The notes under the pieces were generated by a model. That model was not told where the DNA came from. It searched no databases and saw only the letters and a program-made list of their open reading frames with translations. A stretch of 64,000 nucleotides of DNA from Malus domestica (Eukaryota > Streptophyta > Magnoliopsida > Rosales > Rosaceae), in NCBI RefSeq assembly GCF_042453785.1, contig NC_091665.1, positions 29,312,501 through 29,376,500 of the forward strand, given 5' to 3'. A program made the translations under genes and the position numbers. Positions 1-64,000 of this stretch are shown piece after piece. Numbering within the stretch: position 1 is the stretch's first letter; every line of letters begins with the position of its first letter.

Positions 1-2189
1 ACTCGTTCTTGATGTCACGAAGGATTTGGTGGATCGAAATTGAGAACTTAGAGTAGTTCTTGGTTGTCAAGCCTTCTTTGGTCTTGGGTCGGTCCCTACG
101 TTTGGCCTCTTACCTGCTTTTGCTGGACTGTTTCCCATCCTTCTTCTTTTAAACCACTACCAACTCTTTTCGAGGCTGCTCGGGCCCCTTGTCTGCCTGT
201 CGAGCCTCATCCTAAAGTCCATGCTTCTCTACCAGAGAAAAAAAGTTTACTAGAGTTAGATCTTCTTTCATGATCATTTCTTCGAACAATAAGTGGTCTT
301 CTGGGAGTCATTTTTGGAAGGCTGCGCTTGCTATCAAGTCGTCTCATCAGACAATGTTCACCTTCTCTGCTTGGAACCTTTTCACGTAGTCGCAGAGCGA
401 CTCCTTTAGGTTTTTCTTAACGTTAAACAAGTGATCAGACTTTTTCTTGATCGAGCGGTAAGATGAGTATTCTTTGGTGAAAACCAAAGAAAAATCATTA
501 AAACTCCAGATGGATCATGGTGGCAAGGTGTGAAACCAATCTTGCGCCTCACCTTGTAAAGTGGTGGCAAAGATATTGCACATAAGGGCATCGTTGCTCC
601 AATAAAGGACTATCATGCTTCGGTAGTGCTTCAAGTGTCTCTCTGGATCTCTATCTCTTTTAAAATATGTGAAGTGTGGCATGCTAAACTTGCGTGGAAG
701 CTATGCCTGCTCGATCTCGTTCGTGAAGGGTGACCTGCTCATGTTGGTCATATCCCATCGTAATGCTTCATTGGCCCCTTCGTTGCATTGGAAATTACGC
801 AATCGTTCATTGATGAGTATCTCTACCTCTTCCTGAATTTGCCTTTGTTGGGGGTAACGGAGCTCTCAGCTACCCCCAGTCTTGAGATGCTGGTCTAGGC
901 TATTTTTCCACGTTATCAACTCGTCTATGTCCGGCGGCGGTGCATGTGGTCCATTCCTAGCAGGCGAGGGAATTCTTCGCAAACTGCTGGTTGAACTTAC
1001 TTCTCTCCGTCCATCATGCTACCTATTTTGATATGATGTGGATAATGCTCTTTACGGGCCTAACTGTGAATGAACGTTTCGCCTGGAAGGCTGTCCATGT
1101 TGATTATCGGAGTGTGGCTCCAACTGTAAATGTATGCTCGTTTGTGGGCTTAGTCGAAAGTGCACACTCCTTCATGCGCTTAAACAGGAGTATATGCTAT
1201 CTCGGGGGCCCAATCGGGAATGTACGCTGCCCGAACTCTCGATTCGTGTTTGGTCCATTGGTTGTTTGCCAAAACGCTACTGAATAGGTTTCTCATCTGC
1301 CATTGTCCAATTTCGGGGCACCTCGTCTGGGGCACGTTGGATCTCGATGCGTTGCAAGAGCTGATTTACCAAGTCGTCTGTTGTGCAAGGGCACTCGTCA
1401 ACTCTATGACTTGTCGGGACAAGTGTTGTTCGCCATTCAGATTGGAAGAGCTTGGAATAAATGTGCCTCCTTGAACAGTGGAAGGGTGGTAAACTCCGGG
1501 GGTGAGATTTTAAGTTGGGAAATGTCAAATTCATGGAGAAATGTGGTGAAAATACCACCGGCTCGATGGTAGGTCTGAATAGTTGAGATTATCTTGGGCT
1601 GACTTGGGCTGCTTGGGAAACCATGGAAGCAGGCTGGGTCGCGATAGTAGGCTGGGCCACGAGAGTAGGCTGCTCAACGTGTGGTGCACGCAAGTGTGAG
1701 GCTTGGGCTCGGCTTGGCAACGCATTAAGCTCACGTTGGATTTGGGCAGCACGGGCCGGTTTGCCTTAGGCTTGGAGTGATAAGGCTTGGGCTGTGGGCT
1801 TTGGATAGCACGACAAGCTTGGATGACACGGCTTGGGCCGTGGTGGTGACGCTATGAACCTCGTCGTGGGTGGCTACCGTGGTGGCCACCACGGTAGTTG
1901 CCATGGTGGAGCCTTGTGGTGGTGGTGCCGCTCCACTTATTGTCACGTTTAGCCTCATGGATCGTCGTGGTCCCATCTCTTGAACATTGGAATTTTTGTT
2001 TGTTGAAGTTTCCAAATTTCTTGCCATTGTTGTACTTTTCTTTTACATTTTACCAAAGAATTTTTTCAAATAAAAAATTCTAAAAATAAGAACGTACGAA
2101 AAATCTACAAATGGACAAGAAAATAGAAAACCTTAGATGCGAGAGTCTTCTACGAGTATGAGACTCAACTTTCAATGAAAGCACCAATT
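1..2189 (-). mobile_element. Ty3/gypsy LTR retrotransposon fossil, 5' internal region with gag
   Basis: Reading the minus strand, a gag-type protein begins near position 2027 with a low-complexity Thr/Ala/Val-rich N terminus. Around 520-760 it shows a recognisable retrotransposon gag core, with words such as HFTYFKRDRDPERHLKHYRS and LQGEAQDWFHTLPP. The right edge is a primer-binding-like stretch (minus strand, reads TTGGTGCTTTCATTG) directly next to the LTR at 2190. The element runs off the left edge of the window, so pol is not seen. The copy looks old and broken, with several breaks in gag. The lineage within Ty3/gypsy is not resolved. Confidence 0.75.
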
Positions 2190-4030
2190 TGTGGATGCAA
2201 ATTTCTTCCTCCTTGATTTTGGACAAAATTGCACTTACAAAACAAATAACACCTTAGGTCAAGGCCAAGAGCCTCACGTGCCCACGATGAATGAGGGTGG
2301 GGGCTTTGGCTGAAGAACCTCTTATGCCAAAGTTAGAATTTTGAGGGAAAAGTGTTTGGAGAATTTAGAGAATTTAGCAAGAGAATTGGAATTGAGTTTT
2401 GGAGAGAATGAGGGGGTTTATATAGGGGAGTGGCCAACCACCTTGGGAAGAGATGGACCGGCCACTTGGATGGTTTTGTGGGTCATGATTTGTGTTTAAT
2501 TGGTTAATTAATTGAATATTAATCAATTAATTTAGCTAATTAATATAATAAAAAGGTAATGATTTAGGGGTTACCTTGTGGATAAGATATGATGAGGGAT
2601 GGATGAAATAGCTTATAAATAAATACTTATATGGATGCTTTTGACTTGATTGGAGGATGATTGTGACAACCCATCCCTAACTTATTTTTATTTATTTTAA
2701 TCAAGGGAATTGACGAAAATGCCCTAGAGGTAAGGATTCGGACTTCCGTTGACCATCGATTAGAGAAAAGTATGACTTATTCTTTTAGCGTATTTAAGTA
2801 GTACTTGTTGGTACGAACACATATGCGAAAGCCGTTTACGAGTCCAGTTTATATCGGTATAGTTACAAACATTTGAAATTAGTTATTTTAAGTCTAGTGT
2901 TAATTTAATTGAACTCCCATCTTGTGGAAAGAGGAAGGAATCAGTTTTTAGAAAGAAAGGAAGAAAGGGGATGTTGTCTGATGGCAGCGAAGGAGAGGGG
3001 AGGAAGAAAGCACATGAGGGAGATGGACGAATTGGGAGAAGGGAGAGGAAGAAACTGCCCAATCAGAAAGAGAAGAAATGAGGGAAAAGAGGAAAAGAGA
3101 AAAGGAAGGGGAAAATGGGTCATCCCATAACCCGCATAACCCGAAGAGAACCATGGCCAAATTCGGTTATTTTCTGGAAAATCAAAGCAAACCACTACTA
3201 GAAATTACTCCTTAGTCTTTCCTCTTCCATATCCACCTAAAATTTGAAGGAATTTGGGTGTAAATTCATCAAAGGACCGACGGCGGGGCTAAGGGTTCGT
3301 GGTGGTCATCCCTCAAATTCTGAAACAAAACCCTAAAATTACCATCACCAAAATACTCTTCTGAAGCTCAGGAACAAAGCCTAAACAAGTTTGGTGGCGT
3401 CGAAGTTGCTATGGAGCCGAATTGAGGGCACCCAAAACTAGGGTTTCCAACGGGTTTTAGCAAAATTGGGACTCTTCCAGGTCAAATTGGCCTTGGTCAC
3501 AGGCGACATTGGTTTGTGATGTCTCGATATGTATGCTAGGGAGTCGCAGCGCGGACCTCAGGTGAGTGGGTCTTTTCCTTTCTATCGTGTATATATATAT
3601 ATATATATATAATTGATAATTCCACAAACGTTTATAAATTGATTATTGCTTACGATTACTGTGAATGCTTTGAAGTAATTATTGTGAACTACGAATGGCT
3701 TGATCCATGTTTAGGGTACGTAGGCAGTCTAATCAGACATTACATGCAGCCATACAATAAATGAGACTAAATAATTGAGACAATAGCCTTGTTTAGGGAA
3801 TTGAGTAATGTGAGGGACATTGGGGGAAATGTGAGATTTAACCTTATGATTTGGTGGTTAAATGTTGGTCATAAATCAAAGTGTGAAGAATCAAGAATTT
3901 GAAGTAAGGAAACGTAAGTAATGATAGTTAATTAAACTAGTGTCTAATTGGGCTTATCCTCAATAATTATTCCCGAAAATAAATAGTTCGGGAGTAGGGC
4001 GTTACAACTTATGCATTTTTATGCCATATT

Positions 4031-4081
<51 letters not shown>

Positions 4082-4119
4082 TGAAAATGCTATAACATGG
4101 TTGAGTATTAGATTGCATC

Positions 4120-4414
4120 ATAACTCCATCATTTCAACTAATAATATAACTCACCTGAACTTACATGGGTATCCTGCGTTCACCTTTGCACTTCAAAGTG
4201 TTCACAATAATTATGTGCAGGTAATATACATATATATCAAAGCGTTCACAATAATTATGTGCAGGTAATATACATATACATATATATATATATATATATG
4301 TATGTATATTACCTGCACATAATTATTGTGAACGCTTTGAAGTGCAAACGTGAACGCAGGATACCCAGGTAAGTTCAGGTGAGTTATAGTATTAGTTGAA
4401 ATGATGGAGTTATG
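4120..4414. repeat. Long inverted repeat (hairpin) inside the solo LTR
   Basis: The left arm is about 4120-4231 and the right arm 4301-4414. The right arm read in reverse complement repeats the left one over about 110 bp with few differences (shared words: AACTCCATCATTTCAACTA, CACAATAATTATGTGCAGG). Between them lie a second partial copy of the left arm tip (4237-4280) and an AT run. A dinucleotide (AC)n(AT)n tract (4031-4080) precedes it. It could be a secondary foldback insertion or an inverted duplication within the LTR. Confidence 0.8.
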
Positions 4415-4849
4415 GCATGACTACATGTATGTTTTAGGCAACTCTGACCTTGTCATACAGGTTGCAATGATAGGCAACTCCGACACTGTCGTACAGGTTG
4501 CCCATGAGTCGTATATGTTACAATATATGCATTAGAGCTCATTATCCTGCACCCCAATGTTAGTGCTCCGCCCGTGGCCAGGGCCTAGCTTTCACGTGAT
4601 CGTTCACCTCCTGCACCTCACGCTCACCTTGGATCCAAGGTAGGTGCCAGCCTGTCTTACAGACCATTTTAGGTGGTTCCGACACGCAGGTGACTTGCGA
4701 TACTTCGTACAGCCTTCACGTGATCGTAGCGCTTGAGCATATTTATTTACACCTAGCCTGTCGTACAGACCACTTTAGGTGGTTCTGATTCGTGTGCATG
4801 AATTGGTAGATGAGCTATATAAGTGACTCTGACTTATGTGCTAGCATTG

Positions 4850-5270
4850 ATTGATGAGATATAGATAAGTCATGACCTTGATTGATGAGATATAGATAAG
4901 TCGTACATGTCACTATAGGTGATTCCGACTTATGTGCTAGCATTGATTGATAAGATATAGATAAGTCGTACATGTCACTGTAGGTGACTCTGACTTATGT
5001 GCTAGCATTGATTGATGAGATATAGATAAGTCGTACAGGTCACTGTAGATGACTTCGACTTATGTGCTAGCATTGATTGATGAGATATGGATAAGTCGTA
5101 TAGGTCACTATAGGTGACTCCGACTTATGAGCTAGCATTGATTGATGAGATATAGATAAGTCGTACACGTCACTGTAAGTGACTCCGACTTATGTGCTAG
5201 CATTGTTTGATGAGATATGAGTGCAGTCGTACAGGTCACTATAGGTGATTCCGACTTGTGTGCTAGTATG
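4850..5270. repeat. Tandem repeat, unit about 62 bp, about six copies
   Basis: The unit carries TTGATTGATGAGATATAG, then AAGTCGTACA, then GACTTATGTGCTAGCA. Copies start near 4880, 4945, 5008, 5070, 5133 and 5196, with a degenerate shorter copy before them. The array lies inside the solo LTR. Related single words (TGTCGTACAGGTTGCC) also occur from about 4440 to 4800. Confidence 0.8.
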
Positions 5271-5892
5271 GGTTATTAAGCACATGATTATTTATATTGC
5301 TAATAGGATGCTGGGTAGTGGTATACTTCTGGAATTACCGTTAGTATACATTTGATTCCATACTTCTACGTAGTATAATTTTCTGGAGACTATACAGGTT
5401 TTACGGCGAAGGGTTACTATCCTTAATAATTGAAATGATTTTGAAAAATCTTTGTTTACCCACTCACACTTTCTATTTTGCACCCCTCCAGGTTCTAGTA
5501 GCAAAGTTCCGTATCGACGAGGACTTGTGGCACTCCCAGTTCAGGTGGCTCCTTATGATAGTATAATTATTATCTTACCTCACTGTACTACTTATGTTTT
5601 GTATCACGTGTGAAATGGGTTCATTCCCTCTCACCAGTGCACTCTGGTATTTAGGCACTTTTAGGTTCAAATTTATTCATATTTTTCCACATCATCACAC
5701 TTTATGGCTTCGTCACCTTCCAGGTGTCGGCCAGCACAGCTCAATTAGGAGTCCTTGTGGACATTCCGGGTCGGGGTGTGTCAATGATTGTCCACTGCTA
5801 GCACGTAGGAATCTCGGTGTGCCTCGAGGGTAATTTTGTCCTTTTAACCCAAAAATCCACGTGTCGTCTCTTGATTATTTTTTTGCTCTACA

Positions 5893-7712
5893 ATAAACAC
5901 TAATGTTTAAATAGTTAGACTGAAATTGTTCAGGCTAGAATTATTCCTTGCATAACTCCTCTTGTCTTGCATGTCGGGCAATGTTTGTTGTTTGGTTTTC
6001 TGCAATTTAAGTTTGTTATTAGTTTGAATGGTGCCTTTGTGGGGCATTTGTTAGGCCTTAAGGCTCACAATCAAAGTTAATATAAGTCTGAGCGTGCCAC
6101 TGTTCTTCTTATTTAACAGATTGTTTTATTGGTTGTTTAGGTTACTGTTTACTTACACCAGAAGTCACTTTGACTCTTTAACTTATCAGGATTGTTCATA
6201 GATGTGTTAAGTCTGTATTCAGTTCTTTTCTTGCCTTTTAGATCAATGAATTTTTATTTATAATACCATATGTTCGTTTATGAAGGGAATCAAGATCATT
6301 CAAGTTATTTCCTTAGTTATCAATTTAGGCCGACAACAAGAAAACAAGAATTATTAGTCAACAGGGTTAATCATAGATAAAACTAATAGCAAAAGTAGTT
6401 AAAAATGGCATAGGATCTAATGAAAGATGAATAAACAACAGATCTACTTTATGTAAATACAAATAAAGGAGATGTGGGCAAGATTACAACCTTGGTTGGC
6501 AAGGTTTGTTTTCTTGCAGACACTTCTAAAAAACTTACAAAATATAGCTTTCTATGGTGGACCTGCAACTAAAAAGGGGTGAACAAACTAAGGTTATCTA
6601 GCTTTTTGCTGTTAAGTACAGAGTTAAGTATGGCTTTTTTGATTGGTAGAGCAAAAGATTTATGCTCGTATCCTTTGCTGCTTTTATAGACTTCTTAGCC
6701 TGAGTGTCTAAGTCTTCCCTTTTGGTGATGGCATCCAGAGCACGGTGAGTCATCGTCTACTTTAGTAATTACCTACCCATGTTATGGAAAAATACTTTTT
6801 GCTGAGGATGAGTTGCCTTCTGTCACTTGTCACTTCTCACATAGGCTTGTTGCCTATTAATTGCCAGAAAAGGGTTTTTAAATTCATCATGGGCTGCCAC
6901 ATTTCCCAGCCCAACCCTTTTCTGTTTTTCACATGCCTGGGCCTTCAATTGCATTGGGTCCATTGTTAAATATCCACTCAAACAAAAATTACTAAATTTA
7001 ATTGTTCAATGCACTAAATTGTATGAGTGTATGACACATATCGGTGTTTAAACAATTAAATTGACACTATCAAAACTTGGCCATGAAAATCCAGTCATTC
7101 AATGCTTCCATATATGTGAGCACGAGATGCATCGGTATGTAATATTATTATTTATATCATCTCTCTATTAGAGGTAGAGTCCATTAACACATATGAGTCA
7201 TATTTTTATTAAAGAGATGATACAAATGATAAAACTAGTGTATGGTAAGAGTAGAGTTTTTGAAATAAAACTATCGAAATCTACTCATGGTCATGGATGT
7301 ATGATTTTCCGTGTCCAAAGAGAGACGTATTTTGAAACTTTCTTTTGTTGGCCACGCCTCTCCTAGAATATTCCTTTCTGTGATTAAAAAGTTAGTGGGG
7401 ATCAGCACTGATATACAACTAACTTAAGTATATATTATCATTCAAAAGATCAATTAGCATTTATATTACGAAGTCGATCTAATGATTTAACAATTAAATC
7501 CACTGTACAGAAAGAATTATTACAATCGTTTGAATTCTATTAACTAGTATTTAGACGGTTTAATTGAAGCTACTCAAATTCAGTAGTTTCAATTAAATCG
7601 TGGATGGTGAATTCGATACTAAATTAAACTGTCTATTGTGTGGTTTAGTTGAACTTCTCATCTCTTTAATGTAAAAATATCGATATACTAAAAAAACAAA
7701 ACAAAAAAACAA
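5893..7712. other. Non-coding stretch without a recognised gene
   Basis: AT-rich DNA. The longest open frames are about 60 codons with no recognisable domain. The part from about 5930 to 6270 has the look of a transcript end (T-rich, ending near a polyadenylation-like sequence), but no coding partner can be assigned. Nothing else is supported here. Confidence 0.5.
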
Positions 7713-8209
7713 GAGTAAACTGCCAATTTGCCCCCTGAACTATCATCCAACTTTCAATTTGCCCTCTGAACTTTTTAATTAGAAAATTAAGGACTTAAAC
7801 TAATTTTTTTGGCCGATTTCCCCCCTACCGTTAGTTTTTCATAAATTTCATCCAAATTAACGTTAACTCTTATCATGTGCAAACCACGTAACTCTCATTT
7901 GTGGACAAGAGCGTCATTTTACTAGACATTCAGACAGAAAAGCTATAAAATCACACATATTTGCATAGGTTTATATTTTAGAAATCTAAGGTTTTCAATT
8001 ATTTTAAAGAATGAAGTGACCGAACTACCCACACATGTTGTGCATATGCTTCTATTTAACAGAAATTTGGATGGAATGAATGAAAAACTAACAGCAGGGG
8101 GCAAATTGGCCAAAACAATTAGTTTAAGTCCTTAATTTTCCAATTAAAAAGTTCAGGGGGCAAATCGAAAGTTGGGTGATAGTTCAGGGGGCAAATCGAC
8201 AGTTTACTC
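7713..8209. mobile_element. Mutator-type MITE with long terminal inverted repeats
   Basis: The ends GAGTAAACTG and CAGTTTACTC start inverted repeats of about 150 bp (both arms carry TTTGCCCCCTGAACTATCA and AATTAAGGACTTAAACTAA). The 9-bp flanks aaaaaacaa at 7704-7712 and 8210-8218 match exactly; a 9-bp duplication is typical of MULE elements, though these flanks are A-rich and so less decisive. There is no coding capacity. It lies directly upstream of the promoter side of copy A. Confidence 0.85.
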
Positions 8210-9296
8210 AAAAAACAAAAGTGTTAGGATATTTATTTGGGTCATAGGTTCACTTCCAAGGAAAAGCCCGAAAGGCCTGCAAGCCCAAAATAATAACATA
8301 AGGACCGGAACCGGGTGTGTGCAAAAGTAAAGTTTTACGCTGTGGGCAAGTGCAGCAGAGCTCAAGTGTCATAAACCAATCAAGATCATTCAGCTATTCT
8401 GTGTTCGACGACCGTGATTTACTCTCACGGATCCCTCAAGACGACGCCGTGGCTCTCACGGTCTGAACCCGAAGAAAACGGAAAAGAAAAGAAGAATAGA
8501 ACGCGGTAGATGCAGAGACTTTGAGCAAGCGGTCTCATTCAGCTCGCTCTCCATTTTTCAGAGATTCAACGACGTCATCTGACTATCTGCCTCCTCCTCA
8601 GGTACGAAGGAAATGACTTTCCATTCCCAATGGATTCTTCGTTGTTTTTTCTTACTGGGTTTTTTATTTCTGGCTTTCTTACTGAGTTTCTGGTAATGGG
8701 TATTTTGCATGTGTGAGCTTCAAGGGACACAAGGGTTCTTCTTTGTTGTTGGGTTGCTGGGTTTCAATCGGTGTTCTGGTTTGTATATTTAATATTTTGG
8801 ATATTGGGTTTTGCTTTTTAGCTGGGTTACTGGGTATGTTGGTGGGTTTTTTCTTTTGAAACTCAAATCCCCTTTTTTGTATAAACGAAGATAATAAACC
8901 CAGTCGAGAGAAAAGATGTTGCTTGCTTCTGCTGTTTCCGTTTAATTCCAATAGCCCGAATTGAGAGAATAATTTTATTTTTCGCGGTAGCAATCGAAAT
9001 CGAAATACAAGGTTTGATGATCTGACTGGTAGGTGGTGTTTCTCTTGTTCATTATAGACATTAGTTTAGTCGAATGATATTTAAGCTTCGAATGTTGTTT
9101 GTAAATTCAGTTGGTGAATGCTAAACATAATCAGTTTAAGTGGTTTGATGTGTGTGATTTATGACAGTTTAATTGTTAAGTCATTCTCACTATTTATCTG
9201 CTACATGGTAATTAGTCTGCTTGTTTTATGGAAGGATACATCGTCAGAAAGGGCAGGCCGGCAAGTGACCTCTTCGCATCGAGTTGGGAATCAACA

Positions 9297-10669
9297 ATGG
9301 TGAGCTTAAGAAGACACACACACTATAGACTATGTGCTGGTAAATACTTGTTGAAATGTGATTATCCTAGATATGAGTCTATGACTAATTGGTTTTGATG
9401 TTCTTTTGGAGAAGAAACAATCTGATCCACTAGGTTTTTGTTTATTCTTAAGGATTTTTTTTCCACACAGATTGTTGGTCTTTTTGCAGGGAGAACTCCA
9501 CTTCCTAAGTTCTCTGACATCAGAACTGCTTCTCAATATCCCAACCACGAAAAACCAAAAAGTTCGCATCCTACGTGTTCAAATAATGTAATTAAGCGGC
9601 CAGAGGGGGTAAGAATGGATTACCAATCAGTCCATATTATTATATCACTTGCATCAGATGTAACACTGTTTTCTTTGAAGGTTTTATCATGTTTAACAAC
9701 AGTTTAAGATACAATGCAATTTATTAGGAAAGTTTTGATGCGATTTATATTCTGTTGCATAAATTTCTCGTAAAACTCAAGTACATAAGATTCAATGCTT
9801 GATCAGTATGTCTTGATTTCTAAATTGATGTCTAATAACTAATAAGATGTGTGTATGTTCCAACTGTAATACTACCAGAATAAGACTGCTATAGGGGCTT
9901 CGGCTACGAGTTTCACTGATGCAGTGCTGGCTTTGCCTGCTTTTGTAACTGTGGGAAATGAGGCAGGACACTCTCGTATACACAAGCTGCATTTTCAGAA
10001 AAATGGGGATTCTCTTTGGGCTGACGGATCTCAAGGCAGCCAAGTTAGTTCCTTGGAGAACCAAGTAAATGGTCCAGGGTTTGATGTATCTCTAAGCCAA
10101 GTTAAATCCATGGAGAGCCAAGTAAAAGACCCAGGGGATAAAGTTCTAAGCAGCCAAGTTGAATCCTTGCAGAGCCTAGTAAAATACCCGGAAGCTGACG
10201 TATCTCTAAGCAGCCAAAATGAATCCTTGCAGAGCCAAGTAAAAGACCCTGAAGCTGACGTATCTCCAAGCAGCCAGGTTAAATCCTCGGAGAACCAAGT
10301 AAACGACCCAGGGGGGTGATGTATCTCTAAGCAGCCAAGTTAATTCCTCGCTGGGCCAAGTAAAGTTCCCAGAGTCTTGCACCTTTCAGCTTGAGAACAA
10401 GATAGGCAGCTTGCAAGCCACGATGGATAAGCTAAAACAGGAGAAGCTGTGGGAGAAGGTAGAGCTCATGCGGGAAGTAGACTTGCTGATGGTGAACCTA
10501 ACCAAATGCAGTTGAGGGAGCTTTTGCAGAAGGTTGAGAAGTTGCGGAGGATCTCAGCATGGCCGCTCGTGGTGCGGTTGTGGAGGATTCTGCAGCTCCA
10601 ATGGCAGAAGAGTACGGAAAGAGTTAGGACTAAATTCTTTTTCAAAGTCTTGCTCCTTTGAAACGCAAA
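9297..10669 (+). pseudogene. Copy A: 5' half of an AP2/ERF-like gene fused to a coiled-coil repeat exon
   Basis: The gene has the exon layout of copy C (41591-44187). A leader exon ends with a CAG/GTACG donor at 8601. The first coding exon is 9297-9339 (MVSLRRHTHYRLCA), then 9490-9608, then 9879-10319, all joined in frame for 200 residues. Exons one and two align with copy C (MVSLRRRRLLG; pattern PLP..., P.G end). The third starts AAT like copy C exon 4, then diverges into six degenerate 20-residue Ser/Gln/Val repeats. There is no AP2 domain. A run of six G before the stop at 10317 shifts frame: one base fewer would continue the same repeat and a Leu/Lys-rich coiled coil to about 10505, and a further frame change is needed beyond. 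It is likely a decayed chimeric paralogue. An intact short protein is possible. Its function is unknown. Confidence 0.6.
10021..10380 (+). repeat. 60-bp coding tandem repeat in copy A
   Basis: About six degenerate units, each near 20 codons, of the form S-L-S-S-Q-V-x-S-L-x-S-Q-V-K-D-P-x-A-D-V. The last unit lies beyond the G-run frame change, so the repeat array predates the break. The spacing of Val/Leu positions suggests an amphipathic helical repeat. Confidence 0.8.
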
Positions 10670-10679
10670 TGACATGAGA

Positions 10680-11690
10680 TTAATACTACATATCAGTTAG
10701 ATCATGCACGCAAGCACAGATATCAATATACTAAAAAGGGATAGGAATTAGGAAATGATGAACACACTTTTTCTTTTTTACACGTTTTTGTTTAATCATG
10801 TATGTTTTTAGTTATTTGATTTATTTAATCTAATGATTAAAAGTAAAGAAGAATGTGTGAGACCAACAAATGGTGTTCGAAAAATATTATCTTTTCTTTT
10901 CTTTTCTCATTGAACACAAAAAGAGTTGTGCTATTTACACATCTAGTTTTACCTCTTACGCATCGTTCTCAATTTCTGGCTGTCAAATTGAATGGATTGA
11001 AAAAAATCAATAGAAAAAAAATTAACAAGGGTAAAAAGAGGTATGTGAATAGCATTATCTTTTGAAAAACTCATAAACAAATTGAGGACGAAAAATAGCT
11101 GGAGGGCCAAAGTGAAACCACCACTAAAATCCACGGACCAAATTTGTAATAAATTAAACTTCATTATTTATATTGGGTGTAGTCTGTAGTGAGCATTTTT
11201 TCATGGAATAATACTTGGCTACTCAAATGATAAGTAGGAGTTTCTATTCAAAATTGTTCGTTGTCAATTCATAGGACTTCGTATTTATGATCAGAACCGT
11301 TCATGTTATAAACTTTATAAAGATTGCTTCTGCAAAAAATTAATTAAAATTAAGGCCGTTTAGTCATCGAACTGTATAAAAATAGATAAACGAATTGAAG
11401 TTTCTATTCAAAATTGTTCGTTGTCGATTCATAGGACTTCGTATTTATGATCAGAACCGTTCATGTTATAAACTTTATAAAGATTGCTTCTGCAAAAAAT
11501 TAATTAAAATTAAGGCCGTTTAGTCATCGAACTGTATAAAAATAGATAAACGAAATTGGTAAAAGCATTACAAACCGTGTACTTGCTACAATAAAATAAC
11601 TAAACAACTTTAATTTTAATATTTTTTGCAGAGATGAATTTTACAAAAAGATTCGTAATAGTTCCTAAACGATTTTAATCATATTCACAA
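10680..11690. other. Spacer between copies A and B
   Basis: AT-rich non-coding DNA with no recognisable gene. Its only clear structure is the 160-bp tandem duplication listed separately. Confidence 0.5.
11241..11556. repeat. Recent 160-bp tandem duplication
   Basis: Positions 11241-11400 and 11401-11556 are nearly identical: TTTCTATTCAAAATTGTTCG starts each unit and AAAATAGATAAACGAA ends each. Only one internal difference was noticed (a/g after GTTCGTTGTC). Such low divergence points to a recent event or an assembly duplication. Confidence 0.9.
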
Positions 11691-11699
11691 ATTGATTCG

Positions 11700-12120
11700 A
11701 ACCCAAATAGTTCCTACTGATTTATATAGAGCATTAACGCAGAAGGATCCATTCGTCTTCCCGAGGAAGACCCTCTCGACTACTACTGAGCATCAACTCA
11801 GAAGGAATAACCATCCGTCTTCCCGAGCAAGACCCTCTCCTCACATTCCCCCTTCCTTAAATCCCCATCTCCTCCCGCTTTCAGGGATTCCTCCGACTCG
11901 CTCTGACAGTCTCACTCTACCTCCTGAGCTGCAAAAGGTACTAACTTTTTCTTCCCGATCGCTTGTTTCTTCCTTTTTTTTTTTCTTAATGGGTGGTCCA
12001 AGAATCTCATTACTGGTTTGTTTACTGAGTTTTCTGATCATTTGACTTTCTGGGTTATGGCTTTTCAGGAATTCCACCAACTCACTCTGCCCTCTTGAGC
12101 TGCAAAGGTACTGACTTTCT
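11700..12120 (+). other. Leader region of copy B with duplicated exon-end/intron-start
   Basis: A CT-rich leader ends GAGCTGCAAAAG/GTACTAAC near 11937. A second, similar exon end and donor (GAGCTGCAAAG/GTACTGAC) lies near 12108, with similar intron starts following each (TTAATGGGTGG..., TTTGATGGGTC...). About 170 bp were duplicated in tandem, giving two candidate leader donors. The same leader-intron type starts copies A (8602) and C (40466). Confidence 0.6.
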
Positions 12121-12831
12121 CTTTCCATTTGCTTTTTCTTTTCATCTTTTTCTTTGATGGGTCTTTCAATCCTGGATTGTGTACTGGGTTTCTGGCCATG
12201 GGCATTTTGCATTGATGAGATTCAAGTAAAAAAGAGTAATTATTTGATGGCTTTGTGGGTTGTTCTTTATTTTTATGTTATGGCTTTGTCTTTGGAGTTC
12301 AAGTTTACATTTTGGCTTATGGGTTTTGCTGCTTTTTGTATTTTACTAACAGCTCTAACTTTCCAGGTTCAGAAATTATGAATTTTTTTAATTTAGATGC
12401 TTTTTGAAGCCGTGTGACGAAAACATTTACCAGTTACATACAGCTTTACCAATTGAAATCGAGTTTCACTCTCTGATCATGCGACTATTGGGTGATCTTT
12501 CATCTTGCTCATTGTAAATATTAGGTTTCATCCGCCGTGCCTTTAACCGTCAGACTGTTGCTAATGAATTTATTGGTTGCCAGTTCCTTCAAGGCTCCTT
12601 CTCTTTTGTTACTTGAATTATGTTTTGCTCTTTTGGTGGGGTACCTTGTTCATACATATATATCAGGCTTTAGTACATCAGTATCCAAAAACATGTTATA
12701 GTAGTTTCAATTGCTTTATCAATTCCACTTGAAATTCAAATGTACATTACATCACTTTGATTTTTCTTTATCGAAGAAGTAGCTTGATACATGAGAACGG
12801 CCACCAAGAGATCAATGACATAAAATCAACC

Positions 12832-15765
12832 ATGGTGAGCTTAAGAAAGCGCAAACGCATGAGACTGTTCTCCGGTAAGAATTAGCTGAAATGTGATTTT
12901 GTTTGATAGCCTATATTGTTCTGCTGATGATTGTGTTTAGCGTGTTTATTCTTATGAGTTTTGACCTGTGTAATATGATCACATGTCAATGCTTCCTGAT
13001 CAGTTTTGGTGACTGAGAATTGTTCCAATAGGTTATCTTTCTGTATTTATTATTTGGTCTAGGTGAATATTGTTCACCAAATTGCTGGTTGGTGCTTGCA
13101 GGGGAAAGTAATGCTTTAGTTCCACTTCCCAGTTTTTGGGACAAAGAAATTTCTCCTCAAGATCCAAACCGCATGCCTTCAAATGATGTCATTCAGCCAG
13201 AGAGGGTAAGAATTGGTTAATATTTGATATGAAGGTTTTATTTACATGTTAAAAGACACTTGCCAGAAGTAGAGTGATATGTGTTATTTTGCTATAATTC
13301 TAGAAATAGTGTGGGTTATTTTGGTTCAGTTTCGGAAATAGTGTGTGTTATCTTACTGTAGTTCCAAAAATAGTGTGAGTTATTTTACTGTAGTTCCAGA
13401 AATAGTGTCAAAATTTTAAACTGTCATTGTTGCAGATGAAAGAAACCAAGAAACCGAGGATAAAGACTTTTGCTAAGAAAAGCCCAACAAAAAAGAAGAA
13501 GGATTATCTGCAATATAGATGCAACATGATGGGCTTTGCAGATGCCATGCAATTGTACAAGCCTACAATTCAACAACGTCAAGACATCTGCGACGAGTTA
13601 GCCAAGACACCGTTTTGGAGTCTACTAAAAGTGTACATGGATGACATATTGATCGCCACGGATAGAAAGAAGAAGTCCGGTATGGACTTAATAAAGATCA
13701 TGCAATGCTACAACTCAAAGGAGCAAAAATTCAAGTTTGGAGATAATGAAGCAAAGGGAATAACAAACGATGATGTTGTTCAGATATTTGGTCTGAACAA
13801 CAGAGGAGTGGAGCTTCCAAACACAGACAAGTCCACGAAACATGGAAAAGAGGACCCCTTCGTTGACAAATATTTTAAGCATGCAAACGTTGTCAAAAGG
13901 AAGCAACTAATAGAAGCCTATGAAAAATCACTCCTGGACCAATCTCCTCAAGGTGCAAAAGATACTACTTCCATAATCTGTGCTCATCTCATCCAATCAC
14001 TTCTTTTTGCTAATTCTGGAACGTATATTACCTGGAGTTTCTTAAAGATATGTGGGGAGTTGGATGAGATCAGTAAATATAACTGGGCGAAAGGAGTGAA
14101 AGATTACCTCCTCAAGATGATAAACAAAGCACAGAAGAAGAAAAAAGATAGAGGAGAAGAACCAACAATTAGCGGCTGCACCGTCTTTGTTTTGGTAAGA
14201 AATAAGAATAATAGTACGAAGAGCATGAATTGTTTTTTTATAAATTTCACAAAACTAACTTCAGTTTCCTGGTTCGTACAGTATTGGATATGTCTTCATA
14301 CAAATGTGGTTAAGACGGTCAAAGGACGAGAAAACATGATTCCGGCAATTGCAAGATGGGATACAAGTATGATACACAAAGCAATCAAAGATGTCCCAGT
14401 TGAACAAATCAAAATGACCAATAATCAAGTTATTTCACTCTACATTTCAGTAAATAATGACTATTTGCAGTTTACAATTTCACAAATATTTCATGTTTAC
14501 GCTTCTAGAAATAGTGCATTTCTATAGCTGTTTTCAATTTGCAATTCTATAAAAATAATGGTCTCTTTATTTAGAAACATAATTAACAACAAAATATTGT
14601 CAGTAAACACTTAAACAAAATAATAACGGTTTACAATTTCAGAAATAATGTCTTACTGCAAATTCGTAAATAATTCCAATTTGCAGTTCTAGAAGTAGTT
14701 TATGTTTATCAATCTTTGACTTTGTTTATCAACCAAAAATAATTACATTACTATGTAAGTTAACAAGTATATAATGTGATTGTGTGCAGATTGATGGTGT
14801 CATTCCTTGTGCTCAACCACAAGAAGAATCTTCGAAGAAAAAACAAGAAAAAACAAGAACAAAGAAAAGAAAGCAAAGTGATGTCATTCCTTATGCTCAA
14901 CCTGAAGATGATAAATTGGATGATCATTCCCACCAAAAAGAGGAAGCAAACAAAGATGAGATGGCAGAGGTTGATAAAAATTTGAAGAAGAAAAAGAACA
15001 AACAGAAAAGGAAGCAAAATGATGAAGAACATGAAAGCATCAATATAAATGAAGCTCAAGCACAGTTCGATCAACTGTGCAAAGAGGAAATGAGCAAACT
15101 CGATGCCATTCATCAGAGATACATCGTTGGCATGGATAGAACTTTAAGTGTAGATCTTTTCAATGAGTTCAAGAGTGCTAGGAGCATTGATCAGAAAAGG
15201 TACCTAACCTTCAAGACGATGATGGCATACGCACTTGACTCTTCCAACAAAGAGTGCGTAGCACTCAGGGAATCAAATAAAATGCTAAACCATGAAATGA
15301 AAAAGATTCTACGACAAGAGGAGCTTGACAAGAAGAAAGTGAATGCACTAAATGCTGATTTATTATCATTGCAGACAAAGAACAGTGCAGCTTCTCTAAA
15401 AAATCAATGAACAGCTAAATGAGATTGGAGCTTTAAAGAAGAAGTTGGAAGAAAAGGAAGCAAAAATGCCAGGTTTGAATGCTTCTGTACACGAACTTCA
15501 GGAAGAGTGCAATCAAACCGCTAGTAATTCCAAAGTTCAATCTCCATTGGGTGATGAAATTATCAAAAAGGCCAACTTTCCAATTCCTCATAGCTTATCA
15601 GACGAAATCGCGGTGCTTGAGGCGTCTGAGGGAGCCGAATCAAGCGCCGACTCTAAGGAAATACCTAAAGCGATTTCTCCGGTCAACTCTAAAGCTGCTT
15701 CCGAGGATATGTCTGCCGAGGGCAAGGTTAAGGTTGTTGATATTACAAACGCCTCCGAAACTTAG
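12832..15765 (+). CDS. Copy B: chimeric gene, AP2/ERF-like 5' half fused to a transposon/Ulp1-associated-like domain and a coiled coil
   Basis: Exons 12832-12874 (MVSLRKRKRMRLFS), 13102-13205, 13436-14194, 14282-14449 and 14790-15410 join with GT-AG introns in one frame; the last three junctions are phase 0. The first two exons match copies A and C. Exon three (253 codons) has the pattern Q..I...L...PFWSLL, IKIMQCYN, FKFG, ITNDDVVQIFGLNNRG. With exon four (YWICLHTNVV, GRENMIPAIARWD) it resembles plant proteins of the DUF1985/plant-mobile/Ulp1-associated kind. That assignment is from memory and uncertain. Exon five is Lys/Glu-rich, then helical. The frame stops at 15408, but shifting by one in the A-run at 15398-15403 opens about 118 more coiled-coil codons to the TAG at 15763. 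This is either a frameshift mutation or a base-count error. There is no AP2 domain. Its role is unknown. Confidence 0.6.
13270..13412 (+). repeat. Degenerate 30-bp repeat in copy B intron
   Basis: Four copies of a unit containing TAGTTCCAGAAATAGTGTG and TTATTTTACTG lie directly before the splice acceptor at 13435. Related words (TTCTAGAAATAGTG, TTTCAGAAATAATGT, TTCTAGAAGTAGT) recur in the later intron at 14505-14700, so the same short motif flanks the exon that carries the foreign domain. Confidence 0.6.
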
Positions 15766-15796
15766 ACATGGTTTTTACTTTTCAGTGTTTTTAGAC

Positions 15797-16282
15797 GATG
15801 TCTGCCAAAAGACGCTAGGAATTAGTCGGACGGCGGATTGAGGCCTAGCTCCTAAGCGAACTAGGAGGATTTAAGTAGATCTTTTATATTTCGTGTAAAT
15901 AAGTGTCTATTTATACTTAAAATATATATAATTTCATTATAAACTACAACATAGAATGACATGTATATTATGAAGTATTGGAATATAAGGAAAAACATGG
16001 GAAACAAGTATATAATGTGTATTCATTTAAGTATTCAATAAGTTTCTTACAATTTATTAAAAAAATAAAATACAAAATGAAAGTTATCTATTTACTATCT
16101 AAGTGAGTTGCAACCTAGGTGGATGCCTAAGCAGGTCTGAGCGGGTGCCTAGGTGGTCTAGGAGGGCGTCTCAGCAGGTCTAGGCGTCATTTTCTTAATT
16201 TTCAAACGCCAAGATATTAATCGGGGCGGTGGCCAACCGTCTAGCGTCTAGGCCGAACCAAGCGGGGATTTTTAGAACAGTG
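15797..16282. mobile_element. hAT-like MITE, copy 1, in the 3' flank of copy B
   Basis: The left end carries AAAAGACGCTAGG...TAGTCGG.CGGCGG and the right end ...CGGGGCGGTGGCCAAC...TTTTTAGAACAGTG, inverted versions of one another in their GC-rich parts. The interior is AT-rich (TTTCGTGTAAATAAGTGTCT). The same family occupies 24491-31680. It sits about 30 bp after the copy B stop, so it probably replaced or interrupted the original 3' UTR. A clean 8-bp duplication was not found. Confidence 0.65.
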
Positions 16283-16599
16283 TCCAAAATTGAACAACTT
16301 GCTATATGCCTCAGTCATGAAACTTTGGCTGTTTTGAACTTATGCTATATGCTATTGGCTTTGTAAAGAGAAACGAAAAGCAATTCCCATGAATTCAGAA
16401 AGAAGTTTCAGATGCAGGTAACTGAACGTGACTATACTTGACTTACCTTTTACACTCAATTTATTGTTAATTAAACTATTAATATCTCTTTAAACTTAAA
16501 TTTACTATCTTAACTACCCTGACAAACCCTGTTCAATACGTTAATTTATTTGTACACCCATTTAAAATAAAAAACCCAAACAGAGCATTTTATTTGTAA

Positions 16600-17799
16600 T
16601 TAATGATAAGGTAAATTACATAGTAGCCTCTCATGTTTGAGATCTATTAGACTATTACAATATCATACAACATCTTTAAAACATTTCACTTTCATACCTC
16701 ACGTACTATTTTATTTCAAAATAATACATCCGTTACATTTTTCATCCATTGATCCATTAAGTGATGACGTGGCTGCCACATTGGCAAAAAAATAATTTTT
16801 TATTTTTTTATTTAAAAAAAAAAACCTAAATCTTCAACAAAAAAACTTAGAAAACCCAGATCCCATCACCCCACCCCACTTCTGCCCCCACCCCCGGCCG
16901 CCGAAACCCCATCCATTTCATCATCTTCCCCATCGGTCGTCCCTCCCTACAACCCAAATCCAAAACCACTCCCACCCATCCTCCTCCGCACCCATCTTCC
17001 ACCTCCTCCGCTCACCCATCTTCCCATCTCCCCCCCCCCCCACCCACCCGAGCCCAACCTGCAACCCAAAAAAAAAAAAAACTCATCTTCATCTTCCCAG
17101 ACCCCCCTTCCCTGCAACCCACCCCTTTCTTCCCCCTCCCATCTTCCCCAAACACACTATGCACCCATCCTCCACCTCCTCCTCCGCACCCACTACCTGC
17201 AACCTAGAAAAGAAAAAAAAAAACCATCTCCCTTTCCCTACAACCCAGATCCCGTCTTCCCCAATGGGTGTGGATTTAAGGAGTGGGGTGTATAGAGAAG
17301 GGAAGATGGGTGGGTGCGGAGGGTAGGTGCAAGGGTAGGTGCGGAGGAGGACGTGGAGGATGGGTGCGGTGGGTTTGGGGAAGACGGGAGGGGGAAGAAA
17401 GGGGTGGATTGCAAGGAAGGGGGGTCGGGGAAGATGAAGATGGGTTTTTTTTTTTTCTTCTTCTTCTGGGTTGCAGGTTGGGTGGGGGAGGGGAGGAGGG
17501 AAGATGAAGTGGGGGTTGTGGGGAGGTGTGTTTCAGCTTTTGTTTTTGGTTTTTTTTTATATATTTATTTAGAAGATTCAGGTTTTTTTTTTAATTAAAA
17601 ATTATTTTTTTTGCCACGTAGCACAAATGTGGCAGCCACGTCAACGCTTAACGAATCAATTGATGGAAAATGTAACGGAGGTGTTATTTTGAAATAAAAT
17701 AGTACGTGAGGATGAAAGTGAAATGTTTTAAAGATGTTGTATGGGGTTGTAATAAACTTCAAACCTAAGGGGCTTCTATGTAATTTACCCTTAATGATA
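16600..17799. mobile_element. 1.2 kb foldback Mutator-type element with 9-bp target duplication
   Basis: The element is 16609-17790, flanked by ttaatgata at 16600-16608 and 17791-17799. The ends AGGTAAATTACATAG and CTATGTAATTTACCC begin inverted repeats over 200 bp (shared: ACAACATCTTTAAAACATTT, CACGTACTATTTTATTTC). The left interior is C-rich (CCACCTCCTCC...) and the right interior G-rich, so nearly the whole element could fold into one hairpin. Open frames in the G-rich part are low-complexity artefacts. No transposase is present. Confidence 0.85.
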
Positions 17800-17934
17800 C
17801 TACTTCATATTAATGGAATGCATAATATTTGTTGCAGGTAATCATGTATATGATTGCATATCGCCTCATAGAAATATGTAAATCAGATTAATTATTGTGA
17901 TGAGTTGTTAATTATCCTTAATTTAAAAAGGAAA

Positions 17935-18705
17935 AATTAGTATCATGTCCCTAGTTCTTACTGTTCATTGACTAAGACCTTATTAGTTCTTAAATTTTGA
18001 TTTAAGTCCCTATCATTAATGTGATAATGAATTTAAATGTTTATTATATAATTTTTAATATAAAAATTAGTAATTAATTTAGGGTTTAATACTCACACCT
18101 CTATTAAACTTCTAATTAATTTTCAATTCAAACATTTCCAAAATAAAAAAAAATTAAATTAAATTAAGTTTGTACCTATTAGTTTTTTTATATATAAAAA
18201 GATTCTCAATTTTTTAATCTTAAATGTACCCATTCATATAAATTTTCAATTTTTTTAATCTTAAATGTACCCATTCTCAAATATATCAATTTGTTATATG
18301 TAAAATGTACCATTTTTTAATATAAAATCCATTCAAATTTTTTAATCCATGTTTAAACTTATATGGGTACATTCTTTTTCGTTAATTTGAGAATGTATTC
18401 ATGTTTTGGTACAATAACTTTTTTTGTTAATTTTGGTTAATGTACCCATACATATATGTATATACACACACACACAATATAATAGAGAGTATAATTTATA
18501 TTTTATTATTTTTAATCCCATAAATTATGGGTTTTATTTAAAATCTCATTAATATAAACAATTACAAATTTCAATTTTTAATTTTTAATTTAAAAATATA
18601 GTAACTTACATTATTACATTAATGTTAAGGATCTCAACAAAAAACTAAAAACTAACAAGGTTTCAATCAAAGAATATTGATAGTTAGGGACCGCATCCAA
18701 AGTGT
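17935..18705. mobile_element. AT-rich MITE family with GTACCCATT repeats, copy 1
   Basis: Diverged terminal inverted repeats of about 85 bp: left TCCCTAGTTCTTACTG...ATTAATGTGATAA, right ATTACATTAATGTTAAGGA...TAGTTAGGGACCGCATCC. The interior carries repeated AATGTACCCATTC words. A second copy in the same orientation is at 21445-22452. Boundaries are approximate. Confidence 0.6.
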
Positions 18706-19363
18706 CCCATTTAAAAAACCTATTGAAACACATAGCAGATGCCGAATAGTATGCAGATGTTAGCTGGAGAGCTGGAGATGATAAACATATAGAAGTGAAG
18801 GAAAGAACACTACACAACATAAAAATAATCGAGAAGTGAATAGGGAAGAGTAGAAATCACCGAATAACACACAAGAAGCTTTGATCTGCGGTGAGAAAAC
18901 TTATTGTTCATTTGTAATGGATGCTGTTATTTTTGGTGTAAGAGAAAGAATCATAAACATAAGTATAAAAACCATATTGCTCATCAATTTTTTAATAAGA
19001 TGATTTGTAATTTTGTACTGGTGCTATCATTTTTTTTAGGGTTTGATTATTTGGGGTAGGTTTATTGATAAATCTTATTTTTATTGTTAATTTTGTCTTC
19101 TACTAAATGGTGATTTTGCAATAGCGTAATAAAGACATTTCATATCTAGAGTTTAAATTAGATGTAGAAAAATGTTATATGAGTTCAAACAAAATTTTCC
19201 TGGTCATTTTTAATCATCAAGAATTTATGTGGTCAAATAAATTAACAGATTTTGTTTTATTTTCTACTTTTATGGCCATGGAGGGCAAAGCCCAATGTTT
19301 ATGCCTAAGAAAGTAAACTAGCAATGTCAACTCATTCAATTGAGGGAGAAATCAAAGTTATTA
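18706..19363. other. Non-coding spacer
   Basis: No gene, repeat boundary or RNA was recognised. Confidence 0.5.
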
Positions 19364-19585
19364 AGGGCATCTCCAGTGAAAACACTTAAATTTGAGAGGT
19401 AAAAGCAACATTTACACCTCACTTTATATTTTCGAAAGATGTATATTTCAATTATACTCTAATGAGAAAGATGCAAATTTAAGATTTCATTTATTTTTCT
19501 CTTTAACTGGCAAGATCTCCAAAGTATGTAAATTTGCATTTTTATTTACTTTTTGGACAACAAAAAATAGATTGGAGATGCTGTA
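19364..19585. mobile_element. Small MITE candidate
   Basis: About 220 bp bounded by GGGCATCTCCAGTG and, inverted, GATTGGAGATGCTG. Short terminal inverted repeats with the word GCATCTCCA are common in plant MITEs. No convincing target duplication was found. Confidence 0.4.
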
Positions 19586-19777
19586 AATAAAGAATATACT
19601 TCCAATCCTAAAAACATAAACGGAATCCCAAACCGATCTCTTTCGTGATGAGATTTCGAAAACCAAAACCAAATAGAAAAATTCAATAATTCCAAAGAAA
19701 GAACTCAGTTTTTCGGTACAGTTTGGGACTATGCCTTCAGTTCCTCACTCTATCTCTCGATCGAATTCAGCTAACAA

Positions 19778-20703
19778 TTACCACCCACCCAATTTATTTT
19801 TTTTTTTGGACAAGAATGAAGCTTCATTAATGAAAGAGAAATACAATTTGTATTAAGAAAGGCCTAAACCTAAACAAAACACAAAGTCCTACACAACAAA
19901 GCAAACATAAAAAAGAAACCAAGCCCAAAAAAAAAAGAGCTACAACCTCAGCCACAAAGGGAGACCCACACAAATTTAGGCCCGTAGACTACAAAAGAAG
20001 CAGTGAACAATAAAACCCTAATCTCCAAGCGCCAAAACTCAGCCACAACCGCTACTACCTCCGCGAAGGAAGATATCACACCAAACTAAAAAATGCACCC
20101 TAACCAAAAACTAGATCTGACAGTATTAAGCACAGTCAATCCACCAAGAGCTTAAGCCTCCATAGCCACACTTGCAAGAAAAGTCACCAAAAGTAATAGG
20201 AGGAGGGGGAGGGCGAAGGGGGTGTGTAAAACACCCTTGTTCCGACTTGAATCATTTCACACTTCTCCCAATTTTTCCGGTAAGCTGGATTGACAGTAAG
20301 TTATGAAGGTTGGGCCTTGAGTCAAGATAAAACCCAACACTCTGAGATCTAATTCCTGGTTAAGAGTTGGAAAGGATGAAGGGCAGGAAGAGGGAGGTAG
20401 GAGAAAAGGGTGTGATGGGGAGGGAGGAGATAGATGGTGGTGAGCAGCAGTTGGTTGAAGAGCGGGTACAAAACTGAGATAAGAGCTCAGATAGATGAGA
20501 CAAAGCTCATAAAAAAACATGGAAACAGAGAAGAAAAGGAAGAGAAGAAGGAAAAGCAGAATAAAGGAAGAGAGAAATGAGGACTGCCACTGACCCAAAA
20601 ACCAAAGGCTAGGGCCGGCGGCTTAGAAGGGGATTCTTTTGGAGCTTTTTCAAAGAATGGGTTTTTCCCGCGACCAAACTTCCCGTTTTACCACCCATCC
20701 ATT
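19778..20703 (-). mobile_element. Retroposon with poly(A) and 16-bp target duplication, LINE-like
   Basis: The flanks ttaccacccacccaat (19778-19793) and ttaccacccatccatt (20688-20703) differ at two positions and enclose a minus-strand insert that ends in a poly(A) tract (T run at 19798-19808). Just upstream of the tail is CATTAATGAAGCTTCATTC, a word typical of plant L1 3' ends as I know them. There is no reverse transcriptase frame in about 890 bp, so it is either an internally deleted L1 copy or another processed RNA. The 113-codon frame at 20257-20598 (-) has no recognised domain. Confidence 0.6.
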
Positions 20704-20721
20704 GCTTGCTAAATTTTGAAA

Positions 20722-21102
20722 CCAATCCATTACTTCTTGCTGAATTCGAAACCGACCTATTTAGCTTAACAACATTTCAATTTTCAAACCATTCAATTGC
20801 AAGCACCAATTCACACAATAAACAAGCAAAAAACCTAAAATTTGCATCCCAAGAAGGTCTCTCTCTTTTGTAATTCCAATCCATTACTTCTTGCTGAATT
20901 CGAAACCGACCTATTTAGTTTCACAACATTTCAATTTTCAAACCATTCAATTGCAAGCACCAATTCACACAATAAATAAGCAAAAAACCTGAAATTTGCA
21001 TCCCAACAATTACGACAGAGAAAGACCTTGGGATGCAAATTTCAGGTATTTTGCTTATTTATTGTGTGAATTGGTGCTTGCAATTGAATGGTTTGAAAAT
21101 TA
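20722..21102. repeat. Direct duplication plus inverted partial copy
   Basis: About 130 bp at 20722-20852 is repeated directly at 20876-21006 (CCATTACTTCTTGCTGAATT; CAATTGCAAGCACCAATTC). An inverted copy of its last 75 bp follows at 21028-21102 (TTGGGATGCAAATTTCAGG), only about 20 bp away. The second direct copy and the inverted copy could form a tight hairpin. Confidence 0.85.
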
Positions 21103-21444
21103 TACAGGGGCAGAACCGTCACGATAATTTTTTTACACAACTTTGACACAGGTTTTTGTGAGACCCACTCCATAATGTATTTCAATTCGAATTGCCTATA
21201 TTTTAAGTCTTCCCTCATCCTTACTAAAAATTAGACAAAAAAAAAACCATTAAAACATGCATATGTAGGAAAGAAAATAAACGAATACAATTCGACACAA
21301 AAACCCCAAACCCTTAATTTACCGGTTATACAGTTTTAGATTTGGCTTATTGTGGGTAGACATGATCTTTGAGGAAAACCCAAAAAGATCCAAATACATT
21401 ACTAAGTAAATCCCACAAAGATTTGTGTCAAAAATAAAAAAAAA
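21103..21444. other. Non-coding spacer
   Basis: No feature was recognised in this AT-rich stretch. Confidence 0.5.
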
Positions 21445-22452
21445 AATGGAAATTAAGTTCTCATCCTTCCTTTTGCTACTTCATTGATTAAAACCTTATT
21501 ACTTTTCAATTTTTGATCAAGATCCTTGATATTAATAACATCATTAATTATTTCAATAATAAAATATTTTTTATTTCTAAACATATTCATTTAATATTTA
21601 AAATGTTACAATTAGTATATTTATATTTATGGCTAAATTTTTTATCATATATTTTTATTTTTAGTTTGTACCCATTTTTAATTTCCAACCCTTTTTTAAT
21701 TTGTACCAATTTTCTTTTTAGTTTTAATTTGTACCCATATATTAATTTCTTTTTTTGCCCATATTTTATAAAGTTTTATTTGTATTTGTACCCATTTTAT
21801 TTATTTATATGTACCCATTTTTAATTTTGCTAAATGTACCCATGCTAATTATATGTACCATTCATGTACTTTTGTTTTTAATTTTTAATCTTAAAATGTA
21901 CTCATTCTTAAATATACCAATTTGTTATATGTAAAATGTACCATTTTTTTTATATAAAATTATTCAATTTTTTTCCTAATCCATTTTTAATCTTATATGG
22001 GTACATTCTTTTTTCTTTGATTTGAAAATGTATCCACGTTAAATTTAATCAAAGAAATTTACTAATTTTATTAAGCCTAATATCTTTTTTTTTTTCTTTT
22101 TTTTTCTTTTTGTGATTTTGAAGAATGTACCCATGTTTTGATTCAATGATGTTTTGCTTAATTTTGATTAATGTACCATGTTTATATATATATATATATA
22201 CACACACACAGACAATAGTATATTTATATTTTAATATTTTTAATCCCACAAATTATGGTTTTTTATTTAAAATCTCATTAATATAAACAACTATAAATTT
22301 CAATTTTTAATTTAAAAAATATAGTAACGTACATAGAAATAAATTATCACATTAATTTCAAAAACTTGGATCAAAAATTGAAAAACCAACAAGATTTCAG
22401 TCAAAAAATATTCATAGCTAAAGACCGCATCCAAAGTCTCCCTTAAAAAAAA
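21445..22452. mobile_element. AT-rich MITE family with GTACCCATT repeats, copy 2
   Basis: It has the same terminal regions as 17935-18705 (left ...TTGATTAAAACCTTATTAC, right ...AAGACCGCATCCAAAGTC) and the same inner words (TTTTAATCCCACAAATTATG). The interior is longer, with many TTTGTACCCATTTTT units. It includes a (TA)n(CA)n tract near 22185-22212. Boundaries are approximate. Confidence 0.6.
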
Positions 22453-22489
22453 TTGTGTCATGAATTCATTGCACTATACCCAAATGGCT

Positions 22490-22582
22490 TGTTTGCTTCT
22501 TATTCTTGATGGGTGGCCCAGGAATCCCATTCCTGGCTTGTTTTACTGAGTTTTCTGGTCATTTGGCTTTCTGGGTTGCTCT
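22490..22582 (+). pseudogene. Orphan scrap of the AP2/ERF-like leader intron
   Basis: About 90 bp (TTGATGGGTGGCCCAGGAATC, GTTTTACTGAGTTTTCTGG, TTTGGCTTTCTGGGTT) match the intron start of copy B at about 11980-12060 closely and in the same orientation. No exon of that gene accompanies it. It is a fourth trace of the duplicated 5' half in this window. Confidence 0.65.
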
Positions 22583-22770
22583 GTGTGCAACTCAAATGAG
22601 TGTAAATCATAATTCCAACGGTCAAAAGTACATATAACCATAAATGGTTGCTTAAGAAGTTACCGAAAAGCCAATACGTAGCAATAATCTTGTCTTAAAC
22701 ACATAGTACTCATCTAGTTAACAACACCAAGGGTCCTAAACCAATTCATAGCTTATATGTCAATCTGTTG

Positions 22771-23887
22771 TCACTCATTCATAACAGGCTTATTCTCACT
22801 GGCCTTTGGTCGATGCTCCTTCGGCTTCTGCTCTTCCAACTTCCTGGAGTTCCCAACAAAATAAAACGATATGTTAGGACGTATCTAATGAAAACAAACC
22901 GATCGCACAGAACAGGAAAGGAAAAAAGAAACATGTAAAAAGGTGATGAGGCAGAGTGCACCAAATAGAAAAAGAACTATCAGAGCCTAATAGCGTATCA
23001 ATTCTACATATTAAAGTTTCAAGGAGCACAGCAAGAACTGAAGGAACACGAAAAATAACTATATAGAAGGGGAGCCCTGTTACCGAAAGCTGTTATACCC
23101 TTCAGAAGCACTCATCGAGACATTAACACCCCTTTCCTTCTTATCAGATAATACACCTTTCCAAAAATTAACACCCCATATACACCATCTAAAATTGCAT
23201 AATAAGTTTAAAGTATCCAAATGGGATAACTCAAGACAGCTTCAATTAAGTAAAATGAGTTCCACTACAACGGTTAACGAACAAGTTTGCATCAAATCTC
23301 ATGGCATAGATGACACTTGACTCTCAACACGTAATGTTGGGAGACTATATAAGCGAAAAGAACAACAGAGAGCTGCACCTTAAAAACTAGCAACCGATCA
23401 CACATTTAACATACATACTCTTTGTATACATAAAACCTTGCACTCGACAGATTATGATGTATACTTTATACACAAAACCCAAATGTGAAATTGAGTTTAG
23501 TAACGCCGATGCAAAAGCTAGACTAAACAAGACTGCTACGAAAAACCCAAGAATCATCAACTCCCCATCCACAGATATAACACAAAAACAATCTTTTTGA
23601 TAGAACACACAACTGACATACAAATTGGAGCAAAACCTCAGCTGGGAAAGATAAAAAGAAACACCCACATAAGAAAAAAAAAATGCATGAAATTGAATAA
23701 AAAGTCTTATTCCTTGGGCTGATTGAAATCCCAAATTATCAACAACAAATTGTAATCTTTTCATCACTTTCATTTCAACAATATAAGAATGCCAAAGTTT
23801 TCGTCACCAAAAATATATACGCAATAGTCGAAACAAAATGCCCCAATTTTACAAGAAAGGAACAAGAAAGATAAACCCTAAAAGCAT

Positions 23888-23928
<41 letters not shown>

Positions 23929-24017
23929 TTGAGGAAAAGGGAAGACCTTTTGTCGGAGGAGCCACCCTTCTGGCTGAGGAAGGATCGGAAGAGGGGGGAG
24001 TTGACGTCGTAGATCAT
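22771..24017 (-). CDS. Conserved 47-residue plant protein, two exons
   Basis: Exon 1 is 24017-23947 (71 nt) and exon 2 is 22843-22771 (73 nt), joined AAAAG/G in frame: MIYDVNSPLFRSFLSQ, then KGGSSDKRKLEEQKPKE, then HRPKASENKPVMNE and TGA. The 1.1 kb intron has a GT donor and AG acceptor. The protein is short, very basic/acidic in its second half, with one hydrophobic patch near residues 9-15 and no clear membrane segment or domain. I recall near-identical small unnamed proteins in other plants but cannot name a function. A GA microsatellite sits about 20 bp inside the intron, and a telo-box-like AAACCCTAACCCTAA lies upstream at about 24061-24075. The long frame across 23775-24050 is exon 1 read through into the intron. 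Confidence 0.8.
23890..23926. repeat. (GA)n microsatellite in the intron of the 47-residue gene
   Basis: About 18 GA units just inside the 5' splice site of the minus-strand gene (CT on the transcript). Confidence 0.9.
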
Positions 24018-24490
24018 TGTCGCGATTACTCTGCTTAGCTGATTAGGCACTAACGATTGAGAAAACCCTAACCCTAATTTGTCTCTGAGTCGTTGTCTCT
24101 GAGTCGTTTGGCTTCTGCTATCTGCGGTTAGAATGCGGAGGTACGGCGGGTTTTTAAAGTGGGAAATTTGGTGGGCCGGGTTTTTAATCGAGTACCAGCC
24201 TCAACATCGTATAATTACTGGACAAATTTTCGGATATAAAAGAGAAAAAGCCCAGCTAAGTTCTTTATGATTAATAAAAAAGCCCAATTTCTTGTTTGGA
24301 GGCTGTTTCTTAAGGAGAGATTATTTATCCACCAACGTATCAAAAATTTTTGGCTATTGAATTGAATAAAGCAACCAAGTCAAAATGATAGAGTTAACCT
24401 TTTTTAACCATGCACTTTTCAGATTGAGAAAGTTGAATTGCTTGACGTTGCACATTTAACCTCATTAAGATTTACATCATTACACTCAAT
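24018..24490 (-). promoter_or_regulatory. Leader and promoter region of the 47-residue gene
   Basis: Upstream of the ATG at 24017. On the transcript strand it carries TTAGGGTTAGGGTTTT, a telo-box-like motif common in promoters of housekeeping plant genes. No TATA box stands out. The distal part has no recognised element. Confidence 0.4.
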
Positions 24491-24906
24491 CGAGGTTCTA
24501 AAAGATGCTAGGCGCTAGTCGGGCGGCGGGCTGGAGCCTAGCACAACTAGCGCCAGACGCTAGGCAGATTTAAGTAAATCTATTGTATTTCGTGTAAATA
24601 AGTGTCTGTTTATAGTTAAAATATATATAATTTCATCATAAACTATAAAATATAATGACATATATATTATGAAGTATTAGAACATAATGAAAACATGGGG
24701 AGAAAACATATAATGTGTGTTTATTTAAGTGTTCAAGAAGTCTCTTACAATTTATTGGAAACAATAAAATGCAAAAGGAAATTTATCTATTTTCAATCTA
24801 AGTGAGTTGCAACCTAGGCGGGTCTAAACGGGCTAAGTGGGTGCTTAAGGCGGTTTAAGCAGGTGCCTCAACAGGTCTAGGCACCATTTCTTAATTTTCA
24901 AACGCC

Positions 24907-26524
24907 GGTTCTTGCTACAGAGAACGCGGTTAAAGACAGATGGAGAGGTTATTTTCATAATCTTTTCAATGAAGGACATGAAATGAATGATTCTTTAGGG
25001 GAGTTGAGTAACTCAGAAGAGTGTAGAAACTACTCTTTTTATCGTCGAATCCGGAAGGAAGAAGTGGTTGTAGCTTTGAAGAAGATGAAGCATAAAAAAG
25101 CAATAGGCCCAGACAATATACCAATCGAAGTGTGGAAACTTTTGGGAGAGACAGGTATAACATGGCTCACTGACCTTTTCAATAGGATTTTGAAAACGAA
25201 GAAGATGCCAAATGAGTGGCGAACGAGCACTTTGGTGCCTATCTACAAGAATAAGGGCGACGTACAAAATTGCATGAACTATAGGGGTATTAAGCTAATG
25301 AGTCATACAATGAAGCTCTGGGAGAGAGTCATTGAGCATAGATTGAGGCAAGAGACACGGGTTTCGGACAACCAATTCGGGTTCATGCCAGGGCGCTCAA
25401 CCATGGAGGCAATCTATCTCTTACGAAGATTGATGGAAAGATATAGAGATGGGAAAAAGGATTTACACATGGTCTTTATAGATTTGGAAAAAGCGTATGA
25501 TAGGGTCCCAAGAGACATTCTTTGGAGGATTTTAGAGAAGAAAGGAGTACGAGTAGCATATATCCAAGCTATAAAGGATATGTATGAAGGAGCAAAGACT
25601 GCCGTAAGAACTCATGAAGGACAAACCGAAAGCTTTCCCATAACTGTAGGATTACATCAAGGCTCATCCTTAAGTCCTTACCTTTTTGCGTTGGTAATGG
25701 ATGAGTTAACAGGACATATTCAAGATGATATTCCTTGGTGTATGCTTTTCGCAGACGATATAGTGTTGATAGATGAAACTCAGGAAGGGGTAAATGCAAA
25801 GCTTAACCTTTGGAGAGAAGTGTTGGAATCTAAAGGTCTTCGCCTAAGCCGATCAAAGACAGAATATATGGAGTGCAAGTTCAGTGCAAATGGAGGCCAA
25901 AACGAGTTAGGGGTGAGGATCGGAGATCAAGAAATACCAAAGAGCGACCGTTTTCGTTACCTAGGATCTATCTTGCAAAAGAACGGAGAATTAGATGGAG
26001 ATCTCAACCATAGAATACAAGCTGGATGGATGAAGTGGAAGAGTGCATCCGGCGTGTTGTGTGACCGCCGTATGCCATTGAAGCTCAAGGGAAAATTTTA
26101 TAGGACGGCAATAAGGCCGGCGATGCTGTATGGCACAGAATGTTGGGCGGTGAAACATCAACACGTACACAAAATGGGTGTAGCGGAGATGAGGATGCTT
26201 CGTTGGATGTGTGGGCACACGAGAAAGGATAAGATTAGGAATGAGGATATCCGGGGTAAAGTAGGAGTAGCCGAAATTGAAGGAAAGATGAGAGAAAATC
26301 GGTTACGGTGGTTTGGACATGTGCAAAGAAGGCCTACTGACGCTCCGATTAGAAGATGCGACTATGGGACAGAGGTTCAGGGCCGAAGGGGTAGAGGAAG
26401 ACCTAGGAAAACTTTGGAAGAGACTCTAAGAAAAGACTTAGAGTACTTGGATCTAACAAAGGACATGACACAGGATCGAGCACAATGGCGTTCTAAGATT
26501 CATATAGCCGATCCCACTCAGTGA
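24907..26524 (+). mobile_element. RTE-type LINE, 5'-truncated, with a long open reverse transcriptase frame
   Basis: The frame 24983-26524 (513 codons, open upstream to about 24907) encodes a non-LTR reverse transcriptase. Visible blocks are [81 protein letters not shown] and the catalytic FADDIVL (about residues 251-257). They are followed by the thumb and the C-terminal [26 protein letters not shown] and [13 protein letters not shown] blocks typical of plant RTE. The endonuclease domain is missing through 5' truncation. The frame ends DPTQ-stop where the LTR-type block begins, so its own 3' tail is absent. The intact frame suggests a young copy. Confidence 0.85.
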
Positions 26525-29500
26525 CTTGGATTTTCCAAGTCTCCAACCGAGAAGTTTTCCTCACTCGGGAAATTAAGGGAACACTACCCCAACCTACATG
26601 CTCCACTCAGAAAGCTTCAACATACAAGCTTCAACAAAAGAAAATTCAAAGAACTTAGCGAAGAAGGCTTTGGTGTATTTAACACAATACGTTGAAATGA
26701 AGGAAAGCTTATTTATTGATATCCCCGATCAGCTACAAATATGTACATATACATGAGTCAAAATAAACACACAAGACGGAGCCTTCACAAAGGTTGCTTA
26801 GGAGAAGTCTCAGCAGTCGGTAGAGCCCCAGAAAGAGAAGGCACCGGAGGGGGATCATTTGGAGCCTCAGTACTGGACAGAACCCTAGAAGGAGGAGGCA
26901 TCAGAGGTTGATCATTCGGAGCTTCATTACGCGGTACAGCCCCAGAAGACGAAGGCAATAAATGCCTTTGGAATAAACCCACAAATCTCTGATGATCAAG
27001 TAAAACCTGACCATCAGTTTCCTTCATCTGGTCAAGCTTCCTCTTCATGTTTGTAGCATAGTCATGTGCGAGCCGGTGCAACTATTTATTCTCATGCTTG
27101 AGCCCTCTAATCTCCTGTTTGAGACTCATCACTTCAGCCGCCAATGATTCAACTTGGCGGGTTCGAGCAAATAGGCGTTGGGCCATATTAGACACAGAAC
27201 CTGCACACTGAACACTGAGAGCCAGCGAATCCTTAACAGCTAACTCATCAGACCGTTTGGAAAGTAGTCTGTTATCTTTGGGAGTGAGAAGGTTCCTGGC
27301 CACCACCGCAGCGGTCATATCATTCTTCATCACGGAATCCCTAACGGTAAGAGGACCAGTAGGGGAGACGAAAGATGGGCGCCATATGTTGTCTGGAGAA
27401 GGCGGGGCTGCCTCTTCAACAAGGTTCAAGTCAAAACGACGGTCGGAGGGGCCAGACATTTTCAAAGGTGTTGAAGAGAGAAGAGGTCGGACAAATCAAG
27501 ATCTTAGAAGTGCAAGAATGAAGCTTCTACTGGTGGAGATTCAAGTGTGCTTTGGAACTTAATGCCAGCCTCTATAAAAATCTGCACTCGACGGAGCTTA
27601 AGAAATCGAAGAGGCGCCTGCTCAGAAATCGAAGAGGCGTTTGCTTTCTCAAAAGCTGGGCTGCTTAGAGATCACGAGGGTTGATCTCAGAAATCGAAGA
27701 GGCGTTTGCTTTCTCAAAAGTTGGGCTGCTCAAAGACCACGAATGCCGATCTCAGAAATCGAAGAGGCGCTCGCTTTCTCAAAAGCTGGGCTCCCCAGAG
27801 ACCACGAGGGCCGATCTCAGAAATCGAAGAGGCACCTACTTTTCCAGCCTTGTCAGCACCTGTCACACGCACACTCAGCTTTGCGAAAATTATGGGCATT
27901 CTGTCGAAGACTTCTGGGGAAGTAGAAAACACATGAATCTTACTGTTCAATCACCCACTTCCCACACGCAACAATAGCTCATGGGTACCACAGATAACTT
28001 TGCCAAAGTTCTCTGCCAAAGTTGAGCACGTGAAGCTTGCAGCTCCCACTACATCGCTCTGACCAAGAAGGGTAAAAGAATAGCAAAGAACCAGCACTAA
28101 CAAAGTTTAGACCCATAAATTTTGAAGGTCTAGCTACCATATTATTACCCACAAGGGTAAAGGAACAGTACCACTGCTGGATAATTGGAAAGTCCCTGTG
28201 TGTCAACCTCTGTGCTTCGTGGCAAGGTAGACTAGCAAACATGCCCAACCTTTACTCACATTCGAGAAAACACTCCCAATAAGATTGCTTGCTCCAAAAT
28301 CGAAGAGGCACCGTCCTCCGAATCTCGAGAGCCAGACTCCCAACATGACTACTTTCTTAAAAATCGAAGAGAGGGTAAAGGAACAGTACCATTGCTGGAT
28401 AATTGGAAAGTCCCTGTGTGTCAACTTCTGTGCTTCGTGGCAAGGTAGACTAGCAAACATGCCCAACCTTTACTCACATTCGAGAAAACACTCCCAACAA
28501 GATTGCTTGCTCCAAAATCGAAGAGGCACCGCCCTCCGAATCTCGAGAGCCAGACTCCCAACGTGATTACTTTCTCAAAAATCGAAGAGACACTGCTCCC
28601 CGAATCTTCGAGAGCCAGACCCCCAGCATGATTGCTTTCTCAAAAATCGATGAGGCATCGTTCTCCGAATCAATCGAAGAGGCACTCGCTTTCTCAAAAG
28701 CTGGGCTGCTCAGAGACCACGAGGGCCGATCTCAGAAATCGAAGAGGCACCTACTTTTCTAGCCTTGTCAGCACCTGTCACACGCACACTCAGCTTTGCA
28801 GAAATTATGGGCATTCTGTCGAAGACTTCTGGTGAAGTAGAAAGCACATGAATCTTACTGTTCAATCACCCACTTCCCACACGCAACAATAGCTCATGGG
28901 TACCACAGATAACTTTGCCAAAGTTCTCTGCCAAAGTTGAGCACGTGAAGCTTGCAGCTCCCACTACATCGCTCTGACCAAGAAAGGTAAAATAATAGCA
29001 AAGAAACAGCACTAACAACGTTTAGACACATAAATTTTGAAGGTCTAGCTACCATATTATTACCCACAAGGGTAAAGGAACAGTACTACTGCTGGATAAT
29101 TGGAAAGTCCCTGTGTGTCAACCTCTGTGCTTCGTGGCAAGGTAGACTAGCAAACATGCCCAACCTTTACTCACTTTCGAGAAAACACTCCCAACAAGAT
29201 TGCTTGCTCCAAAATCGAAGAGGCACCGTCCTCCGAATCTCGAGAGCCAGACTCCCAACATGACTACTTTCTCAAAAGCGAAGAGAGGGTAAAGGAACAG
29301 TACCATTGCTGGATAATTGGAAAGTCCCTGTGTGTCAACCTTTGTGCTTCGTGGCAAGGTAGACTAGCAAACATGCCCAACCTTTACTCACATTCGAGAC
29401 AACACTCCCAACAGGATTGCTTGCTCCAAAATCGAAGAGGCACCGCCCTCCGAATCTTGAGAGCCAGACTCCCAACATGATTACTTCCTCAAAAATGGAA

Positions 29501-30984
29501 GAGACACTGCTATCCGAATCTCGAGAGCCAGACCCCCAGCATGATTGCTTTCTCAAAAATCGAAGAGGCATCGTTCTCCGAATCTCGAGAGCCAGATACC
29601 ACAGACCACTTTTTCAAAGTGCTCTGACAGAGTTAAAACATGTGAAACTGGCAGCTCCCACTACCCTGCTATGACCAAGCAGGGTAAAAGAATAGCATTA
29701 CTACTTGTTGTTAGGGAGACTCCTATATATGTCGACCTCCATCCCCAACGGACAGGCAGACCTGCAAAAATGCTCAACCCTTCATCATATCTGAGAGGGC
29801 ACTCCCAACGAAGCCTTTCGAAATATTCAGCTTTCTTTCCCCCCGATAATACCTCTGCAAACAAGCTATTCTAGAGCAAGAATATCTCATATCATCAGGG
29901 TTAAAAGCAAGAGTATCCCATATCATGCTTTTTCCCTGTCTTTTCCTTTGGCCTTGTTTTTACCTGCAAGACAAGGAGAAAGAGAGCAATCAGTCAGCAC
30001 TTGGAATCAAGCTTCCAGCCAGGAACTGACTGCCTGGAACTCCTTACCTGATTACTTACCTGGCATTGCTCTCGAGTACTCATCTTCAACATCTTATGTT
30101 TCCAGGGAAGATTCCGCATCTGCTTGAGGAACAGATAGGGCAAGTGCGAAGGATACAAGGAAGCATGTGGAGATAAGCGTAACAGCACACGTGTCGATAC
30201 ATCCATTACTCTGTCAAAAGCAAAAGTATCCCATATCAGCAGGGTGGAACGTACTCTAGATTTGATGGACTTGTTTTGACCCTCAAATTCTTCAGTCGGC
30301 CTTATACTCTGGAGGAAACCAGAAAACCCTCCAGCTCAGTTCAAGAATAAGCATGTGGAAAGTTACTTCTTCAAAAGCAAAAGTATCTCATATCATCTCT
30401 TCTCATTTTTCTTCTCTTTATCCTTCATGCTGCTGCAAGATGGGGATAAGGTGAACAATCAGTCGGAGCTCTGATTGCTTACCTTGTCTGTCACCTCTTT
30501 CAGCAGACCCCCTAGCTCGGCGACTTAGGGGACTCCTACTACATGGTTTGTATCGCGCTTGACCAAGCCTGAGACTACAAGTAAGCTTCAAGTGAAATTG
30601 ATACATTACCTTGTGCATCTCCACCAGTTAAAGATACCACCCCTGGATGGAGGAAGAGTACTTCCAGAGAAGATGTCATATCTACCTATGAGACAGATAA
30701 GGCAAGTCAAGACGACAACACACTCCGATACTTAGAAGTTTCGTGATTACGAGATCATTCTCCCACAATATTTCCTAATGTCATTTGTACTAAATCATTC
30801 ACTTGTACTCACTAAAGGAGAGCTTGAACCTATGTACTTGTGTAAACCCTTCACAATTAATGAGAACTCTTCTATTCCGTGGACGTAGCCAATCTGGGTG
30901 AACCACGTACATCTTGTGTTTGCTTTCCTATCTCTATCCATTTATATACTTATCCACACTAATGACCGGAGCAATCTAGCGAAG
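26522..30984 (-). mobile_element. Non-autonomous LTR-type block (LARD/TR-GAG-like), possibly composite
   Basis: The minus strand carries two adjacent frames (27465-27082 and 27081-26785) that read like one gag-like protein: FDLNLVEEAAPP, a helical part with LAAEVMSLKQEIRGLKHE, and Pro/Ser-rich repeats (SSTEAPNDPPP). A TATA-like leader lies upstream near 27575, and polyadenylation-like AATAAATAAG follows near 26715. No pol is present. The region 27590-29640 is a nested array of macro-repeats. The right end (30790-30984) resembles an LTR R/U5 region in plus orientation (CCGTGGACGTAGCC, GTGAACCACGTAC), so more than one element may be joined. The copy is broken, with at least one break in the gag-like frame. 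Exact LTR ends were not identified. Confidence 0.5.
27590..29640. repeat. Macro-repeat array in the LTR-type block
   Basis: Short units AGAAATCGAAGAGGC...TTTCTCAAAAGCTGGGCTG recur about every 60-65 bp. They lie within larger units: CCTTGTCAGCACCTGTCACA appears at about 27847 and 28764, and GGATAATTGGAAAGTCCCTG at about 28178, 28397, 29095 and 29312. This gives about 920-bp large units and about 220-bp inner units. Confidence 0.8.
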
Positions 30985-31609
30985 ATCACAAAAAGCGACC
31001 GTTTTCGCTACCTAGGATCTATCTTGCAAGAGCACGGAGAATTAGACGGAGATCTCAACCATAGAATACGAGCTGGATGGATGAAGTGTAAGAGTGCATC
31101 CGGCGTGTTGTGTGACCGTCGTAGGCCACTGAAGCTCAAGGGAAAATTTTATAGGACGGCAATAAGGCCAGCGATGTTGTATGACACAGAATGTTGGGCG
31201 GTGAAGCATCAACACGTACACAAAATGGGTGTTGCGGAGATGAGGATGCTTCGTGGGATGTGTGGGCACACGAGAAAGGATAAGATTGGGAATGAGGATA
31301 TCCGAGGTAAAGTAGGAGTAGCCGAAATTGTAGGAAATATGAGAGAAAATCGGCTCCGATGATTTGGACATGTGCAAAGAAGGCCGACTGACGCTCCGGT
31401 TCGAAGATGTGACTACGGGACAGAGGTTCAGGGCTAAAGGGGTAGAGGAAGACCTAGGAAAACTTTGGAAGAGACTCTAAGAAAAGACTTAGAGTACTTG
31501 GATCTAACGGAGGACATGACACAAAACCGAGCGCAATGGCGTTCTAGGATTCATATAGCCGACCCCACTTAGTGGGAAAAGGCTTTGTTGTTGTTGTTGT
31601 TGTTGTTGT
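30985..31609 (+). mobile_element. Second RTE-type LINE fragment with (TTG)n tail
   Basis: A 3' fragment that repeats 25943-26524 ([31 protein letters not shown]) with roughly 6 percent differences. It continues to AGTGGGAAAAGGC and a (TTG)n tail at 31584-31609, the usual RTE 3' end. It is not open throughout: stops interrupt it near 31362 and 31434. It begins at an A-rich junction after AGATCACAAA, as expected of a 5' truncation. It carries more changes than the first copy and is probably older or from another source copy. Confidence 0.85.
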
Positions 31610-31680
31610 AAGCATTAATCGGGGCGGTGGCCAGCCACTTAGTGCTTAGGCGGCGCTAGGCAACGATTTTTAGAACAGTG

Positions 31681-32637
31681 TGCTCAATAAAAGGAATTAG
31701 CGAAGCTTGTCAACTGTATCAAAATAATTATGTTGGAGTTGAGTTGTATAGCAAGCAAAATTAAGATCTAGAAAAAGAGGGGGTGTGCAGGAAGTGAAAA
31801 AGATTGTATAAGTCACTCCCATGCTGAAAGTTTTTTTTTTTTTTACATAGAAATTCCTTTAAAAAAAATTTATGTTCTTAGAAACTTCGTTCCAAAAACA
31901 ATGCGCATAAGTGATTTATGGTATGCCCGATCATCTTCTAACTTTGGACAAAATTTAAAAGCTGTTTTTTTCTTTGCTTCGACATACATAGAAACTAATG
32001 AGCCTCCACTCATCCCAGCCTAAACGCCAAATGTGGCATGTTTCTTTATGGTAAATTGTAATTTATTACTTTGCTAGCAAATTGTAACGATCTATGTTTT
32101 TTTTATGTTGTCGGACATGTCTCACCTAATAAAATAAACAGACAAATAAGCGTATGCAGTCCATTACACGTACAAGTTTTTCTTCTTGTGGAAAGATCAA
32201 TTCTTTTTAGTTAATCTCAACTTTGCGGAGGAAATCTTGTATATGTCAATGTAAACCTAATCTAAGATTTACATACTACCTAGTATCGTCACTTCATGAT
32301 GTTATTTTGTATTCTCATAAGCACAACATCAACAAAATACTATGACCCAAGAATTTTCATACTCCTTAAATAATGGAATTTTAATAGAAGTAGAACTGTT
32401 GATAATGAGTATGCATAAGTTTATAAGGAGTTGAGCTACTCTCCATATATCATATTGTATGAGTTTTTAAGTTAATCTCAACTTTCTTCAAAAACTCAAT
32501 TATACAAGCAAATTTCATCTTTATTTAGAGTAAGATATATAAACATAATACATGTACCATTACTCTCGTGATTAATGAGGCATCTTATTCCATATCAAAA
32601 CCTTGTATGTAAAGTATTGACTAAGAAATAGCTAACA
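31681..32637. other. Non-coding spacer
   Basis: AT-rich. No gene, RNA or element boundary was recognised. Confidence 0.5.
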
Positions 32638-33577
32638 TGGATCTCTCTCGCCGAAAACACAAACACATCCGCCGACCCTAGTCCCTTGGCTTGGGTGCCT
32701 GTGGCAACCCCCTTTTTTCTCCTCCTTATCTTCCCTTTTTCTCGTATTTCAATTTTCTTTTTTAGCTTTGTCTCAGTTTTCTTTGAGCTTAATTGGTTTC
32801 AAATTTTCTTTTGAGCTTGTCTCGAATTTGGGCTTCATGACTCTTTCTTAATGTTCATCGTAGCATCTCCGACACTTTTCATTAGTTTTCACTGCCTTTC
32901 ATTATTTAGTTTTCCACCCTCTCTCTCCTATGGTCGTGCCTTATCAAATCCAAACCTCCATCTCCCCCATCCTTTCCATTTACCTCCCTTCTTTATGACT
33001 CATTCCCACCCCATCCTTTGCTTCGATTTGTGGCTCTGAACAGAAAATGGATGCCAGACTTCCCTCACTTTCCTTCCCCGTCTAGCATGCTGAAACCCCC
33101 TCGAGGCAAAGTGTTCTGCGGCTTCAGCCAAAGTAAGGTAACCCTTAGCCTCACATTTATCTATGTGTTACTATTTTTGTATATATTTTTAGGGGTTGGT
33201 GAAGGAAATTTGGATCCAATGACTATTTCTTAGTTTCGCGTTTCCAATGACGAAATCTTATTGTGGTGTGCTTTTGGTTACAAATTTGTAATTTTTGTGC
33301 TACAATGTCTTGGTCAAGTTGACCACTTAGCCATTTTCTCTATTGTTGTTGCCTTGATGCTAGCAAGATGTTCACGACGGCGACGACGGGAGCTGCTTTA
33401 TGCGTTTGGAGGATAGGGTTGAGGCTTTTAGTTTGTTTGCTTATTGTGTTGGGCTTTTGCATTTCTGATTTCCCCAGTATATTTTGAGTTATTTTGTCTT
33501 CTCTTGAGTTAGCCTGTAACATATTTTCTGCTTAATAAATCATAGTTTTCGACAACAAAAAATGAAAAAAAAAAAAG
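32638..33577 (+). mobile_element. L1-like retroposon, internally deleted, with poly(A)
   Basis: It begins with CTCTCGCCGAAAACACAAAC and CGCCGACCCTAG, like plant L1 leaders. It continues with T-rich untranslated sequence and ends GCTTAATAAATCATAG...poly(A) at 33565-33577. The short frames (62-71 codons) are low-complexity. No reverse transcriptase is present. A target duplication was not found. Confidence 0.5.
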
Positions 33578-33653
33578 AGTACCGACTACACCCAGTTTCC
33601 AATGTTAGCCCACCTTTATGTCATGACATCATGAAAGATTCAGACTATGGGAG

Positions 33654-33889
33654 ATCTTTGTTGGACACGGATTGTCTGCCCTCCCATTTTCTATGATCAT
33701 CCGTGCCCTCTTGTTTGTATGGTTACTGTTAAGCCACGTTAACATTTTATATTATCTTTTTATAGAGATAATAAGATAAAAATAAATAATAATATAAAAT
33801 GTTGACATGATTTAACCGTGACCACATAAAACATGAGGGCACGGAAGACATGCGAAATGGGAGGGCAGCAATCATTGTCCATCTTTGTT
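33654..33889. mobile_element. Foldback MITE (218 bp), copy 1, with 9-bp duplication
   Basis: The element is 33663-33880, flanked by atctttgtt on both sides. The two halves are inverted copies (GATTGTCTGCCCTCCCATTT and AAATGGGAGGGCAGCAATC; AACATTTTATATTAT and ATAATATAAAATGTTGACAT). The 9-bp duplication fits Mutator-type mobilisation. A second copy is at 63462-63671. Confidence 0.85.
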
Positions 33890-34680
33890 TCGTTTGCCGA
33901 AAACAAACCTATGATTTGACTAGACCTCTTACCCCCATGCTATCGGACGGCCGATATGTGGCTATCATGTTATACGTGGCATCTGATTTCATGCGTCCGA
34001 GAAAGAGTGGGCCATGAACGCAAGGGACCAAAGTTGACCACCTGGGCGTATATGAGCAAGAACAATGCAGAGTAAAAGATGCTCAAGTACATGACCAACT
34101 CAACTCATTTTTGTCACTACATTTTGGGCAACATTTTGACAAGTGTTGCTTGGCCTAATTGTTAGCTTAGTCGTTTTAATTTTTCCAAAAATCCATGTTT
34201 AGTTCGCTATCAAAATAAGCCATATGTAGTCATTTAATGAAGTTCGTCAGAATCACTAACCAATTCAGTTCAATGTTTTTATTCAATTACCACATGTTAT
34301 TTAAAACATAACAAGAAGTTTGATAAAATGTCTCAACGAGAAAGTAAAGAACATCATAATAAATTGCTAACAAAGACTTCAATTTGACCTCGTTAAAATG
34401 CCTCAAAATGAAGTCAAGTACGTATCGAAGCAGTGTTTTTTAACTTTAATCATTCAAGAAAATTGAAATTTAAAATAAACCTAGTGTTAGATTACATATT
34501 AATTATAGTTCCTTGATGTGTTCTTAATTCAAAATAATTAATGTGCATTTTATTTAATGTCTCCCACTAAATATTTAACTTTATTAATATACAAATTTTA
34601 ATTTATTTTTTGACCAAAAAAAAGTTTTTTTTTTTAATTTATTAATTTTATTTAACATTCTTCAAACTTGAAAGACTCAA
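33890..34680. other. Non-coding spacer
   Basis: AT-rich. Nothing was recognised. Confidence 0.5.
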
Positions 34681-34682
34681 TT

Positions 34683-35345
34683 AATGTACCTAAATGTATG
34701 TACCGAAATGTATTATATTGAACTAATGTATTTAAATGTTAGTACCGAAATGTATGTACTAAAATATATACACCGAAATGTATTATATTAAATTAATATA
34801 TCATAAATGTGTGTACCGAAATGTATGCACCGAAATGTATTATATTAAATTAATATACCATAAATGTGTGTACCGAAATGTATGCACCGAAATGTATTAT
34901 ATTGAATTAATGTACATAAATGTCTGTATCGAAATGTGTCACATCTCGGCCCGAGATTGTAAGATCTCACATCGCCCAAGGGAGTGGATCATGTAAGCTT
35001 TATATGTATATTCTCATCTCTATCTAACACGATGCCTTTTGGGAGCTCATTGGCTTCAGGTTCTGTAGGAACTCCAAAGTTAAGCGAGTTCGTGCGAGAG
35101 CATTCCCAGGATGGGTGATCCACTGAGAAGTTTTCGTGTGAATTCCCAGAAACAAAACCATGAGGGCGTGGTCAGGGCCCAAAGCGGACAATATCGTGCT
35201 ACGGTGGGGAGTCGAGCCCGGGATGTGGTGAGGGCTCAGGTCGGGATGTGACAAAATGTATGTACCGAAATGTGTGTACCTAAATGTATGCACCGAAATG
35301 TATTATAATGAATTTAATGTACCTAAATGAATAAAAGACAAAATA
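34683..35345. repeat. Minisatellite of GTACCGAAATGTAT units, split by a Cassandra LTR
   Basis: Words ATGTACCGAAATGTATG and CACCGAAATGTATTATATT repeat with a larger period of about 60 bp over 34683-34936. They resume at 35254-35345 after the inserted LTR, so the array existed before the insertion. Confidence 0.8.
34937..35253 (+). mobile_element. Cassandra-type TRIM solo LTR with 5S rRNA-like core
   Basis: Flanked by aaatg at 34932-34936 and 35254-35258. The core GGAACTCCAAAGTTAAGCGA...GCGAGAGCATTCCCAGGATG...GGTGATCCACTGAGAAG resembles the internal promoter part of plant 5S rRNA, the hallmark of Cassandra. It ends GGGATGTGACA. The first 21 bp (TGTCACATCTCGGCCCGAGA) are an inverted copy of its own 3' end, preceding the usual TGTAAGATCTCACATCG start. 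It is a solo LTR with no internal domain. Confidence 0.85.
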
Positions 35346-35698
35346 CATCGAAATATATTGTATAACAAGAATTAGTATATCTAAATGTTTACAACAAAAT
35401 ATATTACAATAAATGAAATGAAAATTATAATTATAATGAAATAAAATTAATACATTAAAATTAGGAAGAAAAAGATAACTAATTAAAAAAATGCAAATGT
35501 AATTAATAAATGAGGTTATTAATGTATCAATGGACTAAAATTATATTTTGATCTTACTCATGGTTTTAGTCTAAAAGTCATATTTGCCAAGGATTAGAAT
35601 GAAGTTTTCTATTTCATTTAACTTCATTGACAAGCTTTATTGACAAGTACTTATTTATTAAGGTTCTCTAACTTCAAGTGCATTAGTATGAAAAAAAA

Positions 35699-35893
35699 GG
35701 GATAATGCTAGGAAGACCAATTTTTTTAAACTAAATGATGTGTCACCAATAAGAAACAAGCATGTTAATTTAACACTTAATTAATAATCCAGTCATTCTA
35801 CAACCACATCATTTGGTTTGCAAATATGGTTTAAAAATTTTGGTTACCCTAACATTATCCAAATTTTTACTTAGGTACTCATTTTCTAATTCA
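35699..35893. mobile_element. Small MITE and its right flank, copy 1 of a duplicated segment
   Basis: The inverted ends GGATAATGCTAGGAAGACCAA and AAAATTTTGGTTACCCTAAC...ATTATCC mark a MITE of about 165 bp. The MITE plus about 25 bp of non-MITE flank (ACTTAGGTACTCATTTTCTAATT) recurs at 37654-37843, so the repeat is a segmental duplication, not two insertions. Confidence 0.75.
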
Positions 35894-37653
35894 ACTCCGC
35901 CATAGCACAATGTTGTCCGCTTTGGGCCCTGACCACGCCTTCATGGTTTTGTTTTTGGGAACTCACACGAGAACTTCCCAGTGGGTCACCTATCATGGGA
36001 TTGCTTTCGCACGAACTCACTTAACTTCGGAGTTCCGATGGAATTCAAAGTAGTGAGTTCCCAAAATGCCTCGTGCTAGGTAAAGATGAGAATATACATA
36101 TAAGACTTACAAGATTCATTCCCCTAGGCGATGTGGGATGTTACAATCCACCCCCTTAGGGGCCCGACGTCCTCGTCGGCACACTTCCGGCCAGGGATTG
36201 GCTATGATACCAAATTGTCATATCCCGGCCCGGGCCCCTACCACATCCCCGGCTTGACTCTGCCGTAACACGATATTGTCCGCTTTGAGCCCGGACCACG
36301 CCCTCACGGTTTTGTTTCTGAGAACTCACACGAGAGCTTCTTAGTGCGTCACCCATCATGGGATTGCTCTCGCACGAACTCGCTTAACTTCGGAGTTCCG
36401 ATGGAATCCAAAGCCAGTGAGTTCTCAAAAGGGCTCGTGCTAGGTAGAGATGAGAATATACATATAAGGCTTACAAGATCCACTCCCCTAGGCGATGTGG
36501 GATGTTACAATCCACACCCCTTAGGGGCTCGACGTCCTCGTCGGCACACTTCCGACCAGGGATTGGCTCTGATACCAAATTGTCACATCTCGGCCCGGGC
36601 TCGACTCCGTCGTAGCACAATATTGCCTGTTTTGGGTCCTGACCACTCCCTCACGGTTTTGTTTCTGAGAACTCACACAAGAACTTCCTAGTGGGTCACC
36701 CATCATAGGATTGCTCTTGCACAAACTCGCTTAACTTCGGAGTTCTGATGGAATCCAAAGCCAGTGAGTTCCCAAAAGGCCTTGTGCTAGGTAGATATGG
36801 GAATATACATATAAGGCTTACATGATCCACTCTCCTGGGCGATGTGGAATGTTATAATCCACACCCCTTAGGGGCCCGACGTCCTCGTCGGCACACTTCA
36901 GACCAGAGATTGGCTCTGATACCAAATTTTCACATCCCCGCCTAGGCTCGACTTTGTCGTAGCACTATATTGTCTATTTTGGGTCCTGACCACGCCTTCA
37001 CAGTTTTGTTTCTGGGAACTCACACAAGAACTTCCCAGTGGGTCACCCATCATGGGATTGCTCTCGCACGAACTCGCTTAACTTCGAAGTTCCAATGGAA
37101 TCCAAAGCTAGTGAGTTCCCAAAAGGCCTCGTGCTAGGTAGAGATGAGAATATACATTTAAGACTTACAAGATTCATTCCCATTGACGATGTGAGATGTT
37201 ACAATCCACCCCCCTTAGGGACCCGACGTCCTTGTCGGCACACTTTCGACCAGAGATTGGCTCTGATACCAAATTGTCACATCCTGGCCTGGAGCCCCAC
37301 CACATCCCGGGCTCGACTCCCCACCGTGGCACGATATTGTTTGCTTTGGGCCCCGACCACACCCTCATGGTTTTGTTTCTAGGAACTCACACGAGAACTT
37401 CTTAGTGGGTCACTCATCCTGGGAATGCTCTCGCGCGAACTCGCTTAACTTCGGAGTTCCTACAGAACCCGAAGCCAATGAGCTCCTAAAAAGCCTCGTG
37501 TTAGGTAGAGATGAGAATATATATATATATATATAAGGCTTATAAGATCCACTCCCTTAGGCGATGTGGGATGTTACAATGTGCTAGGTAGAGATCAGAA
37601 TATACATATAAGGCTTACATGATCCACTCCTCTGGGCGATGTGAGATGTTACA
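35894..37653 (-). mobile_element. Head-to-tail array of Cassandra-type TRIM elements
   Basis: On the minus strand, LTRs lie at about 37578-37275, 37203-36928, 36856-36581, 36509-36216 and 36145-35894 (the last truncated), preceded by a partial LTR at 37653-37580. Each full LTR carries the 5S-like core (reverse complement of CTCGCTTAACTTCGGAGTTC). Four internal domains of about 70 bp separate them, each with TTTGGTATCAGAGCC, a Met-initiator-tRNA-type primer site, and a purine tract next to the following LTR. There is no coding capacity. The array shape suggests unequal recombination between LTRs rather than five insertions. The LTRs differ from one another at many sites, so it is not very recent. 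Confidence 0.85.
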
Positions 37654-37843
37654 GCTAGGGAGACCAAATTTTTTAAACAAAATGACGTGTCACCAATAAG
37701 AAACAAGCATGTTAATTTAACACTTAATTAATAATCCAGTCATTCTATAACCACATCATTTGGTTTGCAAATATACTTTAAAAATTTTGGTTAACCTAGC
37801 ATTACCCAAAAAAAATTACTTAGGTACTCATTTTCTAATTTGG
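37654..37843. repeat. Copy 2 of the MITE-plus-flank segment after the Cassandra array
   Basis: It begins inside the MITE end (GCTAGGGAGACCAAA) directly after the last LTR base, and runs through TTAACACTTAATTAATAATCC to TTACTTAGGTACTCATTTTC, as at 35705-35893. Confidence 0.8.
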
Positions 37844-38156
37844 CTCAATTAAAAAAAATGTCACATGTTTTTTGGTTTTAGAGCATAAGAAAAATTAATT
37901 AAGATGTCTATTATTTTTTTAAAGCAGTAAAACATGTGTTAAAATATCATTGGATCAAAATTAAGATGAGAGAGTAGCTACTAGTAAATACTTAAGTATT
38001 ATCTTAAAAAAAATAATTACTTGAAGTACTTAAAACAACAATAAAGTTAGATTATCGAGATCAAAAGTGTAACCTAGCCAAACATGTTTGTCAACGCTTG
38101 CACAATGATCTCATAATGCCACCCTTAGAGACTTAGGGCGATGGTGCTTATAATCT

Positions 38157-38311
38157 AGGGAACTTTAATGAAAAGTACTCGGTACTGTTCACTTTAACGA
38201 AAAATCATATTTTTACACAAAAAAATCAATCCTGGTACTATTCACTTTACCCTTTATTTTGTCCTTATCATTAAAACTCAAAGTTTTCAAGCCATTTTCA
38301 TTAGTTTTCCT
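38157..38311 (+). mobile_element. High-copy MITE, GGGAACTTTAATG type, copy 1
   Basis: GGGAACTTTAATGAAAAG at the left and TTTTCATTAGTTTTCC at the right form imperfect inverted ends. The middle has TACTATTCACTTTACCC and TTTGTCCTTATC. A reverse-oriented copy is at 53147-53294. Confidence 0.65.
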
Positions 38312-40300
38312 TATAATCTATCATTTGTCACGTTTTTTTAATTTTTACAAGTTATCTCATAATTACTTTGAGATACTGTCATCTTAACGTTTTTGTTTTG
38401 TGTAAATCATTCTCTTAAAAACAGCGATTGTCATCGCTATGTATCAAGTTCAAAGGGAGGAATGCATGTGAAACAAATTGTAAGTTTGATTAGACGCATT
38501 GAGTACTGATTAGGGCAATGATTAGGCAGAAAATAAAGTTTATGGTTCTAGAAAAAAAGGTTGATTTGTAAAAGTTTGGAATTAGGGGTGTGGGTTGGCG
38601 GGACGTTATCTACATTCTTATTTGGCAGGCCGTCCAGTCGTCCACCCAATCACCGTTTCGTCGGTGCCCTTCTCTCGCTACCAACCAACGCAACACTAAT
38701 AATAATTTCCTAACCCCCTCTTTGTCCACCCTTCGCTATCTCTTTAATTACCCTTTTACCCCTTTGCCCCTCGCCCTGTTTCGTTATCTATCCCACCTGC
38801 ACGGCACTCGGAATTTCTGTTCGGATGACGGGATTACCCTTTTTATTGTTCTTTTTTTTTTCAACGTTCATGTGTGAGAAATAAAAATACATGCATAGGT
38901 TCGGACTTGAAATGTAATTTAACATAGTTTTAATGAGGTTGGCATTTGGGGATAATGATTTTCTCGGTTAATTCATGCGTCTTGCTATACTCCGAATAAG
39001 GCAAAGAATATGTACCAACCATATGCAAGATCCTCATTCCAATTAATTAGGCGTCTGTTCTTGATTTTGTGTGGAGCCCATTTTTGTTCTAATTCCTTAA
39101 CGTGTCAATAAGTAATAAGATCACATGAAAATAGGAGTGACTTCTTTCATTCATATTCTTGTAAGAATATGAGTATGAAAGTAATTGTTATAGCTGATTG
39201 ATTCAAATTGGTGCAGAAAAGTCTTATGAAAGTAATATTATTTTGTCCTAATTACATGGAAGTAGACTTAGTATGTCAACTGGTTTTTACTGCTTATAAT
39301 TTGATAAGGAAACTATTTTGGCGTTCAATATGGATTCTAATAAGGGAATCATGTGGATTAATCGTCTTTATTAATAGTGGTCACTGCTAGTATAGAAAAG
39401 ATAACGCTTATTATTGGACTTGGACCTATTGTAAAGTTGAGCATATTGTTTATGCAAAAGAGGAGAGCTTACTATTAAAGTCGGCTATGACTTCATTTTT
39501 CCGATTTTCAAAATGTCAGATTTATTTGTTACAATTCCATGTTACTAAACAAGAGTTGCTCAAAAACTAGATGAAGGATTGGCTTTGGTACGTCCACTGG
39601 TATTGGAGACTGTGGTGTCGGGAATTCACCAGATGTATTATCGCTTGAAATGGATAACTTGATCGTTAGTCATCTCTCTAGCATCCCTAATTGTTTAGAC
39701 AAAGAAAGAAAAAAAAAAACCCCAAAATCAAAAGGACAAAGAAGGAAGGATGTTTCTTGCAGTCAAAGTTTAAAAGGAAGGCTTTACCCTTCCTAATAAG
39801 GGTTTTACCTTAATTAACCAACACATATCATATGACTCTCACTTTGTTATCCACCACATAGGGCTTCAGCAACTTTTAGAACAAATATTTACCCAAAAGA
39901 AGAAATTTTTTAGAAGAAAACCCTTTTCTGCTTTCACCCACAAGCAAGCATGATTGGATTTGGAGACATCATCAACTCATGACCCCAGACAAAAAATTAT
40001 TAAGGGGCATATTGGTCAACTCATCGCATCTCAAATATAATGTCAACCAACCAAGGTACCAATCACAAATGTTCAAAGGGTAAAACTGGAATTATAACCC
40101 TAAACCAAAGTACACACATAAGTATTGCTCTCTCTCTAAGGAGACTAGTCACTCCCCCTTCATCAGCCCTACCACAGTACCACCACCAGTCTCACCACCA
40201 CCCCTCTCTTCTTAAAAACCAAAAAACCAAAAAACCAAAAAAACAAAACCAAACAAACAAAACAAAAGGTGGTAGATGCATGAGACACAAATACAATTAC
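38312..40300. other. Intergenic region upstream of copy C
   Basis: No gene was recognised. The frames of 60-117 codons lack domains. The part 39200-39660 is less AT-rich than its surroundings and may be an eroded coding remnant, but no family can be named. Confidence 0.45.
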
Positions 40301-40465
40301 ACACACTCTCTCTCTCTCTTCCTTCGCTCACCACCCTCCCTTCCTTTAAAATCCCAATCCTTTTTCTTTTCCTTTTCCAGGGAATTTAATTAAATTTACA
40401 ACTGCCTCTAATTCTCCGCTGCCTCTCTCCCAGCTCCAAGAACCGCCACCTTTCTGCCTCCTCAG
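40301..40465 (+). promoter_or_regulatory. Leader exon of copy C, (CT)n-rich
   Basis: A pyrimidine-rich leader (CT repeat at 40303-40319) ends CTGCCTCCTCAG/GTAAAA at 40465. Copy A has the same exon end (CTGCCTCCTCCTCAG/GTACG). A (GT)n microsatellite lies in the following leader intron at 40640-40668. Confidence 0.6.
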
Positions 40466-40640
40466 GTAAAAAGGAGCTGCCTTTCTCTTTCCCAATGGCT
40501 ACTTTCGTCTTTTTGTCTAATGGGTTGCGTTTTCATGGCGTGTTGACTGTGTTTGTGGCCGTGGACTTTTTGGGTTGACGAGGTTGGAGCCAAAGGAGGG
40601 CTTTTTTTTCGTTTGGGGTTTTTGTGTTGCTCTTGATTTG

Positions 40641-40671
<31 letters not shown>

Positions 40672-41590
40672 GTGTTTGTTTTTGAATTTTGGTTTTTGGG
40701 TTTTGTTTTTCTGGTGATGAAACTTCCATGAAAGGTGGTAGGTTGGTGGGTTGACTTAGCTTTCAAAGGTCAGACATTTGGAATTTTTATCAATTTTTTT
40801 TGTGGTTTTCTTGGATTTTTTTCGATTTTAATCCATCCTGCATGATAGATGGTTCGGTTTTCTGTTTGCAAGATAAATATGACTGAGTTTGTTGTTGTCA
40901 CCTTGCGCCAATTACTGCAATTCTGAAAAAAAAAAAAAAAAAAGAAAAAGATGCCTGAATGAGAGATGTTGAAGTCAAGTGATTGGATGAATTTTGCTTG
41001 TCTCTGTTGATTTCGATGTGTTCTAATTCGACTTGAGACTGTTTTCGGTTGTACAAGCACAATTGTTTGTCTTCTCACTTTATTCAAGGCACATAAGGTG
41101 TTTAAGTAAATCTCAGGGGAAGTTCATATGTATCTTTTATGATTGGAGTTTTGAGTTCCTTATGGCTTTGTTGGAATAATCTTTTGTTGTAGCAATAGAA
41201 ATCGAAAATATAATCTTAGATCATGTGACCACTTGGTGGTGTTTTATCCTTGATCACTTGTAAATAGTATTGTAGTAGTTTCTTCAGAAGTGCCTTGACC
41301 TTCATTCACATTGCATATGAATTTCGATGACGTAGTTAAGAAATGTATGTGCTGAAGTTTTTCATCCTTTAATGTGGTTCTCTATAGTTAGTGGCATTGT
41401 GTTTTGATTTACTTGTTCTCACGTTATTATGTTTTTTGTTGACATTTTAATTGTTAAGTCGTACCCCGTTTGAAATTGTAACCTTACTTTTCATTGTAAT
41501 ATGTCTACTTGATTTGTCCAAGGAATGGGTGATGCATGAAAAAGGCTGCCAAGTGAGTGTTGTGCTTCGATAATCAAGTTGAAATCAACC

Positions 41591-44187
41591 ATGGTGAGCT
41601 TAAGAAGGCGCAGACTGTTGGGATTGGGACTATGCTGTGGTAATAATCAGTGGAAATGTGCTATACAACATATGATTGATTGTTTTTATTGAATAGCATG
41701 TATTGTTCTTCTACTCTTAGCAATTCACATGCTAATCCTCTTTGAGTTTTAAGTTGTGTCGTAACCTTTCAGCGCTTTGTGATACATTTTCAGTTTGATG
41801 ACTTTTTTTATGCTTAAACGAATTATTCACCAATTTTTGTCTTTGCAGAGATACCTCCGGTTCTAGATCCACTTCCTAGGGTTTTCAACAATGGAACCAC
41901 TCCTCAAAATTTCACCCGTGCGAATCCTGTCAGTGTGCATCCCATGCCTGCAAATGATGCATATCAACCAGATGGGGTAAGAGTAGATTGTCGATCAGTC
42001 TATATCATTAAATTACGTACATTAGATGGGCAACTGTTTTCTTTGAAGGTTTTATTAGCTTGTTTAGGACACTCGTCAGGCAGGATTTTTATGTTTTCTG
42101 TTAACCTATATGTATGTATGGTAAGAGAAAATTTCCATATATGCTTTAGAACAAAAATCCGTAGGCTGCATGTCTCGATAGCGTAGCGTAAGCTGAGCAG
42201 GGTACCCATAGCAAAATGGTAAGATGGAAATGATCACCATATAAGACCTAAAAAACCGTTTTCATTATAACAATATTTCTTTTAGGGAATTGTTATTGGC
42301 ACTACAAAATTCTCATTGTGCGCTCCAAACTTTCTATATTTCAAAAGAAAACTACAGTTCCCTTCTTTTAATGCAAGAAAAGGATTTTCACAAGCAATAA
42401 ACCATTTGAGATGTTGGTGCCCCTAGGCCTGGTTTTGTCACCAAGTATGCTCTTAATTACTAGTTACTTGATCAAGAAGGCTAAAAAGCAGCATTTTCTT
42501 CTATAATATTTATTTTAATGAATTGGTTCAGCCAAAAAACGAAAAATATATGCCATAAGTAGAAACTCGAAAGCTCTATCTGGGAGATTTCACTAGAGTT
42601 CTGGATTCCTTTCAATAATTTCTTGGCTTCTTGGCTTCATTCTATCTGATGCTTTATTTATTACCAGAATACCATTGTGAAAGCAGAATTTCGGTCCTCA
42701 ACTGCATCGGGTTGTAGCTTATCCAAAGAGCAGCACGATGTGGCAGGTTTGTTGTGTATATTAAATTTGCTATCATTTCTAATTATATATTACGGATTAG
42801 AATGCTGGATATCATGGACTTTGGACGCACAAATTTGCGAACTCATCCTTTTGAAACTTGTATTTTCTGTCTTTACATTATGAGCTACTTTGTGGTTGTC
42901 TTTGCGATTTCATTTCTCAGAGAAGATGCGAGTTTTTGATTTTGCAGTTATTTTCAACTTTTGGTATATATGCCAATAGAAATATCTTGGCACACAGCAT
43001 ATTCTTGAATCTCGATAATGGAAGTTTTAAAGAACGTATACGTTTATCCATTACAATTAGCTTGAGAGGGTATGCCAGTGTTACAGGTTGATCGTTTCTA
43101 AAACATAATATGCTATTTGCAGGGCCACCAATCAAACGCAGAAAGCGACATCGCAGAAAGCATGCTCAGAACCAGGAACCATGTCTGATGAGAGGTGTCT
43201 ATTTCAAGAATATGAAGTGGCAGGCAGCAATAAAAGTTGATAAGAAACAAATCCACTTGGGCACTGTTGGTTCACAAGAAGAGGCTGCTCATTTGTACGA
43301 CAGGTACTATTGCGTTTTTGTCACTACGAACACTACTTATTGGATGAGCACTATGAGTAAAGATCAGCATATACTAGATCTTTAGTTGTGCATAATTTTG
43401 AAAACCATAAACCATTGCAGTTTTCTTTTGTCTACCGAGTACCGAGTGCCTTCTCTTATTAGTGGTTCTTTATCATGTTATTAACAATACCTTCAAATAA
43501 AACAATCTTAGTCTTCATTGTTGCTTCACTGGTTTTTTTCATCCGCATTCTTCAGACAGGGTCATCAGATAAGACATGCCACCCTAAATGTTCATTCCAG
43601 CCAGTGGTTACCCGTGTCCTTTTTTATGTTATTTCTGGTTTTTTATTTTTATTTATTTTTTTGAAAATCTAAAGGCCTGTTGTGTCTGCATTACCAACAT
43701 GATATAGTGGTTAGTGCCAATCCCCCGACGTTCAAAAACATGAAACTTGATAAACCAAAAAGGAAAATGGGTGGTAGCCTTTGTGTGTCAAATGCAATAA
43801 ATTATGGCACATATAAACTTTGTTAGTTTTGTTATTTGTGTTCAGGGCCGCTTTCATGTGTGGGAGGGAACCAAATTTCGAGCTTTCTGAGGAGGAGAAG
43901 AAAGAACTCAGGAAATTCAAGTGGGATGAATTCTTGGCCATGACTCGTCATGCAATTACCAACAAAAGTATGTTTTCCTCTTCTCATTCCCCAGACTTTA
44001 CGTGTCTCCATTCTGTAATTGTTTGCTTTCGTGAAATATTTCAGAGCACCGGAGAAGGTCAGGGGCAGAGTCAGAGAAGAGGTCCGAGAGTCCTCAATTG
44101 GAAGACGCAAACTGGGAGGATGACAAAGAAGAAGTGAATGTCCTCTCAGCTTCAGAAGATGCAGAGCAAGACATGTTAGACTCTTGA
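41591..44187 (+). CDS. APD1: Copy C: AP2/ERF-like transcription factor of the At4g13040 type
   Basis: Exons 41591-41639, 41849-41976, 42668-42746, 43123-43303, 43846-43967 and 44045-44187 give 233 residues, with all GT-AG introns and frames checked. The N terminus MVSLRRRRLLGLGLCC and the block EPCLMRGVYFKNMKWQAAIK are as I know them from Arabidopsis At4g13040, a divergent AP2-domain nuclear protein described as APD1 and linked to salicylic-acid defence. A basic stretch KRRKRHRRK (about 90-98) is a likely nuclear signal. The single AP2 domain spans about 107-165, including IHLGTVGSQEEAAHLYDRAA, and is split by a phase-2 intron. The C terminus is acidic. A leader intron of about 1.05 kb precedes the start exon. 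The start lies in ACCATGG context. Copies A and B share only the leader intron and first two coding exons. Confidence 0.9.
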
Positions 44188-45397
44188 ACACAAACGTTCA
44201 AGGGCGATGCTTAGTTTCCTCCTTTCTAACAGTTAAGCGGTTAGCTGATAGACCTCCCATTTTTTGGTGTATACAGGCTCATATTAGGGCAAATGGTGGA
44301 TTTCATGGTCTTTTAATAAGGCAAATGCCCCAAATAATTATTAGTTCCAGATTAGGAGCGTCATAGTTGTTAATCGCTTCGATCAGATAAGCTGCTTCGA
44401 AGCAATAATTTGCAGTGGAAATTGAAACCTTTAACTTATTAATGCTTGGGAATCTTTAGTTCCAAGAAGTATAATCTGTAGAGTAATCTGTTTATAGTTT
44501 CTTGATTAGCTGATATACTGTGATCATATGCTAAATTTGAATGAAATACTGCTATCAAATAGCAGTGGCCCTAACTTAAACAATGCTTGTTTTAATACTT
44601 CACATTGGTGGAAGAAATGGATAAGAATTAACACTTCTTAAAGCTCTGAGAAATGATTTTCATACTCCTTTTTTCCCGCGCACCCTTGTATATCTTGGTT
44701 ACTTGATTCGTCCTTGATTTATACAATTCAAAAGGTTAGAAATATACATTGGTGTGCAAAGGAAAAGAAGTGTGCGGAAATCACTTTCATATTAGGAATG
44801 GCCAAGTTAATTCACATCTATTTTTATTTGAACGTAACGATGATTACCACGTGGTTTAAAGTGAGGCTATTGATATAAATATCCAACTCCTTGTTTAAAC
44901 AGTTGACAAATCCTTAACTGAGCGAATCCGATAATTCCATGATTTGAGTGATCGTTGATCGGAAAACACATTCTTAACCCTCGAATCTGATTTTTGCATC
45001 CTATATAGTCGCCATGTACTCTTTCATAATACAAAAATAAAAATAATAAGTGCATAATGACGATTTTAGAGCGCTTGAAACAATTTGTAGATATGCTTTT
45101 CCATGTATAAAAAAGTTTTCTTTTTCATCTTTGAGCCGTAAGAGAAAAAGAAGGGTCAAATATGAAAAAGAAATAGATAGCCCGAGTCCAATTTTATAAT
45201 ATGGTTACTATCCGAATACCCGACCTAAAACCCGATTCCGGCTGAGGCGCAACCCGATTCGACCTCATGGCCCGATGGGCGATGGCTGCACCGAAAAACC
45301 GCCTCCCATAACAAAACGACTCCGAAATTCTCGCGTTGAAGGCTGAAGAGAGCTCAGGCGAAGAGCAAAAGCAAATTTCACAGCTTTCATTACAATC
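44188..45397. other. 3' UTR of copy C and spacer to the PRAT-like gene
   Basis: The first 350 bp look like a 3' UTR (T-rich). The rest is AT-rich spacer. The last 100 bp before 45398 are GC-richer and are the leader of the next gene. Confidence 0.5.
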
Positions 45398-46872
45398 ATG
45401 GCTTCCGACGATCCCAAAGCCGTAGAAGCAGAGCCGCCGCCGTCGCCTTGGAAGGAGCGCATCGTCTTTCCCACTCTCCTAGCTGGGATTCTCGGTGGAG
45501 GAGCTGGGTTGGTCTCCAAGCATCGAAAAGTCGTGGGTCTCCCGACCAGTTGCGCCACATATGCTGCCAATTTCGCCATTGTTACCGCTTGTTACTGCGG
45601 TAAATTTCATTTCTTTCTTTTGAAATTTTGATCTCCAGCTTCGGGTTTATGTACCCGTTTGGTTTGATTGCTTGGTGTTTGTTAAAATGCCTGAGAGGGA
45701 ATGTTGGATGGAGAGTGGTGGAATTGTAATGGGTTTGTTTGGATTTGGCAGGGGCTCGTGAATATGTGGGAGTAACTCGAAAAACTGGACCTAATGATCC
45801 GGTGAACTCTGCAATTGCTGGGTTTGGCACTGGTGCTATTCTTGGGCGTCTTCAGGGTGAGAATTCCTTCAGTCTGTGTCTACCTGTACGTGTTTGCAAA
45901 GTAGAGGAAGAAATTGTGTTTACTTTTATTGTTTGTGATCGAAGCAATGTGATAGGGAATCACTGAAATTTACATTGCCTTTCGACCTCTCGGCTCGTGG
46001 CTTGGACTTGTGTGATTCATTTGTAGTGGGTTGGGGGGTCTATATGATCTAACCTGATGTAATCTGGGAGCGCAGTAATATGTTTTGGCTATTAGGAATG
46101 AGTACTTTGTCCTGTAAAATATTTCATGAGTTCAGTTTAATGATTTCTAGGGAGAAATACGAGCTCAATTGGTGAGCTATAAGTTGTAGTCTCGCTTAGA
46201 TGAACTGGAAAATTTCTGATTCAAATGTAGCTCGGATATTCCTTATCCAGGAATCTGGACTTGGTTCCAGAAGTAGAGAATCCATCCACTGCCAGCTTTA
46301 AGCAGGACATCACTGGTCGAGAGAGAGACATGCTCGTTTAAGGTCTTGATTTATTGGGTGGAGCTATCTGTATTGGTCAAGCAATTACTGTATACTCACA
46401 GTAGTTTGACTCTCGGAACTAAATCTCTCAAACCTCCTGAATCATCAGCACAAACGTCTTGACTCACAAGCTGCATCTCTAAAATTAAAGTTGCTAGCAT
46501 ATTTGTTAATTGTCTGCTTTATAGTTCGTACTACTTTGAAATCCTCCCTCCTGCCATACGTGGTTTAACTGTTCTGTTCATTGGTTTATAGGGGGTCGAA
46601 TTGGTGCTGTCCGCTACTCAATCATCTTTACTCTTGTTGGGACAACTGTGGATTATGCTACGATTAGACTAAGACCTGTGTTAAAGAGCTACAAAAAATC
46701 TATGCTTGGGAGTAATGACGGGTCACAGAAGAATGACGGTTGGTTGAAAATGCCCGACTGGTCTCCTATCAAAGTACTTGATGAGGAAGCGCTCGCTGCA
46801 AAACAGGCTCGCGAACAAAAGATGTACGCACAGAGGGCAGCACTTGGTAACCTAAGCAAAAAAGAGTCCTAA
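45398..46872 (+). CDS. Tim17/Tim22/Tim23 (PRAT)-like small membrane protein
   Basis: Exons 45398-45599, 45752-45856 and 46592-46872 give 195 residues; each intron is phase 1 and GT-AG. Gly-rich hydrophobic segments are FPTLLAGILGGGAGLVS (about 24-40), TSCATYAANFAIVTACYCG (50-68), NSAIAGFGTGAILGRLQGG (about 86-104) and VRYSIIFTLVGTTVDYA (about 109-125). The motif ARxY...R...DP.N.AIAGFGTGAILG fits the PRAT signature of organelle preprotein and amino-acid channels. The C-terminal 70 residues are soluble and charged (EEALAAKQAREQKMYAQRAA). It is likely in the inner or outer membrane of mitochondria or plastids. The exact subfamily is not assigned. The gene is convergent with the FHA2-like gene 560 bp downstream. 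Confidence 0.75.
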
Positions 46873-47430
46873 ATTTTGTTACATGTATCTTAAACTTTCT
46901 TATATGTCAATAATAACGTTTCAGGGCATGCCTCTCAAATTTTGGTTGCGTTTGTCATCGTGTCCCCCATTTTAAGGATGCATTGCTAAGGTCTTTACAA
47001 ATATATTGAAGATATAAATAAGATGCAAGTAGATTATTCAAACTCGGAATCAAACATTTACATTTCTTGGCTAAGTCCAAGGATAATAAGCTCATAAACT
47101 TAGTCTTATTACTTCACCATCAAGAAACAAAAGAAGACTTCTATCTCCACGTTTAACTCAGATGAAGCAAATTTAAAGTAATGAAAATTTGCAAAGAAGA
47201 AGAAAAACCCAAGAACTTGATATAAAGCTAAATAGTATTGTTACCATCATGTACAGAAAATGTCATTGCTAATCGTTCTACATCCTACCCTAACTGGGGC
47301 CTAAGATCTCATATTGCTGCTCGACAACTCACTACAAGTGTACAAATTTTGGCAATCGGAAACTCACTTGCCGGATAAGCTACATTGTAAACAATCAGCA
47401 TCAAGGAAGCTCCTCCGATGTCTTAAAATT

Positions 47431-49465
47431 TTACGAAAGCAGAGAGACGAGAGAAACAAACTCCAGTGTTACCCGGCCCTTGGACCTTGTGTTGATGACA
47501 AAGTGTTCCGGGTATTTTCTTAGCAACATAAGCAAGCCGTACCACGGTTTCCCTTTTGACTCTGGACCAGGCCAGTCCTCAGAAGTGAGATACCTCCTCA
47601 CTCGAGTGTGATGCCAGACGCTGCTGTACTGCTCCACCAACTGAACAGGAGTGATATGGAGTAAGGCAGAGAAAACCAAGGTTCCAACTCATAAACCTAC
47701 AATAAACAAAACTAGAATACACCATCCAAATGCATATACATGCAAAGCGTAACTAAATTATGCTACTCATATGAATAACTAAGGATGTGCTTCTACGTTG
47801 CTGATGACTGCAGATAACTGCACCATCCATCACAGATGAGACTAAATAGTGGAATAGCTGATGCATTCTGACAATCATCAAAGGAAGAGTGCAGTTGAAG
47901 AATAGAAAATAACCAAGTGCCAAAGGTTATGACTAACAAATATTTTGTTCATCAGAATATGTGTAGACTAACCTCAGTATGAAGTTTCTCCATAGGCATC
48001 CATTCTCCCGGACCACAAAGATCAGAGAGCACAGTAGCAACAGAGGACACCACATCCTTTTCCTCCAAATGCAGAAGTTGCTGATTGTCAGTGTCTCGAT
48101 CAACCCTTGACCTTCCATCTCCCTTCTTCTCTGCAGAAATCGAAGATAAAATTATGAAGATGAGAAGCCAATGCAAGTGTGCCAAAGTTAAGGAAAGAAC
48201 ATGTATCTTCAGTGTCACTACAGTTAAGTATCAAACAGATCAATCCTATTCCATCAACCCATATCACAATCTAGAAGTTAAAAACTAGCAATAATATAAA
48301 AAAGACAGCCAAAGACTCTACAAGGTATCGGGTGGAGTTTGAGCTAAAAAAAATGGCTTCGAATGTATAGTTTTGCCATATCCTCGGACGAAATGAAAAA
48401 CACTAGTTCTTGATTATCTAACATAAACCGCATCCAACCACAGCTACACACAATCCATACGCCCGAAAACCAAAAATAAAGAAGACGAAAACCATTCTAA
48501 TAAGGAACATCAATAAAAATCATAGAGTATAACCTGCAACAAAAGAACAATTTCAATACTTTGATAACAATCTCCTAAAGCTGTAAAACAAACAGAACAA
48601 ATGCACCTCATAATCCCTTTCTACGAAAAGGCCGACAAGTTCACAGAAATTCAAGACGAAATTCGAACAACACCGATCCTAAACATGTGATTGAAATGAA
48701 AACACTTGACAACACCATGATTCATATGATTTCAGAGAACGCAACTTCGTCGGATTCCAATTTCATATTAACATCAATGCCCATCAATTTATCAATTTCT
48801 AGGAAAGAGGAAAAAGCTAGAACTGGAAAAAACTACTAACCCAAAGCTCCGGCCTTGCCTGAACCAGAACCCGACCCGCCACCATATCCGAAACCATCGT
48901 ACCCTTCTCTCCTCATCTTCTTCCCACTCCCACTCCCCCCACCAACATCCTCCTCGTCCTCATACTCGTCCTCATACAACTCCCTCCCCCTCCCCTTCTT
49001 CCCAATCGACCCCGCGCCCGAACCCGAGTGGTACCCGTAATGGGCCGGGCCGACGGGGCTCGGCACCACCGGCACCGAGCCGGGGTAATGCCTAGGCCCC
49101 ACAGGCCCACCGAGAATGCTCCTCACCGGCAACAGAAAGTAAAACTCCTTATCTCCGATCTGAAGAAGGTCCTGCGAATCGAGCTTGACCGGCGGGTTCC
49201 CGGGCAGGTGGAGTACGCCCTCCACGAGGCAGCCGTTCTTTCCGAGGACCTCGAGGGCGAATCGACGACGCGTGAAGTCGTAAAAGATTCGCGCGTGGTG
49301 GCGCGAAATGTTCATACCGCCGCCAAGGCTGGAGAGGTCGACGTCCACCGTCGATTTCTTGGAGTTGCGGCCCAGGATTATGGAGTAGGTCTGCATGTAG
49401 TATTCGAAGTCTTCGCCTTGGAGCTTCGCGAACCCCGCCTCCACATCGCTGCTGCTCGCGGCCAT
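47431..49465 (-). CDS. FHA2: FHA-domain protein, FHA2-like
   Basis: Exons 49465-48841, 48130-47973 and 47640-47431 give 330 residues. The forkhead-associated domain covers about residues 28-105, with the phosphothreonine-binding motifs GRNS (32-35) and SRHHARI (54-60) and the following LGKNGCLVEG. Then come a Pro/Gly-rich linker, an acidic EDEYEDEED run and a conserved C-terminal half (VVSSVATVLSDLCGPGEWMP; WHHTRVRRYLTSEDW; KPWYGLLMLLRKYPEHFVIN). These are what I know from Arabidopsis FHA2, a nuclear protein related to yeast Fhl1/Ifh-type regulators of ribosome and rRNA genes. The start MAASSSDVEAGFAKLQGEDF is chosen over an in-frame ATG 16 codons upstream because it matches the family start. 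The first exon is very GC-rich compared with the introns. Confidence 0.9.
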
Positions 49466-49790
49466 TGAAATTTTCACAGATTCGCGGATCGGAGAACTGA
49501 TATAATCCCCCAAATTCCAATTGGTTTCGGTCTATTTCTCAATTGCAATGGGGTTTAAACTTAAATGGAAAACTGCAGAATTGTATTAAGTTCAGGGGCC
49601 AAAATAGAAATAAACAAAGTATTCACTTCTTTCCCCCAAAAGTCAATTTTTCGATATTCTCACATTTGCCCCTTTGGAGTCCTTTTTAGGGATTTACCCT
49701 CTCAATTATCTCTACTCCCCCTCCTGCCCTAAACGAACACCTGGGTCTCTGTAGCTCTTCTGCTTCTTCTCCGCCGCGAAATTCACTGTA
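49466..49790. promoter_or_regulatory. Shared upstream region of FHA2-like and DPM3 genes
   Basis: The two genes are divergent. The FHA2-like ATG is at 49465 and the DPM3 leader seems to start near 49725 and to end at a donor near 49790 (CGAAATTCACT/GTAATT). About 250 bp thus serve both directions. It holds a CCCTAAACGAACACC stretch. No TATA box is obvious on either strand. Confidence 0.5.
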
Positions 49791-51111
49791 ATTCTTTCTA
49801 CCCATCTCTAATTACTTTCTATTTCTGCTAAAAATCCTTGCTTTCTTTCAATTTTTATTCAATTTTTATTCAATTTTGATGTGAATTTTCTGTTTTTCTT
49901 TCACAAATTTGTCACCTTTTGTGTTTCAATTTCTTCACTTTGTAATTCGAAGTGAGGATTTCTACTCTTTTTTTTTTGTTGGGAATTAAATGGATCTTAT
50001 ATCGGATTTTGGTGCAGTTGATGCTCTTAGCTTTTTGGTTGGGATCTCACATGATCCATGGAATGACACCAATTTTTGAATTAGGGTTTGCTCTTGTTTG
50101 TTGATTGAAATTTTAAAAAAGTGTGCCAGATGATGTGGGAAATTGCGCAAGGGCTTTGAGTTCCAGGTTATTACCATTTACATGGACTGGAACAATGAAA
50201 AGGATTACTATGATCTATCCCTTCTGATGGCAGCTATGGATCAACTATTTCTCAAAGTTTACACTTTTACTGTCCATATGCAAACATTAAGTTATCTGTT
50301 GTTCGTCGCACATCTTGTTCTGGCTTGAACTGTTGGACATGGGAAAGATTGGACTGTGCTCATCCTTGAGTTAAATATGTGCTTCAGTGGGAGTGAGGAA
50401 GTTATTGACCGGTTCTCGTGCCGGCTTGAACTGTGTCTTTGTGCATTTCTACTCCGTAGGTCATGGGATCGACTACTTTTTGTAGACTTGTAGTAGTCAA
50501 ATCTCTTGAGTGTGGTGATGGGGGAGGAGTTTCGAGGGAGGGGAGGGCCACTGGACCCTGGAAAGTAAAGAAGTAGGATTTAACCGCATTATGTTTTTTG
50601 AGAATTCACGGGTCGAAAATATCTTGGACTGATTGAATGAATTAGTTAGCTTTGAGGTCCAAATAGAAGATGCAGCATGATCTGTGTTTTGTTTACGGTG
50701 ATGTGTGTCTTAGTCTTCATTGTTTGACTTGTTGATTTCATGTAACATCAGTTTTTTCTTTTCCTTCTCAAGAGACATCCTTTAGCAAAAATCAAATATA
50801 AACGACTCATGTTATATTTTTCCTTTGGTTTGAGTTTTCATGTATTGTTAAAGTAGCTACAATTCCTCTTCAATTGATTGCTCAAATAAAGAATATGGTT
50901 TCACAATTAATACGTTACACTATACGAATCAACCCGCAGATGTGCATTGCCTTGTGTGCTTGATCATGAATTTGCTGTTGCTTTCATGCATGCATTTGAA
51001 AGACATTATATTATTTCAAGTAAGCAAGTTTAATACACCACAAGGCTGTTGTTCTTTTCACTTATGTTATTTGTAACTTGCAGAGGAGTGGGAAGTGATT
51101 ATTATAAATCA

Positions 51112-51658
51112 ATGAAGCATATTGTGAAAATTCTGACATTGCTGGTGGCCATCTCTGCCTTGTGGATTGGTCTCTTACAGACGTCTATTATTCCGAGGAG
51201 TCATACTTGGCTGGTGAGTTATTTTATTTATTGATTTCGGTCAGTTTATGTCACTGTTTATACTTTTGATGTTATAATATTGTAACTATGCTCTGTTTTA
51301 TCTTGTTCCCAGCTACCAATATATTTCATTGTGTCTCTAGGATGCTATGGCCTGCTAATGGTTGGAGTTGGTTTGATGCAATTTCCGACTTGTCCTCAAG
51401 AAGCAGTACTGTTGCAGCAGGTAGAATACTTTTTCTATGTATTTTCTGCTCAGTTTACTTTGCCGAATGATACTTTGGTTAATCTTGCTCATTCTCTATG
51501 CCATTCATTACACACATTTCACCTTTTACATTAATATATGTTTGTCTTTATAAAAAAGGAACTAAAACCTGTTCTAAGGATTTTTTATCCATTAGGACAT
51601 AGCCGAGGCCAAGGATTTTTTAAAGCAGAAAGGGGTCGATGTGGGTGGCTGCGATTGA
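51112..51658 (+). CDS. DPM3: Dolichol-phosphate mannosyltransferase subunit 3
   Basis: Exons 51112-51213, 51313-51420 and 51596-51658 (all phase 0) give 90 residues, the family length. Two membrane helices are visible: IVKILTLLVAISALWIGLL (about 4-22) and PIYFIVSLGCYGLLMVGVGL (about 36-55). The soluble C terminus FPTCPQEAVLLQQDIAEAKD FLKQKGVD is the conserved part that tethers the catalytic subunit DPM1. The complex makes dolichol-P-mannose at the ER membrane for N-glycans, GPI anchors and O-mannosylation. A leader intron of about 1.3 kb precedes the start exon (acceptor TTGCAG at 51083). It is head to head with the FHA2-like gene. Confidence 0.92.
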
Positions 51659-52844
51659 TTCTGCACGCAGAGTTGTCCCTCTTCTGTGTTTGGATACGAA
51701 GAAAATACCTAATTTAGTATAGAATCCATCGAACTCCGCTCGTTCTTGCAGTGATATGGTGCACAACTTCATGACAGCTTATTATTTCCGACCTGATGGA
51801 AAATTGGCAAAGGTTTAACTGAGTTTAAGGAACGAACGACGCCTTTGGAGTTTTTAACTTTTAGCAACAAACAAACAAAAAAGCCTCTGAATTGTGGGAA
51901 ATAGAAGCAGTTTTGGAAAGTGCACACCTTATGAATTGTGTATTTTTGTTCTTCTATTACAGGTATAGAAGTTTTTGTCAAGTGGGACTTACCTCCTCTT
52001 TCTTCCATTTCTTTTCCTCCTCATGTTCATATATCTACTTGATCGGAAAGTAAAGCAGGCAAGTTAAAACATAGCCAGCTTATAAACTTATAAAGAGTAT
52101 AATCTCGGGTTGGTCCTTGAACTTACACCTTAGTTTCGATTTTGTCGTCGAACTAAAATTCATTAATTGATGTCTTTGAATTTGTCGAAATGTGGAGCAT
52201 CATTTCTTATCGTTAGATTCCGTTTAAAGTATGTTGCACACATGGAGGTCTTATACATCTTTTATTTTTCCCGTTGTGCTGTACAAGTGGTAGTGACTAC
52301 TAGTAGATTATTGGCCCGTCTCGTTGAAATGTTGCTAAAATGTTCTCGTCTTGCATTAGTGAGATTCAGAGTTAGATGGAAACCGAACAACGGGGACCAA
52401 ATACAAAATATAAAACACAACTAGACAACACAAGCTCATACATTGCAGCAGCACAAACAAACACAAAATGGCAGTACAGCTTGTTTGAGACGTATGTAAT
52501 GAACTCAATTACGCGCATTTGCCGGTATACACCACACAGCCCCAAATGCTTGAAATGCATGATGCCGTTGGTTTCGTCACGTCCGTCGTCTTCCGCCTCC
52601 GCAATCTCAAACCAACTCTTAATATTGACCGGTCATTCAGAGTTACTCTACATTTTTTTCATGACCATATTAGTATATACTTGAGTTGGAAGGGACTGTT
52701 GCGGTAATCTTTGTTGAGGAGTTGCAGTAAATCTTTGTTAAAACGTAAGTCCTCATCAAAGTAGTGTATCATCATCATGTGATAAATGATTTGGGTAATT
52801 CTACATCTCACATGATGAGATAGGCCCATGTGGATCCTTCACTA
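51659..52844. other. DPM3 3' UTR and spacer
   Basis: Transcript-end sequence, then unassigned DNA. Near 52105-52160 a phrase GGTTGGTCCTTGAACTTA resembles MULE-type MITE ends, but no second end was found. Confidence 0.4.
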
Positions 52845-53063
52845 TAGATGAGGATCATCTTCGGATCCTCTTTGTGGGGATCATATGGATTCTTACATCC
52901 TAATCGTTTATCGTATATCATGCGATCAGTTTTCGTTAGATACTATTTGTGTTTAATTTTAAATAATAAAATTTAAATGATCTCTAACCGTATGATATAC
53001 GATGAATGGTTAAGATGTGATGATATCTAGGATCCTCACAATTTAGATCGGATCCAAATCCTT
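52845..53063. mobile_element. Foldback MITE, ATCGTATATCATGCG type
   Basis: The two halves are inverted: ATCCTAATCGTTTATCGTAT and ATACGATGAATGGTTAAGAT; outer GGATCCTCTTTGTGGGGATC and GATCCTCACAATTTAGATC. The whole unit could fold. Boundaries are approximate and a target duplication was not established. Confidence 0.7.
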
Positions 53064-53146
53064 TCACTATGACTTCCTATGGACTCTAATAATTTTTATT
53101 TTTATAATATTAGAATCACTTTTAAAGTGCATAAAGAAAAAAAAAA

Positions 53147-53294
53147 CAAATGAAAAGGGTTTGAGAACTTTGAGTTTTAACGATAAGGACAAAATAAATG
53201 ATAAATTGAATAGTATCAGGATTGACTTTTTAATGTAAAAATGTGGTTTTTTCGTTAAAGTGAATAATACAGGGAATTTTTCGTTAAAGTTCCC
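53147..53294 (-). mobile_element. High-copy MITE, GGGAACTTTAATG type, copy 2 (reverse)
   Basis: Reverse complement of 38157-38311 (AACTTTGAGTTTTAACGATA, AATAGTATCAGGATTGAC, TTCGTTAAAGTTCCC). It lies between DPM3 and the protease gene. Confidence 0.7.
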
Positions 53295-53299
53295 TAAAG

Positions 53300-54701
53300 A
53301 AAAAAGAATTGTCTATAAATAAGAAGAAAACAAACCCAAATACATGTTTCATTTGGTTTGGTCTATAAATAAATGTTTTTTTTTTTTGCAGAAAAATAAA
53401 TGTTTGTTTAGTACTAATTAAAATTCATAATTCTTTTTTATGGATGGAATATGTAATCTAGGTATGAAAACGACTTCCGTTCTTTGATGAGAAACAAATT
53501 GTTTATATGTCATAAATAATGAATATCAATACAATGCAGGTGCACCCTTACATAAAAAAATTATCAAAACAAGTGTCCGTTCTTTGATTAAAAATTTTAT
53601 GTGCATGGTGCGCTATTGACGTTGTCGATAACTTCTCGATAACATATTTTAGCATATTTCATTGGTTACAACAACCCTAATATTGACACACAATTTATCA
53701 CATACCGACAATCATTCTTTAAAAAAAAAAAAGAGCGATTGTTCAATATCCAGATACATCTTCATTGAAAACATAAAAAAGAAAAAGAAAGGGAAGAGAC
53801 TTGATGATGTTCACATGAACATTCCAATTACACAATAGCACCTGTAAATTGTGATCCCCCACAATTGACTGGTTCACTGCATTTTCACTGCCTTTACCGT
53901 TCTCCTACTCACCGGTCACAATCACACATTTGCTTCCCACTCCCACATTCAACTCTCCTTCTCTCCGAATATGGGAGATTCATTATGCTTTATAAAAACT
54001 CTTTGAAAAATCATGTAATCCTTAAGACGTAGCGTTCATCTTAAGTGAAATTACAATTATTAATCACAAGAAACCAACGCCAATTTCAGAGAACCTTCCG
54101 ACCAAAATTACATCAAATTACTTTAAAAATCCTAATGGTGATCAGACATTAAGACAATTAGATAGTTTTAATTACAGTGATTAATAATTCAAAGTATGCA
54201 AGCAATCAATCATAAGCTCATTTTTTATGTGCTTTAAAAAAAAAAAACTGTTTCTGTTGTGCTGAGAGAATAAGCTCATTTTTGCTGCTTCACATTTTCA
54301 ACTTTTTTTACCTAAAATTATGAAATAAGCTATTTTTAAGTATTAACCAAACACATTTTTTAACTCAATTTTTTTTATACTCACTTTTTATAAAATCAAT
54401 TCGGTACCAAATCAGTCCTCGCTCACTCACACTCCGACAAGCCATTTTCTTTTGGCCCAATATCCAGCTCACAATATTTAACCCAAACTCTCCCTTTAAC
54501 TCCTTTCACGTCCGTCTCGTCCTTCTCTCTCTCACTCTCTCTGTCTTTTTCTTTTCCTTCATAACCATGGCAGCAGACAATGCAGACCCATGTATAAAAA
54601 TGCCACTTTAGCTCGCCGTAGATCCAAATTGTGAAGCTTTTCAATCGAATAAAGATAACCCATTTGATTAAATCCTCCAAGTTTCTCGACCCGCCATTGA
54701 A
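53300..54701. other. Spacer and upstream region of the protease-like gene
   Basis: AT-rich to about 54400, then a GC- and CT-richer leader (CTCTCTCACTCTCTCTGTC at 54525-54545). No gene was recognised. Confidence 0.45.
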
Positions 54702-56063
54702 ATGGGTGGTCTCAGAGAGTCATGGTGCTTCTGCAAGGGAGTGAGCAAGTCTGAGAAGATGAAAGCCGCCATTTTCTCCGGCAAGGCTCCGGCCATGGCC
54801 AGAATTTCCGGTGCCGCAAATGGGATCTCTGGCACCGGATTTCTGATCCATCGTAGTCTACTATTGACCACCCACGTCAACCTTCCGTCTGTAGCGGCTG
54901 CCGAGAGCTCCGAGATCCGGCTGCAAAACGGTGTTGCTGCAACTCTCGTTCCCCAAAGGTAGTCAGTACTAGATTTGCTTAATTTGTTTTATTAATAAAG
55001 TTTGGATTTTTCTTGGTTATATGGGAATTAATTGAAGGTAAATAATGGGTTTAGTGTTTTCTATTGGTTTGTTTTTGGAAAAGTGGAAAACCAGCCCCAT
55101 TAGGCCTCTTCAATGCATTAGGATTGTTTTATGTGCTTAGTTGTAGTGGGTCCCAAATGTTAGAAATTGAATTTTTTGAATAGTTTGATTACATGATGTT
55201 TCTACCCATTTTTTTTAGCTTTCAATGGAGAATTGATTAGTTTTGTACTGAAAATTTGGTTGTACCCTTTGTTTGCATTGGTGAGATTTGAATTGGTCAA
55301 AAGTTGTAATGTGAAAAGGGTTATAGGTGCTGCTAAGAAGTTGGATTGTTTTGTACGCACCTTCTGGTGGTTGTGCAGTTGTTGGATCTGATTAGATCAT
55401 ATTCATTCATTTCTATATAAACTACGGGTTAGGAGAAAAAGAGTGTCAACTGCTAATCATTTTCCTTTTGACAAAACGATATTCTAATTTAAGTGAGAGA
55501 TCTTAGATTCGATTGTCATCAAAGACAAATTTGAACCACATTATTGCTAGCTCATTGTGAGGCTTAGGTCACTCCCCCCACCCCCTTATTGTAGATAATA
55601 TCGTTTGTTCAACAAAAAAAAAAAGATAGAGGGATTCGAACTTGAGTGCAACATGGTGGCACGCTGCCCTGGCCAACTACCCAAATCCCACGTCCGCGTT
55701 AGGTGGTAACCATTCAGATAAGTTAAATGTGGAAGTCTTTAATGTAGGGGATGGAGACTAGGGGTTAGTACTGATAATGCATTGTGTTAAATGAACTAAA
55801 ACTAGAGGTAATGATGGAGGAATGGCATGGCATAGCTAAAAATAGCAAGAATTTGCAGGCAATAAGAGATGCCAGTGACTAAAAAAATGGAAGGCATTGT
55901 CAATAATGGTCATTGTCTCTGAAAAGGTTAAGAAATGAAATTGCTTTCTCAACTTCTTAGGAAGCTCTTCTCAAAATCTCCGGAACTCATCTGGCAAGTC
56001 CTCTCCCTGAGTCATGGAAATTTTGTTGTTTTACTTTCAAGTTGGTCCTAAGGCTTCATGGTG

Positions 56064-56105
<42 letters not shown>

Positions 56106-57785
56106 GTAGCTATCTTGTGGGTTGCCTCCTCTGGGAGTGATTAAGAAAATGAAAGGTAATTGAAAATTGGAGTACATAGCATCATGATCGTGATGATTCA
56201 GTTTATCACGTTATAAATGATTTAGTATTGCATAGAAATTCTGTTGGATCTGATAGTAGTTCAGTCCTCTAGTGTTTAGGCGAATGGAATTTTGTGACAT
56301 TCTTCTCTTAAAGCATCAATACATTATGGTTTATGGTAGCCTTTGCATATTTACGCATTTCGAGTAGTGTTTCTCATTCTTTCATTGGATTGCAGATTTT
56401 TTATCACCAGTTCCATCTTGGATCTTACAATAGTAGGTTTGGATGCGGTAGATGGAGATTCAACTGCCCAAGGGCACCTCCACCACTTGAGGACCTGCTC
56501 TAAACCAAACCTGGATCTTGGCAGTGTAGTTTACCTTCTTGGCTACACGGAGAAGAAGGAATTGACAGTTGGTGAAGGTAAGGTAGTGATAGCCACAGAC
56601 AATCTCATAAAATTGTCAACTGATGGAGTAACGTGGAGCCCTGGTTCAGCTGGATTCGATGCACAAGGGAATCTTGCATTTATGATGTGTGATCCTATGA
56701 AACTAGCAACATCTCCAAACACCAAATCCTCATCAACTTCCTCATCATCCTCGTCATCATGGAAGAAGGATCATCCAATGCAATTTGGTATCCCCATTCC
56801 AATCATTTGTGATTGGTTAAATCAACATTGGGAAGGCAGCCTCGATGATCTTAACAAGCCTAAGCTACCACTTATTCGGTTGATGTCTTCTGGCCAGAAA
56901 AGTGAGCACTCTTGTGCTTCCTTCACGCAGCGGCGAGTTTTTAAGTCAACTGAAGGTGACAATGATGGAACACCATCTTCATCAAATACAATCTCAAAAC
57001 CTGGGGACCAGCTAGGACCAAGCTGCTCTGCTGCCGCAAACACTGTTGATGAAGAGGCCCTAACAAGTGATCGTCATGCTGCACATGTACAAGGCATTCC
57101 TACTCCAGAAATCTATGAATCACCAAAGTTAACAGCTATTCCTCTTTGGAGAAAAGAAGGTTCCCCAGTTCAGCTTTTGGACATTAATTTTCCTCCAAGG
57201 GTTGCAAAACCAACAGTTCAACCACAGTCAACCAAAAAGTTACCCCCAAATTCTGGTGAGAATTTTGTCAAGGAGCCTCCCGAGCAGATCCGATTAAGAG
57301 AAGGATACAGAGTTGAAGATAGAGGACCAGCCAGTCCTAATGCAAATGCTGAAATTGCCTCAACGGGTTCATTTAATGGGGCCCAAAGTGAGGTTGAGTC
57401 TAGTTCATTCCCAGTAGATGTTTCAGATTTGCACAATGGGTATAGCAGTGAGGGAGAGACTCTGTACTCCGCCGAAACTGCTGAGAGTCGAAATTATACT
57501 ATTCCTGCAGATGGAAAGTTTCAAGAAGTGGGAAGGAGCCAGAGTTGTGTGAACTATAATAGATGGGGAGCCACCCAAAGTAACCCAGTGCAGCGCAGGG
57601 CGTTGCTAGAAAATCAGAGAAGCTTTATCCATGGAAGGAAGATGCATTCGCAAGCTGCAACTTCTCAAAGGAGCAATGACTACTACAGCCCAACTGTCTC
57701 CTCAATCATGAAGAAGCGCAACTCCGAGCAGCCTGTCAGACCCCGGCAAAGTGCCGTTCATTCCTCTCCGAAATGGAACTTCTGA
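54702..57785 (+). CDS. Trypsin-like serine protease family protein
   Basis: Exons 54702-54958 and 56396-57785, joined AG/A, give 548 residues. The fold of a trypsin-like protease is suggested by GISGTGFLIHRSLLLTTHVN (H58 as candidate histidine), SILDLTIVGLD (D95) and the serine loop WSPGSAGFD (S170), in the usual order. After about residue 235 the chain is Ser/Pro-rich and probably disordered, ending KKRNSEQPVRPRQSAVH and SSPKWNF, a tail style I know from the plant family around At3g12950 and At5g45030. No signal peptide is seen, so an intracellular place is likely. The leaders GLRESWCFCKGV are Cys-containing. The 1.4 kb intron hosts SINEs and a (CA)n tract. The frame start 56343 often called for exon 2 is intronic. 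Confidence 0.8.
55440..55623 (+). mobile_element. SINE-like retroposon in the protease gene intron
   Basis: The 3' part has a B-box-like TTAGATTCGATTG, then TTGCTAGCTCATTGTGAGGC, GATAATATCGTTTGTTC and a poly(A) run at 55613-55623. A reverse copy of the same family is at 63232-63400. Confidence 0.55.
55624..55715 (-). mobile_element. SINE-like fragment, opposite strand, abutting the first
   Basis: On the minus strand GGGTAGTTGGCCAGGGCAGC and CTCAAGTTCGAATCCCTC look like tRNA-derived A- and B-box regions. Its tail side meets the poly(A) tail of the plus-strand SINE, so two SINEs are joined tail to tail. Confidence 0.5.
56068..56106. repeat. (CA)n(TA)n microsatellite in intron
   Basis: About 14 CA units followed by TA units. 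Confidence 0.9.
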
Positions 57786-58433
57786 GTTGATTCTTATCTG
57801 GAAAGTGATTAGGACGAAGAAAATATATAGTTTTTTAAGTTAAACGGCGGTTTAATTTCCACTATGGTATAGTGTAACAAATTTGTAGTGACTGTGCAGA
57901 GTGACAGATATCAGGTGAATAAGAAAATTCAGCAAAGTTGTAATTTTGTTCCTAGTGAGACTTGTGTTACTGGTTACATATCATCTATAAAATTATTCTT
58001 TGAGGGTGAAAAACTCCCTATGGCAAGTAGATAGTTTTTTAGTTCTGGGAAATTTTAGCAGGTTAATCTGTCTCCATGTTAAACCCATGGTATATTGAAT
58101 GGCACATTTAGCTGATAACTGCCTGGTTAGAGAACAGATAGGGCAGCCGCTTTCGAGTTGCATATAACAAAAAGGAAAAGTATTGAACTTGGCTGTGTTC
58201 TGCCATTTTTGGCCATGGGGTTGAGCTTGAGATTCGGATCACAAATTCAGAAAGGGAGTAAAAGAAGATCATCTCCATTACAAAATGAGCCTGGACAATG
58301 GCATATATAACTCAAAATAAACTGCATAGCGTTAACGATTTTATTCAGAACATTAGCATTGATCAGATATTAGGGTTCTGCGCTAGGACAACGCTCCAAA
58401 GAAAAACTACAAAAAATCTCTTGTTGAGAGCCT
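57786..58433. other. Convergent gene ends
   Basis: 3' UTR of the protease-like gene from the left and of the MEB-like gene from the right. No other feature was seen. Confidence 0.5.
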
Positions 58434-58481
58434 CAATAGAATTCAAGTGCAGGCTTCACTAGACTAAGTGATGTCAAGTTA

Positions 58482-58635
58482 ATCCTACTGATACGATGTG
58501 GTCTCAAGCTTGGCTGGTTTCCCTCAACTTGAGACCGCATCTTATCAATAGGATTCGAGTGCAGGTTTCAGTATATTCATCTGAGGGAGCAGCAGAGAGA
58601 CGGATTCAGTTGAGGGGAACCAGCCAAGCTTCTCT
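58482..58635. repeat. Nested inverted repeats over the MEB-like stop codon
   Basis: AAGCTTGGCTGGTTTCCCTC (from 58506) is inverted at 58608-58631 (GAGGGGAACCAGCCAAGCTT). Also, TGATACGATGTGGTCTCAAG (from 58488) is inverted at 58528-58549 (CTTGAGACCGCATCTTATCA). The second hairpin spans the TGA at 58547-58545. A direct copy of AATTCAAGTGCAGG/GATTCGAGTGCAGG lies at 58440 and 58553. Confidence 0.85.
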
Positions 58636-61600
58636 AGGAGTATGTCAATCAGGTCACCTGCTAAGTAAGAAACACCTCCCACCCCAATCATGATGGTAAT
58701 ATAGTAGAGTAAAGTTTTTATGTACTTTGGTGGCCTCTGGATATAAGCCTTTCCAAGTGCGAGAACTATGATGCATAGAAAAGAAGTTACTGCAACTGCT
58801 GCAATCTTTAGGTCCCTGTTGTTGCTCTGGAGGAACGAGAAGCTATAAACCACAGGAGGTATTAACCCGAAAACAATGAATGATAATATAACAATAGAGG
58901 CATGAAGAGGGAAATTCTCTCTTTTCCCTAGTACTTTATGGTATTTTCCCACTTCTTCATCTGTTTCACCAGAGGGCACTTTTGAATAATCATCTTTCAG
59001 TTCCCAGAGCTGCAGGTTGAAGGTCATAAAACATTAACAAACAAACATTGTCAAAATAATAATTATGACGGGGTGAAGAGTAAATGAATTTGAAAGAGCT
59101 GCTATGGAAGTTCTGAGTTTTTCGACTGTAAAATTACTCACATTGTGACCAATGATGAAAAGTCCGCCAAGTAAGTTTGCCAATGCCAAAGCTAAAATGT
59201 TCACTACAAAAAGAAGATGGTTACAAACCTAAACATGATGATGATCAAGGCGCGCAAGTGAAAAACTAAATCTATTAGTTTCAACTACCGGAATGAAAAT
59301 GTAATAGACATAAAAACTAGATGCAATGAGCTCGTATATAAAGAATCTCAGGCAGTTTAAAATTAAATCAACTTAAATAGAAGCAACTTACGTGTGGCAG
59401 TATCAGCACTGGCTGCGGATGTCACGATGCCTAAGCTTGTAATTGCTTCAGTTAAACCACCGTATACAATGCTTTTGACGATTTCTAACGTTTTGGTATC
59501 ACCTGTTTCGGGGGGTATGATTGTTGGTTCTGGACTAATAACGACTATCGTGCTCTCAGGAAGCTCAGATGTAGTAGGCCCTGTATCAACACAGTATCGC
59601 ATCATTCTAGATTATAATGTATTAAAGAACTTGTGTTTCAGTCTTCGAATACATGTAAATTTGCATTAGAAGGTTGCTATGGTGCTCGATACTTCCACTT
59701 TCTTAAAATGATTCCATGTTTATAGTTTCTCATGTATGACTGTGTCTTACACATACCTGCATCACTGTCTTGAATTTGTGCGGGATCTCGTGAAATGGCT
59801 ACCACATCTATTTGAGATGATGGGGGCTTCGTGGTCACAAGTTCACCAACTCCTACTGGGAGAACAGGCACCGAAGGTTTTTTATCAAGTACTGTTCCAT
59901 CTGACTCATGTGATGGAACTGACTCGTCAACTTCAACACCGCTCTCAAAATTATTTCCAGAAGGTTTAGCTCCAACACTAGCTTCAACAGGCTCACCAGT
60001 CACTACAGGTTTATCTATTGAGGCAGTATCTCCAACTCCAATTGGCTGAGCAGGCATTGCCGGACTTTTATCATATTGCGTTTCATCCAAGCCGTGTGAT
60101 GGAACTGGAACTTCGACTCCAACGCTGCCCTGAATATTATCTCGTGAGGGTTCAACTGTTGCAGCTTCAGTGGCTCCAACAGGCTCTTCAGGCGCTGGAC
60201 CTTTACTTACTGGTGCAGTTTGACTACTTTGATCTTGTAGTGTTCCAGCCGAGTCATGCGATGGAACTGGAACCAACTCTCCAACTTCAACACCTTTTCC
60301 AATATTGGTTTCTGCATCAGCAAATCAAGTAAGAGGTTTGGCTACTTGATAAGCAAAACCTTGAATACCGCTGAATTATACTTTAACGGCATCTCAATAA
60401 GGTTTATTAACAAAACAGTAGAAAAGTTTACCTTGTTTCGTATGATCGTCCTCATCTTTATGTTCCAATTTAGGAAAGAACCAGCTGCCTATTTACATTG
60501 AAAGAATGGTTAAACTATCAGCCAAGAATTCAAAACAGAAAATGTCACACCGCAAATGCCTAATTGATAAACGGAAACATAACAAGAGGAAAGATTCAGG
60601 TTCTGGAAGTTTAATAGCAATACGATGATCTAAATATATTACAATTTATTTTTTATATACCTTCACATCAAAGGGTAAAAATTCTTCTTTCATTTACTGG
60701 CAATAGTTAGGCAATTGAATTCCTTGTTCTAAATTCCTTGTTACTAGAGTAAGGATGCAAGACTACCTGCCGGAATGAGGAAACTGAAACACGAAGTGCA
60801 TCGAATTGGATCAACTAGTGGAGGAGGTGGTGCAGCAGGAGGTAGTGTATTTTCCGGTTCTCTACCGCGAATGATAACCTTTGTGATGCAAGAGTTGCAA
60901 TTAGGACAGTAGAAATCATGCGTGGCCGGCTTCTGATATACCCTTTCAAGATACAATTCAGACGCTTCTTGTTCACTGATTTCTCGCAGCTTAACTCCCC
61001 CATGTTCAGCTGTCCCATTGTTTCCAGAAGCATCACGTCCATTCTGCTCAACTGACTGCTTGGAAGATAAAGTACCAGAACCATTCAACTCTTCTTCAAC
61101 CTTCTTATCACCGACATCTTGACGGTTGGTAATACTAACAGCACTCTCATCAAAGGCTACTTTGACATCCAGTATTTCATCTCCAGGGTTTTTCCTGAAA
61201 GAAAAATCGACATGTCCGCCACTGAATCCAGAGATCTCATATGGAGATTCAGCACCTGAAACCATGGAGAGAGTTGAAACGTCTCATCACAAAACCATTG
61301 AGCTTGGCCGAACGCAATCATGCAAACATAATACCCTATTTAGCATGGATTTCCATGTCCACCGCCAACTAAGATCCCAATTGAAATTTACTCTTTAAAA
61401 AGAGTAAATTGATTAGTCAATTAACTGGAACCCATTTGATTCTTCCTAGCTAAAAAACAGTTAAAAAGAAAGGGTAAAACAAACAACTAGTAATTACTAC
61501 TGAAACTGCAGAAAAACAAACCAAAACTTTCATTGTGAAATAACTAAATGCAGTTCTTGATGCACAACAAACTAATGAACATACCAAGAAGTGTTTTTTT

Positions 61601-61995
61601 TTTTTTTTTTTTTGTCAAACGATAAATTTTGTTATATTAGATGTAAGAATAGCTATCAACGGGATTCGAATGCCACGCCGTCATGCAAGGCCTCCTTTTC
61701 ACCACTGGTAAAACTTGCAAGAAGCGTTTTTTTTTTTTTTTTTTTTTTTTTGAACTTTACCTCCATTTTTGTGGGAAATGGGAGTGTCATTGCTTGGGGT
61801 TTCCTTGACTTCCTCTGCCTCTTCAGCTTCGCTAGAAGCTAATGAACTCTCAGAGGAAGAAAAGATAAAGTCACCCTGGGAGACAGTGGTGGCGAGGTTT
61901 GCTGTCTTGCTGTCCTGTTGTGGCGGCTTTCTTCTCAGAGCCATGCCTGCTTCTGCTGCTTCCTCTGTCTCCTCCCACTGATTCGTTGCCTCCAT
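58545..61995 (-). CDS. Membrane protein of ER body-like (VIT superfamily)
   Basis: Seven exons: 61995-61761, 61255-60767, 60488-60432, 60311-59757, 59580-59392, 59203-59142 and 59009-58545. They give 683 residues; every junction is GT-AG and in frame. The first half is acidic and soluble, with a Cys cluster FYCPNCNSC...RCTSCFSF (about 193-237), which may bind a metal. Then come three degenerate repeats around V.VPSH.SDGT....PSVP (about 265-440). The C-terminal third is membranous: IVKSIVYGGLTEAITSLGIV, ILALALANLLGGLFIIGHN, IVILSFIVFGLIPPVVYSF, IAAVAVTSFLCIIVLALG, LLYYITIMIGVGGVSYLAGD. This layout is that of plant MEB1/MEB2-like proteins, related to vacuolar iron transporters and placed in the ER or ER-body membrane. 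The length is somewhat above the Arabidopsis proteins because of the repeat linker. Confidence 0.85.
61595..61725 (-). mobile_element. SINE in intron 1 of the MEB-like gene
   Basis: The minus-strand unit has an A-box-like TACCAGTGGTGAAAAGGAGG, a B-box-like CATTCGAATCCCGTTG and a poly(A) tail (T run 61595-61614). The flanks AAGAAGTG and AAGAAGCG fit an 8-bp or longer target duplication. A second T run (61729-61751) lies between it and exon 1. Confidence 0.65.
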
Positions 61996-62110
61996 TTTTT
62001 TTCCACCAATTGCCTTGGGGAAAGCTCTGAGACTGTGTGAACAGTATTATATATGGAAACGTTAGGGAAATCTAGGGAGAAGGAGAACACATTTTCCACG
62101 TGACATGGCG
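61996..62110 (-). promoter_or_regulatory. Leader/promoter of the MEB-like gene
   Basis: Reading the minus strand, TATATAATACTGTTCACACA near 62050 offers a TATA box about 55 bp upstream of the ATG. ACACGTGG-like CCACGTGACA (G-box) is at about 62096-62105. Confidence 0.5.
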
Positions 62111-62519
62111 CGGTTGATGATTCAATTTTATTTAACGATTGTCGTATTTGAGTCAGTATTTGTTTTCATTTATTATTATAATGAGAGGGGAAGAGTACGA
62201 AAATTATTACAATAATTTAGAAATAAGAAATCCGAACACGGTATGCATGAGCGTATACCAATATTATATTTATTAGGATATTGTACCTCATATTTGAATT
62301 ATATTTTTTTTTGAAACATAAGTGATGATTTAGCGAAATAAATTCATTATTGACATGACATAGCACTTGTCACGTCAAATCAGTGTTCAAATATGTGGTT
62401 TTTAATTTTTAGAGCACTTTTCTTAATAATTTAAAGAAAGAAGTGAATATTAACCATCATATCATGTTATCAATAAAACATAATTTGAGTATATAATCTC
62501 TATACAATGAGAATATATA
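62111..62519. other. Non-coding spacer
   Basis: AT-rich. Nothing was recognised. Confidence 0.5.
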
Positions 62520-62671
62520 TAGGGTAATATTATTTGCACATTCATTTTACTTCTCACAGATACTTCTTAAATTTTTGTCGTCTAAACGAATAAATAAAAG
62601 AAGATCAATGGTTAAAATTTAATAAAAGTGTGTGAGAGATAAAATGGGGGTGTGAATATCACTGTCCTATA
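62520..62671. mobile_element. Small MITE candidate with 40-bp inverted ends
   Basis: Left AGGGTAATATTATTTGCACA...TTTTACTTCTCACAGA, right TGTGAGAGATAAAATGGGG...TGAATATCACTGTCCT, inverted and about 75 percent alike. Flanks are ATATAT on both sides. Confidence 0.6.
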
Positions 62672-63231
62672 TATTATCACCTGTAAAATGTGAAGTTTTG
62701 ACATTTTAGGTTAGTTATGTTGTAATGTGCTAGAATTCAAACCTTTAGATGAAGACAAAAGTAGAGTCTGTATTTAACAATGAAATGATTATATCCAAGT
62801 TAGGTGATTGAAAAAAAAAAATTGTCATGCTTTTTAAGTGTTGAATTAAAGTTTTGTATGTTCTTGACCAAAAAATTAAAGGTATTTTTAGCTTTATATT
62901 ATTCAAAAAGGGAGTTGAAATCACATTAAGAACTTCGGATAAAGATAATTGCTCTTAATCGTTTGGAGTCTTGAAATACAAATGAAGTCTTTGCAAATCG
63001 ATTGTGTTGATCAACTAGTAAGTTAATACGATAATTTAGTTGTATATTTACATTGCTCGTATTGTGTAAGTCTTTCTCCTAGACATAAAAGGAGATGTTT
63101 AAAAACAATGATGTAATTTCTCAAATACAAAAAATTCAAGTTAAAAGCCAACTTAAGGTCTTCACAATTGTTTGAGTAAGTGATACTTAATGAAGCAGCT
63201 TGAGTTTGATACTTATAATACTATTGTTTTT
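62672..63231. other. Non-coding spacer
   Basis: AT-rich. Nothing was recognised. Confidence 0.5.
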
Positions 63232-63400
63232 TGTTTATTATTGAACAAACGAATTATCTATATTATGGAGAGTGGGTTAAGCCTCATAATGAGCTAGCAA
63301 TAATGTCGTTCAAATTCACATTTGACGATAATCGAACCTAAGACCTGTGATTTCAATACCTACGAGAGTCATACTTTAAAACCTCTTAGTTTATAAGTAT
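63232..63400 (-). mobile_element. SINE-like retroposon, same family as 55440-55623
   Basis: On the minus strand TCTTAGGTTCGATTATCGTC (B-box-like), ATTGCTAGCTCATTATGAGG and AATTCGTTTGTTCAATAAT match the plus-strand copy at 55440-55623 in order. Confidence 0.6.
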
Positions 63401-63452
63401 CACGCTCATGAGTTTAATATACAACTTATAAGAATGTAATTCCTATATAGCT

Positions 63453-63680
63453 TAGAATATCGGACAAGGATTGTCTGCCCTCCTGGTTCATGTGCTCTCT
63501 CGTGCTTTCCTATTTGTGTGGTCACGGTTAAGCCACGTCAACATTTTATATTACTATTCATTTTTGTCTTATTATCTCTATAAAAAAATAATATAAAATG
63601 TTGACATGGTTTAACAGTGACCATACAAAATAGGAGAACATGAGAACAAGGAGGGTAGACAATCCTTATCTCAGAATATC
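63453..63680. mobile_element. Foldback MITE, copy 2
   Basis: The element is 63462-63671, flanked by tagaatatc and cagaatatc (8 of 9 identical). It has the same halves as 33663-33880 (GGATTGTCTGCCCTCC; AACATTTTATATTA; ATAATATAAAATGTTGACAT; GGAGGGTAGACAATCC). Confidence 0.85.
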
Positions 63681-64000
63681 ACACCTATTTTTTTTTTATT
63701 GGCTTAAAGGCCCAACATATGAAAAATCCACCCAATTTGACTTATGTGCTTTTTTTTTTTTTTTTTAACCTTTTGATTTTTTTTTTTATGGTTAGGACAA
63801 TGTCCTTGGTGATCCCTAGGGTAGGGACAACAGTTTAATGTTTGTGTACCACAATATCAATGTCATCTCTCCATATTTCCTACCTCACGAAATTCATCCA
63901 TCTTTGGCCACACAAAAAAAAATTAAAATAAAAAAAAATAAAAAAAATTATCCATCTAACAGTCAGACTAATATAGTACTCATTTTAGTATATGCTTCTG
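63681..64000. other. Non-coding end of window
   Basis: Poly(T) and A/T-rich tracts. Nothing was recognised. Confidence 0.5.

Follow-up and report, generated by a model that had tools for sequence, protein, structure and literature searches.

The window, a 64,000-nucleotide stretch of the Malus domestica genome, carries three related copies of one 5' gene half, here called A, B and C (Table 1). As the first-pass annotation had proposed, they share the leader intron, the start exon and the next coding exon, and spliced translations and blastn confirm the phases: the coding part of the start exon (43 nt in A and B, 49 nt in C) ends in phase 1 and the next exon in phase 0 in all three. In blastn, matching pieces fall on three places, namely the border between leader exon and leader intron, the start exon, and exon 3; the best A/C piece pairs 9497-9687 with 41868-42055 (70%, E 1e-19). 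In their best local alignments, the 5' regions are 73-75% identical across 0.7-0.9 kb of aligned columns. Similarity past the start exon, on which the proposed kinship had been made to depend beforehand, was found, with exon 3 and the beginning of intron 3 aligning between copies. Beyond intron 3 the copies part, again as described: AP2 exons follow in C, a 60-bp repeat array (20-residue repeat) in A, and in B an unrelated open exon of 253 codons and then further open exons. The neighbourhood of A and B is repeat-rich, and an extra donor-like copy lies near the B leader intron, at 11938.

Table 1. Positions of the features of copies A, B and C in the window
Feature	Position	Strand	Evidence or remark
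A leader intron	8602..9234	+	8593-8693 aligns with C 40457-40558, 74%; boundaries by eye
A start exon (coding part, from ATG), phase 1	9297..9339	+	blastn, spliced translation, genome pattern search
A exon 3, phase 0	9490..9608	+	blastn, spliced translation
A intron 3	9609..9878	+	C-like to ~9695; marginal likeness to relic D up to 9767
A exon 4, 146 open codons with 20-residue repeat	9879..10319	+	ORF list, spliced translation
B leader intron	12108..12779	+	12086-12222 aligns with C 40453-40585, 70%; boundaries by eye
B start exon (coding part, from ATG), phase 1	12832..12874	+	blastn, spliced translation, genome pattern search
B exon 3, phase 0	13102..13205	+	blastn, spliced translation
B intron 3, Soloist-like/mobile-element junction ~13268-13282	13206..13435	+	alignments to D and family
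B intronic 32-bp tandem array, 3.9 copies	13283..13408	+	four same-strand AAATAGTG motifs
B exon 4, 253 codons, DUF1985/PMD-like	13436..14194	+	dispersed-family member
B exon 5, phase 0	14282..14449	+	family likeness to ~14437 in many copies
B exon 6, charged	14790..15410	+	acceptor by eye; ORF 14775-15410
C leader (5'-UTR) intron	40466..41522	+	GT...AG by eye; donor side resembles A and B
C, intact Soloist-type AP2 gene (from ATG)	41591..44187	+	spliced translation, 233 aa
C coding exons	41591-41639, 41849-41976, 42668-42746, 43123-43303, 43846-43967, 44045-44187	+	spliced translation

C is a resident native Soloist AP2 gene of the At4g13040 type. Its AP2 domain is matched by Pfam at a weak score (E 1.4e-4; 22.5 bits against a gathering score of 33.3 bits), and the spliced product carries both MRG and HLG within it (LMRGVYFKN...QIHLGTV), a combination in a single AP2 domain that is given in PMC5543283 as the signature for assigning a gene to Soloist. 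C shares these features with the Soloist subfamily of AP2/ERF (Arabidopsis At4g13040/APD1; Isatis Ii049), whereas A and B retain the first two coding exons only. Since tblastn found no AP2 exon remnants near A or B, these two lack the domain by which Soloist AP2/ERF genes are recognised; likewise, C 42084-44700 has no blastn match in 9700-22600 (E 0.1). All six coding exons of C are also present, exon by exon, on contig C10 (dN 0.033, dS 0.175 over exons 2-6). C is therefore the ancestral type and not a chimera, so that the idea of one donor with three acquired 3' halves does not apply to it.

The start-exon pattern occurs four times in the 651-Mb genome (at most 3 mismatches), always within two homoeologous regions, and the reversed pattern used as a control has no genome match. 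The 5'-half family is therefore local, and its description as dispersed has to be abandoned. A fifth, more diverged and clearly broken relic, D, lies on C10. In a tree of the five copies, B groups with D and C with its C10 homoeolog (100/100 bootstraps each), and A and B diverge from C about three times as far as the homoeolog does; judged by these sequences, the split of B from C is much older than the C/C10 duplication. D is not simply the C5/C10 counterpart of B, a reading we rejected because core identity is 74.7% for B-D against 92.3% for C-C10. These values place D in the B lineage; identity reaches 91% only in a single 90-bp piece. Past the position of the B junction, D still resembles intron 3 of C (score 60, reached by 0 of 300 shuffles) and, weakly, that of the homoeolog (score 41, reached by 9 of 300), a mere hint that B fused after parting from D. 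D is probably an unfused relative; no copy of A was found in the 7 kb upstream of it.

The shared N terminus had also been seen as a promoter and nuclear-signal cassette. Upstream of the leader exon, A/C and B/C alignments (scores 40 and 36) stay below the maxima of 100 shuffles (48 and 43), against a C10/C score of 509, so that a shared promoter finds no backing. With copies of this age, upstream similarity to C may have been lost. The nuclear signal fares little better: in the N terminus of A the basic cluster is reduced to RR, and exon 5 of C holds a more extended basic run (PPIKRRKRHRRKH).

In B, the Soloist-like side ends within intron 3 at ~13267-13273, the alignment to D stopping at 13267, and likeness to a dispersed mobile-element family begins between 13278 and 13310 depending on the copy, at the earliest at ~13278, still inside the intron. 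The junction is thereby resolved to ~15 bp, and after 13280 no likeness of B to C or D rises above shuffles. Taken alone, the intron 3 segment just 5' of the junction scores modestly against C (50; maximum of 200 shuffles 53) and D (39; maximum of shuffles 43), and the limit of the Soloist-like side thus depends on alignments anchored in exon 3. The phase-0 intron, proposed as the common switch point to be found by genomic alignment, holds as such for B; for A it remains a candidate.

The exon that follows belongs to a family with 39 genome matches, B included, whose copies are at most ~74% identical to B over long stretches (88% in one 134-bp piece). B exon 4 matches the DUF1985 and PMD profiles of Pfam (E 2.8e-5 and 7.9e-5, respectively, both below the gathering score), and DUF1985 was matched in seven of ten family ORFs (E 6e-5 to 7e-4, all below the gathering score), the other three having no hit at E 0.01. 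Against 10 of the 29 family loci, exon 4 gives dN/dS of 0.05-0.14, values which are dS-saturated, mostly reflect the element's own history and are silent on the time after fusion. A single-sequence fold of this exon (mean pLDDT 36.5) was set aside. Exon 6 resembles the family copy L040 (35.7% identity, E 1e-34), and the match runs on in another frame to ~15507, the B frame stopping at 15408-15410 directly past an A-run. By its sequence B is a real chimera, a Soloist-like 5' half and a mobile-element gene joined in intron 3, and both parents of the join are identified.

Two features recur in the family. Of the 26 copies covered there (three of 29 left out), 23 have AG|ATG at the exon start or no more than 45 nt from it, and a same-strand AAATAGT array precedes the exon in 25 of 26 scorable copies (three of 29 not scorable) against 0 of 61 background tiles, the motif having been picked after the arrays were seen. 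The AG ahead of the exon suggests that the family arrays are intronic, as is the array of B, and their motif variants split by subgroup, AATAGTT against AATAGTG. Four copies with different flanks share a sharp upstream start; the search for a 3' end of the element, for an inverted partner of its terminus and for a target-site duplication came out negative. A candidate terminus in L040 was rejected as internal because another copy, L059, has the identical flank.

For A, resemblance to C continues into intron 3 (score 100; maximum of 200 shuffles 45) and is lost after 9700 (score 29, reached by 122 of 300 shuffles), where D still scores 46 (reached by 1 of 300). Exon 4 overlaps a tandem array at 10020-10364 (60-bp unit, 5.8 copies) and has no second match anywhere in the genome, so that the 3' half of A is single-copy. 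Its frame stops at 10317-10319, just past a homopolymer run, and related sequence goes on in another frame. We rejected a drifted Soloist exon 4, as the exon bodies do not align (score reached by 275 of 300 shuffles) and only the acceptor context TA(C/T)TACCAG|AATA agrees (score 22, reached by 63 of 300). By its sequence, A is a related copy of the 5' half, with a frame-broken downstream part that looks decayed.

We favour, with some reserve, the reading that A and B are copies of the Soloist 5' half and that B was fused in intron 3 to a mobile-element gene, with a predicted in-frame protein. Copies of the C locus or of its 5' half would have arisen upstream of C before the C5/C10 duplication; A and B would descend from them, with D as the relic of the B lineage on C10. 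In the B lineage, intron 3 would have broken 62-77 nt past its donor and been linked to an internal position of the element gene's leader intron. The exon of that gene begins right at a splice acceptor with its own ATG. As this acceptor was retained through the join, splicing would carry the phase-0 end of Soloist exon 3 straight into the element's start codon without a frame shift. The predicted product, of 564 aa, would combine a 49-aa basic Soloist N terminus, the DUF1985/PMD-like domain and a charged tail, and would stand under a Soloist-type leader. Homology on both sides, the place of the junction, the matching frame, the dispersed family and the intronic motif arrays are observed; that the fusion is spliced and expressed is inferred.

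A less probable but serious account sees nothing but debris in A and B: truncated Soloist copies, B next to what is left of a mobile element and A next to repeat-bearing sequence, with no fused product. The frame breaks in exon 6 of B and exon 4 of A, which also count against the favoured reading, would fit this, as would the broken state of D and the repeat-rich surroundings. Against it, B is frame-compatible across the join and has GT/AG ends at every join, and 253 + 56 + 206 codons have stayed open despite the early split from C, an argument weakened in that the join may be younger than this split. Capture of the Soloist 5' half by the element, which would then have spread a portable leader cassette, is very unlikely. 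Gene fragments captured by transposons are reported in PMC13317346, but here the start exons are confined to two homoeologous regions, the promoter regions do not align, and no convincing match to the Soloist 5' module turned up in the 29 family loci with ~1.5-kb flanks or in 11 upstream stretches of family copies, each 8-9 kb long. For this genome such spread is largely refuted, though other species may differ. An assembly artefact, which the repeat array at the junction and possible base errors at the homopolymer frame breaks might suggest, is hardly credible, since both sides of B are diverged from every match found, leaving no near-identical source copy for mis-joining.

Returning to the fusion reading, the element part of B invites comparison with VANC, described as anti-silencing proteins of VANDAL (Mutator-like) transposons (PMC5735166, PMC10398659). 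B and its family share with VANC intronic tandem arrays whose short motif keeps one orientation, motif variants that differ between subgroups, and a putative DUF1985-like domain (match below the gathering score). On the other hand, their motif is unlike YAGTATTAY, and B carries the added Soloist N terminus. VANC resides in a MULE with a VANA transposase. Here ORFs of at least 150 aa were listed in 12 stretches, and no transposase was identified among the minority of these ORFs that were scanned for domains. The family thus resembles VANC, with membership, motif binding and demethylation putative; among the matches listed for the VANC literature, no title names a Rosaceae case. Other parallels are partial. 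In L040, exons further downstream match Peptidase_C48 weakly (E 0.0014 with two exon pieces joined, short of the cut-off), recalling the ULP-like genes of Kaonashi/KIU MULEs described in PMC13317346. B lacks this ULP1 (C48) protease part, the L040 exons having no match in the window at E 0.01. With the PMD proteins MAIN/MAIL1, as presented in PMC7156037 and PMC5418596, B shares a weak profile match and a mobile-element-derived domain in a gene-like setting; it differs in being joined to a Soloist 5' half, and the comparison is by profile, not orthology. By analogy with VANC and PMD proteins, B may have a role in chromatin or transposon silencing. Far more speculatively, B could be a host-controlled VANC-like anti-silencing factor, a transposon gene with an AAATAGT-reading product that came, through a join of two introns, to stand behind the leader of a defence gene (Soloist). 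With four target motifs left in an intron of its own, B could act in trans on family chromatin and on itself.

Joins between host genes and mobile-element genes are a known source of new genes. In B, such a join is fixed to a narrow interval, its two parents can be named, and the same genome probably holds an unfused relative, D. With its DUF1985-like exon and oriented array, the element family makes VANC-type self-recognition testable in a second plant lineage. If the host-controlled reading were true, B would represent a VANC-type system with self-targeted intron arrays outside Brassicaceae.

We searched the genome (651 Mb, 19 contigs) and confirmed that three copies in the window (C5:29312501-29376500), A, B and C, carry common 5' exons, as the first-pass annotation had proposed. 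Their start exons all end in phase 1 and the following exon, exon 3, in phase 0, and in all three pairs blastn finds similarity where the leader exon passes into its intron, in the start exon, and in exon 3 (best E 1e-19, for A/C). In the best local alignments of the 5' region, identity was 74.8% for A/C (766 columns), 73.8% for B/C (688) and 73.3% for A/B (922), and reached 89.8% between C and its homoeolog on contig C10. The start-exon context was found at four places in the genome, namely A, B, C and C10 (pattern search, at most 3 mismatches), and the reversed-pattern control at none.

The proposal that all three copies are chimeras did not hold for C. Its 233-aa spliced product matches AP2 (E 1.4e-4, under the Pfam curated score) and has the MRG and HLG residues, which PMC5543283 uses for Soloist assignment. 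All six of its coding exons are present on C10, with dN 0.033 and dS 0.175 over exons 2-6 (exon 7, aligned only from its third base, was excluded). Furthermore, colinear blocks span about 38.5-59.6 kb of the window and another lies at 22.6-24.5 kb; they show that C5, the window's contig, and C10 form a duplicated pair in this region. Based on these sequence features, we conclude that C is the native gene.

JC distances, which are lower bounds since local alignment keeps the best-matching parts, were 0.08-0.11 for C/C10 and 0.27-0.39 for A and B versus C or C10 and for A versus B, so A and B separated from C earlier than the C5/C10 duplication. A tree of five short, gappy rows groups B with D, a diverged relic on C10, in 100/100 bootstraps, which puts D in the B lineage.

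Features of the window and of contig C10
Feature	Position	Observation
A	9297; 9608	start exon; phase-0 end of exon 3
B	12832; 13205	start exon; phase-0 end of exon 3
B exon 4	13436-14194	39 genome matches including itself
C	41591; 41976	start exon; phase-0 end of exon 3
C homoeolog	C10:27182653-27185184	six coding exons
Relic D	C10:27.0317 Mb = L053:1305-1712	start exon with indel; exon 3 with repeated piece (33 bp from end of intron 2)
Tandem duplication	11239-11554	between A and B; 160 bp, 99% identical; related repeats on C10
Repeats shared with C10	15852-16282, 24493-24902, 38148-38315	match same repeat places on C10; first begins ~90 bp past last open frame of B
Element-like	16697-17711	inverted arms 16697-16782/17626-17711; inner arms 17070-17157/17369-17456
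LINE-type reverse transcriptase ORF	24881-26524, 30889-31362	RVT_1 E 1.9e-36; 25938-26237 recurs at 30989-31288, 94%
Repeat cluster	34955-37653	direct repeats at about 347-bp spacing; long inverted repeats

The other matches of B exon 4 are 67-88% identical, the 88% being a single 134-bp piece; our family comparisons cover 29 of the 38 loci other than B. Family similarity starts within B intron 3, at 13278-13310 in the furthest-reaching copies and at about 13400 in many. On the Soloist side, similarity to D and C extends to about 13267-13273, where this part of the intron alone does not score above the shuffle maximum (B/C 50 versus 53, B/D 39 versus 43). Past 13280, no alignment of B to C or D exceeds shuffles, 180/300 and 169/300 of which reached its score. 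From these limits, the join is placed at about 13268-13282. The phase-0 intron, proposed as the common switch point, therefore stands for B, whereas for A no switch point was located: similarity to C fades beyond about 9695, with a marginal match to D as far as 9767. The 3' half of A has no other genome match as DNA, nor does a 70-aa peptide from its second frame. The frame ends at 10317-10319 following a G-run, and repeat-like sequence goes on in another frame. Since its 60-bp units (spaced 57, 57, 60, 60 and 61) are mostly whole codons, this half may formerly have been coding.

The dispersed family that supplies the 3' half of B has DUF1985 and PMD profile matches in B and 7/10 family ORFs (E about 1e-3 to 1e-5, all under the curated score), and none at E 0.01 in the other three. 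Tandem arrays precede the exon: B has 3.9 copies of a 32-bp unit, and L042 has long arrays with units of 17 and 53 bp. AAATAGT arrays, scored within the upstream 1 kb as three or more coding-strand motifs that outnumber those of the opposite strand at least threefold, were found in 25 of the 26 scorable copies (not L021; 3/29 lack a covered exon start) and in none of 61 background 1-kb tiles (window outside 13-16 kb). The motif was picked by eye from the arrays before counting and tandem repetition alone produces strand inequality, so the count is evidence of arrays, not of binding. One subgroup has mainly AATAGTT and another, including B, AATAGTG, with both in some copies. Upstream of the exon in L042, L039, L044 and L048, same-strand AAATAGT reaches up to 60 copies within 2.6 kb and is absent from the opposite strand. 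PMC5735166 describes VANC genes of VANDAL transposons as having DUF1985, tandem repeats in introns that carry a motif in one orientation, and motif variants that differ by subgroup. The B family parallels them closely in anatomy, with one-orientation motif arrays, subgroup variants and a candidate DUF1985-like domain; we compare it with VANC on anatomy and do not class it as such. A sharply defined upstream start is common to four copies whose flanks differ, as expected of a mobile element.

An acceptor AG directly followed by ATG stands at the exon start, or no more than 45 nt from it, in 23/26 covered family copies (not L017, L021 or L029; 3/29 without coverage). The element exon thus brings a start codon of its own, placed at the acceptor; with splicing across the join, 49 in-frame codons would be added upstream of it. 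B is predicted to encode 564 aa (49+253+56+206). Copy L040 contains sequence related to exon 6 (1e-34), but in B the reading frame breaks near 15400; the window has no match to the C48-like exons found in L040. Against 10 family loci, B exon 4 gave NG86 dN/dS of 0.05-0.14 with saturated dS of 1.8-3.7 (an eleventh gave no dS; the other 18/29, whose best open stretch scored at most 500, were left out). This constraint may predate the join and need not postdate it.

Concerning the origin of the B fusion, the simplest route would be that an element inserted into intron 3 of a Soloist copy, or downstream of it, and that a deletion then fused the Soloist intron with the leader intron of the element. 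Joining of the ends of unlinked breaks would leave the same picture. Neither an AP2 remnant nor an element start lies near B (within the window, the only related match lies at 38158), which makes the two routes indistinguishable. In the resulting fusion, a DUF1985-like protein would be driven by the Soloist leader, and some effect of B on silencing is conceivable.
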